Positions 1 to 64,000 of a stretch of DNA of 64,000 bases are shown piece after piece. Source of the DNA: Beroe forskalii (Eukaryota; Ctenophora; Nuda; Beroida; Beroidae); NCBI GenBank assembly GCA_011033025.1, contig WFMF01000220.1, positions 62,001 to 126,000 on the forward strand, written 5' to 3'. Positions within the stretch are counted from its first letter, which is position 1. Each line of letters begins with the position of its first letter. The position numbers and the translations under genes are program-made. Below the pieces are notes generated by a model, which worked only from the letters and a program-made list of their open reading frames with translations, was not told the origin of the DNA and searched no databases.

Positions 1-75
1 CATACCAATGGCATGGGAGTTCCAGGAGAATCTGTCAACCATGTTCACCGGGACAAGGCATGGGAGGTGTAGAGA
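1..75 (-). pseudogene. Ferroportin-like exon fragment, left copy (partial, apparently frameshifted)
   Basis: Read on the minus strand, this edge fragment starts with the same bases as the ferroportin exon at 15908-15931, giving the residues LYTSHALSR. It then diverges: a stop falls in the original frame, and a shifted frame resumes with the homologous pattern DR..WN..AIG. It lies immediately beyond the left 36-bp minisatellite, mirroring the right arm. It is therefore the start of an inverted second ferroportin copy that continues off the left edge. Only 75 bases are visible. Whether the copy is dead, or just has a diverged first membrane segment, cannot be decided here. Confidence 0.65.
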
Positions 76-3000
76 GGGAGTTAGTGGGAACCATGTCTAC
101 CTGTAGTGTGAGGGAGTTAGTGGGAACCATGTCTACCTGTAGTGTGTGAGGAGTTAGTGTGGGAACCATGTCTACCTGTAGTGTACGGGAGTTAGTGGGA
201 ACCATGTCTACCTGTAGTGTACGGGAGTTAGTGGGAACCATGTCTACCTGTAGTGTACGGGGAGTTAGTGGGAACCATGTCTACCTGTAGTGTACGGGAG
301 TTAGTGGGAACCATGTCTACCTGTAGTGTACGGAGTTAGTGGGAACCATGTCCACCTGTAGTGTACGGGAGTTAGTGGGAACCATGTCCACCTGTAGTGT
401 ACGGGAGTTAGTGGGAACCATGTCTGCCCTGTAGTGTACGGGAGTTAGTGGAACCATGTCTACCTGTGTAGGGTATGGGAGTTACGGGAGTTAGTGGGAA
501 CCATGTCTACCTGTAGTGTGAGGGAGTTAGTGGGAACCATGTCTACCTGTAGTGTACGGAGTTAGTGGGAACCATGTCTACCTGTAGTGTACGGGAGTTA
601 GTGGGAACCATGTCTGTAGGAGTTAGTGGAACCATTGTAGTGGTGTACGGAGTTAGTGGGAACCATGTCTACCTGTAGTGTACGGGAGTTAGTGGGAACC
701 ATGTCTACCTGTAGTGTACGGGAGTTAGGGAACCATGTCTACCTGTTGTGTACGGGAGTTAGTGTGGGAACCATGTCTACCTTGTAGTGTACGGGAGTTA
801 GTGGGAACCATGTCTGTAGTGTACGGGGAGTTGAGTGTCAACCTGGAGGAGTTAGTGGGAACCATGTCTACCTGTAGTGTACGGGAGTTAGTGGGAACCA
901 TGTCTACCTGTAGTGTACGGGAGTTAGTGGGAACCATGTCTACCTGTAGTGTACGGGAGTTAGTGGAACCATGTCTACCTGTAGTTAGTGGGGAACCATG
1001 TCTACCTTAGTGTACGGAGGAAACCATGTCAACCTGTAGTGTACGGGAGTTAGTGGGAACCATGTCTACCTGTAGTGTTAGTGGGAAAATGGGAGTTAGT
1101 GGGAACCATGTCTACCTGTAGTGTACGGAGTTAGTGGGAACCATGTCTACCTGTGTAGTGTGCAGGAGTTAGTGGGAACCATGTCTACCTGTAGTGTACG
1201 GGAGTTAGTGGGAACCATGTCTACCTGTAGTGTACGGGAGTTAGTGGAACCATGTCTACCTGTAGTGTGTGTACGGGAGTTAGTGGGAACCATGTCTACC
1301 TGTAGTGTACGGGAGTTAGAGGGAACCATGTCTAACCTCGTAGTGTACGGGAGTTAGTGGGAACCATGTCTGAGGGGGTTAGTGGGAACCATGTCTACCC
1401 TGTAGTGTGCAGGGAGTTAGTGGGAACCATGTCTACCTGTAGTGTACGGAGTTAGTGGGAACCATGTCTACCTGTAGTGTGCACGGGAGTTAACCATGTC
1501 TAACTGTAGTGTACGGGAGTTAGGAGTTAGTGGGAACCATGTCCATGTCTGTTGTGTACAGGGAGTTAGTGGGAACCATGTCTACCTGTAGTGTACGGGA
1601 GTTAGTGGGAACCATGTCTACCTGTAGTGTACGGGAGTTAGTGGGAACCATGTCTCCACCTGTAGTGTACGGGAGTTAGTGGGAACCATGTCTACCTGTA
1701 TGGTAAAGTAGGGAGGGAGTTAGTGGGAACCATGTCAACCTGTAGTGTGTGGTTGGGAGTTAGTGTGGGAACCATGTCTACCTGTAGTGTCTACTTGTAG
1801 TGTACGGAGTTAGTGGGAACCATGTCTACCTGTAGTGTACGGGAGTTAGTGGGAACCATGTCTACCTGTAGTGTACGGGAGTTAGTGGGAACCATGTCTA
1901 CCTGTAGTGTACGGGAGTTAGTGGGAACCATGTCTACCTGTAGTGTACGGGAGTTAGTGGGAACCATGTCTACCTGTAGTGTACGGGAGTTAGTGGGAAC
2001 CATGTCTACCTGTAGTGTACGGGAGTTAGTGGGAACCATGTCTACCTGTAGTGTACGGGAGTTAGTGGGAACCATGTCTACCTGTAGTGTACGGGAGTTA
2101 GTGGGAACCATGTCTACCTGTAAAGTACGGGAGTTAGTGGGAACCATGTCTACCTGTAGTGTACGGGAGTTAGTGGGAACCATGTCTACCTGTAGTGTAC
2201 GGGAGTTAGTGGGAACCATGTCTACCTGTAGTGTACGGGAGTTAGTGGGAACCATGTCTACCTGTAGTGTACGGGAGTTAGTGGGAACCATGTCTACCTG
2301 TAGTGTACGGGAGTTAGTGGGAACCATGTCTTGTGTAGTAGAGGGAGTTAGTGGGAACCATGTTTACCTGTAGTGTACGGGAGTTAGTGGGAACCATGTC
2401 TACCTGTAGTTTGAGGGAGTTAGTGGGAACCATGTCTACCTGTAGTGTACGGGAGTTAGTGGGAACCATGTCTACCTGTAGTTTGAGGGAGTTAGTGGGA
2501 ACCATGTCTACCTGTAGTGTACGGGAGTTAGTGGGAACCATGTCTACCTGTAGTGTACGGGAGTTAGTGGGAACCATGTCTACCTGTAGTGTACGGGAGT
2601 TAGTGGGAACCATGTCTACCTGTAGTGTACGGGAGTTAGTGGGAACCATGTCAACCTGTAGTTTGAGGGAGTTAGTGGGAACCATGTCTACCTGTAGTGT
2701 ACGGGAGTTAGTGGGAACCATGTCTACCTGTAGTGTGTGGAGTTAGTGGAACCATGTTGTAGTGTACGGAACCATGTCAGTGTCTACCATGTCTACCTGT
2801 AGTGTACTAGCCCTGGAGTTAGTGGGAACCATGTCTACCTGTAGTGTACGGGAGTTAGTGGGAACCATGTCTACCTGTAGTGTACGGGGAGTTAGTGGGA
2901 ACCATGTCTACCTGTAGTGTACGGGAGTTAGTGGAACCATGTCTACCCGTATGGGAACCATGTCAACCTGTAGTGTACGGGAGTTAGAACCATGTCTACC

Positions 3001-4390
3001 TGTAGGGAACCATGTCTACCTGTAGTGTACGGGAGTTAGTGGGAACCATGTCTACCTGTAGTGTACGGAGTTAGTGGGAACCATGTCTACCTGTAAAAGT
3101 ACGGGAGTTAGTGGGAACCATGTCTGTGGTAGTGTACGGGAGTTAGTGGGAACCATGTCAACCTGTAGTTTGAGGGAGTTAGTGGGAACCATGTCTACCT
3201 GTAGTGTACGGGAGTTAGTGGGAACCATGTCTACCTGTAGTGAGTTAGTGGGAACCATGTCTACCTGTAGTGGGGAGTTAGTGGGAACCATGTCTACCTG
3301 TAGTGAAGGGAGTTAGTGGGAACCATGTCTGTAGTGTGGGGAGTTAGTGGGAACCATGTCTGCCTGTAGTGTGTAATGTTCACCTGTAGTTATGGGAACC
3401 ATGTCTACCTGTAGTGTACGGGAGTTAGTGGGAACCATGTCTACCTGTAGTGTACTGGAGTTAGTGGGAACCATGTCTACCTGTAGGGTGCGGGAGTTAG
3501 TGGGAACCATGTCTACCTGTAGTGTACGGGAGTTAGTGGGAACCATGTCTACCTGGAGTTAGTGGGAACCATGTCTACCTGTAGTGTACGGGAGTTAGTG
3601 GGAACCATGTCTACCCAGTGTGCACGGAGTTAGTGGGAACCATGTCTACCTGTAGTGTACGGGAGTTAGTGGGAACCATGTCTACCTGTAGTGTACGGGA
3701 GTTAGTGGGAACCATGTCTACCTGTAGTGTGGGAGTTAGTGGGAAACATGGGACCATGTCTACCCATGTAGTGTAGTGGGAGTTAGTGGGAACCATGTCT
3801 ACCTGTAGTGTACGGAGTTAGTGGGAACCATGTCTACCTGTAGTGTACGGGAGTTAGTGGGAACCATGTCTACCTGTAGTGTACGGGAGTTAGTGGGAAC
3901 CATGTCTACCTGTAGTGTACGGGAGTTAGTGGGAACCATGTCTACCTGTAGTGTACGGGAGTTAGTGGGAACCATGTCTACCTGTAGTGCGTTAGTGGGA
4001 ACCATGTACCTGTAGTGTACGGGAGTTAGTGGGAACCATGTCTACCTGTAGTGTACGGGAGTTAGTGGGAACCATGTCTACCTGTAGTGTACGGGGAGTT
4101 AGTGGGAACCATGTCTACCTGTAGTGTACGGAGTTGTGGGAACCATGTCTACCTGTAGTGTACGGAGTTAGTGGGAACCATGTCTACCTGTAGTGTACGG
4201 GAGTTAGTGGGAACCATGTCTACCTGTAGTGTACGGGAGTTAGTGGGAACCATGTCTACCTGTAGTGTACGGGAGTTAGTGGGAACCATGTCTACCTGTA
4301 AAGTACGGGAGTTAGTGGGAACCATGTCTACCTGTAGTGTACGGGAGTTAGTGGGAACCATGTCTACCTGTAAAATACGGGAGTTTAGCG
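76..4390. repeat. 36-bp minisatellite, left array (about 115-120 units, irregular)
   Basis: The unit read on the minus strand contains CACTACAGGTAGACATGG followed by TTCCCACTAACTCCCGTA. Many units carry small deletions or insertions, and truncated units are common, unlike the more regular right array. The period of 36 is a multiple of three, and two frames lack stops. This creates long meaningless open frames (repeats of MVPTNSRTLQVD on one strand and STCSVRELVGTM on the other). Each unit contains CAG next to GTAGAC, i.e. acceptor-like and donor-like dinucleotides back to back. Confidence 0.95.
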
Positions 4391-5213
4391 AGATTTAGCG
4401 AGAAAGGGAGGAGAATGGTGATTCGTTATTTCGATCAATCTTAGATCAAAAATGGGCCATTTTTGTGTGAAATCAGGCGCATTCAACAAAGCTCATAAGA
4501 TATTTCCAACAAAAAAAGCTGACCAACACCGTCCGGAAACAAAATGTAAGACTTGGAGAAAGTGTGACTGAACATTCTTATTTCTCCGTGCACGTTTGAT
4601 ACTTGACCACTATTAGATCAAGAACACCTGGTTGCCAGCTAACTTTTCAGATGTTTAGCTGATAGCAAAAATTTATTATTCTAATTGCTATTCAAGTTCA
4701 ACGTCTTGTACGACATGGCATGTGAGTTGTGATAATCAAAGAAAACATGGCTTGGTTTCTGGCAACTGCAGATACAGAATATAAGGTTGCATTGATTTTA
4801 AAGTCCTCGTGATATAAATTCAATATCACGGGCCACATTGGCCACAAATATGAAGCCCTACATAAAATAATTAGATCGTGGCAAGCGACAATTATCAAAT
4901 ATTAAGTTACTATAATGAAGGACTGAATACACAGGCCCAGGAACTTTGTCTGAGGAGGCCAGATGTCCCCTAAATCTCACAACGAAACAAGAGGCAGGAA
5001 CTCGACTGCTATTGTGGAGGGGTGGCTCATGAAGCAAGGGGCGATTGAGCGAAAGAGTTCAGAGTACACGGTGATAACAGCGAGGAGAGGAAAGATAATC
5101 AAATTACCTACACATATTATCAAACATAATTATCCCACATATCGTACTGGAAATACTTGTAACAATAAACATAACATAGCAGAATTTTCACTCATATTAC
5201 ATACCTTATTGTA
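4391..5213. other. Unique segment of the left inverted-repeat arm
   Basis: This is non-repetitive DNA between the minisatellite and the MITE, mirrored at 11412-12240. It has open frames on the minus strand but no ATG-initiated gene or convincing splice sites that I recognise. It could hold the promoter or a first exon of the left ferroportin copy. That is inference only. Confidence 0.5.
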
Positions 5214-5841
5214 GGAAATAAAGCACTCAGAAAATTAAGCCTACATGTCATTAAGCACCATGAAATTAGGCCCTTTTGAGACATCTGGTGCTAAATTGCA
5301 TGTAGGCTTGATTACATGTGTGCCAAATTGTATGTAGGCTTAGTTTGAATTTTTCAAAATTTATTCAAATGACATGGAAGTTTTAATGTGCATCTGTCAT
5401 CTAAAACAGATTAAAGTTCTGACTGAAGAACAGTTCTGGTCACCAATCACACAAGGAGGGCTGTAGACGAAGAGTCAGGTCAAACTTGAACAACCAGTTG
5501 AAGAAAAGGCTAAGTTTTTGATGTTATATGGACAGGAAACAAAATGATAACGATGACTAGGAGGATAGAAAGAAGACTTTGTGGAAGCTGAAGACGAGAT
5601 GGAGGCTTACGACAAGGATGTTTGATTATTCCATTATTTTCAATTCATCATTAAATTATTATTTAGATTCTGGACTTCCATTGCAAAATATCGAAATTTT
5701 TTGATGTTGAAAAATCTCAAAATTATTTGAAAATAAAGGTATACAAAAATTAAGCCAGCACGTCACTAAGCACCATGAAATTAAGCCCTTTTCGAGGCAT
5801 TGGTGCTTAATTTTCTGAGTGCTTAATTTCCTACAATAAGG
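5214..5841. mobile_element. TA-flanked MITE (Tc1/mariner-like target duplication), left arm
   Basis: Terminal inverted repeats of about 38 bp begin CCTTATTGTAGGAAAT. They run into a block ending GCACTCAGAAAATTAAGC, repeated in reverse at 5806-5841. Both ends are flanked by TA (5212-5213 and 5842-5843). The element is 628 bp with no transposase frame. Internal short inverted blocks around AAGCACCATGAAATTA are present. A degraded mirror copy occupies about 10790-11409, and the homology of the two large arms stops at its outer end. Confidence 0.75.
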
Positions 5842-5844
5842 TAT

Positions 5845-6628
5845 TGAACGCATAAAAGTTTAAAATTTAAGGTTCAATCATGAGTTTCAATCCTACCTAT
5901 TTACACCCTAAGCTATGACCTATCACTTTTTCTTTTGCAGAATTCGTCAAAACTGAAAAAGGTATAAAGTAGTGCTGTTAAAATTTAAAACTTGAAAACA
6001 GTAGCAAGGGTAAGAAATCGCATGTGCATTGTGCATAGCTGGATAACTGCAGGTGTGAGAAGCCAGATACAATAATAACTAAATATGATGAGCCGAAGAA
6101 CTAAACTTCCGTTTCGCATGCAAGAGATAGAGTGAAGTAACTCGAACAGAGATATAGCACAATTTTACTTCCTCCTCTGAGGCAAAATGAATGAATGAAA
6201 AATATGAATCAGAGTTGTGGGTGCGCGGACAAAACCCCTCCCAGATCAGACATACCTCAGTCCTCACCTTAGACTTAGAGCTAAAATTGCGTGATAAGGA
6301 CGCTCGTGCGTAAACGGGTTTTTCTAGGGTCAGGGTTAGGGCGTAACATAAGCACAAGCTTCATTACGCGCAATTTTAGCACTTCCATCCTGTCTTATTG
6401 TGACAGTAATCCAAAAATACCTACCTACATGAGCGATTAAACGCAATAATCAAAATTGTAAAATCATGGTTTGGGCCAACATATAAGTGCATTAACAATT
6501 AGTGGAGAACGTTTCGTACTACTACTTACAATGGTTTAGCAGTACCGACTAAAAAAATAGGTAAGTTAGCCATATTTCATCCTGTACAGACTTAATGAAT
6601 TAGTCCAATGTGATTTCATTACTCCCAC
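5845..6628. other. Start of single-copy spacer between the arms; nothing recognised
   Basis: AT-rich sequence with no homology to the corresponding flank of the right arm. I see no convincing gene, only short open frames without splice context. Confidence 0.5.
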
Positions 6629-6776
6629 CTGTATTTTTTCCTTTTTCTTCTGTATATCTTGTTCCCGCTGTGCCATTCTAGAAGATTTGGGGGTCTTGGC
6701 TGAGTCCTGTATCGGAGTATCCATCGTATCCGTCGTATCTTGAGGTAGTCCAACTTTCGAATCACGAGATTTCAAC
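6629..6776 (-). CDS. Orphan exon-like block, charged C-terminal half
   Basis: On the minus strand an acceptor (..CGTCGCAG) at 6777 is followed by one base and 49 uninterrupted codons, then a donor CAG/GTGGGAGT at 6628. The peptide is hydrophilic. It contains TPIQDSAKTPKSSRMAQRE, then a lysine-rich end IQKKKEKIQ. I do not recognise the family. It lies 5' of the left, minus-strand ferroportin-like fragment and ends in phase 0, as that exon starts. It could therefore encode that copy's cytosolic N-terminus, but nothing in its sequence proves this. It may also belong to another gene or be chance. Confidence 0.35.
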
Positions 6777-8293
6777 CTGCGACGTGCAACACATTAATTA
6801 ATAAACAGGCTTTTGTCAGGGCACTGATCAACTGATTATGCTTTGCAATCTTGGTTTGAAAATTTTACGAAATCAAAAAAGATTTTGCTATGTTCAAGGT
6901 TGGTCGGTGACAGTTTTTAGTGATTTGAAAAAGAACGTGGCAGCTCTTGATACAAACTCGAAACTGCAAAACATCCCTACAAACATTCACTCATTCAGTT
7001 GGTTTAGGCAGCTTTATCATAATTAACTAAGAATCATACTGCCGTACTTTTTCTCTTATCACATAAAAAGGCTTTATATTAAAGTGATTAGTGAAAGACG
7101 CTTCAAGACTGCCAGGCCATTGAGTGTGGGCGTTACCCGACCACTACCGACCATTGAGGGGGAGGGGTTCGAAGTCGATTCCCAGTGTTTTCTTGCATCA
7201 GACAGATGATCAGAACGCTGGCTTCCAGGTACTTTTCACCGGCTACTGCATGTAACAATAATTTCCGAGTTGGATCACCTTTAAATCTAAAATTCCGTTT
7301 TATTTCTACATAGGATTGCACGCATAATAATCAATCGAGAATCTCTAAAATGGAACTTCAAAGCTTCCGTATATCCTACATGATAGCACAAAGCCTGATA
7401 CTTTGCACTTATGTTCAAGTTTAGATCAAACTTAAAATCGCAGTTGATTCCATTTCTATTTAGGCTTTTGATAAAGTCGAAATACGAATTTTATGAGATT
7501 GAAAAATAAACAAAACAACTTTTGGCCAACAGGCAATTTTTAATTTCGACCCAAATTTTATTAATTTCCGTGACCCAAATGACCCAAATTTTTAAAAAAG
7601 GACAAAATGTAGTAAAATGCGCTTTCAACATATGGACATTGGACAGTCACAGAGGAGCGTTCAATGTGCAGCAGCGTACTAGCACCTGTATTCTATCACC
7701 ATAATGGCTAATTACCTGGCATTTCATTGCGAATTTCAAGGTATTTGAATGGATTGAGCACTTGCCTCGAACTGACAGGGGATAAAGCTCGAATGTACCG
7801 TATAACAATTAATTTTAGTAAAAAGGCATCAAATCACAGAACTCCAAGAGGTGTAGAGCAAGATGAGGTGTACTATATCAGCCGCAGATCACTGCGCCAG
7901 TGTCAATGATTATCCCAGAAATGACAGGTAAAGATAACAGAGGAACTGAGATTGTGCGCGCAATAATCAATCGAGAATCTCTAAAATGGAACTCCAAAAC
8001 CTGCCTTATATCCTACATTATAGTACAAAGCCTCGTACTTTGCTGCACTAATGTTCAAGTTAAGATCAAACTTAAAATCGCAGTTGATTCAATTTCTATT
8101 TAGGCTTTTGATAAAAACTTTGTGATTTTCGACGATTTTTAGCCAACCAGGCAATTTTTCAATTTCGACCCAAATTTTTCAATTTGACGCAAATTTTTAA
8201 CAACCGACAAAATGTAGTCAAAATATGCGCTTTGTATTTTTGGTTTAAAGAACAAAACTACAAAGTTTCAGAGCTCGCTATCAAAAATTCATG
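6777..8293. repeat. Spacer with two families of direct repeats
   Basis: Block A at about 7322-7620 recurs at about 7958-8245; both copies share ATCAATCGAGAATCTCTAAA and AATCGCAGTTGATTC. Block B at about 7636-7935 recurs at about 9317-9645, sharing GACTGTCACAGAGGAGCG-like and CAGCCGCAGAT segments. These are dispersed old duplications without a recognisable coding capacity. No gene is seen here. Confidence 0.65.
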
Positions 8294-8372
8294 TAGATGA
8301 ACTTGTAGGAGATGAACTTGTAGGAGATGAACTTGTAGGAGATGAACTTGTAGGAGATGAACTTTTAGGAGA
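8294..8372. repeat. 15-bp tandem repeat
   Basis: About five copies of GATGAACTTGTAGGA, the last slightly changed (CTTTTAGGA). Confidence 0.9.
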
Positions 8373-8618
8373 TTTTAAGAGTGATTTTCTGGGAATCGCG
8401 ATTAAAACTGAAAGTCGCGTTCATAATGTGAATTCGGAAGGAATAAAGCAAGTTTCAACAAAGGACAAAGTTTCTAAATACGGTTAAGGGGACACAGAAA
8501 TTTTTTCCAGCTGGTGCCATCTTCCCGCCTATGTAGCCAAAATGGCCATTATTTCGTAACTCGGTCCAGGAAAGTCGTAGAGACTTCGTTTAGGGCGGAA
8601 AATGAGCGGAAACATCAT

Positions 8619-8675
8619 GTTTATTTACGAGTTGTGAATAAACATAATATGTTTATTCACTACTCGTAAATAAAC
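8619..8675. repeat. Palindrome 1 inside the TTAA element
   Basis: Two 28-base arms (8619-8646 and 8648-8675) around one base; only one position fails to pair. The arm begins GTTTATTTACGAGTTGTG. Confidence 0.9.
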
Positions 8676-8678
8676 GAG

Positions 8679-8755
8679 TTGGCCTATAACTTTGTTCTTG
8701 AGCATTTTAGACCATATTATGGTCTAAAATGCTCAAGAACAAAGTTATAGGCCAA
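8679..8755. repeat. Palindrome 2 inside the TTAA element (perfect, 38-bp arms)
   Basis: The arms 8679-8716 and 8718-8755 are exact reverse complements around a single base at 8717. The arm begins TTGGCCTATAACTTTG. Only three bases separate it from palindrome 1. Confidence 0.95.
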
Positions 8756-9123
8756 AAACGGGTTTTGTAGCCAAAAACTAGGCCCTATCTAAGTCCAGGA
8801 AAATCTTATGGACTCTGCTCTTAGCTCAAAATGTTCTTAGCTGTCATATTTGCATTCTATTGTCAGCCCAAATATAGCCTAATACGTTCAGGAACCGAGT
8901 TATGACCCAAAAGCCATTCAAAATGACAACAACAATAACAAACGTAACTAACTAAGACGTACAATAGTCAAAAACGTCGTTTTTTTGCTGAAAACTTAAA
9001 TTCCGATTTAAAAACTAAAGTCATCTCAGTTATGTCTCATATTTGGGTAATTTTCATGGTTTTACCTAACACGACTACATAGGCGGCAAGCAATGGCACC
9101 AGCTAAAAATTCTGTCCCCTTAA

Positions 9124-9959
9124 AAGTTTAAAGGTATCTGAAAGCTGACGTTCTACGGAAATCGACCTCGGGTCGTAGCCTCCGGTTACCGACCAGTAAC
9201 TGTACCAAATTGCCTGGGCAGGATGTCTTGCCACTTCCCTGGTATTACCTTTGACATTTTAAAATTTTCATTTGCTGGTATCGTTGTCCATTGCTTGTAC
9301 TGCAGAATTGAACAAATGGATATTGGACTGTCACAGAGGAGCGGTCAATGTGCAGCTAGCTAACTAGCACCTGTATTCCATCACTATAATTGCTAATTTC
9401 CTGGCATATCATTGCGAATTTCCAGGTATTTTTAATGGGTTGAGTACTTGCCTCGAATTCACATGTGGGAAAGCTCGAGCGTACCGTATAACAGCTAATT
9501 TTACTAAAATACACCGGATCAAAGAACTCCAAGAGGTGTGAGGCAGGATGGATGTACTATATCAGCCGCAGATGACAGATCACTGCCCCAGTGTCAATGA
9601 TTTTCCAAGAAATGACAGGTTAAGATAACAGAGGAACTGAGAACTGGGATATGCCACATCAAATGACTGGTGGGCAAGGGCGGATCCGAGCAGGGGTTCA
9701 AAAGCAGCAACTCAGTTCAGATCCACCACATTCATCTTCTACACACTCGAGTAGCTGCTCTCAAGTCTGGTGTCGTTACTCACATTCAAAATCTCGATTG
9801 ATTGAAATGATTGAAAACCCTCGTGAGGGCACCGCTGGTGGGCTTTAAATATATCTTATATTGTCTGGTACATTCAAAAAATATATGAATATACTATAAT
9901 CACTTTATTATAAACGTTAAATCACTCAATCAAATAGAAATATAGAAAGTAAAACTTCA
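9124..9959. other. Spacer after the TTAA element; no gene
   Basis: Contains the second copy of direct-repeat block B (about 9317-9645). The rest is AT-rich. Motifs of the following 22-bp array already appear near 9765. No gene is recognised. Confidence 0.5.
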
Positions 9960-10580
9960 AGTCTGGTATCACTACTCCAATAGATGGTATCACTACTATC
10001 AATGTCTGGTGTCGCTATTCACAATGTTTGGTGTCACTACTCACAATGTATGGTGTCGCTATTCACAATGTCTGGTGTCTCTTCTAACAATGTCTGGTGT
10101 CACTATTCACAATGTCTGGTCAATACTCACAATGCCTGGTATTATTCTCAATGTCTGGTGTCAATACTCACAATGAATGTTGTCGCTATTCACAATGTCC
10201 AGTGTCACTACTCACATTGTATGGTGCCACTACTCACAACGTCCAGTTTCACTACTGACATTAATGTCTGGTGTCACTACTAGTACTCTCAATGACTGGT
10301 GTCACTACTCACAATGTCTGGTGTCAATACTCTCAATGTCTGGTGTCAATGCTCAATGTCTGGTGTCAATGCTCACAATGTCTGGTGTCACTACTCACAA
10401 TGTCTGGTGTCGCTACTCAGTACTCTCAATGAATGGTGTCACTACTCACAATGTCTGGTGTCAATACTCTCAATGTCTGGTGTCAATGCTCACAATGTCT
10501 GGTGTCAATGCTCACAATGTCTGGTGTCGCTATTCACAATTTCTGGTATCACTTATACTCGTTGCTCACAATGTATCACT
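9960..10580. repeat. 22-bp minisatellite array
   Basis: The unit is CAATGTCTGGTGTCACTACT plus CA, with many units missing a few bases or replacing ACTAC by AATAC or GCTAT. About 28 units. The open frames across it are repeat-derived. The reverse-complement unit contains TGACACCAG, which also forms the core of the unrelated array at 36.4-37.6 kb. Confidence 0.9.
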
Positions 10581-10784
10581 GTTGCTATCAATGTGACTAT
10601 GGCTATACCACGACTCTGGACCCTGGTGTGCCAGTTTATGTTGTCGCAATAATTTTGAATATTTACTGAAATTTTTCATCTATTGTAAGTTCAAATTTGC
10701 ATGTAGACCCTGTTTAGCTTACTAAATTATACTCGGCGCATTTGAATAGTACTGGCTTGGTCACTTGGCCTAAAACTTTGATCT

Positions 10785-13700
10785 ATTGTGGGAAATTAAG
10801 ACTAAAAAATTTAAAGCACCAATGCCAAAAAAAGGGCTTAATTTCATGGTCTTTTTGACGTTTTAAATTTTTTGTATACCTTTTTTTCAAATAATTTTGA
10901 GTTTTTAAAAACAAAAAAAATTTCGATTTTTTCAATGGAAGCCCAAAATTAAATAAAAATTTTTAATGATGAATTGAAAATTATGAAATAATCAAAACAT
11001 TCTTGTCGTAAGCCTCCTTATCTCGTCTTCAGATTCCACAAAGTCTTTTCATCCTCCTAGTCATCGTTATCATTTTGATTCCCTGTCCATAACATCAAAA
11101 ACTTAGCCTTTTCTTCAACTGTTTGTTCAAGTTTGACCTGACTCTTCTACAGTTCTCCTTGTGTGATTGGTGACCAGAACTGTTCTTCAGTCAGAACTTT
11201 TAATCTGTTTCAGATGACAGATGCACATTAAAAACTTCCATGTCATTTGAATAAATTTTGAAAATTTCAAACTAAGCCTACATGCAATTTGGCACATGTA
11301 ATCAAGCCTACATGCAATTTAGCACCAGATGTCTCAAAAGGGCCTAATTTCATGGTGCTTAATGACATGTAGGCTTAATTTTCTGAGTGTTTTATTTTCT
11401 ACAATAAGGTATGTAATATGAGGAAGAATTTTGTTATGTTTATTGTTACAAGTATTTCCTGTAATGGATATGTGGACAATTATGTTCGATAATATGTGTA
11501 GTAATTTGATTATCTTTCTCTCCTCGCTGTTATCACCGCGTACTTGAACTCTTTCGCTCAATCGCCCCCCCCTTGCTTCATGAGCGATATCTCCACAATA
11601 GCAGTCGCGTTCTGCCTCTTGTTGTGTCGTGAGATTTAGGACATCTGGCCTCCTCAGACAAAGTTCCTGGGCCTGTGTATCAGTCCTCATTATAGTAACT
11701 TAATATTTGATAATTGTCGCTTGCCACGATCTAATTATTTTATGTAGGGCTTCATATTTGTGGTTACCGTGGCCCGTGATATTGAATTTATATCACGAGG
11801 ACTTTAAAATCAATGCAACCTTATATTCTGTATCTGCAGTTGCCAGAAACCAAGCCATGTTTTCTTTGATTATCACAACTCACATGCCATGTCGTACAAG
11901 ACGTTGAACTTGAATAGCAATAAGAATAATAAATTTTTGCTATCAGCTAAATCTGAAAAGTTAGCTGGCAACCAGGTGTTCTTGATCTGATATAACAGTG
12001 GTCAAGTATCAAACGTGCACGGAGAAATAAGAATGTTCAGTCACACTTTCTCCAAGTCTTACATTTTGTTTCCGGACGGTGTTGGTCAGCATTTTTTTTG
12101 GAAATAATCTTATGAGCATTGAATTGAATTGCCTGATTTCAAACTCAAAATGGCCCATTTTATGGTTCCCATTACCCAGCATAAGATTGATCGAAATAAC
12201 GAATCACCATTGGTCTCCTCCCTTGGTTCGCTAAATCCTCACACTACATGTTTGGTCATGTACACTTTTTACAGGGTAGACATGGCTCCTAATTAACCAG
12301 TACACTAAGGTATTATGGTTCCCCTTAACACACTACAGGGTAGACATGGTTCCCACTAACTCCCGTACACGGTTCCCACTAACTCCTGGCCACCACAGGT
12401 AGACATGGTTCCACCAACCCCGCACACTACAGGTAAGACATCATCCCTAACTAACTGCACACTACAGGTAGACATGGTTCCCACCAACTCCCGTACACTA
12501 CATGTAGACATGGTTCCCACTAACTCCTGCACACTACAGGCAGACATGGTTCCCACTAACCCTGCACTGCAGGTAGACATGTTTCCCACTAACTCCCGTA
12601 CACTACAGGTAGACATGGTTCCCACTAACTCCCGTACACTACAGGTAGACATGGTTCCCACTAACTCCCGTACACTACAGGTAGACATGGTTCCTACTAC
12701 TAACTCCCGTACACTACAGGTAGACATGGTTCCCACTAACTCCCGTACACTACAGGTAGACATGGTTCCCACTAACTCCCGTACACTACAGGTAGACATG
12801 GTTCCCACTAACTCCCGTACACTACAGGTAGACATGGTTCCTAATTAACTCCCGTACACTGCAGGTAGACATGATTCTACTAACTCCCCGTACACTACAG
12901 GTAGACATGGTTCCCACTAACCCAGTACACTACAGGTAGACATGGTTCACTAACCCCGTACACTACAGGTAGACATGGTTCCCACTAACTCCCGTACACT
13001 ACAGGTAGACATGGTTCCCACTAACTCCAGTACACTACAGGTAGACATGGTTCCCACTAACTCCCGTACACTACAGGTAGACATGGTTCCCACTAACTCC
13101 CGTACTTTACAGGTAGACATGGTTCCCACTAACTCCCTCACAATACAGGTAGACATGGTTCCCACTAACTCCCGTACACAACAGGTAGACATGGTTCCCA
13201 CTAACTCCCGTACACTACATGTAGACATGGTTCCCACTAACTCCCGTACACTACAGTTAGACATGGTTCCCACTAACTCCCTCACAATACAGGTAGACAT
13301 GGTTCCCACTAACTCCCGTACACTACAGGTAGACATGGTTCCCACTAACTCCCGTACTTTACAGGTAGACATGGTTCCCACTAACTCCCGTACACTACAG
13401 GTAGACATGGTTCCCACTAACTCCCGTACACTACAGGTAGACATGGTTCCCACTAACTCCCTCACACTACAGGTAGACATGGTTCCCACTAACTCCCGTA
13501 CACTACAGGTAGACATGGTTCCCACTAACTCCCGTACTTTACAGGTAGACATGGTTCCCACTAACTCCCGTGTACTACAGGTAGACATGGTTCCCTCTAA
13601 CTCCCGTACACTACAAGTAGACATGGTTCCCACTAACTCCCGTACTTTACAGGTAGACATGGTTCCCACTAACTCCCGTACACTACAGGTAGACATGGTT

Positions 13701-15985
13701 CCCACTAACTCCCGTACACTACAGGAGGACATGGTTCCCACTAACTCCCGTACACTACAGGTAGACATGGTTCCCACTAACTCCCGTACACTACAGGTAG
13801 ACATGGTTCCCACTAACTCCCGTACTTTTACAGGTAGACATGGTTCCACTAACTCCCTCACAATACAGGTAGACATGGTTCCCACTAACTCCGTACACAA
13901 CAGGTAGACATGGTTCCCACTAACTCCCGTACACTACATGTAGACATGGTTCCCACTAACTCCCGTACACTACAGTTAGACATGGTTCCCACTAACTCCC
14001 GTACACTACAGGTAGACATGGTTCCCACTAACTCCCCTTCACTACAGGTAGACATGGTTCCCACTAACTCCCGTACTTTACAAGTAGACATGGTTCCCAC
14101 TAACTCCCGTACACTACAGGTAGACATGGTTCCCACTAACTCCTGTACACTACAGGTAGACATGGTTCCCACTAACTCCCGTACACTACAGGTAGACATG
14201 GTTCCCACTAACTCCCGTACACTACAGGTAGACATGGTTCCCACTTACTCCAGTACACTACATGTAGACATGGTTCCCACTAACTCCCGTACACTACAGG
14301 TAGACATGGTTCCCACTAACTCCCGTACACTACAGGTAGGCATGGTTCCCACTAACTCCCGTACACAACAGGTAGACATGGTTCCCACTAACTCCCGTAC
14401 ACTACAGGTAGACATGGTTCCCACTAACTCCCGTACACTACAGGTAGACATGGTTCCCACTAACTCCCGTACACTACATGTAGACATGGTTCCCACTAAC
14501 TCCCGTATACTACAGGTAGACATGGTTCCCACTAACTCCCGTACACTACAGGTAGACATGGTTCCCACTAACTCCCTCACACTACAGGTAGACATGGTTC
14601 CCACTAACTCCCGTACACAACAGGTAGACATGGTTCCCACTAACTCCCGTACACTACAGGTAGACATGGTTCCCACTAACTCCCTCACACTACAGGTAGA
14701 CATGGTTCCCACTAACTCCCTCACACTACAGGTAGACATGGTTCCCACTAACTCCCGTACACAACAGGTAGACATGGTTCCCACTAACTCCCGTACACTA
14801 CAGGTAGACATGGTTCCCACTAACTCCCTCACACTACAGGTAGACATGGTTCCCACTAACTCCCGTACACAACAGGTAGACATGGTTCCCACTAACTCCC
14901 CTTCACTACAGGTAGACATGGTTCCCACTAACTCCCGTACACAACAGGTAGACATGGTTCCCACTAACTCCCTCACACTACAGGTAGACATGGTTCCCAC
15001 TAACTCCCGTACACTACAGGTAGACATGGTTCCCACTAACTCCCGTACACTACAGGTAGACATGGTTCCCTCTAACTCCCGTACACTACAGGTAGACATG
15101 GTTCCCACTAACTCCCGTACACTACAGGTAGACATGGTTCCCACTAACTCCCGTACACTACAGGTAGACATGGTTCCCACTAACTCCCGTACACTACAGG
15201 TAGACATGGTTCCCACTAACTCCCGTACACTACAAGTAGACATGGTTCCCACTAACTCCCGTACTTTACAGGTAGACATGGTTCCCACTAACTCCCGTGT
15301 ACTACAGGTAGACATGGTTCCCACTAACTCCCGTACACTACAGGTAGACATGGTTCCCACTAACTCCCTCACACTACAGGTAGACATGGTTCCCACTAAC
15401 TCCCGTACACTACATGTAGACATGGTTCCCACTAACTCCCGTACACTACAGGTAGACATGGTTCCCACTAACTCCCGTACACTACAAGTAGACATGGTTC
15501 CCACTAACTCCCGTACTTTACAGGTAGACATGGTTCCCACTAACTCCCGTACACTACAGGTAGACATGGTTCCCACTAACTCCCGTACACTACAGGTAGA
15601 CATGGTTCCCACTAACTCCCATACACTACAGGTAGACATGGTTCCCACTAACTCCCGTACACTACATGTAGACATGGTTCCCACTAACTCCCGTACACAA
15701 CAGGTAGACATGGTTCCCACTAACTCCCTCACACTACAGGTAGACATGGTTCCCACTAACTCCCGTACACTACAGGTAGACATGGTTCCCACTAACTCCC
15801 GTACACTACAGGTAGACATGGTTCCCACTAACTCCCGTACACTACAGGTAGACATGGTTCCCACTAACTCCCGTACACTACAGGTAGACATGGTTCCCAC
15901 TAACATTCTCCTCTACACCTCCCATGCCTTGTCTCGGTGGGGTGACAGAATGTGGAACTTTGCCATCGGTATCTTCCTTATCTAC
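10785..15985. repeat. Right arm of the large inverted duplication
   Basis: The reverse complement of this arm matches 1-5844 in the order MITE remnant (about 10790-11409), unique segment (11412-12240), 36-bp minisatellite, ferroportin exon start. The MITE copy here has lost a clean outer terminus. The minisatellite here is far more regular than its left partner, so the two arrays have evolved independently since duplication. Confidence 0.85.
12240..15883. repeat. 36-bp minisatellite, right array (about 100 units) ending on the ferroportin exon
   Basis: Units contain CACTACAGGTAGACATGG and CCCACTAACTCCCGTA. From about 12960 they are almost perfectly in register. Recurrent variants include CTTTACAG, CACAACAG, CTCACACTACAG and CCTTCACTACAG, sometimes in repeated higher-order runs. 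The last CAG (15881-15883) is the best acceptor for the ferroportin exon, so each unit is a copy of that exon's splice site plus its first bases. The open frame 13910-15883 joins ferroportin in frame, but it is best explained by a period divisible by three. Confidence 0.95.
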
Positions 15986-17440
15986 CTGCACCCTACTTCT
16001 CTCCTCGTCACTGCCATCTACCTCCTCATTAACCGGCTCTTTGTCCTCCTCCTGTCCGGTCCCATTGGACAGAAAGTGGACAGGTTACCGGAACGGCTGC
16101 ACGCCATGAGGACAGCCCTCGTCATTCAGAACAGCTCCGTGGCGTTCGCTGCCATTCTGACGGTGCTAGCGCTGCACTTTCACATCTCCTACCAGTGCGA
16201 ACGGACCCTGTTTTTCGTCATCATGGTCTTCATCACGCTGCTCGGGGTGATCTCAGTCCTCAGCAGTTCGGCTACTAAGATGATCATAGAACGGGATTGG
16301 GTGGTGGTCCTATGCCACAACGACTCAGACCAACTGAGTTCCATCAACGCTAACATGCGACGTATCGACCAGGTGTGTCTCCTGCTGGCTCCCATCCTAG
16401 CTGGTGCCTTCATGTCCGGCCTCAACACCACCTGGGCTGCAGGACTCATTGCTGTCTGGAACGTCGTGTCTTTCTTCGTGGAGTACTCTCTCCTGTGCAT
16501 GGTTTATAACCGGGTTCCAGAGCTGGCAACTAAAGAAGTTCCTGTGGAGGAGGCAAGTCCTGGGACGGATCAGACTTCTTCTTGTAGCTGTCTTACGGTC
16601 GTAAAGCGGTCCATCCTCTCCTTCTTCGGTAACTTCTCCATTTTCATGGGCCAGGAAGTAGCGTTGCTGGGCGTCTGTCTGTCTCTCGTCTACTTGACGG
16701 TCCTCGGCTTCGGTTCGGTTACAGTGGGTTATCTTCGTCTCAACAATGTCCACGATCTGTACATTGCCATAGCGATGGCAGTGGGGGCCTCGTTTGGTAT
16801 CCTAGGAACTCTCTGCTACACTCCATTCACGAAGAAGTTCAGCGTGTCTGCGTGTGGCGCCTTTGGGGCGGTGTGTCTGGCTGTTAGCTACGGAGTAAGT
16901 CTGGGCAGCAAAGCCTTCCCTCGTAACGCAGACCTGAAGTCCTTCTCCCAGACATCATCAGATAACAATACCTGTGGGGCTCCTGTCGGTAACTCTCTCA
17001 ATGATATCTCTGAGGGTTCCATCAACTCACACACCATAACGATCCTCGTTGGTATTACAACCATCCGCTTCGGGCTTTGGATCTACGATCTGGCAATATC
17101 CCAGCTCTTCCAAATGTCGGTGCCTGAGCCCCAACGGAACACGGTGGGCGGTATCCAGAGCTCCCTGAACAGTTTCTTCGACTGCTTCTACATCGTCCTT
17201 ACAGTCATCATGTCGGAGCCGGAGCAGTTCGGCATTCTGATCATCATATCGTGTGTGGCGTGCATCGGTAGCTGTCTTATCTACATTTGCTGGTTCATCA
17301 AAACGGGAGGATTACAGGAGGACAAACTGAAGACGAAACAAAACGAGAAGGAACTGGAAGTGGTGGAGGCTGAAGCTTCTGTTGTTGCTGCTAATAGGGC
17401 TGCGGATGCGGGTTCAGTTGCGGCTTTTAGTGATATTTGA
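15884..17440 (+). CDS. SLC40A1: Ferroportin (SLC40A1-like iron exporter), main coding exon
   Basis: Encodes about 518 residues of a ferroportin-family transporter, the plasma-membrane Fe2+ exporter of animals, running from the first membrane helix to the stop. Numbering from the ATG at 15890, family signatures are SRWGDRMW (16-22), ERDWVVV (134-140), NANMRRIDQ (153-161), TVLGFGSVTVGY (270-281) and FGLWIYDLAISQL (394-406). There are about ten to twelve hydrophobic segments and a charged lysine/glutamate tail. Human D39, N174, R178 and D181 correspond to D19, N153, R157 and D160, all kept. H43, D325, C326 and H507 are replaced by N23, G275, S276 and Y434. Human ferroportin has 571 residues; the missing N-terminus is about 20 residues. 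An upstream exon is expected, or translation may start at the repeat-derived ATG. The start is therefore uncertain. The body is one exon. Confidence 0.93.
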   Translation, partial: VDMVPTNILLYTSHALSRWGDRMWNFAIGIFLIYLHPTSLLVTAIYLLINRLFVLLLSGPIGQKVDRLPERLHAMRTALVIQNSSVAFAAILTVLALHFHISYQCERTLFFVIMVFITLLGVISVLSSSATKMIIERDWVVVLCHNDSDQLSSINANMRRIDQVCLLLAPILAGAFMSGLNTTWAAGLIAVWNVVSFFVEYSLLCMVYNRVPELATKEVPVEEASPGTDQTSSCSCLTVVKRSILSFFGNFSIFMGQEVALLGVCLSLVYLTVLGFGSVTVGYLRLNNVHDLYIAIAMAVGASFGILGTLCYTPFTKKFSVSACGAFGAVCLAVSYGVSLGSKAFPRNADLKSFSQTSSDNNTCGAPVGNSLNDISEGSINSHTITILVGITTIRFGLWIYDLAISQLFQMSVPEPQRNTVGGIQSSLNSFFDCFYIVLTVIMSEPEQFGILIIISCVACIGSCLIYICWFIKTGGLQEDKLKTKQNEKELEVVEAEASVVAANRAADAGSVAAFSDI

Positions 17441-17570
17441 GGGACTTTTAAGGGTGTTATTTTCTGCATGTACCTCTAAGAATTCAATATGTAGGTATCT
17501 TTATTATGTCTTTATAGGATGATTTATTCTAATCCTCTTGTGAGTTTTTGTTCATTTCATTTTATAATCC

Positions 17571-17576
17571 AATAAA
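17571..17576 (+). promoter_or_regulatory. Poly(A) signal of the ferroportin gene
   Basis: AATAAA 130 bases after the stop codon, in AT-rich DNA, followed by T-rich sequence. Confidence 0.7.
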
Positions 17577-18867
17577 CAGTTTTCTTTTATATCATTATCA
17601 TTTGTTTTATTACTAAAGTACTATTACTAACGAGCGGATACTGTACTAAGAACTCTAAGTATGTTGGTGTAACCTCACCGAGAAATTCAACTTATTTCCA
17701 AGTCGAGTGGCTGCACTCGTGGAAATTACAGAATTATTCTCTGATGTGGCTATATCTATACCCAAACAGCTGTGTATATATGTGTGTATTTACACACAAA
17801 CAAGCAGGGAAAATAAATTGAACAAATTGTCCTTGTACAAAAAAAATCCGTCATTCATAACAATATCTTATGATTGTGAATGATTTTTAGCATTCCAATT
17901 CCTTTTAAAGTCTAATATTTGTCTCGTTTTCAGGCAGTTCTCTGTGCGCAAGATGAGCAGGTTCCAACAGTCAAATACTTGTGGCGGAAGGAGTCCCCTG
18001 CTGTGGCTAAAGCATAACAACCTCCATGGAATGTTGCTGCGGCTAAAAAATTTCATGACTGCAGCGTACATCCGAGTTGCGTGTTCGTGCTGAGTGGTCA
18101 AAAGAGGACCTGCACTGATATTCTGATTATTTAATACAGTACACTCTATCGCTTTATAATCGGGACATAATTTGGTTGGACAAGACATGGGCTCTGGAGG
18201 CCTCTGTGCCCATAATTATAAGAAAATAGATCCGGCCATGAAATGCCCGCCCATAATATTAATAATTATCCGTCCAATAGTGTCGGGTTTCCGTTTAGCA
18301 ATTTATTTGCAAAGACTTACAGCCTTATCTATCTTTAATGGCTATATTGTTTCGTCTTATCAATATCATTATCAATATCACTATCAGTTCGTCTAGTCAA
18401 TAGCTGTCATTCGTACCCATTGGTGACCCAAAATGCTAGCAATAACGCGCCGGGGCCTTTCAGTTTCTGCTAATTCGACTTTTTATGAGTTTTTGATTCA
18501 AAATGAAATTGGTTTTGAAAAAATTTCATAATTTCTGTATATGCATTGTTGGACTGCGCAGTTGTATTTCTCTGAGTATGCGATTGCCATGCGATGAACT
18601 TGAGATTGAACGTGGAAATGAAATTTTATGTATATCATTGATCATTATATTTATCAGGGTGTCTGTTTTATGTCATAATTGAAATATGTTATGGGGCGTG
18701 TATTAACCTATTTTGTTATTTCAATTTCTGAAAGATGTGATCATAACGGAGTATCAGGAAATATCGTTGTCACTATTTTGATTTATCTTTGATGAGAATG
18801 AATAAATTTGCCCTCATTTTATTTTGTAGAGCTTCAGTTATAAAATGTAACTCCTTTCATTTCATTC
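17577..18867. other. Intergenic, no gene recognised
   Basis: AT-rich DNA with short open frames only. I see no splice-flanked coding block, RNA gene or ordered repeat. Confidence 0.5.
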
Positions 18868-21800
18868 TAACGCATATGTGTGCAGATCGCTCGATACGGA
18901 GGGCCCGATAACCTAAACCTTACAATTGCATTTAACACTTGCGCGCGCAACTCTTTTATACAGTAAGTTACTGTATAAAGAGTTGCATATAAAAGTGTTA
19001 ATATATAAACGATTTACATGTCGAAGTGGTGACCGTATACCGCAACTTACATGGTCGAGGCGACAGCCGAGACTGTGTAAGTTGGATAATGGACGAGGCG
19101 TGCCGAGTTCATTATCGAAGGTATACGGTCACAGCTGAAATCATGGAACCGGATTGTACCCCGACCGGAAATAGCTTTGGCCGACTATTTTCTGGCCAAA
19201 CAACAGTATTTCTTCCCACTCGGGTCTGACGACCCTCGTCCGGATTCAACGCTTAAGTAGATTTTTGAGTGCTCCTTTATAAAATCAAATTTCATTTTAA
19301 GCTTTTTGACACTGTCATTCAGTGGAGACCATTATAATAAGCGGTTACATGTCAGTGGTGACCGTATACCGCAACTTACATGGTCGAGGCGACAGCCGAG
19401 ACTTTGGATGGATAATGGACGAGGCGTGCCGAGTTCATTATCTAAGGTATACGGTCACATCTGAGATCATGGAACCGGATTACTCACCGACCGGAAACAG
19501 CTGGGACTTACTATTCTCTGACCAAACAACAGTATTTCTTCCCACTCGGGTCTGACGACCCTCGTCCGGATTCAACGCTTAAGTAGATTTTTGAGTGCTC
19601 CTTTATAAAATCAACTTTCATTTTTAGCTTTTTTTGTACTGTAATTCAGTGGAGACCGTATAACCAAACTTACACGGTCGCTAAAACAAGCATGGGAGGG
19701 GTATAACCAAACTTACAAGGTCGCTAAAAAAAAGCTTGGGAGGGGTATAAATATAATAAGCGGTTACATGTCGAAGTGGTGACCGTATACCGCAACTTAC
19801 ATGGTCGAGGCGACAGCCGAGACTGTGTAAGTTGGATAATGGACGAGGCGTGCCGAGTTCATTATCGAAGGTATACGGTCACAGCTGAATCATGGAACCG
19901 GATTATACCCGACCGGAAACAGCTGGGGCCTACTATTATCTGACCAAACAACAGTATTTCTTCCTACTCGGGTCTGACGACCCTCATTGCGGATTCAACG
20001 CTCAAGTAGATTTTTGAGTGCTCCTTCATAAAATCAAATTTCATTTTAACCTTTTTTGCACTGTAATTCAGTGGAGACCGTATAATATTTAATAAGCAGT
20101 TACATGTCGAAGTGATGACCGTATACCGCAACTTACATGGTCGAGGCGACAGCCGAGACTGTGTAAGTTGGATAATGGACGAGGCGTGCCGAGTTCATTA
20201 TCGAAGGTATAACTATACGGTCACAGCTGAGATCATGGAACCGGATTATACCCCGACCGGAAATAGCTATGGCCGACTATTTTCTGACCAAACAACAGTA
20301 TTTCTTCCCACTCGGGTCTGACGACCCTCGTCCGAATTCAACAGCAAGTAGATTTTTGAGTGCTCCTTTATAAAATGAAATTTCATTTTAAGCTTTTTGA
20401 CACTGTAATTCAGTGGAGACCGTATAACCAAACTTACACGGTCGCTAAAACAAGCTTGGGAGGGGTATAACCAAACTTACACGGTCGCTAAAACAAGCTT
20501 GGGAGGGGTATAATAAGCGGTTACATGTCGAAGTGGTGACCGTATACCGCAACTTACATGGTCGAGGCGACAGCCGAGACTGTGTAAGATGGATAATAGA
20601 CGAGGCGTGCCGAGTTCATTATCGAAGGTATACGGTCACAGCTGTGATCATGGAACCGGATTATACCGACCGGGAATAGCTTTGGCCGACTATTTTCTGA
20701 CCAAACAACAGTATTTCTTTCCACTCGGGTCTGACGACCCTCGTCCGGATTCAACGCTTAAGTAGATTTTTGAGTGCTCCTTTATAAAATCAAATTTCAT
20801 TTTAAGCTTTTTTACACTGTAATTTAGTGGAGACCGTATAACCAAACTTACACGGTCGCTAAAACATAAGCTTGGGAGGGTATAATAAGCGGTTACATGT
20901 CGAAGTGGTGACCGTATACCGCAACTTACATGGTCGAGGCGACAGCCGAGACTGTGTAAGTTGGATAATGGACGAGGCGTGCCGAGTTCATTATCGAAGG
21001 TATACGGTCACAGCTGTGATCATGGAACCGGATTATACCCCGACCGGGAATAGCTTTGGCCGACTATTTTCTGACCAAACAACAGTATTTCTTTCCACTC
21101 GGGTCTGACGACCCTCGTCCGGATTCAACGCTTAAGTAGATTTTTGAGTGCTCCTTTATAAAATCAAATTTCATTTTAAGCTTTTTTACACTGTAATTTA
21201 GTGGAGACCGTATAACCAAACTTACACGGTCGCTAAAACAAGCTTGGGAGGGGTATAATAAGCGGTTACATGTCGAAGTGGTGACCGTATACCGCAACTT
21301 ACATGGTCGAGGCGCCAGCCGAGACTTTGTAAGTTGGATAATGGACGAGGCGTGCCGAGTTCATTATCGAAGGTATACTGTCATAGCTGAGATCATGGAA
21401 CCGGATTATACCCCGACCGGAAGCAGCTGGGACCTACTATTCTCGGACCAAACAACAGTATTTCTTCCCACTCGGGTCTGACGACCCTCGTCCGGATTCA
21501 ACGCTTAAGTAGATTTTTGAGTGCTCCTTTATAAAATAAAATTTTATTTTAACCTATTTTGCACTGAAATTCAGTGGAGACCGTATAATAAGCGGTTACA
21601 TGTCGAAGTGGTGACCGTATACCGCAACTTACATGGTTGAGGCGACAGCCGAGACTGTGTAAGTTGGATAATCGACGAGGCGTGCCGAGTTCATTATCGA
21701 AGGTATACGGTCACAGCTGAGATCATGGAACCGGATTATACCCCGACCAGAAATAGCTGGGACCGACTATTCTCTGACCAAACAGCAGTATTTCTTCCCA

Positions 21801-22029
21801 CTCGGGTCTGACGACCCTCGTCCGGATTCAACGCTTAAGTAGATTTTTGAGTGCTCCTTTATAAAATCTAATTTCATTTTAAGCTTTTTTGCGCTGTAAT
21901 TCAATGGAGACCGTATAACCAAACTTACACGGTCACTAAAACAAGCTCGGGAGGGGTATAATGTAAGGTTTAGGTTATCGGGCCTTCCGTATCGAGCGAT
22001 GTGCACACAGCACATTGACATATGCGTTA
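18868..22029. mobile_element. TIR-bounded element carrying a satellite array
   Basis: The left end (TAACGCATATGT, then TCGCTCGATACGGA and CCCGATAACCTAAACCTTAC) recurs inverted at 21961-22029, with a short insertion in the right copy. Inside are eight tandem monomers of about 330-420 bp and, at 18935-19000, a hairpin of ACTCTTTATACAGTAA-like arms. There is no transposase frame. Known elements that combine TIRs with internal tandem repeats are satellite-bearing MITEs, and that is the best fit. I could not read a clear target duplication beyond a possible TA. Confidence 0.75.
19005..21960 (+). repeat. Satellite of eight monomers with a conserved three-way-junction fold
   Basis: Monomers start near 19030, 19360, 19780, 20115, 20537, 20909, 21282 and 21612. 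Each opens with TGACCGTATACC and about 90 bases later has its exact complement GGTATACGGTCA (a 12-bp closing stem). Between them are two hairpins, one closed by CAACTTACA/TGTAAGTTG and one by GATAATG/CATTATC. Both are tipped by GAGGC..GCCGA. The remainder of the monomer shares ACTCGGGTCTGACGACCCTC and ACCAAACTTACACGGTCGC; the latter is present or duplicated in only some monomers. A 66-77-codon open frame recurs in several monomers but lacks any recognisable domain. Confidence 0.85.
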
Positions 22030-22079
22030 CCTAATGGTGTCTCGACTCAAGTTATTGGAGGCGCGACGTAATGGCTTCA

Positions 22080-22463
22080 CCTAACCAGGGGTGTCCGCGC
22101 GAGCAAGGCGCGGCGCGCGCGTAAAACTAGGGATCTGGTTGCTCTAACCAGATCCCTAGTTTTACGCGCGCGCCGCGCCTTGCTCCAAACCGCGACACCC
22201 CTGGTTAGGGGAAGGGATCTGGTTAGAGTCGAGTAACGTAATGGCCAGGGCGCCGCGCACTCCGTGCGCGAAACCAGGGTCCTTGTTGCCAGACCACTTG
22301 CTAAACACGTATATCCCTGTCTGCGTTGCGCGGCGCGCTTCCCCAGAACAGGGAAGCGCCGCGCGCGTACACACACCTATGCGGGCTTAGGAATGGTTTC
22401 GCGCACGCAGTGCGCGGTTGCTCTAAAGTCTAACCAGATCCCTAGTTTTACGCGCGCGCCGCG
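22080..22463. repeat. GC-rich foldback cluster
   Basis: Exact 40-base arms at 22101-22140 and 22146-22185 (ending GGGATCTGGTT / starting AACCAGATCCC) surround a 5-base loop. Outside them CCTAACCAGGGGTGT (22080-22094) pairs with 22195-22209. A second hairpin (GCGCGGCGCGCTTCCC) lies near 22329-22367. The AACCAGATCCCTAGTTTTAC block recurs at 22434-22453. CpG-rich islands of this kind stand out from the AT-rich surroundings and look like a foldback or MITE cluster. Confidence 0.85.
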
Positions 22464-23245
22464 TTTTGCTCGTTTCGTTGCATTAGCAACGAAAGTGTAA
22501 GTTTTTATTAAAATCATCACTGTTTAAATCGTAGGATGTTACCCTACCCTCGCGCGCGGCGCAACGCTCCACAGAAGAAATAGACGGGGCAACGTCCGTC
22601 GATGTTTAAATGGAAACAATCAAATAGACCTATCTTCAAATCAACACAAAAAATTTATTCTTTTAAACTGAACAATAACCATTGAAAATACTGAATTATT
22701 TACTCTTATTCAAATTGTCGGCAGCCGCGCGCGCCCGCCTAAGGCAGACAACGTCTGAAAATATTCGAAGGCCATTCACAACAGAGATATTCCATATTCG
22801 AATTTATTCAATTTATGATTATAGGAAAAAGCGAAACAGTCATATGAACTTGAAGGTAATTGTAAAATTTAAATGTATAATTTAATTTTATAACTTGAAC
22901 TTGAAATTGAAGGTTATTGTTTTAGTTTGAAAATGAATTGCAGTTTCCGAATCTTATGTACGGCGTACACTTACAGACTGAGCCATGTTATTCATCAGTC
23001 ATACGATTAGGTGAAAGTCTTAACGCCGGCAGCCGAGTACACTAAAGATTAAAAGACGGACAAAATGGAGGTCGAACTGCCCTTTTAAAAACATCGAAGA
23101 AAAATATGATTTACATACTGGAAACCATTCAAGGCAAGGAAATCAAGACTCAGCTGACATTTCAAAATGAAAAACGGGTACGCAGATATTAGAGTTACAA
23201 TCGCGCGTCTGGGAATGTTGTGTGACAAAAGGTTAAGGTCAAGGT
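22464..23245. other. Intergenic, no gene recognised
   Basis: AT-rich DNA with isolated GC patches (CGCGCGCGGCGCAACG near 22551, GCCGCGCGCGCCCGCC near 22724) that resemble the foldback clusters. No coding block was identified. Confidence 0.5.
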
Positions 23246-23665
23246 GAACAATTATGCGCCTTCCAGGCATGTTCCAGGTACCGTTCGTAATAGATTATTA
23301 CGCACTGTAGTGCCAAAACCCGGATTTATTACGCACTGTAGTTCATAATATTTTAATTATGGTGCAGTGGGACAGTGCGTAATATTTTATTTCGCATGGT
23401 AGAACCAGTTTTAGTTTCATATGATAATTTAACACATTTTCTTGTGTTTAAAAATGTTCCCATTTCACGAGTCAGGTCGGTGCATAATTCAGTTTAATAA
23501 CTCGGCAAAAACTGCAAACCTCTGCAACAAAAACCTCGGCCTTCGGCCTCGGTTTTTAATGCAATATTACACATTCGGGCCCTCGGCCACTCGTGCGTAA
23601 TATCACGGTTTGCACTTTTTACTCGTTACCAGTTACTAAACCCTTCATTGTAGCTCCAGCATCCA
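23246..23665 (+). mobile_element. Interspersed element, solo copy (also at 46.64 and 60.8 kb)
   Basis: Shares CACTGTAGTGCCAAAA, GATTTATTACGCACTGTAG, CTTGTGTTT and AAAACCTCGGCCTTCG with 46643-47035 and the inverse of 60420-60810. An internal inverted pair built on TAATAACTCG..AAA..TGCAAACC reappears inverted at about 23610-23650, with palindromic CCTCGGCCTTCGGCCTCGG between. It looks like a short non-autonomous DNA element. Outer limits are approximate. Confidence 0.65.
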
Positions 23666-23949
23666 GGCTGTGGGCCAGGGTGGTTTTGTCCAACCAATAC
23701 GATCCAAAAAGGATGCCTATATTAAATAACTTGGTCACAATGACAAAAGCTGGCATTGATAAGGCACGCTAAGCAGTTTTATTTGATTCATTTGAAAACC
23801 ATATAACACTTCGTGTCAGTCTCAACCCCCAACTTCAAGTCCGCAAGTGCAACAGTTGACATCCAGCGTCGCTGTGCAGCAAATCAGATGTGCCATCAAT
23901 GTGAAACTGAAGCTCCTATCTGAGGAGTGAATAGGAGGAGATGTTCATT

Positions 23950-28956
<5,007 letters not shown>

Positions 28957-30199
28957 GCTAATCTACAGTAAAGATTGATTAAGATTAACTGGTACCTGGT
29001 AAATAGGATAGAAGAATAAAGATGGGAATAACCATTCCAATCATCGTCGTCAATCATTATCTGTATTTTACATGAAAAGAAACTGGGAATTTATGAAAAG
29101 ATCATGGACCAAAAAGATCGATATTCGATATTCAGTTCTTTGGATATTTTGTTTGAAAAGGGCATTCAGATGATATAAACACCACAAATCCTGTAATAAT
29201 TTTAATAATAATAAATAATATGTAACACAAACAATCACTAAGTATTCAAGGTGACGTTTCTGAGATTCTATAAACAGTTGTTATACGCTGTACAAATATA
29301 AACTGAAGACTATTTTACATGTACTTCATCACTTCCATATCGTTAAAATTCGTGATTTTGTGAAGTTGATTTATATGATAAGTTGATAAGATATTATTAA
29401 TGTGATTTTAATACAGTTAAATAAAACATGCAAGTTAATATAATATCTGTAGTTTTAAAACTTAGATAACAATTATATCCAGTGCCTTACCAGCCGAAAC
29501 CTTACTAAAACAAGATACTGATAATGATAGATAAAAACATGCCCATATTTTATGCGAAATAATAGTTATACAGTTTATAATGTTTCAAATAATAGCAATA
29601 AACTTTAACGAGTAAAAGTTGCGTAAAAATAATTTGTTACAGTTATTGAATTAAAAACGCTGGGGTGAGTTATTGAAGACCTAGCAATAATTGAAGAATC
29701 ACATACACTCATATCACAAACCGTTGCCATCTGCGTCTTGAAACGAAGAGCTTTCCAGGAAATATAAAGTTAGAATCGAGTACTCCCAAGGTTCAGGATG
29801 AACTTTGATGAAATGTCCAAAGTTAAAATGAACAGGTGAGTAGAGGCTGAATATGAATAGACAAGGTCCACTGGTTAGGGAGTATCAGGGAAGAAGGTAG
29901 GAACAGTAGTTTAACGCAGCTATCAGATCTTATCGTCTCAAGAATGCTTGCATCGTTTACATAACTCTAACAGAGTTGATATACTTCTTACCCAGAACAC
30001 TGTCCTGTACTTTCTGAAATAGTTTCTATGACAACCCTAAAGATATACAAATGACGTGTAATTAATAACATCTGGAAACTAAAAACTGCTGGCAGACTAA
30101 CAATATGATACAAGATGATGTTCATCGTTATTGAATATTTGCTACTACCAAACGGGGGATGGATCTACAGGCCCCAAGACACGGGACCTCCCGCTACAG
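28957..30199. other. Region upstream of PACRGL, no gene recognised
   Basis: AT-rich. It must hold the PACRGL promoter, but I see no TATA box or other element I would defend. It also separates PACRGL from the 3' end of the ALMS-motif gene. Confidence 0.5.
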
Positions 30200-30406
30200 G
30201 TGATCCCAGTCACCAGGGATACTGCGGATGGGAACGAGTCCCGTACCTCCCCAATATGGTTACGGGAAGAGACATCCTGCCAAGTATTGGGATTCCGGGA
30301 CACCGTCGAGTTATTGAGTATCAGAAATCAGCAAAAACCATCGTTTTCAAAGCATGCGTTTCATGGCAGCTGTCCTAACCTTATTGAAAAGCTGGGCCCG
30401 GAGTCG
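30200..30406 (+). CDS. Possible isolated exon, unknown protein
   Basis: Acceptor-like CCGCTACAG is followed by 69 open codons and a consensus donor GTAAGT at 30407. The block is clearly richer in GC than its AT-rich surroundings. The peptide includes WLREETSCQVLGFRDTVELL. I do not recognise it and found no partner exons nearby. It could be a gene fragment carried by a transposon, or chance. Confidence 0.25.
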
Positions 30407-30882
30407 GTAAGTTTCCCTTTCACGTTGTACTCTACCGTCTTTCTTCTTCTTCTGTACTTCCGATAACTGTTCATAGATCCTGAGAGGATGTTACCTAATA
30501 CCTTGATTAACAACACATATCTTCATTAATTGTGTTTGACGAATCGTCTCAAGAAAAGAGCAGCACCAAGTTGCATAACTTACTTCTTTGATCTTCGCAC
30601 CATTTCTTTGTGTGACATGATCTTAGCTCTTGGAGGTGGAACTGAAACGATTTCATGTAAACAATAAACCTGTTAAAGTTTATCTGTAGATCATTCAGAA
30701 ATAAGATGGATGTCACAGACCGGACAATATGAACTGAGAATTCTTACGCTCAGCACCCGAGTTTTCGAGTGATTATGGGATGGGGCAATAGGATGAACAT
30801 ACTCAAATTAGAAAAAGTATTGGGTTATGGACCTACTAATCTGGTAACTATCAAGTATCAATCTCCCCAAAGTACTCAGTAT

Positions 30883-33800
30883 CTAAACCAACTCACTATC
30901 AAACTTAACGAAGTAGTTAGGGTCGATGGTGGGTCTGGGACGCTCAGGAGGGGTCCTGTCTGCGTATCTCTGTCTAGCTTCCTTGCAAAGCTGTATCTGG
31001 AGGGCTCTTCTCCGAGAATTCTGAAGTGGAAAATATCCATGGGAATGATATACAGATATATTTACAACAGGGTGAATGCCGATGCCCGAAGGCTTAGAAT
31101 CGTTAGAAAATAGAACTATCAAACCAAACTTTCGTTGATCAAACAGTTTGGGTCTTTCAACTCCACCTTTATGAAGCGTCTCTTGTGCTCATGAAAAGCG
31201 TCCTGCAGTTTCCCTGTTCTGAAGACCATGTTCGGATAGCCCGGGGCCCTTTCAACTTCCTCACTCGTCACTGACTCCATGTCCAAACTGAGGAGGTACC
31301 CGCATTTATTTATCATTTTACTTTCCAGAACTTCATATGTAGACATGTTCACTGTTGCTACTCGATAGAAAAAAAGAAAAGAAATGCCTGAAATATGGTA
31401 GTGTTCTGTAAGATGATTTGGGAATAAAGATAAAATAAACCGACTGACCTAACTTCAAAAGCAACGGGAGGTTTGATGGGCTCCTTGACAGGAGGTGGGG
31501 TAGGGGGCTTATCTTCCCCGTCCTTTACAGGGACCTTGTCCAAATCTGGAGGTATCTCTTTCTCTTTCTTCTGGAGTCTCTTCTCCTGACGACGATGTCT
31601 TTCATCTTCAATCTCCATAATAAAGTTAGCTAAGATTTATCAAAAATGAAGGAAATAACGTCTTGAACATGCAAAGACAGCTTCAAATGCTTGTCACAAC
31701 AAAATATAACGTTATCGAACTATTATCGAAATGAGTTCAAAGGTAGATACCTCCATAATGAGGCGGTTAATCCTCTCTTCCCTAGAGTCAACACTCTGAT
31801 CTGGCGAGTCAATCACGCCAGGTGCAGTATATGGACGAGTCTTGGCACCTTTCAGCTCTCCAGCACTTACTTCAAACTGCTCAGGAGACTTTATCACCTT
31901 CTTATCGCCTTTCTTAGGTGAACTTCCACCTCTCCTATTCACATTTCTCTCAGCTTTATCACTGTCCTTATTATATGTATCCTGGCTGAATGACTTTTGT
32001 AGTTTTTCAAGTTTCTTCACATCCACCTCAATACATGGTCGTCTTCTGGAGCTGGACTTAGGTTTCCGTTGTTTGAGCGCCTTGGATTCGATAGCAAACT
32101 TCATGAACTGTTCCCAGAGAGCATTGATAGCTGCCATATCTTGTTCTGCTACAAATGTCCCTTCTGTCAGGGTGGAATCATCGGAAATCACACTGGCCGG
32201 TGTAAATGCAGACTTTCCCCGGAACCTCTCTCCTTCAGGCTTAGGTGTAGATGTTGGAAGCTCCTTCGTGGAAGCATTCTTGGCGGAAGTTTGATTTTCC
32301 AAACGTTTGTTCCTCCTTTCCTCCTCGTCTTCCTCCGCTTTCTTGCGGAGTATGTCCATGAAGAGTTCCCGGGTAGCTTGCTGAGTGGAGTCCAGAGAGC
32401 TGTCACCACTAGCTGCCCGAGCAGGGAGCTGGGCTTGGGGTGGGGAGTGGGTGCGCTGAGTGTAAGCATCTACAGTGACTGCCTTATCTCCTCGGGATGT
32501 CTTAGGACGTTGTGATGGAGGAGGAGTCTGGGATCTCTTGATGGGAGAATGTTCCACGTCACTGGTGTTGCAATGGCCGTCAACTGTATTGGCCGACTTG
32601 GCAGGGGCTGTCTGGATTGATCGGTTGAAGACATGAGCTGGTGACGATTGCTGCATTCGGTCAACCTTTGTAACTCCAGTTTTTGGTTCAGTTGCATCAT
32701 CTGAAGTCGTGGGAGGAGCAGAGTCAGGAGGTGGCGGGATATCCGGGGTCTTCCTACTGTCCATTCTCTGTTCCATGTCCCGGAGGAACCTCTCATTGCT
32801 TTGCTCTCGCAGAGATCGTTTGAGGGCTGTCAGAGTTGCAAGTTGTCTGTCTGTCTCAGAGTCACACTCACTGTACGATGTGTCTGGTTCCTCAGTTGGA
32901 ACCTCCCGTGAGATAGGCACAGTGCAGTAAGGTGACTTCCTTCCAGTGTCTTGTAGTTGAGATGTTTGGATAGTGGCATCTTGTAGAATTTTAGCTCTAG
33001 TTTGGTTTTCTAGTAGAGATTGGTAGTAGGCATGTTTGAAGTCGGTGAACTCTGATCTGAGCTTCTCTGTTCCCACTTGTTTCTCGACAATTTCACGTCT
33101 CAGAGCAGCTATGTCAGTCATGATAGTGTTCTGCAAGGACATGAAGCTGTTTTTCAGATTAGGATAGTCAGCACTGTCAAAGGACGTATCAGAAGCTTTC
33201 TTCTCAAGACGATCTGGCTCTGATGCGAATCTGTTTGTAATGGAGCCGGGAATATCAAACTTTGCTACTTTTTCTGAAGATGGAGCAGTGAATGGTCGGT
33301 GCCTTCCCTCGTGAGGACTCAGGATAGCAAAAGCACTGTGAGGTCGAGTCTCCTCGGCTTTTCTGAGATTTAACAGAGCAGACGCAGTCTTCTGTTCCAG
33401 TGCCTCCATTTCAGCTTTTAATTCCGGCAACTTGGTTTCAGTTAAGGACTTTTCGGTATGCGTCGAGAGGATTTGGTTGGCTTTGAACTCCTCGAGCTGT
33501 GTTCTATTAAGAGATTTAGACAGGGTGTTGTCAGTTTCCGAATCACTCCAAGCATGTCTTCGCAAGGGTTGTACACCCTCTTTGAGAGAATGAAAAGCAG
33601 TACCCTTGTCAAGAATAGACAAACTGGAAGTTGTCTCGTCAAATGACCCGAGCTCGGTATTTCCAATAATCTTTCCATTTGTTTGAATTTGAACCAAATT
33701 AGTTCCCCGCTTAGGAGTAGGCTTCTTCACTTTGGCATCCAATTGACGGACAACTTGAGGAGGGTAGTGAATGCTCTACCAAAACCATCATCATCGTCTG

Positions 33801-35820
33801 ACAGAGGGGTGAAAACAATCTCGTCATCGATTGGGAATTGTCCGTCGGAGATGGTCTGAGCTCCGTCATCACTCACCACATTCTCAACTCTACTGTTGAG
33901 AAGCAGGTCCTCTGTAAGGGGAGTCATGTCAATTGACACGGACTTCAGAACCTCTTCCACCTCAGAATCTTCAGTTGAAGGTGGTTTGCCCATCTTGAGT
34001 CGTGTCTTGGATTCTTCTTCTAAAATCGAATGTGAGAGCTGCTGTGAGGAGTCGAGTGCAAGTGATACTTGTCCTGAACCAGAGGGTTTGTTTTCCTCCT
34101 CTAGAAGAGCACTCCTGGCGTGACTCTTCAATGCTTCCAAGTCATCCGACCTGGCCATGACTCTCTCCTCTTCCTCCAGCAACTCTCTTCTCAAGTTAGC
34201 AATCCTGTCTCTCTGCGACGATCCGAAGGATGCTGAACTTGAAACTCGAGGAGGGGTAGACATTGCCTCAGAAGCCATCCTAGCGGGAAGAGAGGAGAGT
34301 GGTCGGTAGTCACTGCTCGCACTCAGATCAGGGTCCCTTTCTAGGAAGTGGGGTTGGGAGTGGTAGGAAAGGAGTGGAGTGCCACTTGGGGATAAGGGGT
34401 CTTGGGCTAGGGGCGGAGTGCCGCTTGGAGATATTGGTTCTTGGGCAAGAAGTGGGGTGCCACCAGGAGACATGGGATCTTGGACCAGAGTATCTTGTGT
34501 ACTTTGGGTAGGAATTGGCGTATCTGCTGGTGGGTCAGACTCTGATTTGTATTTGTCCGAGATAATACCGTCTATATCGGACCATGAAGGGTCAGCCACC
34601 TCCAACACAGAGCCAGATGGTTCTTGAGACATTCCGAATTGGTCGTAGGTCATGGGAAGTAGTAAGAAGATGCGAAGACGTGTTGTAAAAAGTTGATAAA
34701 TATCAACAATGACCAAAAGTAAAATTCCATCTCGCTTTCATTTAAAAATCAACAAAACACACAATCGCAATATTTTGATGAATGATTGAATGAATGATTG
34801 TACCTTGATGCAAAGATGAAGCTGGTGAACATCTTGTGATTTTAGGTACATGCACTGGTAAGTGGTGAGTGCTGAATGAGATGATTTGAACTGAGATGAC
34901 GTCAGGGTCAATTATGACATCAGAATAAAAGAAGTCAAAAGTGATTCAACATAATGAAATAATTCTATCATTGTTAAGGTTTCCTTGACAAGGAAAATTA
35001 CAAGAAATAGTTTGCAAGGTTTTCACTTACCGGTCGTAGTATAAGTGGTAATCGGGATAAGTTCTAGGGTAGTTGTTGCACGGGAAGTTGTCTTCAAAGT
35101 CGTCACTTGGAAAGTTTTCGAAGTTTTCACCGGAGAATTCGAAGCGAGGAAAGTCGTCGCTAGGGTCGTTGAGGCAATCACCAGGATACCTGGAACTGTC
35201 CTGGTCCGTACTGGAACTCTTCAGTGAGTACAGAGGTACCCACTCAACATCCTAGAAGGAAGGGAGTTAGTTATGAAGAATGTTAACTTCTTGAAGGATG
35301 AAGAAGTCCTGGAGATTGAAGAATTTCTAAATTTTGGAGAATTCTTGAAAATTTAAGAATTAAAACACCGTTGGTTGGTTAAACAGTGGCCATGTAGTGT
35401 GGAAAAGGCTAAAAGCAGAATAATTCCAGAGCATGATCCAATTGCCAATAATATCAAGAATTGAATACGTTATATCATTCGAGAGGTGAACGTATGATTC
35501 AGATCGACTAAATGCACAGATCGTTAGCACGTGTTATGAGAGCGATCCCTTAGGATGTTTGTACATGTAACTAGAAAACCAAGAAATTTCTTTCATATTC
35601 GACTGATAAATAATCCCTTATAGTGAGAATTCTGCTTGAAAACAATCAGCGTGCAAACCCAGTGCTCAAGTGTAACGTTAAAGCCCAAGCGGAGTAGGGG
35701 CCCTCCCATTGATGCAGCAACATATTTTTCCCCAAAATTGACATGATAGCATTATTTTCAGCAGCGGAAATTCGGAGGAACTAGCGATGAACTTACCTCG
35801 TTATCATTGTTAGAATCCAT
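30883..35820 (-). CDS. ALMS-motif centrosomal/ciliary protein, about seven exons, with one frameshift
   Basis: Exons read by hand: 35797-35820 (MDSNNDNE), 35031-35251, a 29-bp microexon at 34804-34832, 31751-34622 (about 957 codons), 31454-31612, about 31167-31360 and 30883-31020. Most of the protein is disordered and Ser/Pro/Glu-rich, with short charged coiled-coil stretches. The last two exons join in phase 0 to give LQDAFHEHKRRFIK then NSRRRALQIQ. That fits the ALMS motif (LQ-A-x-FI-x-S-x-R) known from ALMS1, CEP295 and C10orf90, proteins of the centrosome or basal body. The big exon is one base short of a whole number of codons: the frame breaks near 33757, where one missing base would rejoin TTLLK with VRQLDAK. 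The exon 5/6 phase is unresolved. Orthology within the ALMS group is not certain. Confidence 0.78.
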
Positions 35821-36403
35821 GATATTCTGTCAACTACCAATACAACTACATACCAATACAACTACACATGATAAAAGTGTAACGGTTACATGTAAGACAC
35901 ATGAAATAGTGGATTAGTGGAATATAGCATGCTGCATGCCAAGGGAGGCCTGTGTCTCAGCACCGGACTCAATAAACTAGCGGGCACCGGTCACGTGACT
36001 AAATGGGGCAATCTCATTGGTTGTTGCCGTGTGGTAATATTGCCTTCAGTGCACCAGTAATGAGTTATTAGGGTCCTCCTGCACCAATGTTACATCATGG
36101 ACGGTAATTAGGATATACGGTCTACTCTTAATTAAACATGTTACATCGTATCCACTCCACAAATTGGTTTTTGGGAGACCGTTACACAAAGAGTAGGGTT
36201 GCATGCTGTTAACATGTCAGGGAATATTCTACCACTGTCCACTATATACCATGTACATGGGAGGGGTAATTAATTAAATATCAAAGGTAAACCCTCGAAC
36301 AAGGGGCGGAGAGGAAGCTTTATAGGTATATTTCTTTTTTACTGTACTAGAACCTGAGACGGGTTCAGTGGCTACTCTTTCGATCGGTTATAAGCCAGAG
36401 TAG
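35821..36403. other. Upstream region of the ALMS-motif gene
   Basis: Non-coding; probably contains the promoter and 5' UTR. There are CCAAT-like motifs (CTCATTGGTTG near 36013). No other gene is seen. Confidence 0.45.
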
Positions 36404-37560
36404 CAACTCTCTGACCCCAGTCTGACAACTCACGTCTTACTGACACCAGTCAAACGTATCACTGACACCAGTCAAACATATCCCTGACACCAGTCAAACG
36501 TATCACTGACACCAGTCAAACGTATCCTTGACACAAGCCAAACGTATCACTGACACTAGCCAAACGTATCACTGACATCAGTTAAACTTATCACTGACAC
36601 CAGTCTGACAACTCAATGATACCAGTCAAACGTATCACTGACACCAGTCTGACAAATCACTGATACCAGTCAAACTTATCATTGACACCAGTCAAACATA
36701 TCACTAACACCAGTCAAACGTATCACTGACACCAGTCTGACAACTCACTGACACCAGTCTAACGTATCACTGACACCAGTCAAAGGTATCCCTGACACCA
36801 GTCCAAGGTATCACTGACACCAGTCGAAGGTATCACTGACACCAGTCAAAGGTATCACTGACACCAGTCAAACGTATCACTGACACCAGTCAAACGTATC
36901 ACTGACACCAGTCAAACGTATCACTGACACCAGTCCAAGGTATCACTGACACCAGTCCAAGGTATCACTGACACAAGCCAAACGTATCACTGACACCAGT
37001 CAATCGTATCACTGACGCCAGTCAAACGTATCACTGACACCAGTCAATCGTATCACTGACACCAGTCAAACATATCACTGACACCAGTCAAACACCAGAG
37101 AGTTACTGACACACACCAGTCAAACGTAACTCAGTCTGACATGACACCAGTCAAACGTCAAATCACTGACACCAGTCAAACGTATCACTCACCAGCAACT
37201 GGTGTCACCAGTTGTCAGACGCATGTCACCAGTCTGACAACTCACTGACACCATTCTGACAACTCACTGAGTCACTGAATCCTCAGACTGTACTGGTGTC
37301 AGTGATACATTTGACGGGTGTCAGTGAGTTTTCAGACTGGTGTCAGGGAGTTGTCAGACTGGTGTCACAGAAACGTTTGACTGGTGTCAGTGATACAATT
37401 TACTAGTGTCAGTGAGTTGTCAGACTGGTGTCAGTGATACGTTTGACTGATGTCAGTGATACGACTTACTGGTGCCAGTGACACCAGTCTGAAAACTCAC
37501 TGACACAAGTCAAACTTATTTCTCACCCCGGTCTGACAACTCACCAGTCTGACGTATCTC
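36404..37560. repeat. 22-bp minisatellite array with internal inversion
   Basis: The main unit is TATCACTGACACCAGTCAAA plus CG, with a second form ending GTCTGACAACTC. About 45-50 units. Near 37200 the array flips: from about 37280 to 37480 units read ACTGGTGTCAGTGATACG, i.e. the opposite strand, before returning to the original orientation. No splice junction of a recognised exon lies within it. Confidence 0.92.
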
Positions 37561-39323
37561 AGATGTCTGACACTCTCACATCACTGACATTACTCTGATG
37601 TATCATTGGCATCAGTCTAACACATCATCATGACTGACTAGTGACTGACCTGCACTCCTGCAGTCAACGTAACCTTGACAGTGAGCAGTCGTAGCATTGT
37701 TAATAGTTGGCTATTCAAAAGAGTGAAGCCGTTTTCGATGTTCTTAACAGTCAATGCACAATGCAGTTACAGATTATGAGGAATCGAATACGCAAAAAGC
37801 TATTGATGCTCAACTGATGACTCTCTGGACTTGAGAGTACTGATTACTGAGTTGCTGGCTTCGTAACAGTCAACAGGTCACAAGGCATCCACCGTTTATG
37901 GCATTAGAAATTTGATACCAACGATATGCTGAGTTTTAACGTTTATTGAGAAAAATATTCGCATTTCTGCTACATTATCAAAACTGTAAATTTGAAAAAA
38001 TAAATCGAAATTTTTTAAAAATCACGCACACTGCTGAAAAAGCACAATTTATTCCTAAAAATGTTTCGTGGCCTACAAACAATTTTTGCGCGGCTTTGCG
38101 CGCAAAAATTTAACGAATAATTCAATTTGCCCTAAATTTCACACAAACTTTCTGATATCGATTTAACAGATTTAAAATTTGGCCGACGATAGGGAGGAAC
38201 TCGAATTTAACAGAAAATATGAACGATTAAGGTGACTTACTGACTACAGTGGCACGTTTAGTCGTATACTGCGACGTTCATGCCTAGAAATGGAGTAATT
38301 GATGAGTAAATGGTATACATCACACAGTATGTAGAGACGGGAAACGGACTTTACACCTCACGACACTTTACCTCGTGATATTTCATCACTACGCAGAGGT
38401 TAGGGTCTGGGTTAGAATTGTTATAAGATGTAAGATAAGTTTGGTTGTAGGTCCAGGACAGGGAGAGACCAAGTACCGTGAGGTCAAATGTCGTGAAGTG
38501 AAAAGTCGGGCTCACCCAGCACAGAATCATGAATAGGATATCGAAAGAGTCGAAACAAATAAGTTCAACAAATATTTGTGTCTTGTGATGGGCGATACTG
38601 TATTGCATTCAATTACAAAAGGCATGAAACTGGGTCAAATCAAAAGAGCAAAATTTTGAATTCATGTGCTATTATCAAAAGAAACGACATTAGATATTGG
38701 ATCAAAAGTTTAGTAGACAGTGAAGCACCGTTGATAATAATGTTAACTTATAGACAAATGAAATAAAACAGGTCTGATTTAGCGTGATATTTATATTCTG
38801 GTTAATTACTATTATTACTAAGACCTACGGAAACGTATGATTATTGTCTGTAAAATTGAAAGATGGAAATTTGAACCCATGTCCTATTATTGGCCCTTGG
38901 TTATCAAATTAAAAATATTAAATCTTTAATAAAATAGGTCATATATTGCTAATTATATATTAACAATGTGTCATATAGTAATAAATGTATTAAAATATTA
39001 CCACATAAAATAGAAATATGTCATTTATTCCTCATGAAACCTGCCTTCATACGTACATACTGTAAATATTTACATGTGATATTGTCAATAGACGGCTAAC
39101 AAATTTAAAAATTCTGTCTATGAATAAAATGCGACCATTCAATGTCAAGTCTGTCTTTACTTTCTCGGCTCGCTAAACTGACATCAATCACAGCTCAACA
39201 TTTCAACGCAGCATAAGTAAAGAGCACCAAATCTTTGACTCCTTTGTGGCAAATTAGCCCTTCTTATCGATCTGACAATAATGATAATAGCGATAAAATG
39301 AAATTTCCACATCTTTTCAAACG
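37561..39323. other. Intergenic, no gene recognised
   Basis: AT-rich. The 3' UTR of CCDC61 should lie at the right end (TTTATT near 39017 would be its poly(A) signal on the minus strand). Otherwise there are only short open frames. Confidence 0.5.
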
Positions 39324-41081
39324 CTACAACTTGTATTGCTTATTCTGAGCCTCCTTGAGGTAGGACTGAAGAGCATTGAGTCTAGCATCGATCTCCGCTA
39401 TATCAGAGTCCTTAGTAAAACTCACCCCACTGACATTACCCAGACTAACATTGGTGGAGGAGTTGAGGTATTTGCTGCTCTGTCGGGATCGACTCCTCTT
39501 ATTCTCCTTCTCCTCACATTCTGATCCAGACGAGGGGTACGAGTATTGGGGTTTTCGTTTGTTCTTAGATCCCGAGCTTTTCTTAGAGTTCCTGCTATCA
39601 GCTCTAGAACCCCTGCTATCTGCTCTAGAATCCTTACCTTCACTCCGCTTGTTGGCAGCACTGTTATCACTACGTCCTGATGCTCTACTTGAACCACTCT
39701 TACAGCTGTCTAAGCTACTGCAACTGCCGGTGTTCCGGCGGCGTCCACTAGTCAGGTTACCCCTGATAATGTCCTTCACCAGACTAGACGGTGGGGGCTT
39801 GTGGTAGAGGCTCTGGGACGGACTGCCCCGTTCCAGAGGCGTGGATCTCGCCCGGGGCAGGTACGTGTTGGTGTTCGTCTGACGTTCCCTGCTCTTCCGT
39901 TGCTCCTCCACCTTCCTCTTCTTATCCTTCACATACGCACTGGGATCAAACCGCGGAAACCTGGCCCCGGCAGGGGAGGGAGTCCTGGCTCTGGTCCTGA
40001 TCTCAGGGGCTGACACCGCGCTGTTCCGACTAGTAGATCTGCTGCTGCGAGCGCTGTTGTTCGGTCTGCTCCTCTCCGCACTATTGCCTCTACTCCTCTC
40101 CGCACTATTGCCTCTACTCCGACCCCGCCCCACACTGCCCTGCAACCTGTCCACACTGGTTGAGCGACGGTTAGCCAGTCTGTCCCTGGGAGAAGGGTCT
40201 GATTTCCGTTGGGAAATCCTGGAGTCCGGAGTAATACTTCGTCTACTGCTGGTAGACATGTTGTAGAGCTTGTTACGTTTCGATATGTTCAACTCGGTCG
40301 TTACACTCCGTAACTTTACCGTCAGCGCTCGGTTTTCTGTTCTCAGGTTCTCAACTTCGTTCACCAGCCTTTTACATTCGCTGTTCTTCTTATCCACAGT
40401 TCGCTGGTACTTATTCTTTTCCCTAATCAGATCACTCTCTAGATTTCTCAAAGCATTCTGGAGCGTTTTGATCATCTTACTCTGATCCTTGTGATTCCCA
40501 TCGTCCTTCCTCTTCAACATTTCTATTTCCTGACGCAGAGCAGCGTTCTCCTTGCAACACTTGGGGTGACTCTGTGGCTTTACCGGCGACGATACGCTGA
40601 TAATCTGGCTCTTGAGCTGGTTAATTTCACTCTGCAACTTGGACACATTCTCCTGGAGCTCTACAGGCGACATCTTACCGGAGTACTGCAGTGGCAGCGG
40701 GTAGTGAACTGTGTCGTACTTTACTTTGTAGGTCAGGATCAGGTACCGTTTGTTATCTGGTGTCTTCTTCTTCCTGGACACTTTACCGTTATTCTTGAGA
40801 GCTATCAGGTCCGAGTAGGTTAGGAGTTCGATGTACACGTGATCAGCTGTGTCTTTGATAGCTTCAGACAACATGTCTAGGAACACCGCATACCGCTTAA
40901 AACTCCCTGTCTTCTTAGTCAGGTCTTCTATGTAGTCGTCTCCGAAATCACCCTTCCACACTTCACCAGTCCGTAAGTTCTGGGCTTCTATCGAAAACTC
41001 ATCCCCCTTGCCTGTCACACATTTGACAGAGTACTCAAAACCGTTTGCATTGACAGTTCCAGTTACACCAACTTTAGACAT
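39324..41081 (-). CDS. CCDC61: CCDC61 (centriole/basal-body coiled-coil protein, VFL3 family)
   Basis: 585 residues in one coding exon. I chose the ATG at 41081 (MSKVGVTG) because an acceptor TTGCAG ends three bases upstream, implying a 5'-UTR intron. Residues 1 to about 145 match the XRCC4-like head of CCDC61: DDYIEDLTKKTGSFKRYAVF, LLTYSDLIALK, RYLILTYKV and VHYPLPLQYSGK. A coiled coil follows at about 147-275. Then comes a long basic Ser/Arg-rich tail with RFDPSAYVK. The conserved C-terminal helix is DIAEIDARLNALQSYLKEAQ. Proteins of this family bind microtubules and set basal-body or centriole number and orientation. Length and domain order are normal for the family. Confidence 0.96.
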   Translation of the reverse strand: MSKVGVTGTVNANGFEYSVKCVTGKGDEFSIEAQNLRTGEVWKGDFGDDYIEDLTKKTGSFKRYAVFLDMLSEAIKDTADHVYIELLTYSDLIALKNNGKVSRKKKTPDNKRYLILTYKVKYDTVHYPLPLQYSGKMSPVELQENVSKLQSEINQLKSQIISVSSPVKPQSHPKCCKENAALRQEIEMLKRKDDGNHKDQSKMIKTLQNALRNLESDLIREKNKYQRTVDKKNSECKRLVNEVENLRTENRALTVKLRSVTTELNISKRNKLYNMSTSSRRSITPDSRISQRKSDPSPRDRLANRRSTSVDRLQGSVGRGRSRGNSAERSRGNSAERSRPNNSARSSRSTSRNSAVSAPEIRTRARTPSPAGARFPRFDPSAYVKDKKRKVEEQRKSRERQTNTNTYLPRARSTPLERGSPSQSLYHKPPPSSLVKDIIRGNLTSGRRRNTGSCSSLDSCKSGSSRASGRSDNSAANKRSEGKDSRADSRGSRADSRNSKKSSGSKNKRKPQYSYPSSGSECEEKENKRSRSRQSSKYLNSSTNVSLGNVSGVSFTKDSDIAEIDARLNALQSYLKEAQNKQYKL

Positions 41082-42440
41082 AACCTGCAATTGTTACCAG
41101 TTAATAAGCTTGAGGATTTAATCGAAATTTGTTCACAGTATAGAAAATTTGGGTGAAAGTTTCACAAAAGAAATCTAATATTCCGTAGCTTAGGTTCGAT
41201 GAATGAATTCAAATTTCTATGCGGCATCCACAATCCAAAGGACAGTTTAAAGGAGCATGGCTCCGTATCAGGCCGTACATCACTGGTAATTCTTGTAAAT
41301 TAAACTACCAAGATTAATCAAAATATGCAATTTAACGAAATAAAATGGTACATTATAGTAAGATCAATTACAAATGTACCCCTGAAGCTGAATTGATTAA
41401 AATCTAGTGCACAAACACTAACACGGCCACAGAATTTAATATTATAATAACTGTTGAAAATTAAGTTAAAATTAATTCTCGAAGGGGCGAAAACATCTTT
41501 TTATCTTGCACATATAAAAATCACACGATCACACTGGTCACTGTATTACTGTAAGGGTCACTTACTATTTTATCTTTCACATTCATCAATCAATCATAAA
41601 CCCCACAACAATCAAATTACCATTCTTTACTTTTTCATGTGATATTTTTCTTGCCATCATAAGCACGATTAAAGGCAAATATCCTGGTTTACACTTGCAA
41701 ATGAACCTTCAACCTGTATTTGATTTCATCAACTTAGTATCGAATAAAATAAGTTCAATCGATTACTCAATCACGTACTAACAAAATGATGTATTTTAAC
41801 GTACCAATACCAAATTCTGGTCTAAAAAGTCATTGCATTTCCTATGTATGATGTACCAAACAAGAGCATTACTTCCCTGAGACGAGCAGTTACATAAATC
41901 TTATTAACGATATAAATTAGTTAAAACCCAATCTAGCGGCCTTAAAAAGCAAATTTATTTAGTTTATTAGTTCGAAATAGAAGTATGTTTATTTTTTGGC
42001 AAATGGCCTAGCAGAACATTGTATTGAAATTCAACCTAGAATGACTGGGCTTGTCCCAGATCATTCCTAAATCATAAATGTAAGATAGTCTATCTTCTTT
42101 CTTCTATTGTCTTCGTTAGTTTTAGTGTACATAATATTATACTACCTAATGACCTTTAAAAGTTCAAATAATTATGACATTGTTCTATCAAAATGGGCTA
42201 AGTATAAACTTTCAAGTCTATGTAAACGGTATGGTAAATGTACTGATTATTACTCACACTCAAAGCGGGACTTTGATAATTTCCGTTTAAATATCAGAGT
42301 TTCTTCAATTAGTCTACTTTACCACCTTGAATACTGCAAACTACATCATTTGCTCTCACAGTACTAACACAACCCACGATAAAACTCCAGCAAACAGGGC
42401 TAAGAGTGCGTTACTGTGTTATTAAGAGATCATACTGACA
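41082..42440. other. Intergenic, no gene recognised
   Basis: Holds the CCDC61 5' UTR intron or promoter on the left and the SLC25A44 3' UTR on the right. AT-rich; no other feature supported. Confidence 0.5.
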
Positions 42441-43391
42441 TCAGAACTTATCTGGCACCTCATTAGCCTCGGCCTCGGGAGGAGTGTTTCTGTAATTATA
42501 ACTAAGTCTCTTGACGATCTCATACCCCAAGATATTGAGACAGGACGCTGTAGACATGGCTATGGACCGGGCAGTCAGTCCTTTGAAGAGGAGCCCATGC
42601 CCCTCCTCGTGCCAGAGCTTCTGAGTGACCCGCACGAGGGATCTGCTCCCGCCCACCTGTATCCTCGTCCTGACCACTTCCAGCGGGTTGGTAGCCACAG
42701 CAGACACCAGCCCGCTGAGAACCCCACAGAACGCCTGCACGGGCATCTTGTGGGTCCCGATGCTGTCGCACTCGAAGTGTTTGCCGACATTCCGCAGGAA
42801 GACGTTATAACTAGCCCACCATATCGCACTGTTCGGAACATTGCTCACCAAACTGATGAAGAACCCCCGGTAAAACCCTGATAATCCATCGTAATGAATG
42901 ATTTTCTTACACACACTGTAAACTGATTCCGGGGCCCTCTTGGTCGTGGCCGTGTGGAGGTCTACCTTAGTTCTGCTCCGTTTCATGCCCTCAATCTGCA
43001 ACCTCTGTGTTATAATGTCAGTGGGGACTGAGAGAGACTGCCCTGCTATTGAAGCTGCAGCACCAGCGACCAGGCCCTGTACCATGAGGTTCATGCCCTG
43101 ACACTTGTGCTTGCTGTACTCATACGTAGTAATGTAGATCTGCCCAAACACGATCTTCATGGCGTACATGTGGAATCCCCGGTAAAACCCCATCAACCCC
43201 TCCGTCTTGAACACTTTGATAAACGCATCGTATGAACCCCGGTAGAAATCCTTGCCTCGCTGCACCTGCAAACGTGTTGCAATTAGGTTCGTAGGGTAGA
43301 CTATCACACGGATACCCAGGAACATGGTGCAGCCGAAGAAGTAGAACTTCTTCTTGTCGAGATCATCCCAAACGAGCTGGCGTGCTTGCAT
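42441..43391 (-). CDS. SLC25A44: SLC25A44-like mitochondrial carrier
   Basis: 316 residues, one exon, ATG at 43391. It has the threefold mitochondrial-carrier repeat. Signature motifs are YPTNLIATR (32-40; the acidic residue is absent, as in vertebrate SLC25A44), VPTDIITQR (122-130) and NPLEVVRTR (third repeat, about 235-243). FYRGF-type matrix-helix motifs follow each repeat, including GLSGFYRGFFISLVSNVPNS, close to the vertebrate protein. In vertebrates SLC25A44 imports branched-chain amino acids into mitochondria. Full family length, no defect seen. The 3' neighbour is CCDC61, transcribed in the same direction after 1.36 kb. Confidence 0.94.
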   Translation of the reverse strand: MQARQLVWDDLDKKKFYFFGCTMFLGIRVIVYPTNLIATRLQVQRGKDFYRGSYDAFIKVFKTEGLMGFYRGFHMYAMKIVFGQIYITTYEYSKHKCQGMNLMVQGLVAGAAASIAGQSLSVPTDIITQRLQIEGMKRSRTKVDLHTATTKRAPESVYSVCKKIIHYDGLSGFYRGFFISLVSNVPNSAIWWASYNVFLRNVGKHFECDSIGTHKMPVQAFCGVLSGLVSAVATNPLEVVRTRIQVGGSRSLVRVTQKLWHEEGHGLLFKGLTARSIAMSTASCLNILGYEIVKRLSYNYRNTPPEAEANEVPDKF

Positions 43392-44977
43392 TGTTGATCA
43401 GTAGCCAGGGATCATAACATTTTCGTGGAAGTTTAGTTAAGTCAGCTAAGACTCGGTTTTATTTTCGGACAGCAGCAATATCAGTTCTCATCCATAGTTT
43501 CTTTCTTTTGCTATAAAATATTTGGGTTAGAATTCATGATTATAAGCTTTTGAATTAATTCGATCAAATTATCAAAATTTCCGACCGAGATACAAAATTA
43601 TCTCAGCTGTTCGAGTTTTTGAGGATAATTGAATATAATTTAAAATAAAGTTGATCTAGGTGGGGAACACGAGATAAAACAGTGAGTTAATAGATTTCAC
43701 TTAATAGAAGCTTAAAAAACGAAGGACCGACTTCCAAATTAAATGTCTCATCGCATTAAAGTCTCGACGCTTGATTCAAGGATAATAAAGTGAATTAAAT
43801 TAATCAATATTAGTTCGCTTTTTGCAACACAGTTATTAGATAATATTAAATTGTCGCGAGACAGAAGATAGAACATGGATATAGGGAGCGCACCTTCTAC
43901 TCATATATCTTAATTGTGGTAAATGGGTGATATTCATTACCGTAAGTACACTGAAACTTTTGTTTGCAATGTGCAAACTTTAATATGAAATGAGGTTGAT
44001 AAATTAATAATACTCATTGATACTGTAACACTGAATAGAATTCATATTTCGCATTTCTGGTAGAACTGAAAGAACTGTTAAAATCAAATTATGACACTTC
44101 ACTTAATAGTGCTAATGCGTTTTGCACAAGATCAATTTAATTAGAAAGTACCAAGAAACAATAGAGCAGTGGATCATGAAAAGCGTTGTGGACTGCTATG
44201 ATGAGTTAGAGTTAATTAAGGTTCCCACCATGAAAGCATGTAAATGAGTTATAGGAAGACCGTATGATTGATGAAATTAACAAAAGCTACGTGTCTGAAA
44301 ACGCTCTCAGTATATAAAACTCTCATTCAAGGAAAGACCAATCACAACAGTTTGTTTCACACATTCTTACCAATTCAACCTTTCTGTTATCCGAAAGATG
44401 ATTACTTCTCTCGTCGTAATGGGGATGGTGGCTTCAATGGCATGGGGACACAGTTTGGAGTTAACTATAGAAAGGTCACAAGAAGAAATTGCAGGAATGG
44501 AAAAGCATATCTATGCCAAGTTAGTTTGTAGCATTATATATATATATTAGATTAAAATTGATGCTGGTAGAGTCATAGACTAACTTTGGCACTACTGTGC
44601 TATGAAAATGGTAACTTTTCAGCCCTAAGGTAATTCCAGTTGCTTATGGCCTGATGAAAAAGATTATGAATAAATTACATAATTAAATGCAGCAACTCAT
44701 TTTTTTTCGTTATGGAATTAGCCAATGCCAGTTCACTCAGGTACCATATCAAATTACAAGCTGCAAAACCGTTATATAATTGAATAATTAATGCCAGAAT
44801 CTTCAACCAAACTACTAAACTTCATAAAATTGTTTTGATAGCTAACTGGAGCACACACACCACACACTGATGTGAATAAAATCATCTCCCCAATGCAATA
44901 GATAGTGATAACCTCAAACTATGATTGTTGTGCTGATGATGATCTAGAAGTGCTTTTCAATTTGAAGAAAGCTCGTG
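43392..44977. other. Intergenic, no gene recognised
   Basis: Contains the SLC25A44 upstream region, AT-rich DNA and a short ATATATAT tract near 44540. No gene. Confidence 0.5.
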
Positions 44978-45419
44978 TGTTTCATCAAGGATCGACCGAG
45001 GGGCAGATTTCTGACCGAGGCCGAGGCCGAGGAAAATGAAAATCTGAAATTTCAACCGAGGCCGAGGCCGAGGAAAACGACGATCTAAAATTTTGACCGA
45101 GGCCGAGGCCGAGTCCTCGGTGCCCTAATTTGCACCGAGGCCGAGGCCGAGGATTTCAGTGGACATTTTCAACAATTTGACCGGATCACCACAACTGCAC
45201 CGTTTTGTTGGAAAAATTCAAAACTAATTGATATTGTTCAGTGGACCGTAATACTAGATCTTAACTGCATTATTTGCACTTATTATTCATCTTATCTGGA
45301 CAAATGAAAGCACATTTCCTGCAAGGGAGACCTCAACGAGCATAATATAGCATAGTATACTATTTCTTAATTTTGAAGGTTTTACTTTTATTCCAATTGC
45401 CGTACGGCCAATGACAGGA

Positions 45420-45690
45420 ATCGAAGGATTCAAGTGTAATCAACCCAGTGATGGTTAAGGAAGTGTAATCCATACTTTCTTCCCCCAAGACTTCGCTGCA
45501 ATGGGCTTCTCCTCATTCAACCCTCCCGCACAGTTTCCTATACACTTGGCTGAGTGAACTGTCGGGCTGGATAGGCTCGAGATAAATCTCTCACCCTTAG
45601 CTCAGTCGTGCTTACCGGGATTCGAACTCAGGATCTTCGGATCCTGTGCTCAATACACCACTGACCCTTTATAGTAGGTAATAGGTATTG
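45420..45690 (-). repeat. tRNA-derived SINE-like segment inside the hAT-like element
   Basis: The minus strand reads GTATTGAGCACAGGATCC, then GAGTTCGAATCCCGGTAAGC. This resembles a tRNA A-box region and a near-perfect B box (GTTCGAATCC). About 200 bp of non-tRNA sequence follows. The same block sits at the same place in the second element copy (63775 onward), so it was fixed before that copy moved. Confidence 0.65.
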
Positions 45691-45844
45691 TTTTGTATGT
45701 TAATAGAAAGATAGAATACCTAAAATACAAGACAAAGGTTTATAAAATTTGGTCTTGCGGGCATATGTCAATTTCGACTTCTTTCACTTCTGTAGCCTAA
45801 CAGTTCTTTAGGTTTGACGTTGCTTCCTATTTGACAATGTTTAG

Positions 45845-47600
45845 CAAGGTTCAGATAAGATTGAAAATTGGTGCCTCATTATGATTTCACTTCAATTCTT
45901 GCCTATTTTCTACAAGACTCTTCAAAGCAAAATCATGGCAGCAACGTAAGTACAATGTTGGTAGGGGTCTGGGGGCGGCACCCCAGAAGCCAGACGTTCA
46001 AATTAGATTAAATTGGTACCTCATTATGATTTCACATCAATTTTTGCCTAATTTCTACAAGACTCTTCAAGGACAAAATCATGGCAGCAACGTAAGTACC
46101 ACAGTCCCTACAGTGTTAGTAGGGGATCTGGGGGCAGCAGCCCCCAGATGCCAGGCGTTTAGATTAGATTAAATTGGTTCCTCAATATAATTTCACTTCA
46201 ATTCTCGTCTATTTTCGACGAGACTGGTCGAGGAAAATTCACGGAAGCAACTTAAGTACGGTTCTAGGGACTAGGGAGAGGTCGGGAGCGGCAGCCCCCA
46301 GATGCCAGACGTTAAGATTTGAAATTGATTAAATTTGTGCCTCAATAGGATTTCACTTCAATTCTTGCCTATTTTTGACGAGACTGGTCGGAGAAAATCA
46401 CCACAGCGACTTAAGTACGGTGTTATGTAGGGGTCTGGGGGCAGCCCCAGAAGCCAGATGTTCGGATGAGATGAAAATTGGTGCTTCAATAGGATCTCAC
46501 TTTGAATCTTGCCCATTTTCGACAAATTTACGGATCGGGACGTTGAATAAGAGTCCCATAATTGTAATTAATGAGTACTTTATTTATTCTCTGATTCAGT
46601 GGTACACGTACAAATGGAAACGATGTGGTTCTTTACAATAATTATGCACCTTCCAGGCATGTTTTTGCTATGTATTCAAAAACCCTATAGGCACCAGGGT
46701 ACCGTGCGCAATAAATTATTACGCACTGAAGTGCCAAAATCAGGATTTATTACGCACTGTAGGTCATAATAATTTATTATGGTGTGCGTAATAATTTATT
46801 TCGCACAGTCGACCCAGTTGTAGCTTCATATCATAAATTAAAACATTTCCTTGTGTTTGAAATTATCTCCTTTTACGAATAATTACGGTGCATAATTCAG
46901 TTTATTAATTGTAAAAATTGCAAACCTCTGCAGTAAAAACCTCGGCCTTCGTCCTCGGTTTTAATGTGATATACACTGGTCGGCCTTCGGCCCGTGTGTT
47001 ATATCAAGGTTAGCAATTTTACCGTTACTAAACCCTTCAATTTCGTCGTTCTAAGACATCTTCAGGTCTCATATTTGATTGTAGAAAGTAGTTATGTAAA
47101 GTTTAAAACAGACTGGTCGAGAAAAATCCACGGCAGCAACTTAAGTACAGTGCTAGGCAGGGGTCTGTGGGCGGCAGTCCCCAAAGGCCAGCTGCCAGAC
47201 GTTTAGATTAGATCAAATTGGTTCCTCAATAGGATTTCACTTCAATTCTTGCCTATTTTCGACGAGACTGGTCGGAGAAAAATCACGGCAGCAACTAAAG
47301 TACGGTGCTATGCAGGGATTTGGGGGCGGCAGCCCCCAGAAGCCAGACGTTTAGATCAGATTAAATTGGTGCCTCAATAGGATTTCACTTCAATTCTTGC
47401 CTATTTTCGACGAGACTGATCGAGGAAAATTCACAGCAGCAACTTAATACAGTGCTAGGCAGGGGTCTGGGGGCGGCAGCCCCCAGAAGCCAGACGTTTA
47501 GATCAGATTAAATTGGTGCCTCAATAGGATTTCACTTCAATTCTTGCCTATTATCGACGAGACTGGTCGAAAAAATCACGGCAGCCACTTGAGACGTGCA
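45845..47600. repeat. Tandem array of about 150-165 bp units in the hAT-like element
   Basis: Roughly eight units share TCACTTCAATTCTTGCCTAT, GACGAGACTGGTCG, GGGGTCTGGGGGCGGCAG and CCCCAGAAGCCAGACGTTTA. The array is split by the interspersed element at 46643-47035. Confidence 0.85.
46643..47035 (+). mobile_element. Interspersed element nested in the hAT-like element
   Basis: Second copy of the element at 23246-23665, sharing ACCTTCCAGGCATGTT-type start, TTACGCACTGTAGGTCATAA and the AAAACCTCGGCCTTCG palindrome. It is also present, inverted, in the copy at 59.4 kb. Confidence 0.7.
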
Positions 47601-47994
47601 GTGCTAGTGAATTAAATTGAAGCTCCTAAATTTCTACCTACCCATTTTTTCTTATTTTTGACGAGACTAGTCAAATAAATATGATGGCCACAGTTCATCA
47701 AATGTTTCAAGATCTTTCAAATAAATCATACAAGTTATTTTTGGGCCTTTTTCAAATAAAATTCAGGTTTTTCCTGTTATCAAATATGGATATTTTACTT
47801 TAAAATCCTCGGTAAAATCCTCGGCAAATTTATAAAAACTCGGCCGAGGCCGAGGAGAATTGGGATTTAAAATGACCGAGGCCGAGGCATTCCGAGGATT
47901 GGCCATTCTGACCGAGGCCGAGGCCTCGGTAAAACCCCAATCCTCGGTGAAAACCGAGGCCGAGCCGAGGCCTCGGTCGATCCTTGTGTTTCAT

Positions 47995-49254
47995 TAAAAG
48001 TGTTGAAAAACTTGGCAATTGGCTGTGGCATATTATTCCCAATGATACCCAATATTCGATAATTGCATATTGTTGACCACAACCAAATCTTCATTTGATC
48101 AGGTCCTCTATCAGGAATCAAGGGCACCCATTTTTAAATATGTATGCCATGTGCCTTCTTTCCCCCCCCCCTCTTTATCAGATATTGAAACAGATGTGAA
48201 ATGAACTTATTGCACAAAGTGTCACCTCCACATTGCATGAACTGGAAGTTCCAAATTTGTAGATGTTTCAGTTTCCACCACAAGTCAGATCAAAGTTTTG
48301 GGCTAGGTAAACAAGCCAGCACTATTCAATCTTTCAAATGCATTGAATTTAAATATTTCCTTATTTTGCCTTTAGGCATTTGTTAAGAGAACTGTTCAAT
48401 CTTGAAGTTTGAAGTGACTTTTTGAGAATAAAAAGAAGTGTTAACTTGGTGAAGCACCAATGCACACTGTGGGAATTAGCTCAGGCACACAGATGGCACA
48501 CTGAGGGCATTAAGCACACTGGGGGCACACTGAGGACAAGCACACAGAGAGCAAACTGGGGGCACAATTCAGGCAAAAAGCACCTTGGGCAAAAATAAGG
48601 CACATAGAGGGCAAACTGAGGGCACATCTTGGGCACACTGAGGGCATTTTTATTGAATTTTCTTCTGCTTGCATTTTGTCAACATTGCCCAGCTGATTAA
48701 AAGTTACTGAATCTTGGGTCCTGCTATTTCGTCTCTAATCAACTTTTTGTTTTACAAAAAGGCATTTGGAAGCAAAGAGGAACCAGCATGTCAAATAGGA
48801 TAATGGATAATTACCTACATTATCAAGTTTCAATTTATGGTGGAAAATGTATCTTAATAGGTAGGTAATAGAACTTTAGAGGCATAAGACAAACTTGCAG
48901 AGAGCAGTCTGAGGCAATTATATAAGATTTTAATGTCAATAGTGCAGCTGAGACATCTAAATTATTTAGAGTGCAAGGCAAAGTGAAGATGAGCCAAGTG
49001 CTCTTAATCTTATTTCTGTGGTGAGTTTAAGCCTCTAAAGTACTGTAGTAGTTGAATGGTGTAAACAAGACACACCCTGTTCACCATTACAAAAAAGCAC
49101 ATACAGTAACTCAGCTGTTTTTAGCACCAACAGGGGAAGAAGCAAATTTAAGGGAAAGTTCAAGACAAATCAACATTACCTCCAAGGACCAAGCCCCTCT
49201 TACCTAACATCATTTTTTCACATAGGAAGGGTTACCTAGTCTAAAAAGTTTTCC
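47995..49254. other. Intergenic; short imperfect GGGCACACTGAGG repeats
   Basis: At 48475-48650 a loose repeat of GGGCACACTGAGGGCAC runs about ten times with drift. The rest has no recognised gene. Confidence 0.6.
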
Positions 49255-49760
49255 CTAGCTAATATTCTTTCTAAAACACGACACTATGTCGATGATCTTA
49301 TCACCACTAAATTATCTCAACTTTGAAGCTCTAATCAAACAAATCTATCATCCTTCTCTTGAAATGGAGAGGTCAGGTAATGACAACAAGAACGTGAACT
49401 ACCTGGACCTCAATATTTCTATCCAACCAAGCAAGGTTATTTAAATGTGTCTGTATATAGTTCAAGACCAATGACTTTAATTTCTCTGTAGTTTCCTTAA
49501 CATTTCCACGGAGTAATATCCCACTAGAAGTAGGCCATAATGTATTTTATAGTCAAAACCTTAGGTATGCCAACATTTGTACTGAATTTGGGACTTTCAT
49601 TTTCAATCTTAAAAAAGTTTTCCAAAAACTGATTGAAAGAGGATATAGTAACTCCAATCTTGTAGACATCATTAAATGTTGCCTAAATAAGAAAAGCTTA
49701 GTTTTTCAAAAATATGCCATTTCAGATAACAGTATAATTTTAAATCAATTTGATTAGGTA
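49255..49760 (+). pseudogene. Decayed reverse-transcriptase fragment (Penelope-like or related retroelement)
   Basis: The frame beginning TCTAAAACACGA codes RHYVDDLITTKLSQL, the catalytic YxDD box, then stops. One frame later comes IYHPSLEMERSG and NVNYLDLNISIQ, the segment that follows the box in Penelope-like reverse transcriptases. Farther on are RYANICTEFGTF and LIERGYSNSNLVDIIKCCLN. Several frameshifts and stops break it. A LINE-type origin is possible. Confidence 0.6.
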
Positions 49761-50704
49761 TTGAACTGTGAGGTTCTCCACATTCTGTACTGGTTTTTTG
49801 TTCAACTTGTTGCTGACCTTGAGCAACTTGCTGTATGATTAGCCTGGGACTGAATGTGGGGCTGGACAGGCAGATGCCTGTAACTTCCCATTCATTTTAA
49901 CTTTCACTTTCAGGTTTTAAATAGTGTATCATTAAGATGTTTCACCCCATTTTAACACTCATTGATCTTTTGCACATTTCCAACTATATGTTTTCAATAA
50001 TCTATATGAAGAAGCTTCTTGACTGTGCTGAAGGAAAGCATTCGCATTCAGTCAATCACTATCACTTATAAATTAGTTTACCCATCAATTTTGACCTAAA
50101 TTATGGGCAAAACAAGTTTAAAGCTCATATCTCCAAAAATGTGGCCATAATGGCCATCTTTAGGCCCAAAATAGGCCAACTGCCACTTTAATTTGGCATG
50201 CATGCTTTGCAAGGCCATAACTTGGCCATTTTTCATCAAATTTTGACAAACAAATACACTAAAATCAGCTCATAGGACAAATCGAATGCTTGAAAAGCTA
50301 AGCTCTATCTCTATCAGGTAAAAATTCGATTTTTGGGCACCATTTTCACTCTGAAGCCTCACATGGGCAATCCGCAAAGTTGAACCTATGGACTCAAGAC
50401 CACCATCAAAATGTTGGTACACGTCCAGGCCACAGGCCATCCTGGCCAACTCCTATCCCAAATTCGTGTTTTCCAAAATATCAGGGTTGAACCCCCCCTC
50501 TCTTGAAAAGTTTCCTAGAAAACATATCATTATTGCTCAACTGTAGTGACTCATTATTTAGGAGGTGAAAATGATCGGTGATGGAGCCTGTCTTAAAGGC
50601 AAATATCCCTTGATGTGACAAATTCAGTTTTTCATCCATTGAGTATCAAGATATCAAGCAAACAGTCACAAAATTAGCTTTCCAATAAACCATGATGCAT
50701 TTCA
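49761..50704. other. Intergenic, no gene recognised
   Basis: AT-rich sequence, possibly more decayed retroelement. Nothing I can support. Confidence 0.45.
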
Positions 50705-51009
50705 GGGTCTCAGATCAAATTGGAACTACAACAGAATGGGTTAAGTGCACTCATGTTGGCTTTTCTCCTAATGATTACAGTACTACTGAAGCTCTACAAT
50801 GTCAGTTCAATGAAAATCTTGGATATTTTCATTGTGTGGAATTCCGTATGAATGGCTGTGGAACTCTACATGTCAACTTGGATCAATTCAGTGACTATGG
50901 CAGAAACATGCCACTAGAGAGTGGTGGAATTCATGAGTTTGAAGGTCCTGGACACAAAAAATGGTGTAAAGGCAGTGGGTCAAACGACTTTGATAACAAT
51001 ATTTGGTAA
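50705..51009 (+). CDS. Possible terminal exon, unknown cysteine-containing protein
   Basis: An acceptor (GATGCATTTCAG, 50693-50704) precedes about 100 open codons ending with TAA. The peptide has spaced cysteines (VKCTHVGF, LQCQFN, FHCVEF, NGCGTLHV, KKWCKG) and no membrane segment. I do not recognise a domain. No upstream exon was found, and a decayed retroelement lies 1 kb upstream, so it may be a fragment. Confidence 0.3.
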
Positions 51010-51139
51010 ATTGTCTGTTGTCTCTTATTGCAATTTTGATCTCATTTCGAAATTTAATAGTTTAGGATTTGACGTGTTGTCAATTGTTCATCTTTTCATC
51101 TCACCAGAAGCCATAGCACGGGGTTTAATTTTGCTTGCC

Positions 51140-51520
51140 CAGTTGCCCGAATGCCCGGCCCGGCCCTAAATTTATTGCCAGACGTTGTCTGCCCTTGTCA
51201 GGCGTTGCCTGACCCCCTCGCGCGCGCGCGCCACGACTCGCGACTTAAAATTTTAAATAATGGGTCTGACGACGTCAGACAAGTCTGCCCCATATTTTTT
51301 TCGTCCCGACACTGCGAGTCGGGGCGCACGTTGTTGTCAGGCGTTGCCTGACCCCCTCTGACGACGTCAGACAAGGCGCGCGCGCTTCGCGCGCGCGAGG
51401 GGGCCAGACAACGCCTGGCAATAAATATTAAATTTAAATGTGACCGTCTTGCTTGTCAGGCGTTGCCTGACCATGACCCCCTCGCGCGCGCGCCACGACT
51501 CGCAGAGTCGTGACTACGGT
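51140..51520. repeat. GC-rich foldback cluster with GTCAGGCGTTGCCTGAC motifs
   Basis: Repeated short palindromes (GTCAGGCGTTGCCTGAC at three sites; CTGACGACGTCAG at two) alternate with GCGCGCGCG tracts and CACGACTCGC / GCGAGTCG pairs. GCCAGACGTTGTCTG near 51178 and CCAGACAACGCCTGGC near 51402 are mutually inverted outer blocks. This is similar in style to 22080-22463. Confidence 0.8.
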
Positions 51521-52431
51521 GTTCTAAAAGGGCCAAATTGAAAATAGTTATATGGAATATTTACTATTTGATACCTATTCGATACCTATTTGATACCTAT
51601 TTTTCGTTTGGCCCCTTTGGAACAGCATCGTTCCTGGGAAGAAGAAATTGGCCCCTTTTAACAAAATTAATAAAAATTTTCATATTGTCTGTCCAACAAG
51701 GGGGAGGCAGCCGCCTGTGTCACCTTCCCCCTGGTTACGCCCCTGCAAGTGTGCCTAGAGCGGAGTTTTCTTTTACCTGAGCTATCAATAAATTACCCCA
51801 GGTATAACTTCAAATTATTACGGTCAGTGCTATCGATCAAAGCAATAGCTCGAATCTGGTAATTAAATTAGAGGTATTACCCGGGCAATTGTTCGAGCAA
51901 GGAAAGTAATAACGCTTTCCGAGCTATCGTTCAAGCAATTGCTCCTTTGAAATCCTGTTGAAAGCAGGCTTTTGAAAATTCTGTGCAAAAAACGGTTTAA
52001 AAAAGGGCGATCAAAAAGAAAAAATGAATCGGCTAGATTTAAATTTAATGGCCATTTAGTTTTGAGATTTCGTTGAATCTTCACCTTCTTCATTCATCTG
52101 TTTTCATTTACAATTTTCTTTTATCCCAAATTTTTTTTCTTATTTCTCCTTTTGTTCTTTCTTATCCTTTTCGTTTTAATTCGTCTTATTTAATTTTCTT
52201 ATTTAATTTGTCTTATTTAGTTTGTCTTTATTTAATTTTTCAAATTAATTATTTTTTTGTTGAAATTTCAATTTTTGCCAGCGCGGTAAATTAGCCGATA
52301 TTTTATTTTTTATGGAATGCGCGAAAAAATATTTATTGATGATGTTGCGCGCACGCGAAAACACGTTGGCGTACCTGGTACACGAAAAATTTTTAAAAAC
52401 ATGTTGGCGTACATGAAACACCATAGTTACC
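51521..52431. other. Intergenic, T-rich tracts, no gene
   Basis: Includes pyrimidine-rich DNA at 52070-52260 and no recognisable coding block. Confidence 0.5.
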
Positions 52432-52667
52432 GTATTCTACCCAGTTTTCAGTGACCGTATTCTACTCTGCGTTCGTTGATTGGAATCCAATCAACGAACA
52501 TCAACACAGAGTAGTAAACAGTCAAAACGCCTTGATAGGAATCCAATCAACGAACACCGAGTTGAATACGGTAACGAAACCTTAATTGGAATCCATTCAA
52601 CGAACACCGAGAAGAATACGGTAACAAAACCTTGTAGGATACGGTTACTGAAAACTGGGTAGAATAC
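52432..52667. mobile_element. Small foldback element (MITE-like)
   Basis: 29-bp inverted ends at 52432-52460 and 52639-52667 (GTATTCTACCCAGTTTTC / GAAAACTGGGTAGAATAC) with one mismatch. Inside are three direct copies of GGAATCCAATCAACGAACA-like units, the first being part of a perfect ATTGGAATCCAAT palindrome. No clear target duplication. Confidence 0.75.
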
Positions 52668-53845
52668 AGACGCGCATGACGCAGATGTCTTGAGCACGCC
52701 CAGTCAAACTCACCAAAACGTACTAAAACGTAACGTACGGTATCATTAAACCTTATCGGAAATAATTATCACGGACCTTAGTTTCACCGACCCAAAACTT
52801 CATGGACATTGATATCACTCTTGTTCTTGCCACTTCAGATTTTTCATCAAAATTTCGAAATATAAGGCTCGATTTTCCCACTTTATTCACGATTCGAATA
52901 CTTGAATTGAAGATTTTTCAATATTTTTCGATTATTTACCAGAAACACAATATTTTCTTCTCTTTATTTCATTTTCAATCAGAATATAAAATTATTACAA
53001 TTAAAATTAATCAACTGATACAATTTGATCAGAAGCATATCATATCTAGAAACAATATCACTTTCGATGATTTATCAAAATCAGCCGACAGCCACAGTAC
53101 AATATGGATGGATTGAACTGAATAACCATAAATGAGTCGTAAATTCAAATATGCTTTAACCATTAATTAATCATTAACATAATTATAAGTTAAATTGTTG
53201 TATAAAATTGCGTAGCAGATTTAAGTAGCACAATATCAATGCTACAATCTTATTCTAAACAATAATTAAAAAATCACAGCTTGACAATTGTCATGTCCGT
53301 CCTTTGAATAGGCGTAGCTGGTGTCTAAGATGGTAATATTTACAACATATGTACAGCTCAAATTATCTTAACATTCATGATATCATCACCATGACCTTAT
53401 CAATCCTAAGTCCAGATCAGCGATTTCGTAGTACGTGGTCATCGAAATGAAAGTGATTCTCTCGCATCGTTGAAAGAGTCCCGATTTGACAATTCATATG
53501 CGCACACTACACATGCCATCAAATTATCGGTAGCAAATCCGCCCGTATAGGTCTATTCGGCATTCGCGCTCTGATTGGTCAATATTGTAACGATTCGGAA
53601 CCCCACGGGTAAGTTATTTCAACATTAAACACAATTATCATACACCTACAGAGCTATCACAAATGAAATAACATCGAACAAACAACCGTGTGGTGTGAAC
53701 CTAGCTCTCTCGATCTCGCCTCAGTTCGGCTGACATTGTATCTATCTGAATCTGGTTGTCCTACAACACCTTCGTCTCTATTCTGGATCTGATTGGTCAG
53801 CTCACGTTTCTGATTCTCTGATTGGTTGCTGCACTGCGACTCCAT
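52668..53845. other. Intergenic and semaphorin 3' flank
   Basis: No gene recognised. The right end should be the semaphorin 3' UTR. Confidence 0.5.
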
Positions 53846-56800
53846 TCATACGATTGACTGTCCATCTGCATCCTGGTCTGCTGACATGTTCTTAAAAACA
53901 ACGGCGTGCTGTGCTGAACTCTCGTCCCCCCTAACTACAATTTCTGACACGGAGAGGGGATCACTCGTCCCTATGCGAGGATCTGCTGTAGACATCGGAG
54001 TTCCGGGATCCACTATGGGGTTCTTGTCGTCTGATGAGTTGCTCCGGACATTGTTGCTGTTGGGGGCCGTGTTTCGCATCTGTTCCTGCAGAGACTTGCG
54101 GAAATCAACCTGAACAGGGGGTAGTGTCAGGAATCCCTGGTAACTGAAAGAACAGCAATATCAGGGGTGCCAGAATGCAAATGGGAATCAAGAGGATTGT
54201 TTAAAACTAGAATACATATTATGCTTTGTGAGCCGATCTCAAGCCTCAAGAAAAATGTGAGTTTCAGACAAATTTTTAGAAAAATGTGATTTTTAGACAG
54301 TTAGATGGAAAATGAAGGAAAATTACTATTCTTGTTATTCACCAACACGTAATCATCTGATTATGGAACATATTACAGAATCAAGGCAAGTAATCAAAGT
54401 CAGACAGGAAGGCAAGAAAAACATTTAAATGTCGTAGAACTTGACATCGGCACACAACGGTGACATAGCGACAAATATAATTGTGAGATAGTGGCGACAC
54501 AGTAAGACAGATTTCGGATGCCACAACTCAATAAGGCAAAGAAACAAAAGCAGATGGAAGGCCAAGACCCAAGACAAACTATAATTAGCACAAAATGGAC
54601 ATAGAAAATGCAATACGGAAATACAAAATGAAGGATGCGATGGAGATAAAACTATTCCTCATGAACACAGAGAAGATAAGAGGCACCAAGAAGTTGGTAA
54701 CAGAAGTAAGTAGTAACTAACAAAGAACTGAAGAAGTAACTAAGAAGTAAAACTTGCTGAGAAGTGACTAAGTGAAAGTGCAGTAACACTTGCTGAGAAG
54801 TGACTAAGTGACTAAGTGCAGTAACACTTGCTGAGAAGTGACTATAAAGTGACTAAGTGCACTATTACACTTGCTGAGAGTAACATACCGGAGGAAGCAC
54901 ATGGACGATATGATGGGAGTCAGGGGAGGTAACTGTTTTGTCGGCAGTCCGGGGAGGGGCCGTCTTGTCGTTGCTAAGTGAGGGTGGTTTCCCAGAGTGA
55001 GACTTCTCAAGGAAGGGCGTGGAGGGGCACACGTGACACGACTAGAAACACAAAACACAGGTACGGTATGTGATCATGCATGACACCGCACTACACAACG
55101 ATCAGAAAAACATTGAACTGTATTTCATCATAGACGAGAGACACCGATTAGATGGTTGGTGATTAAATTTCAAAATACTGCTGATTTGAATCAGTTTGTA
55201 TGATTGATATCTAAATGTTCGCTTATTCTGGACTACTATCCACTTGATCAAAGAAAACATGAGAAATCAGCAGTACGTACTACGCATATATTGAACAAGG
55301 ATCTAATGCTCTAATGACAGTAACTTACCCTGGCCTTGCCCCTGCAGATGTAGAAGTGTGTGCCGAGCACCACACATCCTGCCACAGACACGCCCACAAC
55401 CACTAGGAGCGCTATCTCTAGAGTAGTAAGGGCCGGGGCACGGTTTATCACTGGGGCTGTGGTAGAAGGACGGTCCACGCAATCTGTGGGTGAGAACGGT
55501 GGTTACTTCATAATTTGAGGTTTTTACGCTGCCAATCAAAAACAATTGGATAGATCATCATGTTCTTATTGTAGCACTAGCATGTTGATACAGGCACTAG
55601 GCAACGTATGGTAATGCTATTGATGAGACAAAAGTTAGAACGTCGCGCGCTTCCTTATTCGGCTTCCGAATTGGATTATTTCTACCATCTAATAATCTTT
55701 TCACCAGGATGATATCATTCTGATCAAGTGAAACTGGAAGCATAGTAGGCTTATTTTCTGTAAGGGTGTGAGGGTATACGAACTAACCTCTGTAAGATGT
55801 CGTTGTGACGTAGGAGGAGTTAGGGAAGTAAGTGTAGGTGACGTCAGCAAAGAACATGTCGTGGATACAGACACTCCCTGGCGCTAGGAAAGTGTACTCA
55901 GTCGGGAATAGGGTGGAGAAGGAACCAGCATCCAGATCCTGGACGCAGTCCTCTGATTCTGTGCACTGAGGGAGGGAGGGGTTAGAATCTAAGAAACAGA
56001 GAGACGCAGTCCTCTGATTCTGTGCACTGAGGAAGGGAGGGGTTAGAATCTTAGAAACAGAGAGACGCAGTCCTCTGATTCTGTGCACTGAGGAAGGGAG
56101 GGGTTAGAATCTAAGAAACAGAGAGACGCAGTCCTCTGATTCTTTGCACTGAGGGAGGGAGGGAGGGGTTAGAATCTAAGAAACAGAGAGACGCAGTCCT
56201 CTGATTCTGTGCACTGAGGGAGGGGTTAGAATCTAAGAAACAGAGAGACGCAGTCCTCTGATTCTGTGCACTGAGGGAGGGAGGGGTTAGAATCTAAGAA
56301 ACAGAGAGACGCAGTCCTCTGATTCTGTGCACTGAGGGAGGGAGGGGTTAGAATCTAAGAAACAGAGAGACGCAGTCCTCTGATTCTGTGCACTGAGGGA
56401 GAGAGGGGTTAGAATCTAAGAAACAGAGAGACGCAGTCCTCTGATTCTGTGTACTGAGGGAGGGAGGGGTTAGAATCTAAGAAACAGAGATGCAGTCCTC
56501 TGATTCTGTGCACTGAGGGAGGGAGGGTTAGAATCTAAGAAACCTGGACGCAGTCCTCTGATTCTGTGCACTGAGGGAGGAGGGTTAGAATCTAAGAAAC
56601 AGAGAGACGCAGTCCTCTGATTCTGTGCACTGAGGGAGAGAGGGGTTAGAATCTAAGAAACAGAGAGACGCAGTCCTCTGATTCTGTGTACTGAGGGAGG
56701 GAGGGGTTAGAATCTAAGAAACAGAGAGACGCAGTCCTCTGATTCTGTGCACTGAGGGAGGGAGGGGTAAGAATCTAAGAAACAGAGAGACGCAGTCCTC

Positions 56801-57663
56801 TGATTCTTCGCACTGAGGGAGGGAGGGGTGTTAGGTGTGTGATTAATGTTTGGAGATAGAGAGATAGCTAGCTTATACTACACACAACAACGTAATGTAC
56901 TGAGTCAGGAATGCCCAATTCTAATCAGAACTAAGCGGTTATTAGGAATAGAGCAGAAAGGGGTGTTACTGGAGACTAGGGGTTGTCGCTCGGATGCAGA
57001 AACTTTTGGATAGAAGAATTGGGCAATGGGCTTTGGGGCATGGGCACTTTTAAAAAATTAAAAAATCGCTTACTCACCGCTGATCAGTGATCACTGATCA
57101 GTACTGATTAGCGCCGATCGGCGATTTTGCAAAGTGTTAAGTAGCTTGTTTTAGAAAATGATGCTGATAGTCAGCATTCTACCGATATGGAAACCCTGGC
57201 TTACCTGGTTAGTAGGAACACAGTTGTTGTGTTCTTTAGAGTAGGAACAGCTCGGGTCCATGGCACCAACGCAGGAAACTGGATCCTGGGAGAGTTTGAA
57301 ATACAATAAAGATATCTGTTAAAAATGAGAGAATTATTGAAAAATGAGAACATTAAAATTTCAGGAATTAACCCTATAAAGCCATATAAAGAAGGTCATA
57401 TAAGAAGCCACATAAGAAGGTCATGATCATTAATTTCAAGCCACCTACGCTACGCTAGGATAGGATCACGCGATAAATCAGAATTACCTGTCCGTAGTAA
57501 GAACACCAAGTTGTCGGTATCATCGTGGCACTGGTATCTGATGTCAGATAGATCGTATCATTCGCTATAGACATTGTCCTGGGCGTTTCCTTCAGCACCA
57601 TCTCGCTCAGCAACCGACCTTTAGCAGCCGGCGATCTGGTGTCGTAGACATACAAAGTGTCCT
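53846..57663 (-). CDS. Transmembrane semaphorin, last six exons (5' part outside the window)
   Basis: Exons: 57488-57663, 57205-57285, 55788-55965, 55329-55483, 54889-55041, 53846-54136. Phases agree at every join. The first ends a sema propeller (DTLYVYDTRSP; MVLKETPRTMSIANDTIYLT; TTWCSYYG). The second carries the PSI knot (SCVGAMDPSCSYSKEHNNC), matching the family's C..C.GARDPYC pattern. Then come a Cys-containing linker, a single membrane helix (LEIALLVVVGVSVAGCVVLG) followed by THFYICRGKAR, and a disordered tail of about 148 residues. There is no Ig or thrombospondin domain between PSI and membrane. Semaphorins signal through plexins in cell guidance. The upstream sema exons were not found to 59.4 kb and presumably lie beyond the transposon. 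The third exon's acceptor is tandemly amplified. Confidence 0.87.
54725..54882 (-). repeat. Short minisatellite immediately inside the last semaphorin intron
   Basis: On the minus strand the intron opens GTATGTTACTCTCAGCAAGTG. Then TCACTTCTCAGCAAGTGTTA recurs about three to four times with CACTTAGTCACTT spacers. The array starts within about six bases of the donor at 54888. Confidence 0.85.
55941..56829 (-). repeat. 61-bp minisatellite over a semaphorin splice acceptor (about 15 units)
   Basis: The minus-strand unit is CTCCCTCCCTCAG (acceptor), then TGCACAGAATCAGAGGACTG (the first codons of the next exon, CTESEDC). It continues into CTCTGTTTCTTAGATTCTAA, which carries a second acceptor-like TTCTTAG. 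The copy closest to the coding exon (55961-55965) opens the real exon. Nearly all upstream copies keep a perfect polypyrimidine tract and CAG. Confidence 0.94.
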
Positions 57664-59441
57664 CTGCAATGGAATGTCATAAGTTAGTAAGTTACAATAC
57701 AAAAGGGTGATGTTAAATGTAAGTGCAGAAAAAGCTGATAGATTGAGGTTATTATATTGATACTAGCAGGCCCGTTAAGCATGCATATACACTGATCACA
57801 CAGCTACGCAGCACCTCGTTCGCAAATTTTAAAAACTACCATTCCAATTGATTGGATACTTCTTACCGCATCAAGAATTCTAATTAGATCAAAAGTTATT
57901 CGTACTGTAACGCAATCAATTAAATCATTATTCAATTTTATGAAGGAGCAGAGTGGAAAATAGAACGGCGTCGGTTAGTCTTAGTTATGCTAAACCATGT
58001 GAGTTTTGTTCCAGGCTCCAGCGTTCCGTTGCAAGAAGTCTATGTTAATTCTCATACTGATACTGACATTGGACCATTTTGTGTTGTTTACATTAATCCA
58101 GGCCAGGAACTGTCTTCGTAATCTGCTACACCAATATTCGACTCGATTGAATTGTACACTTTTGTAAACTAAACGGCTAATTTCGAAACTATAGTTACTA
58201 TTGTTATCACCGACTCAGCAGTGTTAATCTGCCAAACTCTGCCGCAGAAAACAATTCATCTGAAATATGCTCCGTTGTTCAAGTTATGTCCATTTTCCAT
58301 CTTGAGATCTTGAATTTGATGTAAAACGTCAAATTTTCAAAAACTATGTCAGCACAGCATTTAACAGTAGTAGCGTAATAGAAAGCACTCGCATTGAACT
58401 GATTATCATCTGCACGTGCACAAAATTGGTTTCCATAGCAACGGCGCCTCATTTCTCCCTTTTGCATTCGTTTCTCTTGATATCATCTTGGCAAGCTCAA
58501 ATTTAATTGTGGACGGCGGCACATACAAACATTATTCACGTGTGACTTTACTTTATATATAAGATTGATTATAGTGAAGATTGCCCATCCAGCTCACTAC
58601 GGAGTTTCTTTAACTTTAAGGTCGCGCTTTGGTCTAAAAAGCGACAATCATATTTTCTTAGTAGCTAAGTGTCAGTTTCCACTTTCCAATCAACCTGCAA
58701 TACGGTGTGTCCTAGTAAAAAACTTTATAGCTTAGGATAGTCACATTGGCCGCTGCAACCTTCTCACCAGGTCAATAAGTTATCAAATTTGATCACGTAA
58801 GTTGTGATACGCAATACGCATATACTTCATCATTTGATTAGTAACTTACTACAAATCATTGAACGTCACGTATTGATAAGCAGCTTGCGAAATTGTGAAA
58901 AGGACTTCCTGTTAATTTCACATGGCAGAAGTAATTAAAAAGACTCGGAGCACATGCAATCTCAGAAGAATCGCGGAATGGCTCCTCTCTTCTATAGCAA
59001 CTAATTTCGTTGATTTTGTTTAATTCCAACTTTTACTCGCAATTTTTATATCGTTAATACTTAAACTTAACAGTGCTGAAGTTTAGGCGGGTCTGGTACG
59101 TTTAGGTGGCAGATGGGTAGTTCGAAGCATGGCTTAAATTGGTACAACTGAGCGCAATGGAACACAAATATTCAAACAAGCGCAAATCTAAGCGCTCATT
59201 TCTTTTTAAAATGAGCGCAACTGAGCGGTGACTAAGCGCATTTTTCTCAAATCTCAGTTTAGCCCTGCGCTGAACTAACCAGTTGCCGTTTAGGTTTGGA
59301 TCGAAATCGAATACGATAGCGCGGCTCGGCGCAGTCGGGACATATCGCGCGATTTTTCGTGCTCATTTATTCAAATTCAATACAACACACGGCACTTGCT
59401 CTATAGTCCAAAAAACGTTTTACGATTTACACAAGTTTAGT
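57664..59441. other. Semaphorin intron, no exon recognised
   Basis: AT-rich. I looked for further sema-domain exons ending in phase 1, as the 57488-57663 exon requires, and found none I could defend. Confidence 0.5.
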
Positions 59442-61688
59442 CAAGGATCGACCGAGGCCTCGGCTCGGCCTCGGTTTTCACCGAGGATTGGGGTTTTACC
59501 GAGGCCTCGGCCTCGGCCTCGGTCAGAATGGCCAATCCTCGGAATGCCTCGGCCTCGGTCATTTTAAATCCCAATTCTCCTCGGCCTCGGCCGAGTTTTT
59601 ATAAATTTGCCGAGGATTTTACCGAGGATTTTACCGAGGATTTTAAAGTAAAATATCCATATTTGATAACAGGAAAAACCTGAATTTTATTTGAAAAAGG
59701 CCCAAAAATAACTTGTATGATTTATTTGAAAGATCTTGAAACATTTGATGAACTGTGGCCATCATATTTATTTGACTAGTCTCGTCAAAAATAGGAAAAA
59801 ATGGGTAGGTAGAAATTTAGGAGCTTCAATTTAATTCACTAGCACTGCACGTCTCAAGTTGCTGCCGTGATTTTTTTCGACCAGTCTCGTCGATAATAAG
59901 CAAGAATTGAAGTGAAATCCTATTGAGGCACCAATTTAATCTGATCTAAACGTCTGGCTTCTGGGGGCTGCCGCCCCCAGACCCCTGCCTAGCACTGTAT
60001 TAAGTTGCTGCTGTGAATTTTCCTCGATCAGTCTCGTCGAAAATAGGCAAGAATTGAAATGAAATCCTATTGAGGCACCAATTTGATCTCATCTAAACGT
60101 CTGGCTTCTGGGGGCTGCCCCCCCCAAATCCCCTGCATAGCACCGTACTTTAGTTGCTGCCGTTATTTTTCTCCGACCAGTCTCGTCGAAAATAGGCAAG
60201 AATTGAAGTGAAATCCTATTGAGGAACCAATTTGATCTAATCTAAACGTCTGGCAGCTGGCCTTTGGGGACTGCCGCCCACAGACCCCTGCCTAGCACTG
60301 TACTTAAGTTGCTGCCGTGGATTTTTCTCGACCAGTCTGTTTTAAACTTTACATAACTACTTTATACAATCAAATATGAGACCTGAAGATGTCTTAGAAC
60401 GACGAAATTGAAGGGTTTAGTAACGAGTAAAAATTGCTAACCTTGATATAACACACGAGGGCCGAAGGCCCGAGTGTGTTATATCGCATTAAGAACCGAG
60501 GCCGAAGGCCGAGGTTTTTATTGCAGAGGTTTGCAATTTTTACGAGTTATTAAACTGAATTATGCACCGTAATTACTCGTAAAAAAGGAGATAATTTCAA
60601 ACACAAGGAAATGTTTTAATTTATGATATGAAGCTACAACTGGGTCGACTGTGCGAAATAAATTATTACGCACACCATAATAAATTATTATGACCTACAG
60701 TGCGTAATAAATCCTGATTTTGGCACTTCAGTGCGTAATAATTTATTGCGCACGGTACCCTGGTGCCTATAGGGTTTTTGAATACATAGCAAAAACATGC
60801 CTGGAAGGTGCATAATTATTGTAAAGAACCACATCGTTTCCATTTGTACGTGTACCACTGAATCAGAGAATAAATAAAGTACTCATTAATTACAATTATG
60901 GGACTCTTATTCAACGTCCCGATCCGTAAATTTGTCGAAAATGGGCAAGATTCAAAGTGAGATCCTATTGAAGCACCAATTTTTAATCTCATCCGAACAT
61001 CTGGCTTCTGGGGGCTGCCGCCCCCAGACCCCTGCATAGCACCGTACTTAAGTCGCTGCGGTGATTTTTCTCCGACCAGTCTCGTCAAAAATAGGCAAGA
61101 ATTGAAGTGAAATCCTATTGAGGCACAAATTTAATCAATTTCAAATCTTAACGTCTGGCATCTGGGGGCTGCCGCCCCCGACCTCTCCCTAGTCCCTAGC
61201 ACCGTACTTAAGTTGCTTCCGTGAATTTTCCTCGACCAGTCTCGTCGAAAATAGACGAGAATTGAAGTGAAATTATATTGAGGAACCAATTTAATCTAAT
61301 CTAAACGCCTGGCATCTGGGGGCTGCTGCCCCCAGACCCCTGCCTAGCACTGTAGGGACTGTGGTACTTACGTTGCTGCCATGATTTTGTCCTTGAAGAG
61401 TCTTGTAGAAATTAGGCAAGAATTGATGTGAAATCATAATGAGGTACCAATTTAATCTAATTTGAACGTCTGGCTTCTGGGGGTGCCGCCCCCAGACCCC
61501 TGCCCAGCATTGTACTTACGTTGCTGCCATGATTTTGCTTTGAAGAGTCTTGTAGAAAATAGGCAAGAATTGAAGTGAAATCATAATGAGGCACCAATTT
61601 TCAATCTTATCTGAACGTCTGTGTTGTGGGGGCTACCGCGCCCAGAGCCTTGCTAAACATTGTCAAATAGGAAGCAACGTCAAACCTA

Positions 61689-63642
61689 CATTGATAGCAG
61701 CCAGAATGTAAGGAATTTGTGACATTGGCTTATTTACCGATCATTTTTCAAAAAGGTTATATACAGTAATGTCAATTTTTCACATAAAAAGTTACTTTGG
61801 ACATCTGTGGTGACCAAAAACTTTTTGAACATGATATTACCTTATTTGTGGCAACTGTGAGGTTAAATATGAGGCTGATTTGAGCAAAAATGCCTAACTT
61901 CACAGCTTTTGGCCATTTAATGCATCAAAGGAGTGTTTTAGTCCTCCAAAAGTATTTTTTCTTGATCTGGAGGTCAAAATCCACCTTTTAGGTCAAAATT
62001 TAGGAATTTGTGACCTTGCGTTGTGGATTTGAGGCTAACACAAAATCCAATTTTTTGATAAAAACATGGGAAGGAAGACACTTATCCTCACCTGAGATCT
62101 GCCAACAAATCTTAATGAGTAAAATTTTGATTTGAGGTGATCTTAGACAGTTTCAGCTTCATTTTGGTATCAAGAATATGTCTTTACTTGCTTTTGTTGC
62201 TTTTTTGAGGCTAAATTTTGTCGCGACATCTCAAAAACCTGGATTTTACTGTTTTTAGCCACTTCAAGCATCAAAGAAGTGTTTGAGTCCTCCCAAAATT
62301 ATCAGTCTCAATCAAAAGGTCAAAATATACTTCCTTGGTCAAATTTGGGAGTTTTTGACCTTGCGTTGTCCATTTGAGGCTAAAAAATGGCCTGAATTTT
62401 TGATAAAATCCCCGGGAGGAAGTCACTTAACCTCTCCTGAGAGCCACCAATCCATCCCATTGTGAAAAATTTGGGTTTGAGGTGATCCTAGACAGTTTCA
62501 GCTTCATTTTCGCCATCAAGAATCTGTTTTCATTGGCTTTTGTTGCTGTCTTGAGGCTAAAACTGTGTCGCGACATCTGAAAACCTGGATTTACAGTTTT
62601 TAGCCATTTTTAACCTCATGGAGGTGCTTCAGTCCTCTTAAAGAAATGTAATCTTAATCAAGACGTCAGAATATACTTCCTTGGTTCAAAGTTGGGAGTT
62701 TTTGACCTTGCGTTGTTCATTTGAGGCAAAAACAAGGCCAAATTTTACGATGAAATTCCCGGGAGGACATCGCTTAACCTCTCCTGAGAGCCACAAATTC
62801 ATCCCATTGTGCAAAATTTTGGTTTGAGGTGATCCTTGACAGTTTCAGCTTCATCTTGGTAACAAAAATATGTTTTCATTGGCTTCTGTTGTGGTCTTGA
62901 GGCTAAATTTGTGTCGCGACATCCGAAAACCTGGTTTTCGGAAAACGGGCCTAAGATTAACCCCTGAGGGACAACATAAAGAGGTAGGACCAGTTTAATG
63001 CCACCAACTTGTAGCCACCATGGGTACTACAAGTTGGTAAGACAACTTCAGGTCAGGCCCTCTCCCTCTGGGAATAATAGGTCGTCTACGGGGCGCATTT
63101 TATATTACACCGCCTTTTGACCAGACCACGGAAAAGTAAAGCAGGTAGCCAGGATCTATCCATGTCAACTTGTAGCAGCCATGGGTACTACAGTTTGGTG
63201 TAGGATTGGTTTCTCTTCTGTGTTGGATATTGAGGTTAAGGAGGCCGGTCTACGCGCGCGCGCGCGCGTACACCGCCTTCGATAACCTCAACCGGGCCAC
63301 GAAGGACTTGACCTTTCCAGTGAAGACTCTTCTTATGTAAGAGGGTCTTCTCGAATTTTGAGATAGGTCCCAAGGCTGTATCTCTTTTAGTTTTTGAGTT
63401 ATGAGCTCTTTTGTGAGGAAAATCGAGTCGCATGTCACAAATCGAAAAGCGACTTTTTAGGTGGTTTTAACCTCATAAAATCTCAACGCAAGGTCGGATT
63501 TTGATAATTTTTGTTGCAAATGATAGATATCAATGAGTTCTTTCATATAAGACTGTTTCCAACCATCTGGGATGCCTCTTTCACTGCACAGAAGCCTTTA
63601 AGTGTCAAAAATGGCCAACTTGCATTCTGGCTGCTATCAATG
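61689..63642. mobile_element. Nested TIR element (1.95 kb) inside the second hAT-like copy
   Basis: The termini CATTGATAGCAGCCAGAATG and the exact inverse ending at 63642 are flanked by CCTA on both sides (61685-61688 and 63643-63646). The first hAT-like copy has the uninterrupted site (AAACCTAAAGAACTG). Inside are three tandem units of about 350 bp sharing TTTTTGACCTTGCGTTGT, GACAGTTTCAGCTTCAT and GTCGCGACATC. A hairpin-forming region with CTACAAGTTGGT lies near 63000-63060, and a GCGCGC tract lies near 63254-63268. No transposase frame. The 4-bp duplication does not by itself fix a superfamily. Confidence 0.88.
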
Positions 63643-63774
63643 CCTAAAGAACTGTTAGGCTACAGAAGTGAAAGAAGTCGAAATTGACATATGCCCGCAA
63701 GACCAAATTTTATAAACCTTTGTCTTGTATTTTAGGTATTCCATCTTTCTATTAACATACAAAACAATACCTAT

Positions 63775-64000
63775 TACCTACTATAAAGGGTCAGTGGCGT
63801 ATTGAGCACAGGATCCAAAGATCCCTAGTTCGAATCCCGGTAAGCACGACTGAGAGATTTATCTCGAGCCTATGCAGCCCGATAGTTCACTCAGCCCAGT
63901 GTATAGGAAACTGTGCGGGAGGGTTAAATGAGGAGAAGCCCATTGCAGCGAAGTCTCGGGCGAATAAAGTATGGATTACACTTCCTTAACCGTCACTGGC
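63775..64000 (+). repeat. tRNA-derived SINE-like segment (second copy)
   Basis: Plus-strand TAGTTCGAATCCCGG forms the B-box region, with GTATTGAGCACAGGATCC before it. Continues off the window. It matches the block at 45420-45690 in reverse. Confidence 0.65.

Follow-up and report, generated by a model that had tools for sequence, protein, structure and literature searches.

Minisatellites anchored at exon-intron junctions of unrelated genes in the ctenophore Beroe forskalii

The window analysed here, by which is meant the whole 64-kb stretch at positions 62001-126000 of one Beroe forskalii contig (the assembly comprises 216 Mb in 1134 contigs), holds a ferroportin exon, two exons of PACRGL and exons of a semaphorin/plexin-like gene, together with the tandem arrays listed in Table 1. 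TRF finds five arrays at places noted earlier in a sequence-only reading, and those with units of 36, 40, 52 and 61 bp are present as it stated. That reading took all four to contain an exon end with its splice site. This is upheld for the 40, 52 and 61 bp units, and these three arrays are firm: each has one edge 21-50 bp within an exon, crosses the splice site (splice sites being placed from the sequence throughout) and has its body in the intron. For the 36-bp unit the ferroportin acceptor is a putative one. That arrays straddle exon-intron junctions is therefore, at its core, a real observation. They are not ‘centred on’ the junctions, as had been proposed, since their edges lie 4-50 bp within exons and their bodies are intronic. 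The fifth array, thought to start some six bases into an intron, starts about 10 bases in, is wholly intronic and straddles no junction.

Table 1. Arrays and exons in the window (positions are those of the 64-kb stretch)
Feature	Positions	Strand	Basis
Second, inverted 36-bp array	76..4385	-	TRF; adjoins second ferroportin copy
36-bp array, ~98 copies, probable ferroportin acceptor	12367..15904	+	TRF + acceptor motif
Ferroportin (SLC40A1-like) coding exon	15884..17437	+	PF06963; 518 codons if the start follows the last array CAG
52-bp array, ~5.7 copies, across PACRGL exon 3 donor CCCTG/GTAAGT	25351..25644	-	TRF + sequence
PACRGL exon 3, 45 codons, 3′ end within 52-bp array	25595..25729	-	Pfam PF10274 positions 46-89, E 4.5e-9
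40-bp array, ~13 copies, across PACRGL exon 2 donor GCTGAG/GTACCT	28121..28652	-	TRF + sequence
PACRGL exon 2, 51 codons, 3′ end within 40-bp array	28632..28784	-	Pfam PF10274 positions 2-44, E 2.3e-8
Fifth array, 36-38 bp unit	54732..54879	-	TRF; within another intron of the semaphorin-like gene
Semaphorin/plexin-like exon, 5′ end repeated in 61-bp array	55788..55965	-	phmmer of three joined exons
61-bp array, ~15 copies, across semaphorin/plexin-like acceptor	55942..56829	-	TRF + sequence
Preceding PSI-like exon	57205..57285	-	phmmer of joined exons

Exons 2 and 3 of PACRGL correspond to consecutive parts of the Pfam ParcG profile, and their last 21 and 50 bases, respectively, lie inside arrays. 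Exon 2 ends at CTCCTCCTCCATTTAGCTGAG/GTACCTTCTAG, a site present 13 times, the real edge included, at a spacing of mostly 40 bp. The end of exon 3, CAAAGCTGCCCTG/GTAAGTTC, is present five times with a spacing of 52 bp each, and 48 of the 52 bases of its unit are exonic. The putative next PACRGL exon, read by eye, starts CTTCAG/ATGTCC and is in phase with the exon-proximal donor.

The semaphorin/plexin-like array is at an acceptor. When three exons of this gene are joined, phmmer finds a likeness to the sema/PSI end of SEMA6A and Plexin-A4 (E ~1e-3); two of its exons, searched singly, gave no Pfam match. Of the intron at 57204-55966, 864 bp is 61-bp array. Most units hold CTAAC, a pyrimidine tract and CAG followed by the exon start TGCACAGAATCAGAGGACTGCGTC, and the unit includes 24 or more exon bases.

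Judged by homology, the identity of the ferroportin exon is certain (PF06963, E 2.1e-110; SLC40A1 structures, E 2e-65). Its reading frame is open from 13889 to 17437 (1183 codons), about 2 kb up into the array, and because of this homology leaves the exon start unfixed; the view that homology had independently fixed the exons holds for PACRGL exons 2 and 3, through Pfam, and fails for the ferroportin start. The 36-bp unit reads CTAAC-TCCCGTACACTA-CAG/GTAGACATGG, and the array probably straddles the ferroportin acceptor. For this gene only, a doubtful alternative is that the array is coding sequence or 5′ leader made of VDMVPTNSRTLQ repeats: the unit equals 12 codons within that open frame and every unit has ATG followed by G, but the unit also has CTAAC, a pyrimidine-rich stretch and CAG, and in the acceptor motif test below its family ranks fourth of 61 (p 0.013). 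A second ferroportin copy, inverted and 95.8% identical, lies at 8390-9982 of L002, one of the stretches sampled outside the window. The inverted duplication that holds ferroportin and the 36-bp array aligns over 6.8 kb at 89.6% identity and, as the array is inverted along with the rest, the array is older than the duplication. The two inverted arrays differ in length in this one assembly (4.3 and 3.5 kb).

Outside the window 166 kb was sampled in 17 stretches (L-numbered), five of which adjoin it while the others are on other contigs, to give a total sample of 230 kb of the 216 Mb. L012 and L018 were chosen at matches of a kinase-domain search (135 matches), L013 is near one, and the remaining stretches were arbitrary. 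Junction-straddling arrays are present here too, in genes which we take, from recognition by eye, to be SGK-, CDK7-, AKT- and CLU-like, and in a laminin-G gene. The CDK7-like gene (L012) has an array of 42-bp units across the acceptor CACTTCCCCAG/TTGTTGGACGTG and one of 24-bp units across the donor ACTCAG/GTCTGT; for the two array-bearing exons the Pkinase matches (E 3e-7 and 0.008) fall below the Pfam cut-off, which another exon of the gene passes (E 1e-9). The CLU-like gene (L011; eIF3_p135 E 3e-25, and PF13236 E 0.004, below cut-off) has some 34 tandem copies of a 30-bp unit across the donor GTTACCAG/GTTAAT. Copies of 21 bp occur at the donor CCGG/GTAGGT of the SGK-like kinase gene (L004), three exons of which match Pkinase, the straddled exon itself giving no match in a Pfam search. 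The AKT-like gene (L018) has, at 3520-3571 of that stretch, a two-copy 25-bp repeat at the donor AATCACAG/GTTATT of an exon named by eye, and a laminin-G/coiled-coil frame (L009; PF13385 E 1e-12) has a 25-bp array at the donor CCACCCTG/GTAAGT. L005 has an array of some 95 copies of a 29-bp unit, the end of which is at a probable acceptor, CTCGTCAG/GTAACTCTG; a Pfam search of the open frame that follows it gave no match. By type, the straddled junctions are seven donors and three acceptors (ferroportin being the putative one), 10 of 50 junctions, in unrelated genes. Another 29-bp array, beside a THAP-like frame in L006, was not counted, its acceptor being ambiguous and L006 repeating part of the L005 gene. 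A tetraspanin-like array (L010) stops 23 bp short of the acceptor and was scored as a miss.

How often arrays would straddle junctions under random placement was estimated by placing the same arrays at random in the same loci, an array being said to straddle a junction when its edge is 3-80 bp inside the exon and its body extends over the junction, and the junction list being made by hand and by eye. In a first count 10 of 50 located junctions were straddled where 1.83 were expected (P 2e-4); the figures were 6/41 against 1.52 outside the window (P 0.005), 5/29 against 1.18 on other contigs only (P 0.007) and 3/22 against 0.94 in the two kinase-chosen loci (P 0.063). A second count had more junctions and left out the ferroportin, laminin-G and tetraspanin cases, which had been noticed through their arrays. 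It gave 8/55 against 1.95 with the window included (P 5e-4), 5/39 against 1.41 outside it (P 0.011) and 3/16 against 0.54 in the window only (P 0.014), where the cases are the original finding itself. The CLU-like exon had first been looked at for its array and was then met in the coding-segment list, and a third count without that gene therefore gave 4/34 outside the window against 1.25 (P 0.035), with 4/32 against 1.16 for the three kinase genes (P 0.031). When only repeats of at least 2.4 copies are admitted, 3/39 are straddled outside the window (P 0.060), 2/34 without the CLU-like gene (P 0.19) and 2/32 in the three kinase genes (P 0.16). An overlap of 3-30 bp gives 7/55 against 0.92, a cut-off set after the data had been seen, 3-80 bp being preferred. 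Left out of the counts were PACRGL exon 4 (two junctions, no arrays), most junctions of the 30-35 kb gene and the first CDK7-like donor, at which no array was seen.

The suggested recurrence at splice sites thus stands above random placement; the excess is strong when the window cases are included and moderate outside the window, where it is fragile under stricter cuts. As the junction list was made by eye and the excess is weaker under those cuts, the independent evidence is moderate. Plain chance, in the sense that a minisatellite-rich genome with short introns will have some arrays that touch junctions, is an unlikely explanation. There are 137 merged arrays in the 230 kb, the median length of the known introns is close to 230 bp, and the fading of the outside-window excess is what chance would give; the number of straddled junctions in the second count is against it, as is the finding that donor or acceptor motifs occur in the units above matched background.

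That finding comes from tests that use no gene models. Units were scored with a generic 5′ splice-site matrix, unique segments of matching length serving as the comparison; of 61 repeat families 8 were at p<=0.02 where 1.2 were expected, and none of 150 column-permuted matrices reached 8 (mean 1.8, maximum 7); an earlier run on fewer loci had 6 of 59 families at p<=0.011. The donor excess fades at looser cut-offs, with nine families at 0.05 (reached by 5% of the permuted matrices) and ten at 0.1 (reached by 27%). Five of the eight donor-rich families are not associated with a known exon end, and none of the donor arrays of PACRGL exon 2, the CLU-like gene and the CDK7-like gene scores with this matrix. 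For a branch-point/pyrimidine/AG motif, whose CTAAC form was framed after three of its arrays had been seen, the CDK7-like, L005, semaphorin-like and ferroportin families are the top four of the 61 (p 0.003-0.013); the mirrored motif has one family at 0.02, with the CDK7-like array second at 0.053. These motif tests agree with the junction excess. Ab initio coding-plus-splice scoring has a weak excess: 7/69 and 9/69 arrays pass p<=0.05 where 3.45 are expected (the 9/69 run has 5/51 against 2.55 outside the window). Its power is low, since even placements made at random obtain good scores when they fall within coding DNA. In the ferroportin and semaphorin-like arrays the sites picked by the 9/69 run were wrong.

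The exon-side edges of the arrays are 4, 6, 13, 13, 14, 21, 21, 23, 24 and 50 bp inside exons. At each distance 50 20-mers were checked for a near copy no more than 600 bp away. Between 20 and 90 bp into the exon 0-2 of them have one, at 10 bp into it 6, and on the junction itself 8; the number is 8-10 over the initial 200 bp of intron and 5-8 farther in. (Past 90 bp into the exon, where short exons end, the counts rise to 6.) The profile of near-copy density across junctions is a plateau into the intron, with no peak. Since the density is low inside the exon and high through the intron, the arrays have their anchor at the junction and extend inward from it. Binned by position, ten array edges are in the exon, none within 10 bp of the junction, two at 10-50 bp, four at 50-130 bp, and 1, 2, 3 and 5 in the successive bins from 130 to 450 bp, some being counted from both ends. 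Per junction, edge density is 0.23 at 370-450 bp (5 edges for 22 eligible junctions) and 0.21 in the exon bin, and this equality speaks against a sharp junction peak. The unit length is a multiple of three in 5 of 11 arrays, so frame is no general constraint. Bases shared by the exon and intron ends of a unit are seen in the PACRGL exon 3 array (AAG) and the CDK7-like donor array (TCAG), as expected for microhomology.

Conservation among copies bears on a second idea of the sequence-only reading, that spare sites are selected: additional copies would make splicing robust where a site is weak, or would regulate it. GT or AG is kept in most copies, and some of the donors concerned are weak (GTACCT, GTTAAT, GTTATT). 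However, two others are the strong GTAAGT (PACRGL exon 3 and laminin-G), and the splice-site window is ordinary in seven of eight arrays: the share of unit windows as conserved as it, or more so, is 0.42, 0.63, 0.07, 0.96, 0.85, 0.97, 0.55 and 0.43, and only in the CLU-like array (0.07) is it in the most conserved tenth, there indeed among the most conserved 7%. The final G of CAG is altered in 11% of ferroportin copies. As the copies have no extra splice-site conservation, selection for redundant sites is unsupported and we regard it as improbable; the variation among copies fits neutral drift of spare ones.

The reading preferred here, to which we give a probability of roughly 0.68, is that the arrays are what have been termed mirages, minisatellites whose unit straddles an exon-intron boundary and which derive from local tandem duplication hidden by splicing. 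The unit consists of the last or first 4-50 exon bases plus the splice site. The exon-proximal copy is intact and forms the exon edge, and further copies are intronic. Where homology is known the exon end is conserved, and copies therefore flow from exon to intron. Local tandem duplication, through replication slippage or microhomology-mediated repair, would copy the boundary, and slippage or unequal exchange would then let the array grow and homogenise. It would be tolerated because one intact splice site suffices for the same mRNA. The junction excess, if upheld, may reflect either mutational preference or survivorship, the latter meaning that a copy bound to the exon cannot decay and so remains a source of new copies, whereas arrays far inside introns erode. 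A mechanism that seeds repeats at junctions, as had been suggested, is compatible with the data, which do not tell it apart from survivorship. The stronger version, that junctions in this lineage are true hot spots of tandem duplication, with minisatellites seeded genome-wide at about one junction in seven and introns lengthened under cover of splicing, is tentative and we lean against it.

Duplication of exon pieces that contain AG/GT can also make introns (the Rogers model, and that for the amphioxus globins, set out in the accessible part of PMC3087553), and CAG/GT is present in several units here (ferroportin, L005, CLU-like). That intron gain is under way in this genome is nevertheless very improbable. 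The straddled introns part consecutive conserved-domain blocks in PACRGL and the kinases, and the arrays start at one end of the intron. The intron at R/LGGG of the AKT-like gene, presumably common to human, was likewise counted against gain.

The feature is real, recurrent and of a kind already named, and it probably occurs above chance. Lancelet genomes are about twice the size of this 216 Mb assembly. Repeat units that join exon bases, splice site and intron bases, as those here do (the exons in Beroe being identified by Pfam for PACRGL, and partly by Pfam and partly by eye for the others), have been found in unrelated amphioxus genes, at donors as here and likewise at acceptors, with similar anatomy and unit size, to judge from the accessible parts of PMC3087553 and PMC3902484. 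These describe mirages in Adh3, the globins BflGb6 and BflGb9, TnC and PGBD5 (the last added by PMC3902484, which cites Adh and TnC), with units of 10-72 bp in Adh3, 60 and 108 bp in PGBD5 and 150-160 bp in the globins. Mirages, whose known hosts are cephalochordates, are further marked by regular mRNA splicing that stays undisturbed and by lengths that are unstable between haplotypes or in somatic cells. Together with the boundary repeats reported for human duplicated genes (PMC2812944, in the portion available), they overturn the statement that no named system of this kind exists. What differs is the extent: in Beroe there are up to about 98 copies (in the putative ferroportin case), and seven genes, with probably ferroportin and one more, are involved.

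Other systems have part of this anatomy. Minisatellites in human segmental duplications have a mean unit of 30 bp, are variable, and some are at exon-intron boundaries; the accessible text of PMC2812944 associates those with new introns and with alternative transcripts of paralogs in primates, whereas the introns here separate conserved domain blocks. In worms minisatellites are linked to multiple alternative splicing, the seen part of PMC4039745 making no mention of boundary-spanning units; in that of PMC2206037 minisatellites do not come up. The literature search, which covered mainly open-access papers, found no genome-wide enrichment test of such arrays; boundary minisatellites in print were found as gene-by-gene reports, and the value of the present case is their apparent abundance. 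With arrays at 5/39 of the junctions sampled beyond the window (about 13%), the cause of a junction preference would become testable, and the arrays would form a natural collection in which to study the spliceosome's choice among near-identical sites. They are also a risk for annotation, as gene finders may put false exons or wrong exon ends in them. A further parallel is potato RdRp, where tandem genomic duplication reportedly likewise took in splice signals (PMC4974935); there, however, a new intron was made, whereas in Beroe existing introns were lengthened.

The two ferroportin copies, each with its own 36-bp minisatellite array, are contained in a large inverted duplication, whose arms (window positions -2934 to 5838 and 10784-18868) are ~89-90% identical. 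The left ferroportin copy of the pair looks broken close to its start, and further left there is a third, partial copy at 80% identity.

The window also holds longer tandem repeats. Those with units of 326-373 bp have no relation to exon/intron junctions. The inverted pair with 147-160 bp units, an extra copy of which lies 11-14 kb left of the window, is probably a mobile element. An intron of PACRGL hosts a C2H2 zinc-finger-like open frame, antisense to that gene.

In stretches sampled outside the window, the tetraspanin-like acceptor of L010 is not straddled by the 33-bp array near it, and a AGATGAAGTGTCGTACCCTG-like 20-bp family in L014 forms several arrays spread across 3 kb. The gene segment carrying the 29-bp array occurs twice, in L005 and L006, with ~12 kb between the copies, and in the second (L006) a THAP-like open frame adjoins the array.

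Additional features (window positions unless prefixed)
Feature	Position	Strand or orientation	Remark
Inverted duplication arms	contig 59066-67838 / 72784-80868	opposite	~89-90% identity between arms
326-373 bp tandem repeats	19014-21918		between ferroportin and PACRGL
C2H2 zinc-finger-like open frame	25886-27721	+	612 codons; top Pfam score slightly below cut-off
33-bp repeat in this frame	26911-27083		
147-160 bp tandem repeats	45849-47986 and 59442-61616	inverted pair	97% identity between members
33-bp array	L010 1213-1550		stops 23 bp short of tetraspanin-like acceptor
20-bp family	L014 4435-7834	both	AGATGAAGTGTCGTACCCTG-like
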